Positions 1 through 47,228 of a stretch of DNA of 47,228 nucleotides are shown piece after piece. Under the pieces are notes generated by a model. The model was given only the letters and a program-made list of their open reading frames with translations, was not told where the DNA came from and ran no database searches. The position numbers were made by a program, and so were the translations under genes. Source of the stretch: Betaproteobacteria bacterium (lineage in GTDB: Bacteria > Pseudomonadota > Gammaproteobacteria > Burkholderiales > Rhodocyclaceae); the NCBI GenBank assembly GCA_012026675.1, contig VEPA01000067.1, positions 1-47,228 on the forward strand, given 5' to 3'. Numbering within the stretch: position 1 is the stretch's first letter; each line of letters begins with the position of its first letter.

Positions 1-99
1 GGCGATGTTGAATACGCCATGGTTCTCGTACGAACACGCCATCTCGCACTGCAGACAGCCTGTGCATTTGTTGGGGTCGATGTGCAATGATTTCTGCAT
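1..99 (-). CDS. 4Fe-4S ferredoxin-type protein, N-terminus only (probable Fe-S subunit of aldehyde oxidoreductase)
   Basis: Only the first 33 codons lie in the window; the gene runs off the left edge. The translation starts MQKSLHID and has a CxxCxxCxxxC-type cluster motif (KCTGCLQCEMACSYE), the N-terminal binding site of a 4Fe-4S dicluster protein. Short ferredoxins with this opening usually act as the electron-transfer subunit of tungsten-dependent aldehyde:ferredoxin oxidoreductases in Rhodocyclales, but the remainder is needed to confirm that. The ATG has a GAGGAG ribosome-binding site 8 bases upstream. A sigma-54-type promoter lies about 80 bases upstream, and an AcoR-like sigma-54 activator is encoded at 2275-4329. 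An aldehyde-oxidising role would fit the alcohol dehydrogenase genes downstream. Confidence 0.75.
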   Translation of the reverse strand, partial: MQKSLHIDPNKCTGCLQCEMACSYENHGVFNIA

Positions 100-180
100 T
101 TCCAATGCTCCTCTATCACTCAAATAATTCTTCGGTTAAATCGCGTCCTCCTAGACGCTTGCAACACGGCTTCGCCAACC

Positions 181-195
181 GCAAATCGCATGCCA
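181..195 (-). promoter_or_regulatory. sigma-54 (-24/-12) promoter of the Fe-S protein gene
   Basis: Read on the minus strand the sequence is TGGCATGCGATTTGC. It matches the consensus TGGCACG-N4-TTGC at ten of eleven specified bases and has the obligatory GG-N10-GC spacing. Transcription would start near base 170, leaving a leader of about 70 bases before the ATG at 99. Upstream, AATGTCGCATTT (212-223) and its inverted counterpart ending in GCGACAA (276-282) could be half-sites for an enhancer-binding protein; this part is weak. The probable activator is the AcoR-like protein at 2275-4329. Confidence 0.6.
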
Positions 196-319
196 TGCAT
201 ATAGCGGGCTCAATGTCGCATTTCGGCAATTGGCTTAATAATCATCGCAACAAATAGGGACAGATGCTCCAAAGCGCGACAACTCAAAAACTCGGCCCGA
301 ACAGCCAATAATTAACGCG

Positions 320-1192
320 TCATGGCTGACGATGCTGCACGCCATAGCGCAGCATGATGTTCTTCAAGGTGCCGTCTGCCATCAGTTCATTGATCGCCGC
401 CTGCAGCGCCTGTGCCAGATCGTCGCTTTTTGACTTGACCGCAAGCCCGAGGGCCCACTGGCGCTTCTGCAGGACAGGATGCGGTGGCAAATCGATGGCA
501 AAGCGCACATCGCCCTTGAGACCACCTTCCAATTCCCCCTGCTGCGCCATCACCGCCGCAACCTCACCTGCCTTCAAGGCGGCTACAGCCTCAGCGGCCG
601 TCTTAAAGATCTTCATGGTGTTGCGATAACGTCCGCTGTCGGCGGAAAGCATCACGGTTGCTGCCAGGGTATCGCCCTCGACACCCAAATTCAGCTTTTC
701 GAAGGCATCGAAATTATCCAGCGCCGGCAGTTTGTCGAGTTGCCGCGCGACGGCATAGCGCTCCCTGTGATACGGCGCAAAAAACTTGACCTGCTCCACC
801 TTGCTCATGTACTCACGATCAACCGGGGCATGCATCATCACGTCGGCCGGGCCATAGCCCATGTAGTGTCCCTTCCAGACCATGTTGCGCAGGTCGTCCT
901 CCATGTTCTCGTCCGCATCGAACCACAAGGGCGACATCTTGACCCCCAGCTTTGCGGCCAAAGCCTCGGCGAGGTCGACGTCGATGCCCTTGCCGTCGTT
1001 CGAAAATGGCGCAAAGTTTCTGTATAGCGCGACCTTTAGAACGCCGCTTTGACGAATCTTTGTCAAGGCAGGCACGTCCTGTGCAGCGGCATACGACGCG
1101 CCCAGAAAAGCAAGGGACAGAACACCAAGAACTGCAATGCCATGGACGCCAGTCCGGAATCTGCGCAACGCGGAAACAGCCCATCGCATCAT
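320..1192 (-). CDS. Periplasmic solute-binding protein, family 3, possibly quinoprotein-associated (MxaJ-like)
   Basis: The 290-residue protein has an N-terminal signal peptide (hydrophobic core about residues 18-37, ending ASYAAAQ) and then a bacterial extracellular solute-binding family 3 fold: KIRQSGVLKVALYRNFAPFS near residue 45 and GIDVDLAEALAAKLG near 70. No permease or ATPase gene is adjacent. That argues against an ordinary ABC importer and for the MxaJ-like group, which accompanies PQQ dehydrogenases and their cytochromes. It lies 76 bases downstream of the PedF-like cytochrome gene on the same strand, so the two probably form an operon. The first ATG is preceded by GGAGAG at good spacing. 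The exact ligand or role is unknown. Confidence 0.7.
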   Translation of the reverse strand: MMRWAVSALRRFRTGVHGIAVLGVLSLAFLGASYAAAQDVPALTKIRQSGVLKVALYRNFAPFSNDGKGIDVDLAEALAAKLGVKMSPLWFDADENMEDDLRNMVWKGHYMGYGPADVMMHAPVDREYMSKVEQVKFFAPYHRERYAVARQLDKLPALDNFDAFEKLNLGVEGDTLAATVMLSADSGRYRNTMKIFKTAAEAVAALKAGEVAAVMAQQGELEGGLKGDVRFAIDLPPHPVLQKRQWALGLAVKSKSDDLAQALQAAINELMADGTLKNIMLRYGVQHRQP

Positions 1193-1268
1193 GGTGACAC
1201 TCTCCTCGAATTATTAATTTGCGGGTCGGGGTTATCCCGACCCGCAGGACACGTGGCCGTGCGGCGCT

Positions 1269-1964
1269 TCAATTAGCGCCGGCCAGGATCCATTTGATTA
1301 GCGCCTTGAGATCTGCCTCGGGCACGGCATCCATCGGCGGCATCGGCACCTTGCCCCAGTTCCCCGAACCGCCCTTCTTCACCTTCGCCAGCAGTGTGGC
1401 CTCGGCTTTCTTGTCCTTGGCATATTTCTTGGCGACCTCGCGATAGGACGGGCCGACGCCACGGGCGTCAACCGCATGACATGAAAGACAGGTGGACTTC
1501 TTCGCCAACGCCGCCATTGGACTCACCGGCGCTGCCGCTGGCTCTTCATGCCGGGTATCGATATAGGAGCGAATCGCCCAGATCGCCTCCTGCGACATGA
1601 TGCCTTCGAAGGGCGGCATATACACCGCGCCATTGCGAACCTTGCCGCGCAGCACGGACTCGATGAAGTACTTGTCGGTTTCCTTGTCGATATCCAGTTT
1701 GCGCAAATCCGGAGCGATACCGCCGCTGATCACCTCCAGGCCATGACAACGAGCGCAATTCTGATTGTAGGCCGAGGTGCCGACGCGGATGGCTTCCTTG
1801 TCGCCACGGTAGGGATTTTCCTCAAGCCTCTGATCGCCCAAGGGCTTCAAGGTGCTGACATCGACGGCCTGTGGCGTTACGTCGCCATGAGCATGAACAA
1901 TCGGCGACGCAACTGCAGCAGCCAACAGGATGGCTGCGGTCAAGAAACGAATTACGACTTGCAT
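1269..1964 (-). CDS. Dihaem cytochrome c: PedF-type cytochrome c550 fused to a second cytochrome c domain
   Basis: The 231-residue secreted protein has a signal peptide ending near AHAHG. The segment HGDVTPQAVDV...NPYRG...AYNQNCARCHGL...SGGIAPDLR is typical of cytochrome c-550 PedF, the electron acceptor of PQQ ethanol dehydrogenases; its haem site CARCH is near residue 76. A second class I haem site, CLSCH, lies near residue 159, followed by GVGPSYREVAKKYA and a C-terminal MPPM methionine-ligand region. Usual PedF proteins have a single haem, so this is a natural fusion. I chose the ATG at 1964 over the open frame reaching 2024 because it has GGAGGA eight bases upstream and leads directly into the signal peptide. 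It would take electrons from the periplasmic quinoproteins encoded downstream. Confidence 0.85.
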   Translation of the reverse strand: MQVVIRFLTAAILLAAAVASPIVHAHGDVTPQAVDVSTLKPLGDQRLEENPYRGDKEAIRVGTSAYNQNCARCHGLEVISGGIAPDLRKLDIDKETDKYFIESVLRGKVRNGAVYMPPFEGIMSQEAIWAIRSYIDTRHEEPAAAPVSPMAALAKKSTCLSCHAVDARGVGPSYREVAKKYAKDKKAEATLLAKVKKGGSGNWGKVPMPPMDAVPEADLKALIKWILAGAN

Positions 1965-2274
1965 CAAAAGATTCCTCCGGGAGGTAATTGACATGACTTG
2001 CGCAAGCACCGCGCAGGCAACCATAGGCCGTTCAGGATAGCACTTTGCGTGCCAAAGTCTCGATGCTTCGGAAACTCATCTGCAGGACCAACAAGGGTAT
2101 AGGCACGAAATATGCGTTAACTCATTCCCACCCAAAAAAATGGACTGTCTCAACTTGAAACATCGGATGTATCATTACCGGGCAATTATGGCCTATGGTG
2201 CGTTTCAGGAGAACGATACCAATAACTCTGCGCACAACTCCAATACAGCGGGCCAGGAGCGAGGAGATGAGGTA

Positions 2275-4329
2275 ATGAAGCTGACCGCTAGTGCTGACGG
2301 GCCAAACGTCGCGGGATCGGCCAAGGCACATGACATGTTGAACGACTCCGGGACTGTTCCGAGCGGGCTGTTGCCATCGGCAATTGAAATGTCCTGGGAA
2401 CGCTGCCTCGGCTACGGATTGGACAACGAGCAACGCAGCGAGTTCGATCCTTTGGGGCGGGTACTGCTGATCGAGGAGATGGAAAAAAGCCGCCATCTGC
2501 TGACGCATGCTCAGCCGGTGATGGACGTTCTCTTCGAGCAGATCGTCGATACCCAGAACGTGGTCGTGCTTGCCAACAACGCCGGGTACATCCTACATAG
2601 CTGCGGCGATCCAGATTTTCTGACGCGAGCCGAAAAGGTTGCCCTGGCACCCGGCGTCGAATGGTCCGAAGCCAACCGCGGCACCAATGCGATTGGTACG
2701 GCAATTGCGATGAAGGCTCCGGTCGTCGTCGATGGCAGTCAGCACTTCCTCACCGCGAACCGCTTTTTGACCTGTTCCGCTTCGCCGATCTACGATCCGT
2801 ATGGACAACTCTCCGGCATCCTCGATGTCTCGGGCGATCACCTCAGCTCCAATCGACATACCATGGCCCTGGTGCGGATGTCGGTGCAGATGATCGAGAA
2901 CCGGATGTTCGCGTCTACCTTCACCGAAATGCTCACCCTGCGCTTCCATGCCAGGCCCGAGTTCGTTGGAACACTCTGCGAAGGCATGGCCGCCTTCGCA
3001 GAAGACGGCACCCTGCTCTCGGCAAACCGTAATGCCTGCTTCCAGTTCGGTCAGAACCTGGAACAGTTGCGCGGCGCAAATTTCAGCACCCTGTTCGGGC
3101 AGCCCATCAGCCGTCTGCTCGACCATTTGCTGGTCCGCCCGCAGGATGCGATGACCCTTACTCTGAGTAGCGGCGTTCGAGTCCAGGCGCGGGCCGATTT
3201 TCGTCCCGTGCACCTGCGCCGGCATTCGCGCCTGGCCATCCAGAATGAGCCCGCCACATCTCGTGCGAGCGCGGGAAGCGAGGTCTCCGGGCAATCCGTT
3301 TCAGCTCCCGCCCGCCAGGGCTGCCCGATGGAATGGCTGCAGACTGGCGACCCACAGATCGATGCCGTGATCGGCAAGGTCAAAAAGGTCATCGGTCGCG
3401 ACATTCCGATTCTGATCCAGGGCGAAACCGGTACCGGCAAGGAGTTGCTGGCGAACGCGATCCATTGTGCCAGCCCGCGCGCGACAAAGCCCTTCATCGC
3501 GGTCAATTGCGCCGCTATCCCCGAAGGGCTGATCGAATCGGAACTGTTCGGCTACGAGGACGGTGCATTTACCGGCGCGCGGCGCAAGGGAAGTCTCGGC
3601 CGCATTCTCCAGGCCGATGGCGGCACGCTCTTTCTCGATGAAATCGGCGACATGCCCCTCTCCCTGCAGGCCCGTTTGCTGCGCGTACTGCAAGAGCGCG
3701 TGGTCGTGCCGCTGGGTGGCGCGAAGTCCTATCCGGTCAACATCGCGGTAATCTGCGCCACCCACCGCCGCATTCGCGAGAGCGTCAGCAGCGGCCAGTT
3801 CCGCGAGGACCTCTATTTTCGGCTCAACGGGCTGACCGTGATGTTGCCGCCGCTGCGTGCGCGCACCGACATCGATGCCCTTGTCGGTTCGCTGCTCAGG
3901 GAACTCGGCGGTGCAAATCCTCCATCCCTGGATCCCGAAGTACTCGAGTTGTTCCGTCGCCATCCTTGGCCGGGCAACGTGCGCCAGTTGTCGAATCTGT
4001 TGCGTACCGCAGTGATCATGGCGGAAGGCGAGCCCACCATCCGCCGCGATCACCTGCCCGACGACTTCATCGAAGATGTGGGGCCGCAGCTGGTTTCGAT
4101 GACCCCGCCGGAACCCGTTCCGGCTCCGCTAACGGTTCCGGTAGCCGTCTCACCGGCGCCGACGTCCTTGGCATCTGCCGAACCAGCCGAAGCAGGCACG
4201 GGCCGCCTGCAGGATCTCGCCCTGCAGGCGATCCGCGATGCGCTCACGCGCAACGGCGGCAACATTTCCGGCGCGGCACGCGAACTCGGTGTCAGTCGCA
4301 GCACGCTCTACCGCAAGCTGCAAGGCTGA
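2275..4329 (+). CDS. AcoR-like sigma-54-dependent transcriptional activator
   Basis: The 684-residue enhancer-binding protein has a GAF-type sensory region (about residues 70-215), a linker with a second sensor-like region, an AAA+ domain and a C-terminal Fis-type helix-turn-helix. The AAA+ domain shows Walker A GETGTGKE near residue 383, the sigma-54 contact loop GAFTGA near 430 and a Walker B-type LFLDEIGDM. The last residues read ALTRNGGNISGAARELGVSRSTLYRKL. The frame is open from 2140, but the ATG at 2275 is preceded by GAGGAG at eight bases and is preferred. The architecture is that of AcoR, which responds to small alcohol or ketone metabolites. It probably activates the sigma-54 promoter at 181-195; its inducer is unknown. 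Confidence 0.88.
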   Translation: MKLTASADGPNVAGSAKAHDMLNDSGTVPSGLLPSAIEMSWERCLGYGLDNEQRSEFDPLGRVLLIEEMEKSRHLLTHAQPVMDVLFEQIVDTQNVVVLANNAGYILHSCGDPDFLTRAEKVALAPGVEWSEANRGTNAIGTAIAMKAPVVVDGSQHFLTANRFLTCSASPIYDPYGQLSGILDVSGDHLSSNRHTMALVRMSVQMIENRMFASTFTEMLTLRFHARPEFVGTLCEGMAAFAEDGTLLSANRNACFQFGQNLEQLRGANFSTLFGQPISRLLDHLLVRPQDAMTLTLSSGVRVQARADFRPVHLRRHSRLAIQNEPATSRASAGSEVSGQSVSAPARQGCPMEWLQTGDPQIDAVIGKVKKVIGRDIPILIQGETGTGKELLANAIHCASPRATKPFIAVNCAAIPEGLIESELFGYEDGAFTGARRKGSLGRILQADGGTLFLDEIGDMPLSLQARLLRVLQERVVVPLGGAKSYPVNIAVICATHRRIRESVSSGQFREDLYFRLNGLTVMLPPLRARTDIDALVGSLLRELGGANPPSLDPEVLELFRRHPWPGNVRQLSNLLRTAVIMAEGEPTIRRDHLPDDFIEDVGPQLVSMTPPEPVPAPLTVPVAVSPAPTSLASAEPAEAGTGRLQDLALQAIRDALTRNGGNISGAARELGVSRSTLYRKLQG

Positions 4330-4349
4330 GCACCCTGCAGGTAAAACCG

Positions 4350-4757
4350 ATGCGCGGCGTATTGGCACGACTGGCGCACGAGGCCAGACGGCTCAAAACC
4401 GAAATTCTGGCGCTCTATTTCGCCGCACGTCACCCCGGAACTCCATGGACAGCGCGGTTGCTGGTCGCTTTCATTGTCGGTTACGCCCTGAGCCCTATCG
4501 ATCTCATTCCGGACTTCATCCCGGTGCTTGGCTATCTGGATGAACTGATTCTCCTGCCCCTTCTGCTCAGTCTCGCCCTGCGCCTGATTCCACCGCCGGT
4601 ACTCGCCGAGTGTCGTCAACGTGCAAAGGTATCGGCCGAACGGTCATGCCCCTCCAGCAGAATCGCGACCTTCGTGATATTCATGATCTGGCTGCTCGCA
4701 TTCACCGCGGCCGCCTCTTGGGCCTACGATTTCGTGGCAACCGGCCCCGCCATCTGA
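4350..4757 (+). CDS. YkvA-like (DUF1232) small membrane protein
   Basis: The 135-residue protein carries the DUF1232 core GYALSPIDLIPDFIPVLGYLDE near residues 47-70 and a further hydrophobic segment near the C-terminus (FVIFMIWLLAFTAAASWAY). The family is widespread and its function is not established. The gene begins 20 bases after the activator and ends 30 bases before the histidine kinase, so it is probably co-transcribed with them. A much longer frame is open through the end of the activator, but only the part from the ATG at 4350 resembles a protein family. Confidence 0.75.
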   Translation: MRGVLARLAHEARRLKTEILALYFAARHPGTPWTARLLVAFIVGYALSPIDLIPDFIPVLGYLDELILLPLLLSLALRLIPPPVLAECRQRAKVSAERSCPSSRIATFVIFMIWLLAFTAAASWAYDFVATGPAI

Positions 4758-4787
4758 CGCCTGCATGATGCGCGAGTACTACCGAAA

Positions 4788-5741
4788 TTGATTTTATTTC
4801 CCGCAAACAATAAACCAGCGGCCGACCTGGTTCTGATCGTCCTGCTGTCGATTGCGACATTCATGATTGGCGTCTATACGGAGTTCAGCGAGAGCCTGGT
4901 GGCCACCGCGCAGCAATTTGAGCGCCTTCAACTGGACGAATTGCCGCTGGCGCTGCTGGCACTCAGCCTGGGACTGGCCTGGTTCGCCTGGCGCCGCTGG
5001 CGGGAAATGCTGAGCGAACTCGAGCAGCGGCGAATTTTCGAATCTGCGCTCGAGACCAAGCAGCTTGAACTGCGTGATCTTTCGCGCCGGGTGACCGAAG
5101 CACAAGAGGCCGAACGACGCCTCCTGGCACATGAGCTTCACGATTAACTTGGGCAAACGCTGAATGCGATCAAGATCGAAGCCGTGGGCATCCGCAATGC
5201 CAGCGCCGGCGCCCAGCCGACGCTTCATAGCGCAGCGATGAACGTGATCCAGCTCACGGATCGCGTCTACGGCGTGGTCCGAGGCATGACGAGTCGCCTG
5301 CGTCCCGTTGCCCTCGACGAACTGGGCCTCGTCGGAGCGCTTGAACACGATTTGATGGGCTGGCGCCAGCGACTGCCGGCGACGCGCTTCACGCTCGCCA
5401 TTGGCGAACTTCCGCCAGATATCGGCGAATCGGTAGCCATCGCCATGTATCGCGTGGCCCAGGAAGGACTGACCAATATCGTGCGCCATGCCGAGGCTCG
5501 ACACGTAAAGGTGGAACTGGACTTCGCTCCGGCATCTGCGGTTTTGCACCTCAGCCTGCAAGACGATGGCCGCGGTGTCGAACTCAAGGCAATCCAGCAC
5601 GGCCTCGGCCTGCTCGGAATGCGCGAACGCATCGAGGCGCTCGGCGGTATGTTTTGCATCGAGACCCAACCTGCCCAGGGCTTCCGCCTGGATGCCAGCG
5701 TGCCGCTTGATCGACCTGAACGCTGCGGAGAACGCGTGTGA
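4788..5741 (+). pseudogene. NarL-type sensor histidine kinase interrupted by an in-frame TAA
   Basis: Read through the stop, the frame encodes about 317 residues. There are two membrane segments (about residues 12-29 and 53-67), a coiled coil, a HisKA_3 dimerisation region with VTEAQEAERRLLAHELHD, and a HATPase domain with VAQEGLTNIVRHA, DDGRG and GLGLLGMRER. A TAA at 5145-5147 falls immediately after HELHD, where relatives have Glu (HELHDELGQ; compare the intact paralogue at 18475-19692). The downstream part, starting LGQTLNAIKIEA, is in the same frame and well conserved, so a single GAA-to-TAA change explains the break. The first codon is probably the TTG at 4788, with a weak ribosome-binding site. 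The end overlaps the response regulator start by four bases. A recent nonsense mutation or a sequencing error are the main explanations. Confidence 0.85.
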
Positions 5742-6457
5742 CGGCGCCGATCCGCGTTCTGCTGGTCGATGATCATGCCGTAGTGCGCGAAGGCTACCGG
5801 CGTTTGCTGGAAGCGACGCCGGAAATCCGGGTGGTCGCTGAAGCGAACAACGGCGAGGATGCCTGCGTCCGATTCATGGAATGCAGCCCCGACGTCGTGG
5901 TGATGGACATCACCCTGCCCGGAACCAGCGGCTTTGAGGCATTGCGCCGCATACTCGGCCGCCAGCCTGCCGCACGCGTCCTGATGTTCAGCATGCACGA
6001 AGATCCCCTGTTCGTGCTCCGCGCACTCGATGGCGGGGCTCGAGGCTATCTGACCAAGGCCAGCGCACCCGACATGATGGTCGAGGCCGTGCGATCGATC
6101 GCTGGCGGCAGCCGCTTTGTTCCACTCGAACTTGTGCGCAAGCTTCAGGATCGCGCCTTGAGCGAAGAACAGCTGAAACTTGACGCACTTTCCGAACGCG
6201 AGTTTGAAGTCCTGCGGCTTCTGGCTGCCGGCCAGGGGCTGGCCGAAATTGCGGCAATGCTCTGCGTCAGCAGCAAGACGGTCGCCAATTATCAGACGAA
6301 CATCCGCCAAAAACTGGGTTGCGACAACGCGATGCAGTTACTACGAATTGCGCTCACTTGCGGCCTTGCAGACAGCTACCCGGCAGCGGCCGGCACAAGC
6401 ATCGAAATTCCGGGCAGAGATGCAACCCGGGAAAATCTTCCCAGGAATCGCGGGTGA
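5738..6457 (+). CDS. NarL/FixJ-family response regulator 1
   Basis: The 239-residue regulator has an N-terminal receiver domain (acidic pair LLVDDHAVV, phospho-acceptor Asp in DVVVMDITLPG, conserved Lys in GYLTKASA) and a C-terminal LuxR-type helix-turn-helix (LSEREFEVLRLLAAGQGLAEIA...SSKTVANYQTNIRQKLG). It begins with GTG overlapping the kinase stop codon (GTGA), preceded by GGAG, showing translational coupling with the broken kinase. If the kinase is truly inactive, the regulator could be phosphorylated by the second kinase (18475-19692) or by small phosphodonors. The repeated motif at 6523-6537 lies 66 bases after its stop codon. Confidence 0.9.
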   Translation: MTAPIRVLLVDDHAVVREGYRRLLEATPEIRVVAEANNGEDACVRFMECSPDVVVMDITLPGTSGFEALRRILGRQPAARVLMFSMHEDPLFVLRALDGGARGYLTKASAPDMMVEAVRSIAGGSRFVPLELVRKLQDRALSEEQLKLDALSEREFEVLRLLAAGQGLAEIAAMLCVSSKTVANYQTNIRQKLGCDNAMQLLRIALTCGLADSYPAAAGTSIEIPGRDATRENLPRNRG

Positions 6458-6522
6458 CGGGGAGCAAACGGCGACCTTCTGAATGGGTTGAGCGACCGTA
6501 TCCCCCAATCGAGTCCCTGCAT

Positions 6523-6537
6523 TCATGATTTTCATGA
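6523..6537 (+). promoter_or_regulatory. Candidate operator, site A of three (TCATGA-N3-TCATGA)
   Basis: Two copies of the palindrome TCATGA are separated by TTT. The same 15-mer in reverse complement occurs at 17800-17814 and 21424-21438. This site is 187 bases upstream of the yceI-like gene in the transcription direction. Exact triple occurrence, intergenic position in all cases and symmetry point to a regulator-binding site, most simply for one of the NarL-type regulators of the island. Confidence 0.6.
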
Positions 6538-6723
6538 TTTGGCTTTGCTCATGCCTCGCAGCCGAACTCCCGGCCTAGGATTCGCTCCACTGATCATGTT
6601 CTCCTGTCTTTCACCCGTTTCAACGATTATGCTTGGCAGCCAACCCGCCCTCCTGTTCCTGTATCGCGTGGCAACCGCCCCTGGACTTGGCGTCGCCAAT
6701 CCACACCTCAAAGAAAAATCAAG

Positions 6724-7296
6724 ATGAACCGATTCCTTCGCAGAACTGCAGGGGTGATTGCCGCGACACTTTGCGGCAGCGTCTGGGCCGAGAGCTATAC
6801 CATCGACCCGCGCCATACTTTTCCTTCCTTCGAAGTCAGCCACTATGGCTTTTCTCTGCAACGCGGACGCTTCAACAAGCTCAGCGGCACGCTCGAGCTC
6901 GACGCCGCGACGAAGAAAGGCTCGGTCGATGTCACGATCGACATGACGTCGATCGACATGGGTTTCGAGGCCTGGAACAAGCAAATGCGCGGCGAGAACT
7001 TCTTCCAGACCGACAAGTTTCCGCAGGCACGTTTCATTGCTCGCGACTTCGCTTTCGATCCCGACAAACCTACTCCGGTCAGCGGCGAACTGACCCTGCT
7101 CGGAGTCACCCGCAGCGTGGTGCTCAAGGTCAGTCAGTGGCGCTGCGCCAAGCATCCGATACTGCCGCGGCAACTTTGCGGCGCCGATCTGGAGGCCACG
7201 ATCAAGCGTTCCGATTTCGGCATGAACGCCAACCTGCCCGGCATCGGCGACGATGTCAGAATTTCCATTCCTGTCGAAGCACTAAAGGACTCATGA
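6724..7296 (+). CDS. YceI-family periplasmic lipocalin-like protein
   Basis: The 190-residue protein has a signal peptide (cleavage about residue 21, SVWA-ES) and the full YceI fold: ESYTIDPRHTFPSFEVSHYGFS at the N-terminus, then GTLELDAATKKGSVDVTIDMTSID, the FFQTDKFPQARF segment and the LTLLGVTRSVVLKV strand. YceI proteins bind isoprenoid or other lipophilic molecules in the periplasm; members next to electron-transfer genes may bind quinone-like compounds. Here the gene heads a two-gene unit with the beta-propeller protein, and the stop and start codons overlap. It lies downstream of candidate operator site A. Confidence 0.88.
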   Translation: MNRFLRRTAGVIAATLCGSVWAESYTIDPRHTFPSFEVSHYGFSLQRGRFNKLSGTLELDAATKKGSVDVTIDMTSIDMGFEAWNKQMRGENFFQTDKFPQARFIARDFAFDPDKPTPVSGELTLLGVTRSVVLKVSQWRCAKHPILPRQLCGADLEATIKRSDFGMNANLPGIGDDVRISIPVEALKDS

Positions 7297-8369
7297 TGAA
7301 ACTCAAGCTTTTTCCCGGTATCCGCCTGACCATTGCCACTCTAGGACTCGCACTCGCGCTGCCGGCCTGCGCCGCAGGCGGCGGCGCCTATGTCAGCAAC
7401 CAGAAGGGCAACATCACCCTTATCGACCTGACGAGTTTCGAACCTGCGGGGGAAATCGACATCGGCGGCGCCTCGCCACGCGGCATAGGCGTCACCGCCG
7501 ACGGCAAGTTGCTTGTGGTCGCTGCACGCGACAAGAGCGACCTCGCCGTGATCGACCTGCAGACTCGCAAGGTGATCAAACGCATCCCAATCGGCAAGAA
7601 CCCCGAGTTCGTCCGCGTGCGCGGGGACCTGGCCTTCGTATCCTTCGAACCCACTTCCGAGGGCGGCCCGCCGCCCAAGCCCGGTTCCAAGGAAGCACAG
7701 GAATCCAAGAAGAAACCAAGCAAAGAGAAGGAAGAGCCGGCACGCGTCGCCGTGGTCGACCTGGTCACCGGCAAGAAAATGATGGACATAGTCGCCGGCA
7801 TGCAGACCGAAGGGATCGAATTTTCGGCCGATGGCAAGAAGATCATCGTCACCAACGAGGAAGACAACAATCTCACGGTGCATGACATCGCCTCCGGAAA
7901 ACTGTTGAAAACGATCGATACCAAGCCCTATGGCAATCGCCCGCGCGGCATCAAGATGTCTCCCGATGGCAAGTTCTACGTCGCCACCATCGAATATGGC
8001 AACAAACTGGTTGCGCTGGATGGCGAATTCAATGTCATCAAACCCGTTGCTACGGGCGAAACCCCCTACGGTGTCGCCTTCAGCCGCGACGGCAGCCGCC
8101 TTTATGTTGCACTGGCCAAAGGCAAGACCCTGCAGGTGTTCGACGCCGCAAGCCTGACCAGCATCGCCGAGCATCCGATCGGGGACCGCTGCTGGCACTT
8201 CACCTTCACCCCCGACGACAAGCACATCCTGGCCGCCTGCGGCCGTTCGGACGAGGTCGTCGTGCTCGATGTCGCCAGCGGCAAGATCATCAAGCGCATC
8301 GCCGACAAACTGACGCCGTGGGGCATCGTGACCTATCCGAAATCCTTCGGCAGCCTGGATACGCCCTGA
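7293..8369 (+). CDS. YVTN-type beta-propeller protein, PQQ-dependent catabolism-associated type
   Basis: The 358-residue secreted protein (signal peptide ending LPACA-AG; the Cys could suggest a lipoprotein but the context is not a clear lipobox) has repeated beta-propeller blades of the YVTN/NHL kind, for example IDLTSFEPAGEIDIGGASPRGIGVTADGKLLVVA and GNRPRGIKMSPDGKFYVA. Propellers of this family regularly accompany PQQ-dependent dehydrogenase genes; the molecular role is not known. A lysine/glutamate-rich insert (about residues 115-148, SEGGPPPKPG... to KEKEEPARVA) lies between two blades and looks like a flexible linker. The ATG at 7293 overlaps the yceI stop (ATGA); the next ATG at 7296 has slightly better spacing to AAGGA. 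Confidence 0.85.
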   Translation: MMKLKLFPGIRLTIATLGLALALPACAAGGGAYVSNQKGNITLIDLTSFEPAGEIDIGGASPRGIGVTADGKLLVVAARDKSDLAVIDLQTRKVIKRIPIGKNPEFVRVRGDLAFVSFEPTSEGGPPPKPGSKEAQESKKKPSKEKEEPARVAVVDLVTGKKMMDIVAGMQTEGIEFSADGKKIIVTNEEDNNLTVHDIASGKLLKTIDTKPYGNRPRGIKMSPDGKFYVATIEYGNKLVALDGEFNVIKPVATGETPYGVAFSRDGSRLYVALAKGKTLQVFDAASLTSIAEHPIGDRCWHFTFTPDDKHILAACGRSDEVVVLDVASGKIIKRIADKLTPWGIVTYPKSFGSLDTP

Positions 8370-8439
8370 GCGCAGGATCCTCAAGAGCGAAGTTCGAAAG
8401 TCGGCGCCGGCGGAACGGCGGCGCGACAACCCGCACTAC

Positions 8440-9315
8440 CTAGCGCGTGGTTTCGCGCCGCTTCAGGTCGGCCCGCGCCGCCGGATAGCCTGCCGCGGCG
8501 CTGCGCTGCAACCACTGTTCCGCCTCTTGCGCGTCCCTGACCTGTCCGGCGCCCGTGCCATACATCACGGCGAGCGCATACATCGCCTCGCCATCGCCCG
8601 CCTTCGCCGCCGTGGAAAACCAGTGCGCGGCGAGCACCAGGTCGCGCGCGACACCACGGCCCGACTCGTAACTCCACGCCAGCCGGGTTTGCGCACGGAC
8701 ATGGCCGGACTCGGCTGCGGCCTTCAGGATTGCGAAATATTCTTCCGCATGTCCTGCCGCCAGCGCCTGATCAGCCCGTAGCACCGGGTCCTTCGCATCT
8801 GCTCCGGTGCTTTCCGCGGCCAGATAGCGCTGCGCCTCGGAATCGCCGGCAGCCGCGGCCATGCTGAAATAGCGCCGGCCTTCCGCGCGGTCCACGGCGC
8901 CGCCGGGAGCGCCGAGCCAATACATGACCCCGGCCCGGAACATCGCCTTTGGGCTGCCCAGCATCGCGCCGCGCCGGTAATAGCCCAGGGCGCGGTCCAT
9001 GTCGCGCGGTACGCCAAGGCCGTCCTCGTAGAGGATACCGAGATTGAAGGCCGCCTCGCCGAAATTGCGCTCGTCGAGCGCTTCCCAGATGCGCTTTGCG
9101 GCTGCGTAGTGAGCCATCTTGAACTCGGCGTAGCCGCGGTAATTGCCGTACTCAGGCCGGCGGACGATCTCCGCCAGATCGATCTCGTCCTCGCCGGCGG
9201 GCTCCGTGGCGGCGCTCGAAACGCCAAGCGTGAAACCGCAGAGCAGCAGCAGACAGGCAGCCATCCGGCGCAGGGGAAAGCACGTCGAGCGAACTGCAGG
9301 CTGACTGGAACTCAT
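8440..9315 (-). CDS. Secreted Sel1-repeat (TPR-like) protein
   Basis: The 291-residue protein has an N-terminal signal sequence (MAACLLLLCGFTLGVSSAA, about residues 18-36) followed by Sel1-like repeats: AAFNLGILYEDGLGVPRDMDRALGYYRRGAMLGSPKAMFRAGVMYWLG, then repeats around residues 150-280 such as AQTRLAWSYESGRGVARDLVLAAHWF. Sel1 repeats form alpha-solenoids that mediate protein-protein contacts, so this is probably a periplasmic scaffold or adaptor. Its start lies seven bases after the end of the gene at 9323-9883, so the two are co-transcribed. It faces the beta-propeller gene convergently. Confidence 0.82.
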   Translation of the reverse strand: MSSSQPAVRSTCFPLRRMAACLLLLCGFTLGVSSAATEPAGEDEIDLAEIVRRPEYGNYRGYAEFKMAHYAAAKRIWEALDERNFGEAAFNLGILYEDGLGVPRDMDRALGYYRRGAMLGSPKAMFRAGVMYWLGAPGGAVDRAEGRRYFSMAAAAGDSEAQRYLAAESTGADAKDPVLRADQALAAGHAEEYFAILKAAAESGHVRAQTRLAWSYESGRGVARDLVLAAHWFSTAAKAGDGEAMYALAVMYGTGAGQVRDAQEAEQWLQRSAAAGYPAARADLKRRETTR

Positions 9316-9322
9316 GGTCGTT

Positions 9323-9883
9323 TCACTCGATTTTCAGTATGGGCAGCCAATGGCTGCGGGGGTCGCCACGACTCAGGTCAGAGTGGCGTATCGGCCGCTG
9401 CCGGCGCTCAGCCGGAACAATATCCGGAGCGATGAACGCATCCATCACAACATCGTTCAACTGGCCGACGATGCCGCTTTCCGTCCACGACATCCTGTAG
9501 TAAATGCCGTTGAAGGGATCGATATGGAGCGATTTCGGGGCGGTGCGCATGAACAGCAGGGCATATTCCAGTGGCACCAGATCGTCGGGCGAAACAAGCG
9601 GCGCTTCACGCTCAACCGGAAAATGGCACAAGCGCTGTGTCGGTCCGGTCAGGCAACGAAACGGGCGCATGGCGAGAAAATACTCTCCAAGCGACTCCTC
9701 CATCGTGATTTTGAACCGCGTCTTGCCCGCCTCTGCCGGCGCGAAGACGATGGTCCCGACCCGGTGCTTCTCGCCATCGGCATTGCTCAGCCAGATGCCA
9801 CGCGTTCCCGTTAGTTCGGCCGCCAGGCTCGCCAGGGGAAGAATCCAGGAAAAAAGCAGTATCAGCAATCGCACGGGGCTCAT
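9323..9883 (-). CDS. Secreted protein of unknown function
   Basis: The 186-residue protein has a clear signal peptide (LLILLFSWILPLASLAA-EL) and a predominantly beta-rich mature part with two Cys residues (FRCLTGPTQRLCHFP). I do not recognise a family. The product is probably periplasmic. The ATG is preceded by AGGTGA. The gene follows the terminator of the PedH-like gene and precedes the Sel1 protein gene on the same strand, so it may serve the quinoprotein system, but this rests on position only. Confidence 0.65.
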   Translation of the reverse strand: MSPVRLLILLFSWILPLASLAAELTGTRGIWLSNADGEKHRVGTIVFAPAEAGKTRFKITMEESLGEYFLAMRPFRCLTGPTQRLCHFPVEREAPLVSPDDLVPLEYALLFMRTAPKSLHIDPFNGIYYRMSWTESGIVGQLNDVVMDAFIAPDIVPAERRQRPIRHSDLSRGDPRSHWLPILKIE

Positions 9884-9910
9884 GGTTCACCTGCCATTTT
9901 CGAAATCAGG

Positions 9911-9951
9911 AAAACGAAAAAGACCGAACACAACTTGCGTTGCGTCGGTCT
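9911..9951 (-). terminator. Rho-independent terminator of the PedH-like gene
   Basis: On the minus strand AGACCGA...TCGGTCT (arms 9945-9951 and 9921-9927), with an inner CAAC/GTTG pairing, is followed by the T-rich tail TTTTTCGTTTT (9911-9920). It lies about 60 bases beyond the end of the dehydrogenase frame at 10010. Confidence 0.75.
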
Positions 9952-9956
9952 CGAAA

Positions 9957-9990
9957 GGAGGCGATCCGCGCTATCGAGCGGATCGCCTCC
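9957..9990. repeat. Perfect 13-bp inverted repeat with 8-base loop
   Basis: GGAGGCGATCCGC (9957-9969) pairs perfectly with GCGGATCGCCTCC (9978-9990). It lies between the dehydrogenase stop codon and the T-tailed terminator and probably stabilises the 3' end of the dehydrogenase mRNA or acts as a first terminator stem. Confidence 0.7.
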
Positions 9991-10009
9991 GAGGAGGAAC
10001 AAACCTGAC

Positions 10010-11752
10010 TTACTTGCCGCTCTTGTGGAGCTTGAAGACCCACATCGAGCCACCCTGGTTCAGGAACGAGACCTTCTTGGCCACATCCCCGCCCCACAGC
10101 GGAACCGCGCCACCCCAGCCAGCAGCGACGCCGATGTACTGCTCGCCGTCCTGCTCCCAACTGATCGGCGGCGCAACGATGCCGGTACCGACGTTGAACG
10201 ACCAGACTTCTTTGCCGGTCTTGGCGTCAGCCGCCTTCAGGTAGCCTTCCGGGGTGCCCCAGAACACCAGACCGCCCTTGGTCGTCAGCACACCACCCCA
10301 CAGCGGAGCGTTGTTCTTGACTTCCCAGACGATCTTGCCGGTCGCCGGATCGATCGCGCGCATCGCGCCGATGTAGTTGTCGTCGATGGTCTTGATGGTA
10401 AAGCCGGCGCCGAGGTAGGCCGCACCCTTCTTGTAGCTGACGGGCTCGTTCCAGATGTCCATGCCCCACTCGTTGGCCGGCACGTAGAAGTAGCCGGTGT
10501 CCGGGCTGTAAGCCATCGGCATCTGGTTCTTGCCGCCGAGGAAGGAAGGCGCGGCGAAGACGGTGGTTCCCTTCTTGCCATCGGCGCTCTTGGCGGGGTC
10601 ACCGGGGCGGTTTGACGGATCGAACTTCGGACTGCCGTCGGCATTCAGGCCGGTAGCCCAGGTGATCTTCTTGACGAAGGGGAAGCCCTTCTGGAACTTG
10701 CCGGTCGTGGCATCCAGCACGTAGAAGAAGCCGTTGCGGTCGGCCTTGCCGCCGAGAAGTTTGCCGTCCTTGGCCTTGAAGGTGACAAACTCGTTCACGC
10801 CGTCATAGTCCCAGCCATCGTTCGGGGTACCCTGGAAGTGCCACACGATCTTGCCGGTGGCGACGTCGATGGCGACGGTGGAGCAGGATTAGAGGTTGTC
10901 GCCGGGACGCAGGGCGCTGTTCCACGGCGCGGGGTTGCCCGTACCGAAATAGGCCAGGCCGGTCTGGGGATCGTAGGTGCCGCCAAGCCAGGTGGCAGCG
11001 CCGCCGGTCTTCCACAGGTCGCCGGGCCAGGTGGCGTTGACGGTACCGGAAATGCCGTTGTCCTTGCCGTCCTTGGTGCCCATGTGGCCTTCAACCGTCG
11101 GGCGCGTCCAGACCATCTTGCCGGTCTTGGCGTCGCGCGCTTCAACGCGACCGAGAACGCCGAACTCGCCGCCGGATACGCCGGTCAGGACCAGCCCCTT
11201 GGCAATGATCGGAGCGGCCGTTGCGGAGTAGCCGGCCGAGTATTCGTCGATCTTTTCCTTCCAGACGACCTTGCCGGTGTCCTGGTCGAGAGCCACCAGT
11301 TGCGCATCCAGCGTGGCGAAGATCACCAGGTTGTCGTACAGGGCGGCGCCGCGGTTGACCACGTCGCAGCAGGGCATGATGCCGTCGGGCAGGCGGTGCT
11401 CGTATTGCCACAGCTTCTTGCCGGTCTTGGAGTCAAGGGCGAACAGGCGGGAGTAGGAACCCGTCACGAACATCTTGCCGTTATGGACGACAGGCTGCGA
11501 TTCCTGGCCGCGCTGCTTCTCGCCGCCGAAGGAGAAGGACCAAACCGGCACCAGATTCTTGATGGTGCTGGGATTGATCTTGGCCAGCGGGACATAGCGC
11601 TGACCTTGGGTGCCGATGCCCCAGGACAACACGTCGCCGGTGGTCTTGGCATCGTTTTCGATATCTTTGTCTGTGACCGTCGCCATTGCGGGTCCGGCAG
11701 CCAGGGAGAACATCGCGCTGCCAACCAGCAACGACATCAGAGTACGTTTCAT
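10010..11752 (-). pseudogene. PedH/XoxF-like PQQ alcohol dehydrogenase, lanthanide type, interrupted by an in-frame TAA
   Basis: Read through the stop, the frame encodes about 579 residues: a signal peptide ([24 protein letters not shown]) and an eight-bladed quinoprotein propeller. Landmarks are the vicinal disulfide Cys pair in PCCDVVNRG, the metal-binding region [10 protein letters not shown], and WDYDGVNE. The second Asp of WDYD, two residues after the catalytic Asp, is the hallmark of lanthanide-dependent enzymes such as XoxF and PedH. Overall similarity to PedH is high ([16 protein letters not shown]-like [24 protein letters not shown]). A TAA at 10889-10891 replaces the Tyr of the conserved RPGDNLY segment. 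The frame on both sides is intact. The ATG at 11752 has AGGAGA upstream; the TTG at 11755 is not needed. A nonsense mutation or a base error are the two readings. Confidence 0.9.
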
Positions 11753-11784
11753 CAAGTCTTTCTCCTAGAGTTTATGATTGATCG

Positions 11785-11802
11785 GACGCGCGCTCGCGCG
11801 TC
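11785..11802. repeat. CG-rich inverted repeat in the PedH-like gene leader
   Basis: GACGCGCG-CT-CGCGCGTC forms a perfect 8-bp stem 33 bases upstream of the start codon. It may be a leader hairpin or an operator half; function not determinable from sequence. Confidence 0.4.
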
Positions 11803-11981
11803 GCCCGAAATCTTACTAGCAATCCCGATGCCAGGTCACGCTATCTAATGAAAAGTCGCAAACTTCCTTTTTAGGCGGCCGGCGATGGGCAGAAATTGGA
11901 TTTTGACAGAAAGTCCTGCTCCAAATATGGGCAGCTGTCCCAGAATGAAACAGTCCATACTCCTGCAGGAAGCGCGAATTC

Positions 11982-12944
11982 TCAATGCGGACGATTCAGC
12001 GTCGCTGCCTCGTAGCGTCGATACAGGTGAGCCACGGATCGCGCGAATTCTTCGCGCGAAAGGGGAATCGCGGCAAATTCGGCCGGTACGGCGAGGCCGA
12101 GCACCTCCGCCATCTCATCCCCGCGTTCTGCCGCCTGGCGCAGGGTGCCCTCCACCCAGCGCAGATAACTCCGGGTCTGCCGGACGGCACGGCCGTCGCT
12201 CACGGGATCGCCATGCCCGGGCACCATCGTGCGATAGCTGATTGCGTCAAGGCGGTCCAGCGCAGCGAACCACTGCGCCACGGTAGCGTGCGGCGTTGTC
12301 GGCGCGCGGTTGTAGAACACCAGGTCGCCGGCGAAGAGAACCCCGGTGCTATGGTCAAGAATTACCAGATCTCCATCCGTATGGCCGGACAGGGCCATCA
12401 GTTGGAACTCGTGGTTGCCGATCACGGTCACACCTTGGCCGACCGTCTCGCGGGCCGGAGTCGACTCGGTACCCTTGATCCAATCGCCGGAAAGACGATA
12501 AACATTGTCGGTAAACGCCGCACCCTCCTGCCGTTGTCCGGCGATCGTCGAGGCCAAAGCGGCCGTGGGTACGTCGGCGAATACCTGATTGCCCAAAAAA
12601 TGATCCGGGTGGTGGTGAGTATTGAAGACGCGGATCACCGGCTGCGGCGTGATCCGGGCGATGGCGCGGCGCATCTGCTCAGCGTAGAGCCTGGACGGAC
12701 CGCTATCAATGACCACTACCCCGTCCGTTGTCACTACGAATGCCGTATTCACGATGTTGCCGCCGTTGATGCGGTTGAAGTCTTCGGTCTTGCCGATCAG
12801 GACCCAGGTATCGTCGGCGATCTTGCGCGGTTCAAGCCGATAGTCCAAGGGTTCAGCCGCCAGATGCGGCGCATGAAGCACAATGCCCAGGATCAGCGCG
12901 GCAAATGCTCTTCCCACCAGATTTCTCAATGGCGCCGCGATCAC
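11982..12944 (-). CDS. Quinoprotein relay-type zinc metallohydrolase 1 (SoxH-like, MBL fold)
   Basis: The 320-residue secreted metallo-beta-lactamase-fold protein has a signal segment (FAALILGIVLHAPHLAA) and a complete set of metal ligands: THHHPDHFLGN (HxHxDH), SGHTDGD, FAGDLVFY and PGHGDPV. It resembles SoxH-related hydrolases found beside PQQ dehydrogenases (quinoprotein relay system zinc metallohydrolase 1). The GTG start at 12944 overlaps the stop of the SoxYZ-like gene (GTGA), so the two are translationally coupled. They are likely to work together, for instance the hydrolase releasing a product bound to the carrier cysteine; that step is inference. Confidence 0.82.
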   Translation of the reverse strand: MIAAPLRNLVGRAFAALILGIVLHAPHLAAEPLDYRLEPRKIADDTWVLIGKTEDFNRINGGNIVNTAFVVTTDGVVVIDSGPSRLYAEQMRRAIARITPQPVIRVFNTHHHPDHFLGNQVFADVPTAALASTIAGQRQEGAAFTDNVYRLSGDWIKGTESTPARETVGQGVTVIGNHEFQLMALSGHTDGDLVILDHSTGVLFAGDLVFYNRAPTTPHATVAQWFAALDRLDAISYRTMVPGHGDPVSDGRAVRQTRSYLRWVEGTLRQAAERGDEMAEVLGLAVPAEFAAIPLSREEFARSVAHLYRRYEAATLNRPH

Positions 12945-13717
12945 TGGGCGACCTTGGCGTTGATCCGGTTGCCGTTGTTGTCGCGACCCACCAGCGTCAG
13001 ACCGGCCGGCGGCGGGCCCGTGAAATCGAACGAGAACACGGGGTTCTCGGAAACGGGCTCGAAGGTATCCAGGGTCATCCATTCCTTCCCTGTAGCATCC
13101 TGCAGCGACAATCGTTCGATGTAAAAGGCGGGAATGCCCGGTGCCAGGCCGGTGTCCATCGGATGCATGATGCTGAGCTTGACCCGGCTTTGCGCTTCAC
13201 CCTGCCAGATACGGGACTGCACCTGCCCCAGGGTTTCAGTCCAGTTGGCGGAACTGCGTCCGACACTCGGTGCGGTGCAGCCGCCACCGCTGGCGTCGAT
13301 CCAGATGCCGCCCACGTGCCAGACACCGTCCGCCGTCTGCGCCATGGCACGCACCGGGCTGCCCTGCTGCAGTTTCATGCGGAAATGCAGGGACGGCATG
13401 GCCCCTTTCGCGGAAAACTCCAGAACCTTCACAATTGGATTGAGGTCGGCGATCACCAGGACCCGACGCACATCGGTCAGGCCCGTTATCCTGATTCCAA
13501 CCGGGACATTCATCGAATCTTCCGCAACCTTGGGCCCGCTGACGACAACCCGCGGATCAAAAACCACCTTTGCCGTTCCCAGATAACGGTCTTTGAGATC
13601 CGTCCATTGAGGCGACTGCAGGGGATCGTCGCCGGTCGCAGCAAAGGCATGGCCGCCACTGATCAGACAGACTGCCGCGACGGCAAGCGCAACGTGCGCG
13701 CCACGCAAACGAAACAT
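12941..13717 (-). CDS. Fused SoxYZ-like thiol carrier protein, quinoprotein-associated
   Basis: The 258-residue secreted protein (signal peptide ending GGHAFA-AT) has a SoxY-like N-terminal half ending in GGGCTAPS, with the carrier Cys at about residue 147. A SoxZ-like C-terminal half follows (IMHPMDTGL...GIPAFYIERLSL). In sulfur oxidation SoxY carries intermediates on a Cys at the very end of the chain; in this quinoprotein-associated type the arm is internal because the SoxZ-like domain is fused behind it. It is the middle gene of the unit pqqU-like, PQQ dehydrogenase, SoxYZ-like, metallohydrolase. The ATG at 13717 has GAGGA at good spacing. Confidence 0.85.
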   Translation of the reverse strand: MFRLRGAHVALAVAAVCLISGGHAFAATGDDPLQSPQWTDLKDRYLGTAKVVFDPRVVVSGPKVAEDSMNVPVGIRITGLTDVRRVLVIADLNPIVKVLEFSAKGAMPSLHFRMKLQQGSPVRAMAQTADGVWHVGGIWIDASGGGCTAPSVGRSSANWTETLGQVQSRIWQGEAQSRVKLSIMHPMDTGLAPGIPAFYIERLSLQDATGKEWMTLDTFEPVSENPVFSFDFTGPPPAGLTLVGRDNNGNRINAKVAQ

Positions 13718-13799
13718 ATTCAATCCTCGCCAGAATTCCAGATAATCCTGAAGCAAGAACGGGGCCGACCAAGCCCCTGAACTCGGCGCGGACTCAAAG

Positions 13800-15608
13800 C
13801 TAGCGGGGCAAGGCGAAAACCACCAGAGCGCCGCCCTGCTTGAAACCGAAGTTAGCGTTTCCGCCGGCGGCGACCGCCACATATTGCACCCCATCGACCT
13901 CATAGCTGACCGGCGGCGCATTGACCCCCGCCCCGCATTGGAATTGCCAGAGTCGTTCTCCCGTCGCAGCATCGAAAGCACTCAGGTGGCCGTCGCCCTC
14001 GCCCGTGAAGACCAGCCCACCGCCTGTTGCCATGACACCACCCACCATCGGCCTGTCCATTTTCTTCTGCCACCGGATACGGCCCTGCTCCCTTGTTGAT
14101 ATGGCCGTCAGCGTTCCCCAGTTCGGTTCTTCGATCGGTTCAAGGGATGAGTAGCGAACAGCTGGCTTGCCGTCGCCGGCTGGAATTTCCCGCACCGAAT
14201 AGCGCGTCGGACTGTGGGATGCGGCGACAAAGGATAACCCGGACGCAGGATCGAAGGCCACCGGGGTCCAGTTCGCGCCGCCAAGGGCCCCGGGCGCCAC
14301 GCGCACACCTTCCGGCGTCGGATGGGCAAACAGGTTGATCTGGGGCACGAAAGGCTCGGATTTGAACAGCAGTTTGCCGTCACGCCGGTCGTGCGCATAG
14401 AACCAGCCCATCTTCGACGCTTGGCCGACCGCAGGGATGCTGCCGCCGGCCGCGGGAATATCGAACAGTACTGGCGGACTAGCCACGTCGTAGCCCCAGA
14501 CATCGTGGGGCACCTGCTGGTAGTACCACTTCAGCGAGCCGGTCTCGGCATCAAGCGCGGCAAGCGACACCGTGTACAAGTTGTCGCCGGGACGCGAAAC
14601 GTCATCCATCTGCGGCGAAGGGTTGCCGATACCGACGAAGAGGGTATTGGACTTTGGGTCATAGGCGGGTGTGGTCCAGGCCGAACCGCCGCCATGCTTG
14701 CTCGCCTCGGGGAATTTCGCCAGAGCCTGCTTTTCTCGGGCGATGTCGCGATTCAGCGGCACGCCATCCGGCGTCGAGCTGCGAAACTCGCCTTCCCAAC
14801 CCGCCTTGGCGATGGTGTCGAACTGCCAGACCTGCCGCCCGGTGTCCGCATCGAAGGCAGCATAAAAACCCGGCCGCCCATACTCGCCGGCAAACCCGAC
14901 CACGGCACCCAGCGGCGCACCCGGTCGTTTGCCTTCCAGATGCAGACCGTAGCCGACGCCGGTAATGCCGATGATCACCTTGCCCTTGATCACGAGCGGG
15001 GCCATGTTCGCCCCGACCCCGGTTGCGCCGGTTGTCGCCTGATTACGCAAGACATCGTCCGCCGCCAGTTGCTCGCCCCGTTCGGAAGGCCCCGTATCCG
15101 TAGCCAAAGGGACATCCCAGACGATCTTGCCCGACTTTACATCCAGGGCAATCAGGCGTGCATCGACCGTACCCATGAAGACCTTGCCATAGGCCACAGA
15201 AACACCCCGGCTGGCCGGCCCGCAGCACATTTTCGTCGTCTTGCGCTTATGCTCGTAGCGCCACAATTCGCGCCCTGTTGCGGCATCGATCGCCGCGACG
15301 TGGTTGAACGGCATCGACAGGTACATGACCCCATCGACCACCAGCGGCGTCGCCTGAAAGGTGGCCACGCTGCCGGTCTGGTAGATCCAGCGCGGCACCA
15401 GCTTCCCGACGTTTTCCCGCGTGATCTGCTGCAGCGGCGTGAAGCGTTGGTTGGCATAATCGCGTCCGTAGCTCAGCCAGTTGGCGCGATCATCCTGCGC
15501 GGCCCTCAGACGGTCATCATCCACCGGCGCGGCAGGCGCGGCTGCAGCGGCAAGCAGAACGACGCAGGGCAGCAGCCTGCCGAAAATACGCAAGGCGATG
15601 ACAGTCAC
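13800..15608 (-). CDS. Second PQQ-dependent dehydrogenase (quinoprotein, membrane-GDH-like active-site segment)
   Basis: The 602-residue secreted quinoprotein has a signal peptide, the vicinal Cys pair in TKMCCGPASRG, the metal-site Asn region GIGNPSPQ, and C-terminal repeats such as GERLWQFQCGAGVNAPPVSYEVDGVQYVAVAAGG. It lacks a cytochrome domain. In the active-site segment PHDVWGYDVASPP a Gly stands where the catalytic Asp is expected (WDxD in related enzymes), while the following Asp is kept. Its substrate cannot be named. The ATG overlaps the stop of the pqqU-like gene by four bases (ATGA), and the SoxYZ-like gene follows after 82 bases. Confidence 0.87.
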   Translation of the reverse strand: MTVIALRIFGRLLPCVVLLAAAAAPAAPVDDDRLRAAQDDRANWLSYGRDYANQRFTPLQQITRENVGKLVPRWIYQTGSVATFQATPLVVDGVMYLSMPFNHVAAIDAATGRELWRYEHKRKTTKMCCGPASRGVSVAYGKVFMGTVDARLIALDVKSGKIVWDVPLATDTGPSERGEQLAADDVLRNQATTGATGVGANMAPLVIKGKVIIGITGVGYGLHLEGKRPGAPLGAVVGFAGEYGRPGFYAAFDADTGRQVWQFDTIAKAGWEGEFRSSTPDGVPLNRDIAREKQALAKFPEASKHGGGSAWTTPAYDPKSNTLFVGIGNPSPQMDDVSRPGDNLYTVSLAALDAETGSLKWYYQQVPHDVWGYDVASPPVLFDIPAAGGSIPAVGQASKMGWFYAHDRRDGKLLFKSEPFVPQINLFAHPTPEGVRVAPGALGGANWTPVAFDPASGLSFVAASHSPTRYSVREIPAGDGKPAVRYSSLEPIEEPNWGTLTAISTREQGRIRWQKKMDRPMVGGVMATGGGLVFTGEGDGHLSAFDAATGERLWQFQCGAGVNAPPVSYEVDGVQYVAVAAGGNANFGFKQGGALVVFALPR

Positions 15609-17716
15609 AGATCTATGCTCGCCGAGATGCCGACCAGATAGTTGCGTTCCGCCGCAGGAAAGTAGAAACGATTATTGGAATCGTTCACCGACACACCGCC
15701 GACATATTTCTTGTCACCGATATTCTCGACGCGCAAAAACTCGGCAAGCCTCACCCCGCCCAGGCGCTGCTCGAACCCGGCCCGCCAGTTGTAGATCGTG
15801 TAGCTCTTGGCCGCATCAGAATTGATGTCATCCACATACACCTTGCTGCTGTAGCGGGCCTCGAGGGCAGTGGCAAACCCGCTCGCGGGATGCTTCCAGG
15901 CCAGTTCCCCGAAGAAGGTATTGGCCGGCGCGCCGGGCAGCTTGTTGCCGCTGTCGATGGTTTTGGTATTGCCCGTGTTTGTGTATCTTTCCGCGAAGTA
16001 CGCATCCAGGTAGGTATAGGCAAGGGACGCCTTCAGGTTCTGGGTCAAGTCGCTATCCACGCCGAGTTCCAGTCCCTTGCGCTTTGTTTCCCCCGCGTTG
16101 TCGTAGACGCTGCGCCCGAAGGTGGTGACATCGACCACGATTTCCTTGTCGGTCTTGACATGGTAGATCGCCGCATTGATGCGTGTCGCATCCCCCACCA
16201 GGGCCTTGACGCCGGCCTCGTAATTGATGCTGGTCGATGGCTGCAGGCCAAAATTCAGGCCGCTCTGTCCGCCCGACCGATAGGCCAGTTCGATGAAGGT
16301 CGGCGTCTCGAAACCCTTGCCTGCGTTGGCATACAGGTTAACGCGCTGATTCAGATGGTAGACCACGCCCAGCACTGGCGTCGTTTCCGTGTAGGTGACA
16401 CTTCCGCTGTCGTCGGGGTTGCCTGCGCCGGTGGTGCGAATGTAGCGGTCGTCGTTCTCGAAACGCACGCGGCTGTAGCGCAGTCCGCCGCTGACGATCC
16501 AGTCCGTGCCGATCGCCCACTCGGCTTGGAGATACTGGCCGGAATTGCTGACGATATTGTCCTCGTCGCGACGCAATACGCCTTTCTGCCCGGCCTTGTT
16601 TTCGAAGCCCTTGCGCAGATCCTTCATGTACTCGTAGTTCAGTCCGAGGGTGACCGTCAGCGGACCTACGCCGGTATCGGCCTTGTGCGACCAGCGCAGG
16701 TCGGTGCCGTAAAAGTCGCGGTCGATGTAGCTGATACCGCCCGAACCCTTGATAACCGCAGCGGCATTAAAAGGAATCGTCAGGCGGCCGAGGGTTTCGC
16801 GCGTCCCGCCCCAGACGACTGCCTGCAGGGTGTCGTTTTGAGTCAGCTGATGCTGGATATTCAGGCCGGCCTGCGTCTGCGCCTTGTTGCCTCCCGCATT
16901 CTGGCTCAGGGTAGACGGAGCAGCGACCTGGCGCGGGTCCGCCTCCATCTGCGCCCGCGTCAGCCCCTGCGGGTCTTCGTTATAGGGCTGGTCGAGCGAA
17001 TTCATGACCAGCGTGACCTTTGTTTTTTCGCCCTGCCACGTCAGCTTGGCATTGGCCTGGTCGCGGCGCACCGCACTGTGGTCGCGGTAACCGTCGCTCT
17101 CGTAGCGCGAGGCATCCACAAGGTAACCGAAGCTGTCGCTGCCGCCTTCCGCCACCACGCCGACTCGCCAGGTATCGTAGCTCCCGCCATAAGTGCTGGC
17201 GGTAACGCGGTGGGGTCCCTTCCCGTCGCGCGTAAAGATCTGCAGCACGCCGCCCGAGGAATTGCCGTAAAGAGCCGAGAACGGACCCCGCATGACTTCC
17301 ATGCGGTCGGCCGTGCTGAGGTCGAAGGTCCCCATCTGGCCCTGCCCGTCGGGCATGGATTGCGGAATCCCGTCCGCATAGAGACGAATGCCCCGCACGC
17401 CGAATGCCGAGCGTGCGCCAAAACCACGGGATGAAATCTGCTGGTCCGAGGAAAAACGGTAGGTATTCGGCGCAAAGATGCCCGGAACCCGCGCCAGGGA
17501 TTCCGAGGTGTTGACCATCGGCTGAGCAAACTGCATTTGTTCCCCGGTAACGACATCGATGGAGACCGGCAGGTCGAAGCTGTTCTGCTCCATGCGAGTC
17601 GCAGTCACCACTACCTGATCGGTGGTCACGCGCGGTTCGGCGGCTTGGGAACAAAAAGGGAAAAGGCCGGCGACGAGGCAGGGCAGCACGCGCAAGCGGG
17701 GGGTGAAATCAGTCAT
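15605..17716 (-). CDS. pqqU: TonB-dependent outer-membrane receptor, PqqU/YncD-like (PQQ importer)
   Basis: The 703-residue receptor has a signal peptide, a TonB box region (DQVVVTATR), a plug domain and a 22-strand barrel ending in an aromatic-poor ISASIDL. Many segments resemble E. coli YncD, the PQQ transporter PqqU: ISSRGFGARSAFGVRGIRLY, DGIPQSMPDGQGQ, RGPFSALYGNSSGG, GYRDHSA, KGFETPTFIELAYRSGGQSG, FGLQPST. It is followed directly by a PQQ dehydrogenase gene and a metallohydrolase unit, which supports PQQ as the ligand over other chelates. Candidate operator site B lies 84 bases upstream. The ATG has no strong ribosome-binding site, so expression may depend on the leader. Confidence 0.85.
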   Translation of the reverse strand: MTDFTPRLRVLPCLVAGLFPFCSQAAEPRVTTDQVVVTATRMEQNSFDLPVSIDVVTGEQMQFAQPMVNTSESLARVPGIFAPNTYRFSSDQQISSRGFGARSAFGVRGIRLYADGIPQSMPDGQGQMGTFDLSTADRMEVMRGPFSALYGNSSGGVLQIFTRDGKGPHRVTASTYGGSYDTWRVGVVAEGGSDSFGYLVDASRYESDGYRDHSAVRRDQANAKLTWQGEKTKVTLVMNSLDQPYNEDPQGLTRAQMEADPRQVAAPSTLSQNAGGNKAQTQAGLNIQHQLTQNDTLQAVVWGGTRETLGRLTIPFNAAAVIKGSGGISYIDRDFYGTDLRWSHKADTGVGPLTVTLGLNYEYMKDLRKGFENKAGQKGVLRRDEDNIVSNSGQYLQAEWAIGTDWIVSGGLRYSRVRFENDDRYIRTTGAGNPDDSGSVTYTETTPVLGVVYHLNQRVNLYANAGKGFETPTFIELAYRSGGQSGLNFGLQPSTSINYEAGVKALVGDATRINAAIYHVKTDKEIVVDVTTFGRSVYDNAGETKRKGLELGVDSDLTQNLKASLAYTYLDAYFAERYTNTGNTKTIDSGNKLPGAPANTFFGELAWKHPASGFATALEARYSSKVYVDDINSDAAKSYTIYNWRAGFEQRLGGVRLAEFLRVENIGDKKYVGGVSVNDSNNRFYFPAAERNYLVGISASIDL

Positions 17717-17799
17717 GGGTCAGGTTCGCAAAGTTACGGGAGCCCGAATTCTCGCCTCCGCGAGCTGAATCTGCCTGCGTGATTAGGCGTGTTGGCTGT

Positions 17800-17814
17800 T
17801 CATGAAAATCATGA
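17800..17814 (-). promoter_or_regulatory. Candidate operator, site B of three (TCATGA-N3-TCATGA)
   Basis: TCATGA-AAA-TCATGA on the plus strand lies 84 bases upstream of the pqqU-like start codon and 23 bases beyond the end of response regulator 2. It is identical to the other two sites. In the direction of the pqqU-like gene it reads TCATGA-TTT-TCATGA, the same orientation as site A relative to yceI. Confidence 0.6.
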
Positions 17815-17836
17815 GTCGCTGCACGGCCACGGCATT

Positions 17837-18478
17837 TCAGGCGTCGATCAGCCCATTTCGAATGGCGATCAGGGTGAGTTCCGCTGCGTTGCCGGCGCCG
17901 AGTTTCTGCTTGATGTTGTAGAGGTGGGTGCCCACCGTTCGCGGACTGAGAAACAGCACGGCGGCGATCTCGGCCACGGACTTGCCGCGCGCCAGCATTA
18001 CGAACACTTCGAATTCGCGTGCGGAAAGGGTTTCCAGCGGGCTACCCGGGCGACTCACCTGTTCGACGACGATTTCCTGCGCCAGGGCCGGTTCGAGAAA
18101 CAGCTTGCCCGCGGCCACCTGTCGAATGGCCTCGATCAGGGCCGCGGCCGCGCTGCGCGTGGGCAGGTAGCCGAGTGCCCCGGCGGCCAGGGCACGCCGC
18201 GGATGAGCCGTGTCCTCGTGCGCGGACAGGACCAGCACGCGTGTCGTGGGCCATTTCGCCAGCAATCGCGAAAGCGCCTCCAGCCCGCCCATGCCGCCCA
18301 TCGACAGGTCCAGCACGACCACGTCGGGCTTCACCTCGGTGAAGCACTGCAGGGCTTCCTCGCCACTGCCGCATTCGGCTACCACGCGCAGATCGGTGGT
18401 GGTATCGAGCAGCAGACGAAATCCCATGCGAACAACCGCGTGGTCGTCGACCAGCATGATGCGCAACGTCGAGCTCAC
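17837..18478 (-). CDS. NarL/FixJ-family response regulator 2, lacking the conserved receiver lysine
   Basis: The 213-residue regulator has a receiver domain (MLVDDHAVVRMG, phospho-acceptor Asp in VVVLDLSMGG) and a LuxR-type helix-turn-helix (LSAREFEVFVMLARGKSVAEIA...LSPRTVGTHLYNIKQKLG). The segment that normally contains the conserved Lys (GYLTK in regulator 1) reads GYLPTRSA, so Lys is replaced by Thr. That Lys contacts the phosphoryl group in typical receivers, so signalling may be altered. The gene overlaps the end of its kinase gene by four bases. It is the nearest regulator to operator site B. Confidence 0.9.
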   Translation of the reverse strand: MSSTLRIMLVDDHAVVRMGFRLLLDTTTDLRVVAECGSGEEALQCFTEVKPDVVVLDLSMGGMGGLEALSRLLAKWPTTRVLVLSAHEDTAHPRRALAAGALGYLPTRSAAAALIEAIRQVAAGKLFLEPALAQEIVVEQVSRPGSPLETLSAREFEVFVMLARGKSVAEIAAVLFLSPRTVGTHLYNIKQKLGAGNAAELTLIAIRNGLIDA

Positions 18479-19692
18479 TCTGAATCTCCTGGCAGGGGAA
18501 GCACGATCCTAACGCGGAAACCGCCCTCCGGGCACGGTCCGGTCTCGAGACTGCCGCCGAGCGCCACGACCCGTTCGCGCATGCCGACCAGGCCGTGTCC
18601 GGATCCCGGCAGCGCGGGCGACGCGCCCCGGCCGTCGTCCTCGATGACTGCTTCCAGCCTTCCGTCGCCGCGCGTCACCGCCAGCCTTGCACGGCTGGCA
18701 CCGGCATGCTTGAGGACATTGGTGAGAGCCTCCTGGACGCTGCGAAATACCGCCAGTGTCAGGGCCTCGCCAAGGTCGCCGAGGTCGCCTTCAAGGTCCA
18801 GTACAAGTTCAACATCCGGATGCCGGAGGCGCCATTCCCGGCCAAGATCGTGCAGTGCCGCGGCCAAGTCCGGTTGCTCGAGGATGGCCGGACGCAATTC
18901 GCGCACGATGCGATGTACGCTGTCGTAGAGCCCGGCAGCGATCTCATTGACCTGTCCCGCGCCCTGAACCACGCCCGGAGCCTCGCTGCCGCGCGCAATC
19001 GAAGTGGCGATCAGGCGTATCGCCGTGACCGACTGGCCGAGTTCATCGTGGAGTTCGCGCGCCAGGCGCTTGCGCTCCGCCTCGATGCCGGCCTCGATCA
19101 ATCGCATCACCTCGCGGTTTTCTGCTAGTTCCTGCGTGGTGGTCACCAGCCGCCGCGCATCGACCTCGGTCGGATGCAACAGGCGACGCAAAAACAGCAG
19201 CAGCGCCGTGTGCAGCACGGCGACAAAGGCCAGGCCCAGCAGGAATATTGCCGTCATGCTGTCCCAGGCATCCAGCACCGCCCGCGAAGCGTCGGGGGCG
19301 ATCTCGATGCGCGCACCGGGCATGCCGATCACGGTCGCCTTGAGTTGTGATCCCATCAGGGCTTCGAACCACTCCGGCGCGCGCCGCCCAGCCTTGTAGG
19401 TACTGGGCGGCGAACTGTAGCGCAGCACGCCGTCATTCGAATAGAGGCGGATGTTATTGGCGCGGACCCGCCCCAGGGCTTGCAGAAAGCTCACCATCAC
19501 CGCCGGCGCCGGACCGAAGACCGGGCTGGTCTGGGCGGCATTGCCCAGCAGTTGCACCGCCACCCGATGCGCGGCCTCGATCTCTTCGCGAATCGAACTG
19601 CGGTAGTCGATAACCAGGAGCCAGGTCAGGGCTGCAAGAAAACCCAGGTTCAGCGCCGCGACGAGCAGGTTGAGCCGCAGCCTCAGACTCAT
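18475..19692 (-). CDS. NarL-type sensor histidine kinase (intact)
   Basis: The 405-residue kinase has an N-terminal membrane segment (LLVAALNLGFLAALTWLLVI, residues 9-28), a periplasmic sensor region of about 140 residues and a second membrane segment (IFLLGLAFVAVLHTALLLFL, about 168-188). Then come HisKA_3 with LARELHDELGQSVTAIR (phospho-accepting His near 226) and HATPase with VQEALTNVLKHAG, EDDGRG and GLVGMRER. It forms the chain tonB-like, metallohydrolase 2, kinase, regulator, with each of the last three junctions overlapping or nearly so. Its ligand is unknown; an alcohol, an aldehyde or PQQ are possibilities from context. Confidence 0.92.
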   Translation of the reverse strand: MSLRLRLNLLVAALNLGFLAALTWLLVIDYRSSIREEIEAAHRVAVQLLGNAAQTSPVFGPAPAVMVSFLQALGRVRANNIRLYSNDGVLRYSSPPSTYKAGRRAPEWFEALMGSQLKATVIGMPGARIEIAPDASRAVLDAWDSMTAIFLLGLAFVAVLHTALLLFLRRLLHPTEVDARRLVTTTQELAENREVMRLIEAGIEAERKRLARELHDELGQSVTAIRLIATSIARGSEAPGVVQGAGQVNEIAAGLYDSVHRIVRELRPAILEQPDLAAALHDLGREWRLRHPDVELVLDLEGDLGDLGEALTLAVFRSVQEALTNVLKHAGASRARLAVTRGDGRLEAVIEDDGRGASPALPGSGHGLVGMRERVVALGGSLETGPCPEGGFRVRIVLPLPGDSE

Positions 19693-20678
19693 TGCCGGCC
19701 CTCGCGTCGGCCGTCCAGATCAAGCCGCTCGATTTCAAAATAAACGTGTTGCACGTTGCGTCCGTGACGCGCGGCGTAACCATGCCAGCCGGAAAATTCC
19801 TGGAGTTCGGCGAGCCGGATGGCTTCGTCCGCGCTGCGGCCTTCCTGATAGGCGACGGATACGCGTTGCTTCAACTCCGACAGATAGCGCCTGATCGGCG
19901 CGATATCGCCTGCCGAACCTACCGGTCCGCGGCCGGGAATCAAAATCCGGATCGGCAGCCCGGCAAGCTGATCGAGTCCTGCGATCCAGCCGCTGGTATT
20001 CGCTTCGGACAGGTGCGGAATCTGTCCGCTGTAGATCAGGTCGCCGGCAAACAGCGTGGCGCTGCCCTCGTCGAACACGGCAAGGTCACCCTCCGTATGG
20101 CCGTGGCCGAATTGCAGCAGTCGCAACTGGCGTCCGCTTGCGTCCAACACCTGCGATGCGGCAACAGTAGTGTCGGGCAACTGAATCCGGGTGGCACGCA
20201 TCGCCTCGTCGCCAACGCTCTGGCGCAAGCTTGCCAGGCAGTTGGGGCAGCGCTCTGCCATGGCGACGGCAGTTGCGGCGGTCGCCAGAATCGGAATGCC
20301 GCGCTCGGCGAAGGCCGAGTTCCCAAGTACGTTCTGCGGATGCGAATGGGTGTTGATCAGCATTTTCACCGGCTTGGGCGTCACCCGCGCCACGGTGGCA
20401 AGTATGGCCTCACCATGGCGATGGTTGGCACCGCTGTCGATCACGATCACCCCATCCCGACCGACGAGGAACCCAGAATTGACGACACGTCCGCCATTTT
20501 CCGGAGTCGCGTCGGCCAGCGGCGCGGGGATCACGAAGACACCGTCGGCAATCTCGTCTACCGGCAGGTTCGCCGGCGCGCCGAGGGCTGGAAGTGTCAG
20601 GCCGAGGAGTGCGAAGCACCACCGCCGGCACTGCGCGAAGCTGTCGTTACGAAGCCAGCCGAAAAACCACTGGAACAT
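19689..20678 (-). CDS. Quinoprotein relay-type metallohydrolase 2 (SoxH-like, MBL fold) with degenerate metal site
   Basis: The 329-residue protein has an N-terminal hydrophobic segment (CFALLGLTLPALGAPA) and an MBL fold: VIVIDSGANHRHGEA, INTHSHPQNVLGN, FGHGHTEGDLAVF, LFAGDLIYSGQ. It carries the CPNC motif seen in the SoxH-like PQQ-associated group 2. The HxHxDH motif reads HSHPQN (Asp and His missing), and the late PGHG reads PGRG, so three usual ligands are absent. Hydrolase activity is doubtful. The ATG at 20678 lies inside the end of the tonB-like gene (32-base overlap), and the stop overlaps the kinase start. Confidence 0.78.
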   Translation of the reverse strand: MFQWFFGWLRNDSFAQCRRWCFALLGLTLPALGAPANLPVDEIADGVFVIPAPLADATPENGGRVVNSGFLVGRDGVIVIDSGANHRHGEAILATVARVTPKPVKMLINTHSHPQNVLGNSAFAERGIPILATAATAVAMAERCPNCLASLRQSVGDEAMRATRIQLPDTTVAASQVLDASGRQLRLLQFGHGHTEGDLAVFDEGSATLFAGDLIYSGQIPHLSEANTSGWIAGLDQLAGLPIRILIPGRGPVGSAGDIAPIRRYLSELKQRVSVAYQEGRSADEAIRLAELQEFSGWHGYAARHGRNVQHVYFEIERLDLDGRREGRQ

Positions 20679-21390
20679 CAACAGTCAGCGAACGTCCGGC
20701 GAGGCTGGCCGGCAACGGCGGCAAAGGTGCCGCTGCACGCACCATGTCGATAGCCTGTCGATCGAGAATTTCATGTCCGCTTGAGCTTACCACGCGCACC
20801 GACTGCAGTTGGCCGTCGGCCGCCAGTTCCAGTTGCAGCAAGGTGCTCCCTTGCCATTGGCGGATTTGCGCCAGGCGCGGATAACGCTGCTGAAGCGCAA
20901 CGGCACCGGCGAGGGTCCGCCCATATGCGGCCAAGGCGGTCGGATCGGGTGTCGTCGGGCGCGACACCGGTGCGCTGGGGACAGGCTGCGAAACCGCTGG
21001 TGCCGGCAGAGGCTCGACCGTAGCTGCAGCAGTGTCAGCAGGCGCCGCTGGAACAACCGGCGCATCGGATATCGGCGCCTGCGCTGACCGGGTCAGCACC
21101 CGCGTTGGAGCGGGCGCATCGGCCTTGCGCGGCTCTTGCGGGAAAGTCGGCGCCGGCGGAACGGCGACCGGCCCCATTACCGGCGCCGGCAGCAGAACAC
21201 GCAACGGCCTGGACATCAGATCCTGCGCCTGTTGCAGGCCCGGCAGCCAACCCAGGGCAAACCCATGCACGACGATTGAAGCCAGGACAGCCCAGACGAT
21301 AGGCGGCTGCCTGAAGCTCAGGCGCGTGCTATCGAGGTACGGCAAGGAGGGGGCAAATGAAGCGGCGTACATTGGATAACGATAGCGCAT
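20647..21390 (-). CDS. TonB energy-transducing protein
   Basis: The 247-residue protein has a single N-terminal membrane anchor (VWAVLASIVVHGFALGWLP, about residues 32-50), a proline/alanine-rich periplasm-spanning segment (about 65-155) and a C-terminal TonB fold (YPRLAQIRQWQGSTLLQLELAADGQLQSVRVVSSSGHEILDRQAIDMVRAA). It energises TonB-dependent receptors with ExbB/ExbD; no exbBD is nearby. Placement in the quinoprotein island suggests it serves the PqqU-like receptor. The start has a weak ribosome-binding site, and an ATG at 21372 is an alternative. Operator site C lies 33 bases upstream. Confidence 0.85.
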   Translation of the reverse strand: MRYRYPMYAASFAPSLPYLDSTRLSFRQPPIVWAVLASIVVHGFALGWLPGLQQAQDLMSRPLRVLLPAPVMGPVAVPPAPTFPQEPRKADAPAPTRVLTRSAQAPISDAPVVPAAPADTAAATVEPLPAPAVSQPVPSAPVSRPTTPDPTALAAYGRTLAGAVALQQRYPRLAQIRQWQGSTLLQLELAADGQLQSVRVVSSSGHEILDRQAIDMVRAAAPLPPLPASLAGRSLTVDVPVVFRLAS

Positions 21391-21423
21391 CCAAGGGGAA
21401 GTGGTCCCACCCGAGGCGCGTTT

Positions 21424-21438
21424 TCATGAAAATCATGA
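21424..21438. promoter_or_regulatory. Candidate operator, site C of three (TCATGA-N3-TCATGA)
   Basis: TCATGA-AAA-TCATGA lies between the divergent tonB-like (start 21390) and NosR-like (start about 21628) genes, so it may serve either. In the tonB direction it reads TCATGA-TTT-TCATGA, the same orientation as sites A and B relative to their genes. It overlaps a larger palindrome, TTTTCATGAAAA (21421-21432). Confidence 0.6.
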
Positions 21439-21627
21439 CCTCCGGCGGACCAGCAATCATTGACGATTTTTTGCACGACAACGCGGCAAGAATACGGGCA
21501 TGGCTTTTGCGGTGGCAAGGCGGTACATGTAGAGTCCGAGCCTGACGCTTCCGAAAGCCTGCCCGGCGATCATGCGGCGTACTCCGAACTATGGCCAGAA
21601 ATGAGGTGTCATGAAGTGCAGGACGAA

Positions 21628-23775
21628 ATGACGGGCATGCGATTCGGAATAATTCCCGGGCTCCGGGCGGAGGCATGGCTGACCGCCCTGGCAATCCTGC
21701 TCTACTGCGCCGGCACCTTGGCCGGCGAACTCGACAAGTCGGCCATCGAACGCCGTTTCCAGCCGCCCTTGCATGTGGGCGAAAAACTGCGCGAAGTCCC
21801 TGCCTGGCCATTGACCAGCGAACTCACGCCCGATGCCGGACCGGTCGGCTATGTCTTCGAGTCGATCGATCTGGCCCCGATACCCGGTTTCGAGGGAACG
21901 CCAATGAATCTTCTGGTGGCGAGCGATGCCGGCGGCAAGTTCATTGATGTCGAGGTCCTGCGCCAGCATGAGCCGGTGTTCCTCGCCGGCTTGGGGCCTG
22001 GTCCGCTCCACGACTTCGTCAAGCAGTACCAGGGCAAGAGCCTGAAGCAGCAGATCACCGTTTCCAGCAGCTACGGCAACACCCGTCCCGCTGACAGCGG
22101 CAACCGCGTCGTGCTGGATGGCGTGGCCAAGGCCACCGCCTCGGTGCGCATTGTCAATCAATCGGTGCTCGCCGCAGCGCTGGCGGTGGCACGGGTCAGG
22201 CTCGGGTTTGCCAATCCCGGCAGCGGCGCTCCGGCGGCCGTGGTCAAGCCCGTGCCCTTCGAGCGCATGGATTTCGAATCCCTGTTACAGCGCGGCTACG
22301 TGCAGCGCATTTCGTTCAGCAACGCCGAAATCGAGAAGCTGTTCGCCGGCACCGAAGCGGCCGGCGCCGATGAAGAAGCACTGCGAAAACCCGATGATGT
22401 CTACGTCGAAATCTACGTGGGATATCTCAACCCACCCAACATCGGCCAAAACCTCCTGGGCGATGCCGCCTGGGCCAAGTTCAAGACCTATCTGCTCGAC
22501 GATCGCCCCGCCTTCTGGATCGCCACGCGCGGTCGCTATGTCCTGGCGGACGCGTCCTTCGTGCCGGGAACGGCGCCGCCGCGCCTGTCCCTGTCGCAAA
22601 ACGAACTGCCGATCGAACTTCGCGATGCCAACCGCGATTACGCGCGAATACCGGCGCTCGGCAACATCGGCAGCGCCTTGATCCTGACCGCGCCGGCACT
22701 TGCTGGACTGGATCCGGGTCGGGCCATGGATTTTAATTTCACCATCAGCCGCTCCCGCGGCATGATCCTGCCGGTGGTGACGCAAAAGCAGATCAGCCTG
22801 CGCTACGCCCCGCCCGCCGAATTGCTGGACTACCCACCGAAACCCCCGCCCGAGTGGCTGCAGGCCTGGCAAGGGCGACTGCCTGACCTCATCATCATCG
22901 GCCTCGCCTTGTTGCTCCTGACCGGAATCCTGCTGAAGCCGCGCTCGATTTCAGTCAAGCCGCGCACCCTGTTCCTGTTCCGTACGGGTTTCCTTGCTTT
23001 CACGCTGGGCTTCATCGGCTGGTACGCCCAGGGACAGCTCTCCATCGTCCAGATCACCGGTGCGATCAAGTCGGTGTCCGCCGGGGCGGGGCTCAAGAGC
23101 TTCCTCTATGATCCGGTTTCGCTGCTGCTGATCGCCTATACCCTGGTCAGCCTGGCGGTCTGGGGTCGCGGCGCCTTCTGCGGCTGGCGCTGTCCCTTCG
23201 GCGCCCTGCAGGAGTTCGTCGGAATGCTGGCGCGCGGCCTGCGTGTTCCGCAGTGGCACATGCCGATCCGGCTCGCGAGGTTGCTCGCCCGCAGCCGTTA
23301 CGCCATCCTTGGATTGCTGGCTGGAACGGCAGCCCTTGTCCCTTTGGCGGCGGAAAGGCTGGTCGAGGTCGAGCCCTTCAAGACCTCCATCACCGTCGGT
23401 TTCCAGCGCGAATGGCCGTATCTGCTCTGGGCCGTCGGCCTGTTGCTGGCCGGAGCATTCGTGTACAAATTTTTCTGCCGCTATATCTGTCCGCTGGGCG
23501 CCGCACTCACCCTCGGCGGCCGCCTGCGCCGCTGGAACTGGCTGCCGCGCATCGAGGCTTGCGGCCAGCCCTGCCAGCGGTGCCGCATCGCCTGCCGCTA
23601 CGACGCGATCGCCCCGGCCGGCGGCATCGACTACGACGAATGCCATCAATGCCTTGATTGCGTCGGCATCTATCACGACACGGCGCGCTGCGGACCGAAG
23701 CTTCTGTTTGCGGCCAAGGGAAAGACCGTCAGGATTCACCCGCTCAAGGCAAAGCCTCACGGCTTGTCACCTTGA
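21628..23775 (+). CDS. NosR/NirI-family flavin and iron-sulfur membrane protein
   Basis: The 715-residue protein has a signal/anchor segment (AWLTALAILLYCAGTLA), a periplasmic FMN-binding-like domain and a transmembrane core with two cysteine motifs on the NosR plan (CGWRCPFG near residue 518, CRYICPLG near 618). A C-terminal ferredoxin-like pair of Cys clusters follows (CGQPCQRCRIAC and CHQCLDC, about 645-680). The flavinylation-type motif reads DGVAKATAS rather than SGAT; the acceptor Thr (near 170) is kept. NosR relays electrons between the membrane quinone pool and the periplasm. Here it probably connects the quinoprotein system to the membrane. The ATG at 21628 has AGGA four bases upstream; starts at 21601 or 21637 are possible. 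Confidence 0.85.
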   Translation: MTGMRFGIIPGLRAEAWLTALAILLYCAGTLAGELDKSAIERRFQPPLHVGEKLREVPAWPLTSELTPDAGPVGYVFESIDLAPIPGFEGTPMNLLVASDAGGKFIDVEVLRQHEPVFLAGLGPGPLHDFVKQYQGKSLKQQITVSSSYGNTRPADSGNRVVLDGVAKATASVRIVNQSVLAAALAVARVRLGFANPGSGAPAAVVKPVPFERMDFESLLQRGYVQRISFSNAEIEKLFAGTEAAGADEEALRKPDDVYVEIYVGYLNPPNIGQNLLGDAAWAKFKTYLLDDRPAFWIATRGRYVLADASFVPGTAPPRLSLSQNELPIELRDANRDYARIPALGNIGSALILTAPALAGLDPGRAMDFNFTISRSRGMILPVVTQKQISLRYAPPAELLDYPPKPPPEWLQAWQGRLPDLIIIGLALLLLTGILLKPRSISVKPRTLFLFRTGFLAFTLGFIGWYAQGQLSIVQITGAIKSVSAGAGLKSFLYDPVSLLLIAYTLVSLAVWGRGAFCGWRCPFGALQEFVGMLARGLRVPQWHMPIRLARLLARSRYAILGLLAGTAALVPLAAERLVEVEPFKTSITVGFQREWPYLLWAVGLLLAGAFVYKFFCRYICPLGAALTLGGRLRRWNWLPRIEACGQPCQRCRIACRYDAIAPAGGIDYDECHQCLDCVGIYHDTARCGPKLLFAAKGKTVRIHPLKAKPHGLSP

Positions 23776-23793
23776 ACTCCTGTGGGCCCGGAA

Positions 23794-25818
23794 TCAGGAC
23801 GGCCCTTTGTTGCAGGCCCAGAACTGGTACATCGCGGCGAAAAAATCGGGGTTGCGCTGCTCGAATTCGTGCCAGAGATCGAGATCCGTCAGCGCATCCC
23901 TGCCGGGGTAGACGGCGCGGAACCTGGCCAGCGCGGCCGGCTCAAGATCGAATCCGAGGAAACGCAGCCCGGCGTCGTCGAGCAGGCGCGCAATCCCGGG
24001 GATTGTGTAGCGATGTTCCTGTACATGAAACAGCAAATCCCGGCACTCGCTCATCGAGTAGAAATCGGCGAAATCAACGACATTTCGCTCCGGCGTCCCT
24101 TGCGGAAGCTCCATCAGCTGCTGGCGGATATTTCGGATTCCGTCGGCATCGGCGGTAGCGCCCGATTCGGCGATGCGCTCGCGCACGGCGACTACCGCAC
24201 TGCGCGCCGCTTCGCTATAGAGCCCCAGCCTGATTGCCCCCTCGTCTTTCAACAACCGGCAGAGCACCGACAGGCCGGCGCCGGGGTCACCCATGTGGTG
24301 TAGCACGCCCGAGGAGTCGATATAGTCGAAGCGACGACCAAGCAAGTCCAGCCGCAGAATGTCGGCCTGCGCGAAGCGTATTTCCGTGAAGCCGAACTCG
24401 CGCGCCTTACGCATGCCGAAAGCCAGGCTGGAAATGCTGAGATCCACGGCAAGCAGTCTGGCGCCGGCAAGCTGGGAAGCGATTTCGACAACCTGACGCC
24501 CGGTACCGCACCCCGCGATCAAGACCTCCGCGGTTTCGTCGCCAATGCGTTTTGCCTCGTCGCGCCCGGTCCGAGCCGCAAGCCACGCAGGCAAAGGAAT
24601 CCGTTTCGTCGCCAAAGCCGGCGTCGTCCAGCGCGGGTAGGGGTTTTCCTCGTACTGCCGGCGAACCTTGCGCGAGATTTCGTCGTCGATCGGGGTGAGT
24701 TGCTCGATGTTCGCGCGCAGGGCGGCTTCCGCCAGCGGCTCGCCAATCTGCTGTGTCAGCAGCGCGTCGACCGGGGCACGACGGGGCTTGCCCGTCATCA
24801 GGTCGGCAGCATTGCCTAGCGTATGCAATGGGTAATAGCTGCCGATGGCGGCCAGCCACGCGTCGGGGATTTCCACGCCGGCAACGATTGCGGCTTCGAG
24901 CCGGCTGCGGAGCTTATCGACTTCATTGATTTCTTCCGGCAGGCATGGATAGACATATTCGTTGATGAAGCACTGCCGCGCCAGCGCGCTATGGAAATCG
25001 ATGTTCTCTACCGCCTCTGCCCTCTCCGCCTGTTGCAGCAGACGCCAGCGCAGGGTGACGAGAAGACGCTCGATGGCGACATCGGTGACCGGCGTCGTTT
25101 CCATCAGCGCTACCAGCAAGGCATCGTCCCAGGGGCGCGCTTGCGGCGACGGCGAGACATCGAGTGCAAGGCGCTGGGGCCAGGATGTTTCGACCCGATC
25201 GAGCAAGGATCGCAATACCGGGCGGGCATACAGGCGGCCGCGCAGCACATGGGCAACCGACTCCGGCCGGAACCGGGATGAACTCAGGAGGCGAAGGGTC
25301 AGCGCCTCGACCTCAGCGTCGTAGTCGGCTTCCGGCAGGCGGCCGCTGCGCAGGCACGTGATCAGGCCTTCCTCGGCCGCAGTGCACAGCGGATCACTAC
25401 GCAGGGCCAGCCGGAAGCTCGCCAGCGCATCGCGCGTTCGCCCCTGTCGGAACAGTACCGATCCCCGCGCGGACAGAACCCCCGCGTGCGTCGGCGCAAT
25501 CGCCAGGCCCCGATCAAGCAGGGGCTGCGCCGCGGACAAGTCTTCATCCACCACGCAGCACAGTGCCAGATTGAGCAAACCCTCTACGTTGCCGGGTTCG
25601 GCGGCGAGCAGCTTCTCACACCACTGCCGTCCCTCGGCAAGGCGGCCCTGCTCGATCAGGACCGCCGCCAGATTGGTCATGACCGAAACGCGCCCCGGAA
25701 CAAGAGCATCAGCGGCACGATAAAGCGCTTCCGATTCCGCCAGGCGCCCCGCCTTCTGTGCCTCCAGCGCAGCCAGGAAATGCTGCCGTGCTTGCTCAAA
25801 AGCATCCATTGCCGTCAT
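23794..25818 (-). CDS. TPR protein with C-terminal SAM-dependent methyltransferase domain
   Basis: The 674-residue protein has TPR repeats in its first ~170 residues (AESEALYRAADALVPGRVSVMTNLAAVLIEQGRLAEGRQWCEKLLAAEPGN), a linker of about 200 residues, and then a class I methyltransferase domain with motif I VLIAGCGTGRQVVEIA near residue 430, followed by FAQADILRLDL and FDYIDSSGVLHHM. The segment YEENPYPRWT just before it is common in TPR-methyltransferases. The substrate is unknown; a protein or a glycan is likely. It is adjacent to, and in the same direction as, the SPINDLY/OGT-type gene (29-base gap), so the pair may modify the same target. Confidence 0.85.
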   Translation of the reverse strand: MTAMDAFEQARQHFLAALEAQKAGRLAESEALYRAADALVPGRVSVMTNLAAVLIEQGRLAEGRQWCEKLLAAEPGNVEGLLNLALCCVVDEDLSAAQPLLDRGLAIAPTHAGVLSARGSVLFRQGRTRDALASFRLALRSDPLCTAAEEGLITCLRSGRLPEADYDAEVEALTLRLLSSSRFRPESVAHVLRGRLYARPVLRSLLDRVETSWPQRLALDVSPSPQARPWDDALLVALMETTPVTDVAIERLLVTLRWRLLQQAERAEAVENIDFHSALARQCFINEYVYPCLPEEINEVDKLRSRLEAAIVAGVEIPDAWLAAIGSYYPLHTLGNAADLMTGKPRRAPVDALLTQQIGEPLAEAALRANIEQLTPIDDEISRKVRRQYEENPYPRWTTPALATKRIPLPAWLAARTGRDEAKRIGDETAEVLIAGCGTGRQVVEIASQLAGARLLAVDLSISSLAFGMRKAREFGFTEIRFAQADILRLDLLGRRFDYIDSSGVLHHMGDPGAGLSVLCRLLKDEGAIRLGLYSEAARSAVVAVRERIAESGATADADGIRNIRQQLMELPQGTPERNVVDFADFYSMSECRDLLFHVQEHRYTIPGIARLLDDAGLRFLGFDLEPAALARFRAVYPGRDALTDLDLWHEFEQRNPDFFAAMYQFWACNKGPS

Positions 25819-25847
25819 TCGCCGAAATCAACATCCAGAAACCCCTT

Positions 25848-28241
25848 TTAGGCCGCTATTTCAATGCCTTCGGGTAGCAAGCCCGACTGGCTCCTGGCGT
25901 ACATCGACTCATAGGCCGCCTCAACATGCCTGGCAAACAGCCTGGCATCGAACAGCGGCGTGCTCAGCCGGTTTTTCTCCAGCTTGAGCTTGACTTCGCG
26001 AAGCTTGCTGAGGTCTGTTGCGAACTCCACTGCTTTCGCTTCGTATTCTTCCTGCGTACGCGTGACAAGTTCAGGAAGTTCCATGGCATTCAGGAGACTG
26101 GCGGCGACCCGGCTTGCAAAGGACTTTCCCATGCACGTTAACACCGGCAGCCCCGCCCAAAGTGCATCACTTGCGGTCGTGTGCGCGTTACAGGGCAAGG
26201 TGTCGATGAACAGGTCGGCCAATTTGTGTCGCGCCAGATGTTCATCCAGGGGCATGCGATTCGCAAACACCAGACGATTGCTTTCAACTCCCCTCGCTTC
26301 TGCTTCCTTGCGCAGGTTGTTCGCGGCCGTCGGGTTGTCCCCAAGCAACCACAAGACGCTGCCTTTCACGGCTTTCAGGATCCTCATCCAGCCATCAAAA
26401 GTCGCCGGCAGAATCTTGTAACTGTTGTTGAAGCAACAGAAAACAAATCCCGATTCAGGCAAACCAGACTCCTGCCTGGTGAAAATGCGCTGCGAAATTT
26501 TCCGCCCGGAGTCGTTCACCTGATAGCTGTGGGGAAGATAAACCACCTTCTCGCTGAAGTCCGATTGTCTTTCCCGGGGTATCACGGTCGTGTCGGCGAC
26601 AACATAATCCATGTACTCCGCTCCCATGGTTCCAGGGTAGCCGAGGTAATTAACTTGAACCGGAGCACATCTGGCTGCAAAGATGCCTGGTCTTGCATCA
26701 GTGGTAAATCCTTTCAGGTCGACGGCAATGTCGATCCCCAATTCTCTCGAGTAGCGTGCGACCTCACGATCGCTCCAGCCACGGACATCGATGAACTTGT
26801 CGAAAGCCGCCGCCACCCTCTTGCGCATTTCGTCCTGTTTGTCGGGCCCAAAAGAGAATCCGTAGAGCTCGAATTTGTCTGTTTCGTGAGCTTCGAATAA
26901 CTCGGCCATCAGGTAAGTAGTGGCATGGTTGTGGAAATCTGACGAATAGTAGGCAATGCGGACTTTCCCCTCACCCATTCGCGTCTTGATGCTGCCCAGT
27001 GTTTCGTTTGTCGGATATTTTGTGTCGACAAAAATTCTGGAGACCCGCTGGTGTAACTCGGGAAAATCGATCAGGCTGAGCGCATGAAACGGCGTGGTCA
27101 CTTTTTTTCCACTACGGATATCCGATTCGTAATCTGCAAGGCTCTCGGCCAGTCCTTGCCAGTCGCACAACTTCATCCTGGTATGCAGCAGCGTGCCGAA
27201 CAGAAATTCGTAGTCGGGTTTGAGTTCCAAAGCCTTTGCGTAGCTGACCACTGCTTCGTCCAGGCGCTTGAGATCAAGCAGCACATTGCCACGGTTGTGG
27301 TATGCCTCGGCATAGCCGGGATCAAGCGCCAGGGCCTTGTCGTAGCTGGCCAATGCCTCGTCCGGTCGCCCGAGGTCGTTCAGCGCATTGCCGCGGCCGT
27401 TGTACGCCTCAGCATAGCCGGGTTTGAGCGCCAACGCGGTGCCGTAGCTGCCAAGCGCTTCGTTCGGTCGCCTGAGCTCACGCAGCGCATTGCCACGGTT
27501 GCTGTTCGCCTCTGCGTTGCCGGGATTGAGCGCCAGGGACCTGTCGTAGCTGTCCAGCGCTTCGTCCAGTCGCTTGAGGTCAAGCAGGGCGTTGCCGCGG
27601 TTGCAATGCGCCTCGGCGTAGGCGGGTTTGAGCGCCAGGGCCCTGTCGAAACCGGCCAGTGCTTCGTCGAACCGCCGGAGGCCAAACAGTGCATTGCCAC
27701 GGTTGTAGCAGGCTTCCGCGTAATCTGGCTTGAGTGCCAGCGCCCTGTCGTAACTGAGCACTGCTTCGTCCAGGCGCTTGAGGTCGCTCAGCGCATTGCC
27801 GCGGTTGTAATGCGTTTCCGGGATGCCGGGCTTGAGCGCCAGGGCCTTGTCGTAGCCGGCCAGCGCTTCGTCGAAGCGCTTGAGGTCCTTCAATGCGTTG
27901 GCGCGGTTGGTATGCGCCTCGGCATAGTCGGGTTCGAGCGCCAGCGCCTTGTCGTAGCTCGCCAGTGCTTCCTCCGGCCGCCCGAGGTCGAGCAGCGCGT
28001 TGCCGCGGTTGTTGTAGGCTTCTGCTACATTCGGATTAACCCTGATGGCCTTGGTAATCAACTCGACGCCCAGGGCGTATCTTCGCGTCTGGCATGCAAT
28101 AACGCCTAACAGATGAAGGCTGTCGAAGTGTTTCGGGTTTAGTTTGAGAATTTCTTCGTAGCCCCTTTGCGCTTGCGCCAGCAGCCCTCTCTGGTGGAGT
28201 GCCATGGCGTGTTGCAGCCGGGCTTGTATCTGTTGCGACAT
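25848..28241 (-). CDS. SPINDLY/OGT-type TPR glycosyltransferase (GT41)
   Basis: The 797-residue protein has a long N-terminal TPR solenoid (about residues 10-345) and a C-terminal GT41 domain resembling O-linked N-acetylglucosamine transferase: KVRIAYYSSDFHNHATTYLMAELFEAH, APVQVNYLGYPGTMGAEYMDYVVAD, FCCFNNSYKILPATFDGW, and HTTASDALWAGLPVLT near the end. Such enzymes transfer a sugar from a nucleotide sugar to Ser/Thr of proteins, usually in the cytoplasm. Eight TPR units are very alike. The ATG at 28241 is preferred; a TTG at 28250 is in frame. A neighbouring methyltransferase suggests a shared modification target. Confidence 0.9.
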   Translation of the reverse strand: MSQQIQARLQHAMALHQRGLLAQAQRGYEEILKLNPKHFDSLHLLGVIACQTRRYALGVELITKAIRVNPNVAEAYNNRGNALLDLGRPEEALASYDKALALEPDYAEAHTNRANALKDLKRFDEALAGYDKALALKPGIPETHYNRGNALSDLKRLDEAVLSYDRALALKPDYAEACYNRGNALFGLRRFDEALAGFDRALALKPAYAEAHCNRGNALLDLKRLDEALDSYDRSLALNPGNAEANSNRGNALRELRRPNEALGSYGTALALKPGYAEAYNGRGNALNDLGRPDEALASYDKALALDPGYAEAYHNRGNVLLDLKRLDEAVVSYAKALELKPDYEFLFGTLLHTRMKLCDWQGLAESLADYESDIRSGKKVTTPFHALSLIDFPELHQRVSRIFVDTKYPTNETLGSIKTRMGEGKVRIAYYSSDFHNHATTYLMAELFEAHETDKFELYGFSFGPDKQDEMRKRVAAAFDKFIDVRGWSDREVARYSRELGIDIAVDLKGFTTDARPGIFAARCAPVQVNYLGYPGTMGAEYMDYVVADTTVIPRERQSDFSEKVVYLPHSYQVNDSGRKISQRIFTRQESGLPESGFVFCCFNNSYKILPATFDGWMRILKAVKGSVLWLLGDNPTAANNLRKEAEARGVESNRLVFANRMPLDEHLARHKLADLFIDTLPCNAHTTASDALWAGLPVLTCMGKSFASRVAASLLNAMELPELVTRTQEEYEAKAVEFATDLSKLREVKLKLEKNRLSTPLFDARLFARHVEAAYESMYARSQSGLLPEGIEIAA
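27215..28030 (-). repeat. Tandem 102-bp TPR-coding repeats (about eight units)
   Basis: Eight consecutive 34-residue TPR units in the GT41 gene share the pattern NRGNALxDLxRxDEALxSYDKALALxP. The corresponding DNA repeats every 102 bases with high identity, indicating recent expansion by tandem duplication. Copy number may vary between strains. Confidence 0.8.
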
Positions 28242-28423
28242 GGGATTCAAGACAGTTCTTCCGGCGTTTCTTCTGAGTTATTGCGATTTTAATCAGCTGT
28301 AACGCCGGGCATGTCTGGATTGAGATGAAAATATCCACAACCCATCGGCGGAAACTATCCTCGCATCCCGCACGGACATATCCCATCGGGGGATACCGTC
28401 CGCGCCTCCGGCGCAGACATAAA

Positions 28424-28449
28424 AAAACGGACGCCGAAGCGTCCGTTTT
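28424..28449 (-). terminator. Rho-independent terminator of the porin gene
   Basis: AAAACGGACGC pairs perfectly with GCGTCCGTTTT around a CGAA loop. On the minus strand the stem is followed by a run of T (28421-28427 read in reverse). It lies 25 bases beyond the porin stop codon. Confidence 0.88.
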
Positions 28450-28473
28450 AGCTTCAAAACTGACTAAGTCAGA

Positions 28474-29613
28474 TTAGAAGTTGTGGGCCAGACCCATGTT
28501 GAAGCCGTTCGTGCCGTAGCCCGTGCCCTGGGTGTTGGCAGCCGGGGCGATCTGGTAGTTGGCATTGCGGTCATTGCTGATGCTGGCATAGTCGAGGTAC
28601 ACATTGGTGCGCTTCGACAGGTTGTAGTTCATGCCAATACCCCACTTGGTGGCATCGCCTTGCAGGCCAACGCCGCGCTCGGTCGCGTTGCGGTCATCAC
28701 TGATTTGACCGTAGGTGGCCTTGAACAGGAAATTGCCGTAAGGCATGGTGGCGCTGACAAACCAAGCATCGTAATCTACAGCGTTCTTGTTGGTCGCGGT
28801 CCTGAGGATGCCAGCGGTATCCTTATCGTGGTGGTCATACAAGGCGCGAACCTTGACCATGCCGAAATCGTAGGAACCGGCGACAGTCCACACAACCGTG
28901 TCACCCGATGCAGCGGTATTACTGTTTTCGACTATTACGGTCTCGTAATCAAGATCGAGGCTGATCGGGCCATTGCTGTACTTGCCGTTAATCGTGTACA
29001 GACGGCCATCACCGGTGTTGGCTTGCGGAGCCGGAGCAACGCCGCCAACAAGGTTCACACCGCCGGTGACTTCTTGACCAGCGACGCTACGCGCGTGAGC
29101 CGCGACGAAGCTGAAGCCGCTCCAGTTCGGGGAGATGTAGGCGATGGCATTGTCTGCACGATCGACCTGCAGGGTCATCTGGGTGAAGTTGCCCATGCCA
29201 CCACCGGCGAAAGCGTCGTAGGTGTTGTAGATGCCGTAGCGGACGCCGTCCAGACGGCCACCGACGACGGTACCGAAGTTGCCGGTCAGGCCGACATAGG
29301 AGTGGCGATTCAGGGTGCTGAACACACCGGAGCCGGTCGTGGCGCTGCTGTCAGACTGCAGACCTTGCTCGATTTCGAAGATCGCCTTCAGGCCGTTGCC
29401 CAGATCTTCCGAACCCTTGAAGCCGATACGGCTACCGGCTTGCATGCCGGAGGCCATTTCGTCCTTGGTGCCGTTCGTGTTGACAGCACCGTCGTCACCG
29501 CCACGGGACATCCAGCCGTAATCGACGCGACCGTAGACGGTCACGTTGGACTGCGCGAAGGCCGGTGCAGCCGAGATGGCAGCGATGGCAACCGCGATTA
29601 GTTTCTTTTGCAT
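28474..29613 (-). CDS. Gram-negative porin (Burkholderia/Rhodocyclales type)
   Basis: The 379-residue outer-membrane porin has a signal peptide (KKLIAVAIAAISAAPAFA-Q) and a beta-barrel opening SNVTVYGRVDYGWM, a KDEMASGMQAGSRIGFKGSEDLGNGLKAIFEIEQG stretch and a C-terminal MGLAHNF with terminal Phe, as required for barrel assembly. It forms a trimeric channel for small solutes. The ATG at 29613 has GGAG six bases upstream; the in-frame start at 29625 has none. A strong terminator follows the gene, consistent with high expression as a single-gene unit. Confidence 0.92.
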   Translation of the reverse strand: MQKKLIAVAIAAISAAPAFAQSNVTVYGRVDYGWMSRGGDDGAVNTNGTKDEMASGMQAGSRIGFKGSEDLGNGLKAIFEIEQGLQSDSSATTGSGVFSTLNRHSYVGLTGNFGTVVGGRLDGVRYGIYNTYDAFAGGGMGNFTQMTLQVDRADNAIAYISPNWSGFSFVAAHARSVAGQEVTGGVNLVGGVAPAPQANTGDGRLYTINGKYSNGPISLDLDYETVIVENSNTAASGDTVVWTVAGSYDFGMVKVRALYDHHDKDTAGILRTATNKNAVDYDAWFVSATMPYGNFLFKATYGQISDDRNATERGVGLQGDATKWGIGMNYNLSKRTNVYLDYASISNDRNANYQIAPAANTQGTGYGTNGFNMGLAHNF

Positions 29614-29882
29614 AGATTTCTCCAAAAAGAGAGTTGGTTAAGAACAGTTTGCAATGACACCACGTGGTCGGTCACTACTCGCTGCCACTACCCGAATCCG
29701 GGAAGCTGGGAGCATTTTGCTTCAGGGTCGGACGGGGAACAATCGCCACGGCAGTTTTTGGACCTGACTGCGCTCTTTTTGTGGCTTTCGCACAACAGTC
29801 AAACGGAAGATTTGGCCCTGGCTACCTGTTCAGTCTCATGCCCCATTGGATTCAGGTTCCGCAAGCGCTTGTGAAATCGCCT

Positions 29883-31070
29883 TCAGTTCAACGTGACACG
29901 GGCGAATTTCCTCTTGCCGACCTGCAATACGACGCATTTTCCAGCGCCCAGCGCCGTGTTGCGATCGCCGACTTTCTCGCCGTTCACGCGCACCCCGCCG
30001 CCGTCGCTCATGCGCAGCGCATCCGAAGTGCTCGGCGTCAGCCCGGCGGCCTTGAGCACCTGGGCCAGCGCGCCCGCAGGGACGCTGCTCTCGGGCATGT
30101 CGTCGGGCAGGACGCCGCGCTGGAAGCGCGCCTCGAATTCGGCCAGCGCCGCATCCGCCGCTTGCGGCGAATGGAAGCGGGCGACGATCTCCTGCCCCAG
30201 CAGCACCTTGATGTCGCGCGGATTGCGCCCGTCGGCCACTTCGCGTTTGAAGCGGGCGATCTCGTCATTGGCGCGGAAAGATAGCAGTTCGTAGTAGCGC
30301 CACATCAGTTCGTCCGACACCGACATCAGCTTGCCGAAGATTTCGGTGGGTGACTCGGCGATGCCGATGTAATTGCCCAGCGATTTCGACATCTTGTTGA
30401 CGCCGTCCAGCCCCTCCAGCAGGGGCATCATCAATACGCACTGCGGCGCCTGGCCGTAGTGCTTCTGCAATTCGCGCCCCATCAGCAGGTTGAATTTCTG
30501 GTCGGTGCCGCCGAGTTCGACGTCGGCCTTCATGGCCACCGAGTCGTAACCTTGCCACAGCGGATAGAGGAACTCGTGGATGGCGATGGGCTGGCCGCCC
30601 GTGTAGCGCTTGGAAAAATCGTCGCGTTCCAGCATGCGCGCCACGGTGTGGCGGGCGGCCAGCGTGATCATGCCGGCGGCGCCGAGAGGTTCGAACCAGG
30701 TCGAGTTGAAGCAGACCTCGGTCTTCACCGGGTCGAGGATCTTGAACACCTGGGCGCGGTAGGTGTCGGCATTCTCGAGGATCTGCTCACGCGACAGCGG
30801 CGGCCGGGTCGAGTTCTTGCCGCTGGGATCGCCGATCATGCCGGTGAAGTCGCCGATCAGGAACATGACGTGGTGGCCGAGGTCCTGAAAGTGGCGCAGC
30901 TTGTTGATCAGCACGGTATGACCGAGATGCAGGTCCGGCGCGGTCGGATCGAAGCCCGCCTTGACACGCAGGGGACGTCCGGATTTCAGCTTTTCGACGA
31001 GTTCGGCTTCGATCAGCAGTTCGTCGGCGCCGCGCTTGATCAGCGCCAGTTGGGAGTCGATATCGGCCAT
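29883..31070 (-). CDS. tyrS: Tyrosyl-tRNA synthetase
   Basis: The 395-residue class I enzyme charges tRNA-Tyr. Visible signatures are the HIGH-type motif [11 protein letters not shown] near residue 47, [14 protein letters not shown], the KMSKS motif NKMSKSLGN near 235, and a C-terminal S4 RNA-binding domain ([19 protein letters not shown]). Its length is typical of the proteobacterial TyrS with the larger N-terminal form. The gene is divergent from the M23 peptidase gene. Confidence 0.96.
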
Positions 31071-31086
31071 GGTGACGTAACCCAGA

Positions 31087-31114
31087 TTGACGGAAGGGAA
31101 ATTTTTGCTACACT
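31087..31114 (+). promoter_or_regulatory. Sigma-70-type promoter of the M23 peptidase gene
   Basis: TTGACG (31087-31092) and TACACT (31109-31114) are separated by 16 bases and lie in the divergent tyrS/peptidase gap. Transcription would start near 31121. This argues against a start codon at 31087 for the peptidase. Confidence 0.6.
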
Positions 31115-31146
31115 CGCCCGACTATTCAGCCGGCCGGCCCATCCAA

Positions 31147-32496
31147 TTGCACAAAAACAAGAGCGGGATTTTAGCGCAACTCCACCACCACCGAAGCGAA
31201 CGACCGGGGCATTTCTGGGCGGGCGCCACCGTGGTGGTAGTGTCGCTCTTCAGCATGGTCGCCGCCCTTGGCACGGTCAACGACGCCCGGCTGGTGGATA
31301 TCCCTCGGCAGCAGATGGTCGAAGACCTGGCGCTGCCCGCACTGAGCGCAGCGGTAGACAGCGGGCAGAGTTTCCTGCACGAAGAACGCGTGCAGCGCGG
31401 CGACACGGTGATGGGACTGCTGCAGCGCCTCGCCGTCGATGATCCGTCCGCCATCGACTTTCTGAAAGCCAGCGCCACGACGCAAAGCCTGTTTCGCCAG
31501 CTCAGTCCGGGCAAGAACCTGACCGCGCGGACCGGGCCGCAGGGTGAACTGCAGACCCTGATTTTTCCGCTCAACGGCGGCAAGGATCAGGCTCTGGTAG
31601 TCGAACGCAAAGCGGGAGATGAAGGCGAGCGGTTTTCCGCCAAGGAGCAGGCCCTACCTCTCGAAATCCAGGTAGTCATGAAAACGGCCGAGATTCGATC
31701 TTCCCTGTTCGGAGCATCGGACGCCGCGGGAATTCCGGACTCGGTAGCGACCCAACTGGCCGACATATTCGGCGGCGACATCGATTTTCATCGCGACCTG
31801 CGCAAGGGCGACCGCTTCGCCGTCATTTACGAATCCATCAATCACCTTGGCCGCCCGGTGCGCAGCGGGCGCATCCTCGCCGCCGAATTCGTCAATAACG
31901 GCAAGACCTACCGTGCCGCATGGTTCGCCCTCGCAGGCGGGGAAAACAGCGGCGGCTACTACACCGCCGACGGCAAGAACATTCGTAAGGCTTTCTTGCG
32001 CTCGCCGCTGGAATTCTCGCGCATTACTTCCGGCTTCAGCACGGCGCGCTTTCATCCCGTTTTGCAGAAATGGCGAGCCCACAAGGGCGTCGATTACGGA
32101 GCGCCCACCGGCACCCGGGTCAAGGCGACCGGCGATGGCATGGTCGAGTATGTCGGCGTTCAGGGCGGCTACGGCAAGGTCGTGATCCTGCGCCATCAGA
32201 ATCGATTCACGACCCTTTACGGCCACCTCTCGGGCTTCGCACCCGGCCTGCGCCGCGGCAGTCGCGTGGGCCAAGGGGATGTGATCGGTTTCGTCGGCGC
32301 CACCGGCTTGGCCAGCGGCCCGCATCTGCATTACGAGTTCCGGGTTAACGACGTGCACCAGAATCCTCTGGCCATGGCCCTGCCCAGCGCGCCGCCCCTG
32401 GAGCCCCAGCAACTTGGCCTGTTCCGGACGAATACCGGACCCCACCTTGCCCGGCTCGACCTGATTCGCGGATTCAATCTCGCCCAGGGCGACTGA
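31147..32496 (+). CDS. M23-family murein endopeptidase (MepM/OapA-like)
   Basis: The protein of about 450 residues has an N-terminal membrane anchor (AGATVVVVSLFSMVAALGTV), an OapA/LysM-like segment (VQRGDTVMGLLQRLAV) and a C-terminal LytM domain with metal ligands in HKGVDYGAP and GPHLHYEFR. It cleaves peptide cross-links of murein in the periplasm. The frame is open from 31087, but the promoter elements occupy that region. I place the start at the in-frame TTG at 31147, with low certainty because no strong ribosome-binding site is visible. It is followed one base later by anmK, linking murein cleavage with recycling. Confidence 0.85.
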   Translation: MHKNKSGILAQLHHHRSERPGHFWAGATVVVVSLFSMVAALGTVNDARLVDIPRQQMVEDLALPALSAAVDSGQSFLHEERVQRGDTVMGLLQRLAVDDPSAIDFLKASATTQSLFRQLSPGKNLTARTGPQGELQTLIFPLNGGKDQALVVERKAGDEGERFSAKEQALPLEIQVVMKTAEIRSSLFGASDAAGIPDSVATQLADIFGGDIDFHRDLRKGDRFAVIYESINHLGRPVRSGRILAAEFVNNGKTYRAAWFALAGGENSGGYYTADGKNIRKAFLRSPLEFSRITSGFSTARFHPVLQKWRAHKGVDYGAPTGTRVKATGDGMVEYVGVQGGYGKVVILRHQNRFTTLYGHLSGFAPGLRRGSRVGQGDVIGFVGATGLASGPHLHYEFRVNDVHQNPLAMALPSAPPLEPQQLGLFRTNTGPHLARLDLIRGFNLAQGD

Positions 32497-32497
32497 A

Positions 32498-33598
32498 ATG
32501 GAATCCGCGGGGCAGCTGGTCGCAGGGCTGATGTCCGGGACCAGTCTCGACGGTGTCGATGCGGTGCTGGTCGAATTTTCCGAAAACCCGCCGCGCACAC
32601 TGGCAACTTTCTGGCTACCGTATCCAGCCGAGATTCGCCATCAGGCCCTGCAACTGCAGCGCGCCCACCACGACGAAATCCGGTCAGCCGCCTTGCTGGC
32701 CAACGATCTTGCCCGCTGCTACGCGGAAGCCGTACGCGAGGTGCTGGCTGGCACGGGTGTCAATGCGGCGCAGGTCGCGGCCATCGGCTGCCACGGGCAG
32801 ACCATCCGCCACCAGCCGGTCGCCGGCTATACCGTTCAACTGAACAATCCGGCGCTGCTGGCCGAACTCACCGGAATTGCCGTCATCGCCGACTTCCGCA
32901 GCCGAGACATTGCCGCAGGCGGCCAGGGCGCGCCGCTGGTGCCCGCCTTTCATGCCGCCGTTTTTGGCGATCCGCAGCGGCATCGGGTGATCCTCAATCT
33001 GGGCGGTATCGCCAACCTGACCGACCTGAATCCGGGTCAGCCGGTACGGGGCTTCGACTGCGGTCCGGGCAATCTGCTGATGGATTCATGGATAGAGCGC
33101 CATCTCGGGCACCGCTACGATGACGGCGGACGCTGGGCGAGCCAGGGACAGGTACTTCCGACACTACTGCAACGCCTGCTGGCCGACGCATTTCTTGGCG
33201 CCAGCCCACCAAAAAGTTGCGGCCGTGACGAATTCAACTGGGACTGGCTGACCCACCAGCTTGCAGGCAGCGAACGGCCGGAGGACGTCCAGGCGACTTT
33301 GCTCGAATTGACGGCCGTGTCGGCATCCGACGCCCTCGGCCGTTGGTGCGGCGACCCGCAGGAATTGTTTGTCTGCGGCGGCGGCGCACGCAATCAGGCG
33401 CTGATGGCCCGCTTGCAACAGCATCTGCCGGATTGCCGTGTCGCCAGCACCGACTTTCTGGGCCAACCGGCCGACTGGGTCGAGGCCGTGGCCTTTGCCT
33501 GGCTGGCATGGCGCACCCTGCGCGGCGAGCCGGGAAACCTCGCCGAAGTCACGGGCGCCCGCGGACCACGCATTCTCGGCGCAATTTACCCGCGATGA
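32498..33598 (+). CDS. anmK: Anhydro-N-acetylmuramic acid kinase
   Basis: The 366-residue enzyme phosphorylates 1,6-anhydro-MurNAc to MurNAc-6-phosphate in murein recycling. It starts with LVAGLMSGTSLDGVDAVLV, and has IGCHGQTIRHQP, GIAVIADFRSRDIAAGGQGAPLVPAFH and NLGGIANLT, all conserved in AnmK. The ATG lies one base after the M23 stop codon with AGGG upstream, so the two form an operon. A bidirectional terminator follows. Confidence 0.95.
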   Translation: MESAGQLVAGLMSGTSLDGVDAVLVEFSENPPRTLATFWLPYPAEIRHQALQLQRAHHDEIRSAALLANDLARCYAEAVREVLAGTGVNAAQVAAIGCHGQTIRHQPVAGYTVQLNNPALLAELTGIAVIADFRSRDIAAGGQGAPLVPAFHAAVFGDPQRHRVILNLGGIANLTDLNPGQPVRGFDCGPGNLLMDSWIERHLGHRYDDGGRWASQGQVLPTLLQRLLADAFLGASPPKSCGRDEFNWDWLTHQLAGSERPEDVQATLLELTAVSASDALGRWCGDPQELFVCGGGARNQALMARLQQHLPDCRVASTDFLGQPADWVEAVAFAWLAWRTLRGEPGNLAEVTGARGPRILGAIYPR

Positions 33599-33609
33599 AG
33601 GTGGACGAA

Positions 33610-33642
33610 AAAAGGCGCGGGACCAGAGGCCCCGCGCCTTTT
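33610..33642. terminator. Bidirectional terminator between anmK and erpA
   Basis: AAAAGGCGCGGG and CCCGCGCCTTTT form a stem of about twelve pairs around a short loop, with a T-run on either strand. It lies between convergent genes, so it can end both transcripts. Confidence 0.85.
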
Positions 33643-33658
33643 GTCCAGTGCTACCGGA

Positions 33659-34009
33659 TCAGGCGGAAAAGGACGACCCGCAACCGCAGGTCGATTGGGC
33701 ATTCGGGTTCTTGATCACGAACTGCGAACCCTCCGACCCTTCCGAGTAATCTATTTCGGCGCCGACCAGATACTGGTAGCTCATCGGATCGATCAGCAGC
33801 GATACGCCGTTCTTTTCCATCACGGTATCGTCTTCATTGGTCACTTCGTCAAAAGTGAAGCCGTACTGGAAACCGGAGCAACCGCCACCGGTGACGAACA
33901 CCCGCAGCTTGAGCTCGGGATTGCCTTCCTCGGCAATAAGTTCCTTGACCTTGCTTGCCGCGTTATCAGTGAAATTGAGCGGTGCCGGCATTTCGGTGGG
34001 TGCATTCAT
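33659..34009 (-). CDS. erpA: Iron-sulfur cluster insertion protein
   Basis: The 116-residue A-type carrier delivers Fe-S clusters to apoproteins. The three Cys ligands are in [13 protein letters not shown] and the C-terminal STCGCGSSF. The length and the opening ([25 protein letters not shown]) match betaproteobacterial ErpA. A ribosome-binding site AGGAGA precedes the ATG. It is likely to serve the many iron-sulfur enzymes of this organism, including MiaB. Confidence 0.93.
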
Positions 34010-34083
34010 GAGGTTCTCCTGAGGGGATTCTGTAATGGTCTACTAAATAAGTCCAGTAATTATGGTTTCAATAGGGCAAAAGG

Positions 34084-34485
34084 TCAATTACTGGCTGCCA
34101 GTTTCAATTCCACGGACTTCGCCGTCGCTCCCAAGTACACCAGACGCCCCTGAACCACGGCACCCAGATGCATCTCGATGGTGCTGTACTCGACATCACC
34201 CGTGACCCGGGCACGGGTCTGAAGTTCCAGGAAATCGCTCGAATGTACCGTCCCGATCACGGTGCCGTTGATGACCAGATGGGAAACGAAAATCTCACCC
34301 TCAATCCTGGCATTTTCGCTGATGACCAGCGTTGCCGGCTGGCCGTCGGCGCCACGCACGTTGCCCTTGATTTCACCATCGACGCGCAGACCGCCGGCAA
34401 ACGTCACGTCGCCGGCGACCGATGTGCCGGCGCCGATCAAACTGTCGATGCGCCCCTGAGGCTTGCTGGGTTTCTTGCCGAACAT
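34084..34485 (-). CDS. Bactofilin (polymer-forming cytoskeletal protein)
   Basis: The 133-residue protein has the bactofilin (DUF583) beta-helix: SLIGAGTSVAGDVTFAGGLRVDGEIKGNV, then repeats such as ARIEGEIFVSHLVINGTVIGTV, flanked by short disordered ends. Bactofilins polymerise without nucleotide and organise cell-shape or envelope complexes, often with M23 peptidases such as the one encoded nearby. It has a strong AAGGAG ribosome-binding site and lies downstream of the coiled-coil membrane protein gene. Confidence 0.92.
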   Translation of the reverse strand: MFGKKPSKPQGRIDSLIGAGTSVAGDVTFAGGLRVDGEIKGNVRGADGQPATLVISENARIEGEIFVSHLVINGTVIGTVHSSDFLELQTRARVTGDVEYSTIEMHLGAVVQGRLVYLGATAKSVELKLAASN

Positions 34486-34530
34486 GATTGGAATCTCCTT
34501 AGCTGCGCTATCTGCACATCCCCATGGCGC

Positions 34531-35262
34531 TCAAAGAACCACGCTCTGACTGGCCTTTACCGCACCGTCCTGTATCAGGCGCGCCTCGACACGCACAACC
34601 CGGGCCTCGGCGGCCACGTTGAAGCTGCCCTCCAGGCGCCGGAAATAGCGGAAATTGACGTGGTACTGGCTGGATGCGGGATCCCCGGCGGCGGGAAACT
34701 GCATCATAACAGTCTCTTTGCCTTGTTGCACGGTGGCGACAAGCTGAATCGCGCCGTTGAATTCCTTGTCCTTTTTGTCGCCGGTTTGCGCCAGAAGGAG
34801 TCGATAGCGATATTGCCCGCCGCCACCGGGAAGGATCTGCAGCCGGCTTATCACCAGCCCGGCATTACCAACCTGGTCGCCGGCGAGGCTTTCGAATGCC
34901 GCCAGATCTGACTTGAGGCGGGCATTTTCCTCTTCAAGGGCTTTGAACTGAGCAGTCAGTTGCGCCTGGGAGGTGCTTTCTATGCGCAAGCGGCTTTCGC
35001 TGGAATTCGCCACCTTGCGCGCGCCCTCCAGATCGGCCTCCAGCTTGGCAATGCGCTCGCGCATGTCGGCGATTTCATGCTCGCTCACGCCCTGGTGAAA
35101 GCCGGCAAAGCGCTGCCCGGCGTCATAGATCCACCCGGCCAGCGCCAGCGACGCAGCGGAAAGTGCCACGATGGACAGCGCACGCCAGTACCACGGCAAC
35201 TGCGTCCTGACTGCAACGCGGGGCGCCGAAATGCCGAAGCGGCCACGCAGCCGCCTCAGCAT
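34531..35262 (-). CDS. DUF6776-type membrane-anchored coiled-coil protein
   Basis: The 243-residue protein has one membrane segment (ALSIVALSAASLALAGWIY, about residues 32-50), a coiled coil (MRERIAKLEADLEGARKVANSSESRLRIESTSQAQLTAQFKALEEENARLKSDLA) and a beta-rich C-terminal part. It resembles an uncharacterised betaproteobacterial family found next to bactofilin genes; it may be its membrane partner. The frame extends to an ATG at 35298, but the ATG at 35262 overlaps the argC stop (TGATG) and is preferred. Confidence 0.75.
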   Translation of the reverse strand: MLRRLRGRFGISAPRVAVRTQLPWYWRALSIVALSAASLALAGWIYDAGQRFAGFHQGVSEHEIADMRERIAKLEADLEGARKVANSSESRLRIESTSQAQLTAQFKALEEENARLKSDLAAFESLAGDQVGNAGLVISRLQILPGGGGQYRYRLLLAQTGDKKDKEFNGAIQLVATVQQGKETVMMQFPAAGDPASSQYHVNFRYFRRLEGSFNVAAEARVVRVEARLIQDGAVKASQSVVL

Positions 35263-36290
35263 CAAGGCAAGACGGGAACTAGCGAAAGACCCGAACATTC
35301 GTCCAGACCAAACATCAGGTTCATGTTCTGCACCGCCTGCCCGGCCGCCCCCTTGACCAGGTTGTCGATGACCGAGAGCACCACCAGCGTGTCGCGTCCC
35401 TGGGGGCGATGCACGGCTATCCGGCAGGTATTGGCGGCGCGCACGGAACGGGTTTCGGGATGCGATTTTGGCGGCAGCACGTCCACGAAGGGCTCGTCGG
35501 CATAGCGTTGCTCGAACAAGGCCTGGAAATCCTCTTCGCGCGTGATGCGGGCGTAGAGCGTCGCGTGGATGCCCCGAATCATCGGCGTCAGGTGCGGGAC
35601 GAAGGTCAGGCCGACATCTTTTCCCGCCGCGCGCGCCAGACCCTGCCTGATTTCAGGCAAGTGGCGATGGCCGGGCACCCCGTAGGCCTTGAAATTGTCC
35701 GAGGCCTCGGAAAACAGGATGCCGATTTCAGCCTTGCGGCCGGCGCCCGACACCCCCGACTTGGCATCGGCAATCAGATGGTCGAGGTCGATGCAGCCGG
35801 CCTCGACCAGCGGCAGGAAACCCAGTTGTGTCGCCGTCGGATAACAGCCGGGGTTGGCCACCAGGCGGGCGCCGCGGATCTGCTCGCGATTCACCTCGGG
35901 CAAGCCATACACGGCTTCGGCGACCAGCGCCGGGTTGGCGTGGCTCATGCCATACCACTGCTCCCACAGCGCCACGTCCTTGATGCGAAAATCAGCCGCC
36001 AGGTCGATGACCCTGACCCCGGCATCAAGCAGGCTTGCCGCCTGTTGCATGGCGATGCCGTTGGGCGTGGCGAAGAACACCACGTCGCACTGATCCAGCG
36101 GCGCATCCTTGGGGTCGCTGAACTGCAGTCCGACAAAACCGCGCAGGCTGGGGAACATGTCGGCGACTGCCTTGCCGGCGTCGCCACGCGAGGTAATGGC
36201 CGTCAGTTCGACGCCGGAATGCCCCGCCAGCAGGCGCAACAGTTCCACCCCGGTGTAGCCCGTGCCGCCGACGATACCTGCCTTGATCAT
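35262..36290 (-). CDS. argC: N-acetyl-gamma-glutamyl-phosphate reductase
   Basis: The 342-residue enzyme performs the NADPH-dependent third step of arginine synthesis. It has the dinucleotide-binding opening [21 protein letters not shown], the active-site Cys in [18 protein letters not shown] and the [11 protein letters not shown] segment, as expected of the long betaproteobacterial form. The start has GGAG upstream. It lies between rpsI and the coiled-coil protein gene, and a terminator hairpin separates it from rpsI. Confidence 0.95.
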
Positions 36291-36345
36291 GCTCAGCTCC
36301 TTGCTGCGAGAAGTCGATGGTAACCCGTATGGGTCCGGTACAGCC

Positions 36346-36373
36346 GCAAAAGCCGCCCGAAGGCGGCTTTTGC
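36346..36373 (-). terminator. Terminator of the rplM-rpsI operon
   Basis: GCAAAAGCCGCC pairs perfectly with GGCGGCTTTTGC around a CGAA loop, 26 bases beyond the rpsI stop codon. The T residues are inside the descending arm. Confidence 0.8.
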
Positions 36374-36398
36374 ACGACAGCGATACAGCCGCTGCAGC

Positions 36399-36791
36399 TT
36401 AGCGCTTCGAGAACTGCTTGCGCCGGCGCGCCTTGCGGAAGCCCACCTTCTTGCGCTCGACCTCGCGCGCATCGCGGGTGACGAAACCGGCGCTCGACAG
36501 GGCGGGTTTCAGGGTCGCATCGTATTCGATCAGGGCGCGGGTGCTGCCGTGACGCACGGCGCCCGCCTGGCCGGATTCGCCGCCGCCTTCGACATTTACC
36601 AGAATGTCGAAAGTACTCATGTGCTGGGTCAGTTCAAGCGGCTGACGCACGACCATGCGGCCGGTTTCGCGCGAGAAGAACTCGTCGACCGGCTTGTCAT
36701 TGACCACGAACTTGCCGCTGCCGCTGCGCAGGAACACGCGGGCAATGGCGGTCTTGCGGCGACCGGTTCCGTAATATTGGGTGACTGCCAT
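36399..36791 (-). CDS. rpsI: 30S ribosomal protein S9
   Basis: The 130-residue protein has the usual S9 features: [19 protein letters not shown] at the start, [14 protein letters not shown], and the basic C-terminus [14 protein letters not shown] reaching the P-site tRNA. The start with AAGGAG upstream at 36791 is preferred over the longer open frame to 36866. It is co-transcribed with rplM, 25 bases apart. Confidence 0.98.
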
Positions 36792-36816
36792 CAAAAACTC
36801 CTTGGATTTCCAGCGC

Positions 36817-37245
36817 TCAGATGTCGAGTGACTTTGGCTGCTGGGCGGTGTGCGGGTGCGCAGCACCGGCGTAGCACTTCATCTTCTTCAGCATCGCATA
36901 GCCCAGCGGACCCTTGGGCAGCATGCCCTTGACGGCCTTTTCCAGAATGCGGCCCGGGAAACGCTGCTGCAGCTTGGTGAAGTTGGTTTCGTTGATCCCG
37001 CCCGGATAGCCGGTGTGGCGATAGTATTTCTTGTCTTCGGCCTTGTTGCCGGTGACACGCAGCTTGTCGACATTGACCACGACAATGTAGTCGCCGGTAT
37101 CGACGTGCGGCGTGTAGATGGCCTTGTGCTTGCCGCGCAGCCTGTGCGCAATCGCAGCAGCCAGGCGGCCGAGCACCTTGTCGGTCGCATCGACGACAAC
37201 CCAGTCGTGCTGGACCTCATGCGGCTTGGCGGAAAATGTTTTCAT
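36817..37245 (-). CDS. rplM: 50S ribosomal protein L13
   Basis: The 142-residue protein begins [20 protein letters not shown] and includes [42 protein letters not shown] and the [20 protein letters not shown] region of L13. It heads the rplM-rpsI operon, with an AAGGA ribosome-binding site. Confidence 0.98.
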
Positions 37246-37384
37246 TCTGGTGTTCCTTGCGTGCTTCGATAACCCGGACAGCGCCGCAAGGCTTGAAACC
37301 CGCCCATGCGCTTCTCGGAAAGCCGAGCATTCTAACCAATGGGCTGAGAGGCTGTCAATCGCGATTTATCGCGGCGCAGAGCTC

Positions 37385-38485
37385 TCAGGCTTCCTGCATC
37401 ATGCGCCAGTATTGATACTTCATCATGGCGGCGGCGCCCGCGATGATCGAAACCAGCGTCAGTACCGACCCCAGGGCCAGCGTCGAGACACCGGTAATGC
37501 CCTGACCGATGGTGCAACCCATGGATAGAACGCCGCCAATGCCCATCAGCATGGCGCCGACCGCATGGTTGAGAAAGTCGGCGCGATCGACGAACCACTC
37601 GATGCGGAAACTGCGCGAGACCAAGGAGTAGAGCAGGGAACCGAGGATGCCCCCGGCCAGCGCCATGATGCCGAAGTTGATCAGCGAGGTGTCGGCCGGG
37701 TTCATGACGTAGCGGGCGAGGTCGCCCATCGGGCTCATGAAGGTAAAGGACTGGGTCTCGACGCGCAAAGGCTTGACATCGGCAAAGTCGGCGAACTCCT
37801 TCCAGGCCGCGCCCATCGAGCCGCCGGTGACATACCAGCCGACGATGACGGCGAGACCGATCACGACGCCGCCCAGGATGTGGTCGGAACTGCCGCGAAA
37901 GTCGCGCGAGGAGAAGGCAAATGCAAGCAGTGCCACGGCCAGTGCCGCACCCACCACCGTATTGCCGAGGCCGATCAAATCACCCAGGGCCTGGCTGGCC
38001 TTGCCGGCGGCTGCGAGGTTGATGGTGGTGGCCGACATCATGCTGCCGAATACCGTGTCGTAAAAGTTGGTCCACAACATGGCGTAGGCGCAGGCCGAGG
38101 CAATCGCCAGGACCACGATGGATTTCAGGTTTCCGCCGCCAATGCGCACCAGGGTCTTGTTGCCGCAACCGGAAGCCAAAGTCATGCCGATGCCGAACAT
38201 GAGCCCGCCCAGCACGTAGCGCAACCAGGCCAGATTCGGTGTCCGGTAGGGCGGGAAAGTCCCGGTGCCGATCGCCGCCTTGCCCGAGGCTTCGAGCACC
38301 ACGACGCCCAGGGTAGCCACCGCAATGGCCAGCAGCCATGCGCGCAACCGGCCCGTATCGCCCATATTCACCCAGTCCGACACGGCGCCCATGGTGCAGA
38401 AATTGGTCTTGTTGGCTACCGCGCCCATGACGATGCCGGTGACCAGCACGATGGACAGTATCTGCAGATGAATGGTGAATTCCAT
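37385..38485 (-). CDS. YeeE/YedE-family sulfur-compound transporter
   Basis: The 366-residue inner-membrane protein has about nine to eleven hydrophobic segments and the three conserved Cys motifs of the family: KTNFCTMGA (Cys30), LASGCGNK (Cys107) and SMGCTIGQG (Cys324). These line a thiosulfate path in characterised relatives (TsuA). The fused two-half architecture is typical. A GAGGAG ribosome-binding site precedes the ATG. It may import thiosulfate for cysteine synthesis or sulfur modifications. Confidence 0.88.
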   Translation of the reverse strand: MEFTIHLQILSIVLVTGIVMGAVANKTNFCTMGAVSDWVNMGDTGRLRAWLLAIAVATLGVVVLEASGKAAIGTGTFPPYRTPNLAWLRYVLGGLMFGIGMTLASGCGNKTLVRIGGGNLKSIVVLAIASACAYAMLWTNFYDTVFGSMMSATTINLAAAGKASQALGDLIGLGNTVVGAALAVALLAFAFSSRDFRGSSDHILGGVVIGLAVIVGWYVTGGSMGAAWKEFADFADVKPLRVETQSFTFMSPMGDLARYVMNPADTSLINFGIMALAGGILGSLLYSLVSRSFRIEWFVDRADFLNHAVGAMLMGIGGVLSMGCTIGQGITGVSTLALGSVLTLVSIIAGAAAMMKYQYWRMMQEA

Positions 38486-38599
38486 GAATCTCTCCTCGCC
38501 CGGATCATTGGCGAACCGGTACCCTTTTTTAAAGCAGGGAATTCTAGATTTATCGACCGGAGCGCGGAATCAGTCTTCTTTGGCCCCAAATAATGGCAA

Positions 38600-39328
38600 T
38601 CAATTGCCGCCGGCGTAGCGCGTCGGGTCGGCCAGACCGGCGGTCCGGAAGCCATCGCTGCGCAGCCGGCAGGAGTCGCAAACGCCGCAGGCACGTCCTT
38701 CCGCATCGGCCTGATAGCAGGACACCGTGAGACCGTAGTCGACACCCAGGCGCCCTCCCTCTGCGATGATCTGTGCCTTGCTCATCTCGATCAGCGGCGC
38801 GTGCACCCTGAGCGGCCTGCCTTCGACCGCCGCCTTGGTCGCCAGATTGGCCAGCGCCTCGCAGGCGCGGATGAACTCCGGCCGGCAATCGGGATAACCC
38901 GAGTAGTCAACTGCGTTGCCGCCGACGAAGATGTCCTGGGCACCCAGAACCTCGGCCCAGGCCAGGGCCAGGGCCAGCATGATGGTGTTGCGCGCCGGCA
39001 CGTAGGTGACCGGAATCCCCGGTTTCACACCCGTGGTCGGCACGGCGATCGAACTGTCGGTCAGGGCCGAGCCGCCAAGCTGACCGAGATCGAGTTTCAG
39101 CACGCGATGCGCGGCCGCCCCCATTGCCGTCCCCACGCGTGCCGCCGCCTGCAGCTCGGCGCCATGGCGCTGGCCGTAATCGAGCGACAGGCAGTGGCAG
39201 GCAAATCCCCGCTCGCGCGCCAGGGCCAGCACCGTGGCGGAATCGAGGCCGCCGGACAGGAGGACAACAGCAGGGACAACGGCGGGGACAGCGGCGGGGA
39301 CAGCGGCGGGGACGACTGCGGGTGACAT
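38600..39328 (-). CDS. queC: 7-cyano-7-deazaguanine synthase
   Basis: The 242-residue enzyme makes preQ0 from 7-carboxy-7-deazaguanine in queuosine synthesis. It has the PP-loop [47 protein letters not shown] and the zinc Cys set [17 protein letters not shown]. The N-terminus before the PP-loop is unusual: a run of VPAA/VPAV repeats encoded by a 12-bp tandem repeat. The gene is divergent from miaB, which acts on tRNA too. Confidence 0.95.
39263..39322 (-). repeat. 12-bp tandem repeat (five units) at the start of queC
   Basis: Five 12-base units of the form GGACARCGGCGG on the plus strand, the middle ones identical, encode the residues VPAV/VPAA at the QueC N-terminus. The repeat is in frame, so changes in copy number would alter only the length of the leader. 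Confidence 0.85.
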
Positions 39329-39368
39329 GGCGGCGATGGTAGCAAACAGGCGGCCGCTGCGGCTGTTC

Positions 39369-39374
39369 TATAAT
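39369..39374 (+). promoter_or_regulatory. Probable -10 element of miaB
   Basis: TATAAT lies 35 bases upstream of the miaB ATG in the queC-miaB gap. No good -35 element is seen at the usual distance, so it is tentative. Confidence 0.4.
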
Positions 39375-39409
39375 TGGTTCTTCTCCCCCATTTCTTTCCG
39401 CAATCGACG

Positions 39410-40759
39410 ATGTCAAAGAAAGTGTTCATCCGCACCTTCGGTTGCCAGATGAACGAATACGACTCCGACAAGATGGTCGATGTACTGGCCGGCAGCGACG
39501 ACGTGGTCAAGACGGAGAACCCCGAGGAAGCCGACATCATCCTGTTCAATACCTGCTCGGTGCGCGAAAAAGCACAGGAAAAGGTGTTCCACGACCTGGG
39601 CCGGGTCCGGCACCTGAAGCAGCTGAACCCGAACCTGGTGATCGGCGTCGGCGGCTGCGTCGCCAGCCAGGAAGGCGCGGCCATCGTCGCTCGCGCCCCT
39701 TACGTCGACCTCGTCTTCGGCCCGCAGCCACTGCACCGCCTGCCGAAAATGATCGCCGCGCGGCGCGAAAGCGGACGGGCGCAGGTCGATATCTCCTTCC
39801 CGGAAATCGAGAAATTCGACGCACTGCCACCGGCCAGCGTGACCGGAACATCGGCCTTTGTCTCCATCATGGAAGGCTGCTCCAAGTACTGCAGCTTCTG
39901 CGTCGTGCCCTATACCCGCGGTGAGGAAGTGTCGCGCCCGCTGGCCGACGTCGTGGCGGAAATCACTGCACTGGTCGCGCGCGGTGTGCGCGAGGGCACG
40001 CTGCTGGGCCAGAACGTCAATGCCTACCGTGGCGCAATCAGCGATGACGATGACGAAACGGCCGACCTCGCCTTTCTGATCGAAACCCTGGCCGATATGG
40101 AGGGTATCGAACGCATTCGCTTCACAACCTCGCACCCGCGAGAGCTGCCGCAAAGGCTGATCGACACCTATCGCAGCACGCCGAAACTTGTCTCACACCT
40201 GCACCTGCCTGTGCAGTCCGGGTCCGACCGGATTCTGGCGGCGATGAAGCGCGGCTATTCCGTGCTCGAATTCAAGTCGCTGGTGAAAAAGCTCAAGGCG
40301 GCACGGCCCGGTCTTTCGCTGTCGTCCGACTTCATCATCGGCTTTCCCGGCGAAACGGAAGATGATTTTGAAAGGACCATGCGCCTGGTCGAGGAACTGA
40401 ACTTCGACAACAGTTTTTCCTTCGTCTACAGTCCGCGCCCCGGCACGCCCGCCGCCGACATGGCCGACGACACGCCGCAGGAGCTCAAGCTCCGGCGCCT
40501 TATGCACCTGCAGAAAACCATCGAAGCCCAGGCGCTGAAGATCAGCCAGGCCATGGTCGGCACGGTACAGCGTGTCCTGGTCGAGGGGCACGCGCGCAAG
40601 GATGCCAGCGAACTGGCCGGCCGCACCGACAACAACCGGATCGTCAACTTCGCCGGCAACGAACGCCTGATCGGCTGCTTCATCGACGTCACAATTTCCG
40701 CCGCCCTGCCTCACAGCTTGCGCGGCGAGGTCGTCACGCAGCAACAATCAGGCAAATGA
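39410..40759 (+). CDS. miaB: tRNA-2-methylthio-N6-dimethylallyladenosine synthase
   Basis: The 449-residue radical-SAM methylthiotransferase adds the 2-methylthio group to i6A37. The N-terminal cluster Cys are in [15 protein letters not shown] and GVGGCVAS, the radical-SAM motif is CSKYCSFC near residue 160, and a TRAM domain forms the C-terminus. The in-frame region before the ATG at 39410 (from 39374) is not conserved. It starts the chain miaB-phoH-ybeY, with a stop/start overlap to phoH. Confidence 0.96.
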
Positions 40760-41757
40760 GCGGCACCCGCAGCGTGAATCTCGCATTGCAGCCGACCGAC
40801 AATGCGCGGCTGCAGAATCTCTGCGGCGCGCTCGACGAAAACCTGCGCCAGATCGAGGCGGCATTCGATGTCACCATCAGCCGTCGCGGCCAGCATTGCC
40901 GCATCAGCGGCGATCCGACCCAGTCGCGCCTGGCTGCCACGGCCCTGCAGCTTTTCTACGAACAGGCGGCCGAACCGCTGTCGATCGACGAATTGCAGCT
41001 CGGCTTGATCGAGATCACGCGCAACCGCCATGCGCGCGCGCCTGCCCTGCACAGCGCCGGCCTGATAACGCGCAAGCCCGACCTGCACGGACGCACGCCG
41101 AACCAGGTGGCTTACCTGCGCAACATCCAGGAACACGACATCACCTTCGGCATCGGCCCGGCGGGCACCGGCAAGACCTATCTCGCCGTCGCCTGCGCGA
41201 TCGACGCCTTCGAGCGCGACCTGGTCAGCCGCATCGTGCTCACCCGACCGGCTGTCGAAGCCGGCGAGCGGCTCGGCTTCCTGCCCGGCGACCTGGCGCA
41301 GAAAATCGATCCCTATCTGCGTCCGCTCTACGATGCGCTCTACGACCTCATGGGTTTCGAAAAGGTGTCGAAGCTATTCGAAAAACAGAATATCGAGATC
41401 GCCCCGCTGGCTTATATGCGGGGACGCACCCTGAATCACGCCTTCATCATCCTCGACGAAGCGCAGAACACCACACCGGAGCAGATGAAAATGTTCCTTA
41501 CCCGCATCGGCATCGGCGCCAGGGCGGTCGTCACCGGCGACGTCACGCAGATCGACCTGCCGCGCGGGCAGAAGTCCGGCCTGGTCGAGGCGCGCCGCAT
41601 CCTCGCCGACGTGCGCGGCCTCGCCTTCACCGACTTCGATGCCTCCGACGTCGTCCGCCACCCTCTCGTGGCGCGGATTGTCCATGCCTACGAAAACGCG
41701 GTTTCAGTGGAGGCTAACGCCGGCTCCAGCGGCGTCAAGCGTAGCGGCCATAACTGA
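40756..41757 (+). CDS. PhoH-like ATPase
   Basis: The 333-residue protein has an N-terminal segment with KH-like features, then a P-loop ATPase with Walker A GPAGTGKT near residue 138 and Walker [10 protein letters not shown] near 235, plus [19 protein letters not shown], typical of the YbeZ/PhoH group. YbeZ acts with YbeY in ribosome quality and RNA processing. The ATG overlaps the miaB stop (ATGA), and ybeY follows four bases after its stop. Confidence 0.92.
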
Positions 41758-41761
41758 GAAC

Positions 41762-42220
41762 GTGGCAACGTCCGCCAGACCCCGCCTGCCTGAACTGCGC
41801 CTGTCGGTGCAGTACCCGGGCGGCAAGGAGGGAGGGCCGACACGAACGCAGGTGCGCCGCTGGATGCGCGCCGCCTGCAGCGTGCCGGCCGAAGTCACGG
41901 TGCGCTTCGTCGGTACGGAAGAGGGGCAAACCCTCAATCGGGATTATCGCAGCAAGGATTACGCCACCAACGTGCTGTCCTTCCCCTACGAATCCGGCGC
42001 ACGGATTTGCGGTGACCTGGTGCTCTGCCTGCCGGTGATAGAGCGTGAAGCAAAGGAGCAGGACAAGCCGGCGGAAGCCCACTACGCGCACATGGTGGTG
42101 CATGGTATGCTGCATTTACAGGGCTATGACCACGAAACCGGCAAGGACGACGCCGAACGCATGGAAGCGCTTGAGCGAGAAATTCTGGCTGATCTCGGTT
42201 ACCCCGATCCCTACGCGTAA
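41762..42220 (+). CDS. ybeY: Endoribonuclease YbeY
   Basis: The 152-residue enzyme matures 16S rRNA and helps ribosome quality control. It has the zinc motif [11 protein letters not shown] (HxxxHxxxxxH) near the C-terminus and the fold [28 protein letters not shown]. The best start is the GTG at 41762, directly after phoH with GAGAA upstream; the frame open from 41639 overlaps phoH and is not conserved. Confidence 0.94.
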
Positions 42221-42309
42221 CTTTCATGACAGTGAAAGTCATCCGCAGACGATGGAACATGCCAAAGGCGAATTGAAGGCCCGCCCCTCCCATCCGCGCT
42301 GCGGCCCAC

Positions 42310-42386
42310 GGCAGGCATTGCATTGCCTGCCGGCTGCGGCGGCGCAACGCATGCGTTGCGAAACCCCGCCTCGCCCCCTCGCGGGG
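42310..42386. repeat. Cluster of palindromes between ybeY and corC
   Basis: Three inverted repeats lie in a 237-base gap: GGCAGGCA-N6-TGCCTGCC (42310-42331), the perfect 18-base palindrome CGCAACGCATGCGTTGCG (42343-42360) and CCCCGC...GCGGGG (42364-42386). They interrupt a gene order that is usually tightly packed. They may be a REP/MITE-like insertion or an mRNA-stabilising structure. Confidence 0.6.
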
Positions 42387-42457
42387 AGACTATCGATCAG
42401 TTCGCTTCGCTCAACTATCACCATTCGCTCCGAACGAGTTCTTTCACTTCATTAAGC

Positions 42458-43312
42458 ATGGACCCATCGAGTAAACCCGGCCTCATCGAACGTCTTACCG
42501 CGCTGCTACTGCGCGAACCCGAAGACCGCGAACAACTCCTTGAATTGCTCCATGGCGCGTTCGAGCGCCACCTGATGGACGCCGATGCGCTGTCGATCAT
42601 CGAAGGCGCGCTGTCGGTCGCCGACATGGCGGTGCGCGACATCATGGTGCCGCGCGCGCAGATGGACGTGGTCGACATCAACGATTCGCCAGAGCAGATC
42701 GTGGAAATCGTGCTCGAAACCGCGCACTCGCGCTTCCCCGCCATCGGCGAGAGCAAGGACGACGTACTCGGCATCCTGCTGGCGAAAGACCTGCTGCGCT
42801 ATTTCGCCGGCAAGGAGTTCCACCTGCGTGACACCCTGCGCCCGGCCATATTCATCCCCGAGTCGAAGCGCTTGAACGTCTTGTTGCGGGAATTTCGGGC
42901 TTCGCGCAACCACATGGCCATCGTCGTCGATGAATATGGCGGCGTCGCCGGACTCGTCACCATCGAGGACGTGCTGGAACAGATCGTCGGCGACATCGAG
43001 GATGAATACGACTTCGACGAGACCGCGGACAACATCGTCAAGGACAATACCGGACGTTACCGCATCAAGGCTGTGACCGAAATCGGCGACTTCAATGCCG
43101 CCTTCGCCACGGACTTTTCCGACGAGCACTTCGATACCGTGGGCGGATTGGTCATTCATCACCTCGGACGCCTGCCCAAGCGAAACGAGGCGGTCATCAT
43201 CGATGGCCTGCGCATACAGGTATTGCGCGCCGACAGTCGCCGCGTGCATACCCTGCTGGTCGATCCGCAAAAGGATCTGCCGCTGTCGACCCCTCCCGCC
43301 GCCGAGCCATGA
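42458..43312 (+). CDS. CorC/HlyC-type CBS-domain protein
   Basis: The 284-residue protein lacks the membrane CNNM domain and consists of an N-terminal lead (LIERLTALLLREPEDREQLLELLHGA), a CBS pair (VRDIMVPRAQMDVVDINDSPEQIV ... MAIVVDEYGGVAGLVTIEDVLEQIVGDIEDEYD) and a CorC-HlyC domain near the C-terminus (VGGLVIHHLGRLP). It is the soluble CorC type involved in magnesium/cobalt resistance. It overlaps the lnt start by four bases (ATGA), as in other proteobacteria. Confidence 0.92.
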   Translation: MDPSSKPGLIERLTALLLREPEDREQLLELLHGAFERHLMDADALSIIEGALSVADMAVRDIMVPRAQMDVVDINDSPEQIVEIVLETAHSRFPAIGESKDDVLGILLAKDLLRYFAGKEFHLRDTLRPAIFIPESKRLNVLLREFRASRNHMAIVVDEYGGVAGLVTIEDVLEQIVGDIEDEYDFDETADNIVKDNTGRYRIKAVTEIGDFNAAFATDFSDEHFDTVGGLVIHHLGRLPKRNEAVIIDGLRIQVLRADSRRVHTLLVDPQKDLPLSTPPAAEP

Positions 43313-44793
43313 CAGACCTGCCGACGCAGCGGCGGCCGGCAGCTTCCCTGCTTGCCGTAGTGGCTGCGTTTGCACTGGGCGCCTTTTGCGTCCTTGGCTT
43401 TGCGCCCTTCGACCGATATTTCGCCGTATGGCCGGCGCCGACTCTTGCGCTGGGTGGACTGTTCCTGCTCTGGCGCCGCTCAGCCACAGCTCGCGAAGCC
43501 ATGCTGCTGGGCCTGGCCTGGGGCGCCGGATTCTTCCTGTGCGGCGTGTCCTGGGTCTATGTCAGCCTCTCGCAATTCGGCGGCATGGCGCCGCCCCTGG
43601 CCGCCGTGGCCACGCTGCTGTTCTGCCTATACCTCGCCCTGTTCCCTGCGCTGGCCGGTGGCCTGTTCCTGCGCTGGCGCAGAAACACAACACGCGACGT
43701 GTGGCTCTTCGCCGGCCTTTGGACCCTTGCCGAATGGCTGCGCGGCACACTGTTCACCGGCTTTCCCTGGCTCGCCGTCGGCTACTCGCAAAGCCCACCC
43801 AGCCCGCTGGCCGGCTGGGCATCGGTGCTAGGCATGTATGGCGTGGGATTCATCGTCGCCCTGATCGCAGGAATGTTCGCCGCCGCCTGGCGCAAGCCGG
43901 CGGCCTGGATCTCGATACTGCTACTGCTCGGCCTCGGCGGCCTGCTGCGCGCCATGGACTGGACCCAAGCGGTGGGCGCACCCGTCACGGTCAGCCTGCT
44001 GCAGGGCAACGTGCCGCAAAGCCTGAAGTGGGATCCGCAGCGTCTGCCGTTGTCGGTGGAAACCTATGTGCGCCTGGCCCGCGCCCATCCGGCAACGCTC
44101 ACCGTCCTGCCGGAAACGGCCATTCCGCTTTACTTCAACCAAGTCCCGCGCGATGTGTTGCGCGACCTGACCAGGCACGGTGACGCCCTGCTCGGAGTCG
44201 CCATCGGCACCACGGACGGTGGCTACGCCAATGGCGTCGTTGCGCTGACGCCGCAGCTTGTCGCCCGCGCCTACACCAAGCGTCATCTGGTGCCCTTCGG
44301 CGAATACCCGCCGCCGGGCTTTGCCTGGTTCTTCAACTTTGCGCGCATACCAATGTCGAATTTCACTGCCGGCCCGCCGCGCCAGGAACCCTTGGAAGTC
44401 GCCGGGCAACGCATCGCGCCGAACATCTGCTACGAGGATCTGTTCGGCGAGGAGTTGCTCGGCGCACTGCCCGCCGCAACGCTGCTGGTGAATTTCTCGA
44501 ACACGGCCTGGTTCGGCGATTCGCTGGCGCAGCCGCAACACCTGCAGATCGCCCAGCTGCGCGCCATCGAGACCGGCCGCGTCATGCTGCGTGCGACCAA
44601 TACCGGAATGACCGCCATGGTGGGCGCGAATGGCATCGTCGCGGCGGCACTGCCGCCCTTCTCTGTCGATGCGCTGGTGGTGCAGGCCCAGGGGCGCAGC
44701 GGGCTGACGCCCTATGCCCGCTGGGGCAATCTGCTGGCGCTGCTGATCGCCATCGGCGCCTGCCTGACGGCGGTTCGCCGCAGAAAAAACTAA
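43309..44793 (+). CDS. lnt: Apolipoprotein N-acyltransferase
   Basis: The 494-residue inner-membrane enzyme adds the third acyl chain to lipoproteins. About seven hydrophobic segments lead to the nitrilase domain with the catalytic triad Glu269 (VLPETAIPLY), Lys324 (YTKRHLVPFGEYPP) and Cys374 (NICYEDLFGEE). The length is typical. It overlaps corC by four bases and converges on the hypothetical gene at 44790. Confidence 0.96.
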   Translation: MTDLPTQRRPAASLLAVVAAFALGAFCVLGFAPFDRYFAVWPAPTLALGGLFLLWRRSATAREAMLLGLAWGAGFFLCGVSWVYVSLSQFGGMAPPLAAVATLLFCLYLALFPALAGGLFLRWRRNTTRDVWLFAGLWTLAEWLRGTLFTGFPWLAVGYSQSPPSPLAGWASVLGMYGVGFIVALIAGMFAAAWRKPAAWISILLLLGLGGLLRAMDWTQAVGAPVTVSLLQGNVPQSLKWDPQRLPLSVETYVRLARAHPATLTVLPETAIPLYFNQVPRDVLRDLTRHGDALLGVAIGTTDGGYANGVVALTPQLVARAYTKRHLVPFGEYPPPGFAWFFNFARIPMSNFTAGPPRQEPLEVAGQRIAPNICYEDLFGEELLGALPAATLLVNFSNTAWFGDSLAQPQHLQIAQLRAIETGRVMLRATNTGMTAMVGANGIVAAALPPFSVDALVVQAQGRSGLTPYARWGNLLALLIAIGACLTAVRRRKN

Positions 44794-45104
44794 AGCTTGT
44801 AGGCGGCCAGGTCGATGGTCAGCGTCGGCCGGCCCATGGCCCGCAGCGCCGCGCACAGGAAGCGGCGGACTTCCGCCGTCGCCGGTTGGTAATCGGCCGG
44901 CTTGAAATTCAGGGCCAACAGCAGGATCTGATCGACCAGCAGCATCTTGCCCATGGGATTCGGGGTTTCCAGCCCGGCCGCAAGAAAGGCCTCGGCGATC
45001 CAGTGTCGCGCCCCGGCAGGATCGAAAGCGGCCAGTTCGTCCGTCCCCAGGGGAAAATCAAAACGCTCGCCATTCTTCAATATCACGCTGACTTCATGAT
45101 CCAC
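44790..45104 (-). CDS. Small conserved-looking protein of unknown function
   Basis: The 104-residue protein begins MDHEVSVILKNGERFDFPLGTDELAAFDP and continues with a predominantly helical segment including GKMLLVDQILLLALNFKPADY. I do not recognise a family. The GTG start at 45104 has AAGGAG seven bases upstream, and its stop overlaps the lnt stop by four bases (convergent). It has no signal peptide or membrane segment, so it is probably cytoplasmic. Confidence 0.7.
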   Translation of the reverse strand: MDHEVSVILKNGERFDFPLGTDELAAFDPAGARHWIAEAFLAAGLETPNPMGKMLLVDQILLLALNFKPADYQPATAEVRRFLCAALRAMGRPTLTIDLAAYKL

Positions 45105-45292
45105 GGTACCGCTCCTTAAGCTTTCGTTAAACTGGCGGAGATGATACCGGAAGCCGGCGCCGGCATCGCAATCATCCGCTGCAACAGGAGCCTGCAGCGC
45201 AGCAACCTGCAGGCAGCCGGCGCATCACGGCAGCCACGTAGCCGCTTGAAGCCAGCGGCGCCATCGGCACAGGCACGCCTTTGCCGGCGCTT

Positions 45293-46225
45293 TCATCTGA
45301 CCGCGTCGACGGACAACCAGGTGCGCAGACGCGGCTCGACCCAGCCTAGCGTTGCAAGGAACAGTGCGGCGATGGTCAGATTGAAGGTCAGATGCGCCCA
45401 GGCAACAGCCATGGCGGGTTCTCCCATCGCCAGCATTCGTTGCGTGAACTGCTCCAGGAATGGAAGGTACAGCAGTACGCCGACCGCGTTGAAGAGGAAG
45501 TTGGCGACCGCTGCCGCACGCGCCACCGGCTGCATCGACATGCTGGCAACGAGCGCGGTCGAGGTGGAACCCACGTTGGCGCCAAGCACGATCGGTATCG
45601 CGGACGCCGCCGGCAGCACACCCTGCTGCACCAGCAGGATCGCGAGCCCGGTCGTCACGCTGCTTGACTGGATCACGGCGGTGAACACGAGTCCCATCAA
45701 CACGGCAAGCAGCGGCGTCGTCGCCATGGCCAGTCCGCCCTGAAACCACGGGTGCGCCTGCAGGGGCTTGAGCTCGTTCGAGATGAGATCGAGCGCGAAG
45801 AACACCAGCCCGAAGTAGAACACGGCCTTGCCGATGGCGTTTGCGCGGATGGGCAGCGCCGACAGCAAGGCGCCGATGACGATGAAGAACGGGCCGATGC
45901 CGGTAAGCTTGAACGAAACCAGCCATGCCGTCGCAGTAGTGCCGACGTTCGCACCCAACGCGATGCCGAGGCTGCCACGAAAAGTGATGACGGCCGCATC
46001 GACCAGCGACACCGCGAGGGAGGTGATCGCGCTGCTCGACTGCACAACGGCCGTTGCCGCCAAGCCGATCAGGAAACCGCGCCAGCGGCTTTCGGTCACC
46101 CGGGGCAGCCACGACTGCAGCGTCGCACCGCCGACGGCTTGCACCTCCCGGCTGAAACCCTGAAGTCCATGCAGAAACAGCACGATGGCCGCAACCGCGG
46201 CGACGATCCCCTGGAAGGCAGTCAT
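45293..46225 (-). CDS. Na+/phosphate cotransporter family protein (NptA type)
   Basis: The 310-residue inner-membrane protein has two inverted halves, each with the QSSS motif of sodium/phosphate symporters ([13 protein letters not shown] near residue 59 and [13 protein letters not shown] near 188), and GANVGTT/GANVGST segments. It has about eight hydrophobic helices and lacks the C-terminal PhoU-like domain seen in many bacterial members. The ATG at 46225 leads directly into the first helix; the longer frame up to 46414 is not membrane-like and lacks support. It may import or export phosphate or another anion. Confidence 0.87.
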
Positions 46226-46476
46226 GTGAGCGGACTCATGACACGTCGCTCGATGCCAACCCGGGTCGGAAATGCGGAGTGTGCTATCGAAAATCGAATC
46301 TTCCAGGTCATGAGCAATTCCCCTTGAATACGCGGTGCCGGATAGTAGCATCGGGTCACGGGCGGAAAATCGCTCGCAACAAGTCAGGCCGCATTCGAAT
46401 TGCCGGTTCCGCAACCTCGGCTCAATGCGGCAAACCCTGTAAAATCCGTGCCTTCGCGATTCGACCGGGTTTCCCG

Positions 46477-47228
46477 ATGAGCACCACCAATCCGACTTTT
46501 GGCTCCAACGTCACGCCCGAAGGCGGGCATGAGCTTTCACTGAAACTTGGCAAACCAAGCTTTCAGCAAATCATCCTGCGTCTGCAGGACTTCTGGGACA
46601 AGCAGGGCTGTGCCCTGCTGCAGCCCTACGACATGGAGGTCGGCGCCGGTACCAGCCATACCGCCACCTTCCTCCGCGCCCTTGGCCCCGAGCCGTGGAA
46701 GGCCGGATATGTCCAGCCTTCGCGCCGCCCCAAGGACGGCCGCTACGGCGAGAATCCCAACCGCATGCAGCACTACTACCAATATCAGGTCGTGCTCAAG
46801 CCCGCGCCGGAGAACATCCTCGAGCTCTACCTCGCCTCGCTCGAAGCGCTCGGCTTCGACCTCAAGCAGAACGACGTGCGCTTCGTCGAGGACGACTGGG
46901 AAAACCCGACGCTGGGCGCCTGGGGCCTGGGCTGGGAAGTCTGGCTCAACGGCATGGAAGTCACCCAGTTCACCTACTTCCAGCAGGTCGGCGGCATCGA
47001 CTGCAAGCCGATCACCGGCGAGATCACCTACGGCCTGGAGCGCCTGGCGATGTACCTGCAGGGCGTGGAGAACGTCTTCGACCTGGTCTATGCGCCCGGC
47101 CTGAAATACGGCGACGTCTTCCACCAGAACGAGGTGGAGCAGAGCGCCTACAACTTCGAGCACAGCAACGTCGAATTCCTCTTGCACGCCTTCGGCGCGC
47201 ACGAAGGCAATGCGAAGCACCTGATGGA
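46477..47228 (+). CDS. glyQ: Glycyl-tRNA synthetase alpha subunit, truncated by the window edge
   Basis: The first 250 codons are present, beginning [11 protein letters not shown] and continuing with [67 protein letters not shown] and [16 protein letters not shown], all characteristic of GlyQ. The alpha subunit carries the catalytic site for tRNA-Gly charging; glyS normally follows. The ATG lies 31 bases after a TAAAAT box that could be a -10 element. The gene is divergent from the Na+/Pi cotransporter gene. Confidence 0.96.

Follow-up and report, generated by a model that had tools for sequence, protein, structure and literature searches.

Methanol, ethanol and lanthanide-dependent dehydrogenases use PQQ as their cofactor. 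The window (the whole stretch of DNA that was analysed, 47,228 nt) contains an island of PQQ-linked genes in which the palindrome TCATGA-N3-TCATGA occurs three times as an exact match, with no fourth exact copy. The sites, each reading TCATGATTTTCATGA, are at 6523..6537 (site 1, plus strand), 17800..17814 (site 2, minus strand) and 21424..21438 (site 3, minus strand). As originally predicted, all three are intergenic, being outside the called genes and outside the tonB frame.

Site 1 is upstream of the genes for YceI and a PQQ-associated beta-propeller protein (6724..8369, plus strand; PF04264, with TIGR03866 below its cut-off), which are its putative targets. A predicted -10 box, TAGGAT (6576..6581, plus strand), starts 38 bases after the site, and TAGGAT is found at the equivalent position in three related loci (L043, L045 and L047). 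The segment 3' of site 1 resembles the segment that, in relatives, follows the site before a second receptor-yceI-propeller unit.

Site 2 is upstream of a TonB-dependent receptor (15605..17716, minus strand), its putative target. The receptor scores 626 bits against NF041535, under the curated cut-off of 1200, and is therefore named PqqU-like. The predicted -10 box, GAGAAT (17748..17753, minus strand), is 46 bases after the site. Downstream of pqqU, profile matches identify quinoprotein genes (10010..15608, minus strand): a PQQ dehydrogenase-like protein, a SoxYZ-like carrier, zinc hydrolase 1 and a PQQ dehydrogenase in two frames, interrupted by an apparent stop. These genes are presumably co-transcribed with pqqU.

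Site 3 precedes the tonB-MBL2-HK2-RR2 operon on the minus strand. The operon encodes a TonB-family protein (20647..21372; TonB_C), which is the putative target, a quinoprotein relay metallohydrolase-like protein (19689..20681; TIGR04559, below cut-off), the histidine kinase HK2 (18475..19692; HisKA_3 and HATPase_c) and the NarL-type response regulator RR2 (17837..18478; Response_reg and GerE). The predicted -10 box, TATCGT (21379..21384, minus strand), is 39 bases after the site and starts 12 bases before the likely start codon at 21372, so that a leaderless mRNA is predicted. A NosR-like membrane protein (21616..23775, plus strand; NF046105, below cut-off) is encoded divergently from tonB.

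A one-mismatch copy, TCGTGATATTCATGA (4672..4686, plus strand), lies inside a small DUF1232 frame, upstream of orf4788-HK1-RR1. HK1 and RR1 (5184..6457, plus strand; RR1 at 5738-6457) form a second two-component pair, assigned by profile matches. Relatives carry the exact palindrome at the position equivalent to 4672..4686. The original prediction included neither this site nor the position of site 3 before RR2's own operon. The island also encodes a sigma54-dependent activator (2188-4329).

The palindrome in the window and in the genome

That three copies should arise by chance had been considered very unlikely, and this is borne out: none of 100 dinucleotide-shuffled windows reproduced the three-copy result, and the palindrome is the sole 15-mer that occurs at least three times in the window on either strand. 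TCATGA-N3 also ranks top among 832 combinations of palindromic hexamer and spacing in a scan of the window.

The genome assembly (3,576,610 bases, 267 contigs, 86% complete) was scanned for further copies. There are only four TCATGA-N3-TCATGA sites, three of them on this contig, rather than the many genomic copies that would speak against a regulatory motif; the reversed-pattern control gave none. The exact form TCATGA-WWW-TCATGA has three copies, all inside the window. The fourth TCATGA-N3-TCATGA site, on contig C255, has the spacer GAA/TTC. No PQQ gene was seen by eye in the 3 kb inspected around it. Another response-regulator-like frame is found ~0.9 kb off. Among the 13 pairs of TCATGA that are 0-30 bases apart in the genome, four have the 3-base gap and every other gap occurs at most twice (reversed control: 1).

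When read towards yceI, pqqU and tonB, all three window sites have the spacer TTT. This common reading, part of the original prediction, holds for the window but is not conserved: the spacer direction varies, and at 14 of 19 non-redundant pqqU sites the central base, in the direction of the gene, is A.

Sites with two mismatches number 21 in the genome. One is ~310 bases before the organism's own pqqB, with a prolyl-aminopeptidase-like gene on its other side, an arrangement also seen in other lineages. That this pqqB site has two mismatches counts against the operator model given below.

The site before pqqB and its association with RR2

The strongest regulon member is the promoter of pqqB (PQQ synthesis), which is outside the window and was thus invisible to the original prediction. 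Regions upstream of pqqB were fetched without using the motif. The 76 pqqB matches gave 74 regions, as two at contig ends, both in RR2+ genomes, gave no usable region. RR2 was scored at the genome level with ~7 candidates per genome; the orthologue limit of ~320 bits was chosen after the score gap was visible. The RR2 query alignment was built from the RR2s of motif-bearing loci, and its make-up is the remaining motif dependence of the pqqB and RR2 tests.

A site with at most two mismatches precedes pqqB in 54 of 56 RR2+ regions, in four of seven regions with an RR2-like protein and in none of 11 with neither (Fisher test, RR2+ versus neither, 6e-11, a p-value that overstates independence because the genomes are related). 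The RR2-like class was separated post hoc, after a two-way split had given 54/56 for RR2+ versus 5/18 for the rest. Each of the 15 RR2+ families shows the pqqB site at least once, and families f10 and f18 each provide a contrast of the pqqB site with RR2 within a single family. The palindrome is thus kept in homologous promoters, including orthologous ones picked independently of the motif; the original prediction had named a lack of such conservation as evidence against it.

The two RR2+ regions without a site have three and four mismatches; the latter belongs to an extra pqqB copy in a genome whose other copy carries the site. A genome in which RR2 was recognised only later (G034) has a one-mismatch site before pqqB and fits the pattern. 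Among 576 combinations compared in the RR2+ pqqB regions, TCATGA-N3 comes first (49/56 with at most one mismatch). The runner-up, CAATTG-N3-CAATTG (21/56), is mostly pqqB coding sequence and was rejected: 27 of its 29 matches begin within 35 bases of the pqqB end of the region. A one-mismatch site in one RR2-like genome (G177) was rejected as well, since the pqqB start mimics a half-site there; the final counts are clear of the gene start. Mononucleotide shuffles of the regions gave ~1.7 of 74 with at most two mismatches.

RR2 was also used as the starting point. In 80 loci fetched by the RR2 protein, the palindrome is the first of 832 combinations (17 loci with 25 sites; the next combination reaches six loci). 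Many RR2 relatives from this fetch are from Methylotenera, Methylobacillus and Methylophilus. The exact WWW site is found in 41 of 62 RR2+ genomes versus 40 of 337 other genomes. Of the 21 RR2+ genomes without it, 16 have a form with one or two mismatches before pqqB. Among the 40 genomes that hold the exact site without an RR2 orthologue, at least ten of the sites inspected are in coding frames.

Promoter layout and the candidate regulator

For the comparison of promoters, sites with at most one mismatch were taken from the first 60 of the 74 pqqB regions (51 sites, 42 non-redundant), together with hand-picked pqqU sites (22, 19 non-redundant) and tonB-side sites (25, 24 non-redundant). Many of these sites were fetched because the motif was present, a bias of which the pqqB and RR2 tests are free apart from the query alignment. 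The sites keep a constant distance from predicted -10 boxes. A -10-like hexamer starts at +46 at 14/42 pqqB and 10/19 pqqU sites (mean per offset 1.25 and 0.44), and TANNNT starts at +38/39 at 12/24 tonB-side sites (mean per offset 0.31). Just 10/51 pqqB and 0/22 pqqU sites have a -35-like hexamer within the 15-19 bases upstream of +46 where one would be expected. A TTGACA-like hexamer at +16 in 10/19 pqqU sites is 24 bases from the -10 box, too far for a -35 box, and speaks against the model unless it is part of the second half-match.

RR2 scores above the cut-off for both PF00072 and PF00196 and thus has a receiver domain and a GerE/LuxR-type helix-turn-helix; its PDB matches are VraR, NarL and DevR. 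Asp57 is invariant in the alignment. The window RR2 lacks a receiver-domain lysine that is kept in seven other aligned copies, which speaks against the model. The gene for HK2, the proposed partner, overlaps that for RR2.

From the conservation and position of the site and its association with RR2, we infer that the palindrome is very probably the operator of a PQQ regulon. A dimer of phosphorylated RR2 would bind the operator, in its extended form CTCATGA-WWW-TCATGAG, and would activate sigma70-type promoters whose -35 box is poor. At pqqU and pqqB, ~54 bases would separate the site centre from the downstream -10 box (a position of ~-66 relative to the start), and a degenerate second half-match would lie in the interval; at tonB and yceI, the distance would be ~46 bases (~-58 relative to the start). 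RR2 would turn on PQQ import (pqqU), the quinoproteins behind pqqU and the TonB motor, and, in genomes that have it, HK2-RR2 would also activate PQQ synthesis. It would turn on its own operon, because RR2 and HK2 belong to the tonB operon. PQQ or alcohol supply may be the signal for HK2, but these are guesses.

Co-occurrence cannot separate RR2 from a constant companion, and in one genome (G060) the pqqB site is 35 kb away from RR2. Another regulator, usually co-inherited with RR2, might thus bind the palindrome. The homology queries covered relatives of the window proteins plus PqqB, PqqC and prolyl aminopeptidase. In the clusters inspected, HK2-RR2 is the regulatory pair that recurs next to the sites; we consider such a companion unlikely.

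The original prediction offered both NarL-type regulators of the window as binding proteins, and RR2 is by far the better candidate. RR1 is of the same family and adjoins site 1. However, among the RR2-fetched loci that have a site with at most one mismatch, the sole separate RR1 match is only 27% identical (L162), and the RR1 unit itself carries a site in L042 and L047. As relatives have a site before this unit, RR1 looks like a target, and HK1/RR1 is probably under the control of the palindrome; that RR1 is the binding protein is quite improbable.

Sigma54-dependent activators bind palindromes, one is encoded in the island (2188-4329), and sites of relatives are near its counterpart, so the palindrome might be an upstream activating site. 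However, a search for sigma54-type promoters in the 85 non-redundant segments gave one match (G060, +52), the fixed distances tie the sites to sigma70-like -10 boxes, and no homologue of the activator was found in site-bearing loci whose RR2 is less than 70% identical to that of the window, which makes this role very doubtful. A chance pattern, or a repetitive or restriction-type sequence with no part in regulation, is a negligible explanation: a version with the spacer TGT does recur in the genus, but shuffles, position, spacing and the RR2 association oppose this reading, and the pqqB test contradicts it.

Related systems and the reach of the proposed regulon

AgmR of Pseudomonas is also named ErbR. 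Like RR2 in our model, it acts on PQQ synthesis and PQQ-dependent alcohol oxidation, its control of the pqq operon being called 'likely' (PMC12997753). Compared by description, the system proposed here differs in having a defined operator and in including uptake (pqqU, tonB); the passages of PMC12997753 considered give no operator for AgmR. PedS2/PedR2 of Pseudomonas putida is, like HK2-RR2, a kinase with a LuxR-type regulator, and it controls PQQ-dependent dehydrogenases; it differs, again by description, in being the lanthanide switch of pedE/pedH (PMC6115532, in part). The terms 'binding site', 'motif' and 'palindrom' are absent from the main text of that paper. CrbS/CrbR also resembles the RR2 model: it has a LuxR-type regulator, and its operator is an inverted repeat that immediately precedes a sigma70 (RpoD) promoter. 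Its ACTU motif, conserved across many species, differs in sequence (e.g. TACTACCATCGTCGAAT) and serves acetate-use genes; TCATGA-N3-TCATGA fails the ACTU consensus and differs from the ACTU sequences in the parts of PMC5715377 considered. MxaB, MxbDM and MxcQE of methylotrophs include response regulators, to which RR2 is likened by description; they control methanol dehydrogenase and were studied in Methylobacterium and Methylomicrobium (PMC5018670, in part). In the main text of that paper, 'binding site' and 'palindrom' are absent.

By profile, the receptor behind site 2 is similar to PqqU, a high-affinity PQQ importer (PMC12124388). The relevant part of that paper infers a general rule by which pqqU and the synthesis operon are 'regulated independently'; the exceptions it names are four Burkholderiales genomes. 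Unlike in that inference, pqqU and pqq synthesis share an operator here in several Burkholderiales families. The shared operator makes the contrary of independent regulation directly testable, and RR2 is the regulator to delete in a test of common PQQ control. In the literature searched, there was no defined control site for PQQ synthesis and import in Betaproteobacteria, the 15-mer was not found in the forms tried, and no single paper combined TCATGA, PQQ, a response regulator and a promoter.

Of the regulon originally predicted, the link between PQQ uptake, the TonB motor and the YceI/propeller pair stands. The inclusion of the NosR-like gene is not supported, because only the tonB side of site 3 showed a promoter at the fixed distance. 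Beyond the window, it seems reasonably likely that a single operator with a single two-component system coordinates the making, import and use of PQQ across much of the Burkholderiales. The operator is found on import and quinoprotein genes in lineages without PQQ synthesis (of 13 genomes in the window's genus that have RR2, 12 gave no pqqB match), and it may therefore persist while the target list turns over. In relatives, the site may precede a paralogue of the receptor (45-49% identical) instead.

Some sites were rejected as regulon members. Among the matches listed, TGT-spacer sites occur in many genomes of the same genus, and the three copies inspected (L036, L051 and L052) are inside a conserved coding frame, for which the L052 copy gave no Pfam family. 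A TTT site in G003 (L048) is inside a SCO1/SenC-like frame. In L102, it is the attribution of a site to a PQQ dehydrogenase (methanol/ethanol type) that was rejected: the site lies beyond that gene and a terminator-like hairpin, and it stands before a MoxJ-cytochrome pair. In other families, sites precede such a pair and also DUF1800 genes, and the operator can serve as a sequence tag for further PQQ-linked genes, e.g. those for DUF1800 proteins.

The palindrome in the window and in its own genome

The original prediction placed the palindrome TCATGA-N3-TCATGA in three promoters, and all three copies were confirmed. Site 1 (6523-6537) lies 5' of yceI, site 2 (17800-17814) between the gene for the NarL-type response regulator RR2 and pqqU, which codes for a PqqU-like receptor (PqqU imports PQQ), and site 3 (21424-21438) 5' of tonB-MBL2-HK2-RR2 (MBL2, relay metallohydrolase-like protein; HK2, kinase of RR2). 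As site 3 precedes these overlapping frames, RR2 would control itself. The prediction that chance would hardly produce three copies was also upheld: none of 100 shuffles reproduced them, and every other 15-mer of the window occurs at most twice. The proposed whole-genome scan returned four sites in the genome sequence, three of them in the window. The 3-base spacing is preferred (4 of 13 TCATGA pairs with spacings of 0-30 in this genome). With an A/T spacer (WWW) and up to two mismatches, 29 places were found in the genome (3 exact, 5 with one and 21 with two mismatches); the reversed control gave 0. One of the five one-mismatch places is in the window (4672-4686). On contig C144, a one-mismatch site (L216:4020) is located ~180 bases 5' of a second sigma54-dependent activator, which is 41% like that of the window.

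Gene calls and profiles delineate an island of PQQ use in the window. Profile matches were obtained for cytochrome c550 PedF, a sigma54-dependent activator, the second kinase-regulator pair HK1/RR1, YceI, two PQQ dehydrogenase-like proteins, a SoxYZ-like carrier, RR2, HK2 and TonB. One of two relay metallohydrolases matches above the cut-off and the other below it; also below it are a MoxJ-like binding protein, a beta-propeller protein, the PqqU-like receptor (15605-17716) and a NosR-like protein. The PQQ dehydrogenase gene at 10010-11755 (- strand) is interrupted by an in-frame stop, with none there in the 6 relatives compared; this reflects either decay or an assembly error.

The PQQ synthesis gene pqqB is encoded on another contig of this genome (C52:30216-31130; L215). 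The interval that separates it from a divergent prolyl-aminopeptidase-like gene contains TCATGAAAATCACTA, which has two mismatches and is followed by CACAAT at +45 (offsets are counted from the base that directly follows the 15-mer). Its degenerate right half recurs 5' of pqqB in G376 and G340. Among the 31 genomes of the genus, RR2 is present in 13, the window's included; pqqB is present in 1, the window's own, the other 30 giving no match. The gene may have been gained here or lost elsewhere, or its contig may be mis-binned.

Association of the site with RR2

The sites are conserved, have a fixed position and are associated with RR2. Loci from named genomes (80, the best of 543 relatives) were fetched with an RR2 alignment, itself built from motif-bearing loci; in these, TCATGA-N3-TCATGA ranks first among 832 combinations of palindrome and spacing (17 loci, 25 sites; runner-up, 6 loci). 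A few gammaproteobacterial records, such as those of Panacagrimonas and Hydrocarboniphaga, are among the named-genome matches. At E <= 1e-75, an RR2 match was obtained in 1 of 273 other genomes sampled across the class; at 282.8 bits it is RR2-like, below orthologue level.

Across 399 genomes of the order, the exact WWW site occurs 120 times in 81 genomes (reversed control: one site). RR2 orthologues (above about 320 bits; ~7 candidates scored per genome) were found in 62. The site is present in 41 of these vs 40 of the 337 others (odds ratio 14.5; Fisher p = 2e-18, too small, as is the p-value below, because the genomes are related). A total of 75 genomes code for pqqB (76 matches), and 74 upstream regions of ~1 kb were scored. 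With up to two mismatches, the site precedes pqqB in 54 of 56 regions from genomes with RR2 (28 exact, 21 one-mismatch, 5 two-mismatch), in 4 of 7 from genomes with an RR2-like protein (273-305 bits), and in 0 of 11, from 8 families, with neither (Fisher p = 6e-11, RR2 vs neither). In the initial two-way split, with RR2-like genomes counted as lacking RR2, the numbers were 54/56 vs 5/18. All 15 RR2-bearing families have the site at least once in these regions. The contrast holds within families f10 (1 mismatch with RR2, 4 without) and f18 (2, 2 and 2 with, 4 without). G034, outside this sample, has RR2 (335 bits) and pqqB; its upstream region, fetched afterwards, contains the one-mismatch site TCATGAATTTCCTGA.

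The palindrome is a real regulatory element, and operator function in a PQQ regulon explains it well. The site upstream of pqqB in G060 is 35 kb away from RR2, so the link between them is not mere neighbourhood. The evidence for RR2 as regulator of the sites is strong but indirect; it is very improbable that another regulator, usually inherited together with RR2, binds them instead.

Promoter layout and proposed mechanism

Of the non-redundant sites, 14 of 42 at pqqB (mean per offset 1.25) and 10 of 19 at pqqU (mean 0.44) are followed by a -10-like hexamer (TATAAT, up to two mismatches) with its first base at +46. A second block lies between site and -10: both have TT at +7/+8, followed by a GATTTT-like stretch at +12 to +17 (pqqB) or TTT at +15 to +17 (pqqU). 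It is placed as a weaker operator half might be. Few pqqB segments (10 of 51) and none of the 22 pqqU segments have a -35-like hexamer at the usual distance. On the tonB side, 12 of 24 sites have a TANNNT that begins at +38 or +39 (mean per offset 0.31). In 13 of 25 segments a TANNNT is 12-14 bases 5' of an ATG with open frame (exactly 12 in 10 of the 13), so a leaderless mRNA is predicted. The predicted -10 box of the window's tonB starts 12 bases 5' of the ATG (21372), an arrangement that would suit a leaderless mRNA and is seen likewise in several relatives. The window's three sites fit this layout, with GAGAAT at +46 (pqqU), TATCGT at +39 (tonB) and TAGGAT at +38 (yceI). Flanking bases extend the palindrome to C...G at pqqB sites (C before in 35 of 42, G after in 33 of 42) and pqqU sites (19 and 17 of 19); the full flank pair is missing at all three window sites.

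The best-matching solved chains for RR2 are VraR; NarL and DevR match too. The window's RR2 (17837-18478, - strand) lacks a receiver-domain lysine kept by seven other aligned copies, which may reflect altered regulation or a sequence error. We propose that phosphorylated RR2 dimers would bind the sites and activate transcription from sigma70-type promoters whose -35 is poor; activation is the suggested direction because of the promoter layout only. RR2 would activate itself through the tonB operon, and RR1 may be a second-tier target.

In the literature searched, neither the 15-mer, in the forms tried, nor an operator of such a PQQ regulon was found. The nearest analogues are AgmR (PMC12997753), PedS2/PedR2 (PMC6115532), the mxa regulators (PMC5018670) and CrbR (PMC5715377); this site does not appear in the passages compared from these papers or from PMC12124388.

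Genes behind the site in relatives

Same-genus stretches were fetched because they bear the motif. In all 8 that include the pqqU-RR2 junction, the motif is there. In L044 the receptor behind it shares 93% identity with that of the window; in L034, L037, L039, L041, L043, L045 and L046 it is a paralogue (45-49%), while RR2 stays at 88-94%. The sequences thus suggest receptor replacement behind a constant operator. At the tonB-NosR junction, the exact motif is present in four of these motif-fetched stretches (L034, L039, L041, L044) and not in L045 and L046; G001 (L136) has it with one mismatch. In seven sister genomes (L034/L035, L037, L039/L040, L042, L043, L045, L053), the site is separated from the yceI/propeller genes by another TonB-dependent receptor, 22-29% like PqqU, which is absent from the window. 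Downstream of site 1, the sequence is similar to that following the L037, L043, L045 and L047 sites, including a TAGGAT-like box at +38. The copy at 4672 has exact counterparts beside the sigma54 activator in L040, L042, L047 and L053, followed by orf4788-HK1-RR1 in L042 and L047; no HK1/RR1 match was seen in L040 and L053. In L047 (3707-8685), the activator is present in two adjacent copies.

In other families, a common cluster has one site between pqqC-pqqB and divergent genes for (TonB), prolyl aminopeptidase, HK2 and RR2, and another ahead of pqqU. It occurs in L142, L150 and L158 and, lacking pqqU, in L192, L201 and L208; Panacagrimonas perspica DSM 26377 (L144) has the same layout, with pqqC. 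Two genomes of family f25 (L100:5351, L108:5261) have an exact site 5' of a small protein that matches no Pfam family (that of L108 was also scanned against NCBIfam). In G347 (L102:5026), a PQQ dehydrogenase gene and then a terminator-like hairpin precede the site, which lies ~155 bases 5' of a MoxJ-like gene, then a cytochrome gene; separate control of the dehydrogenase's partners is possible. Sites ~55-100 bases 5' of DUF1800 proteins (L087, L110, L111; GAGAAT at +46 in L111) make these candidates for a PQQ-linked role.
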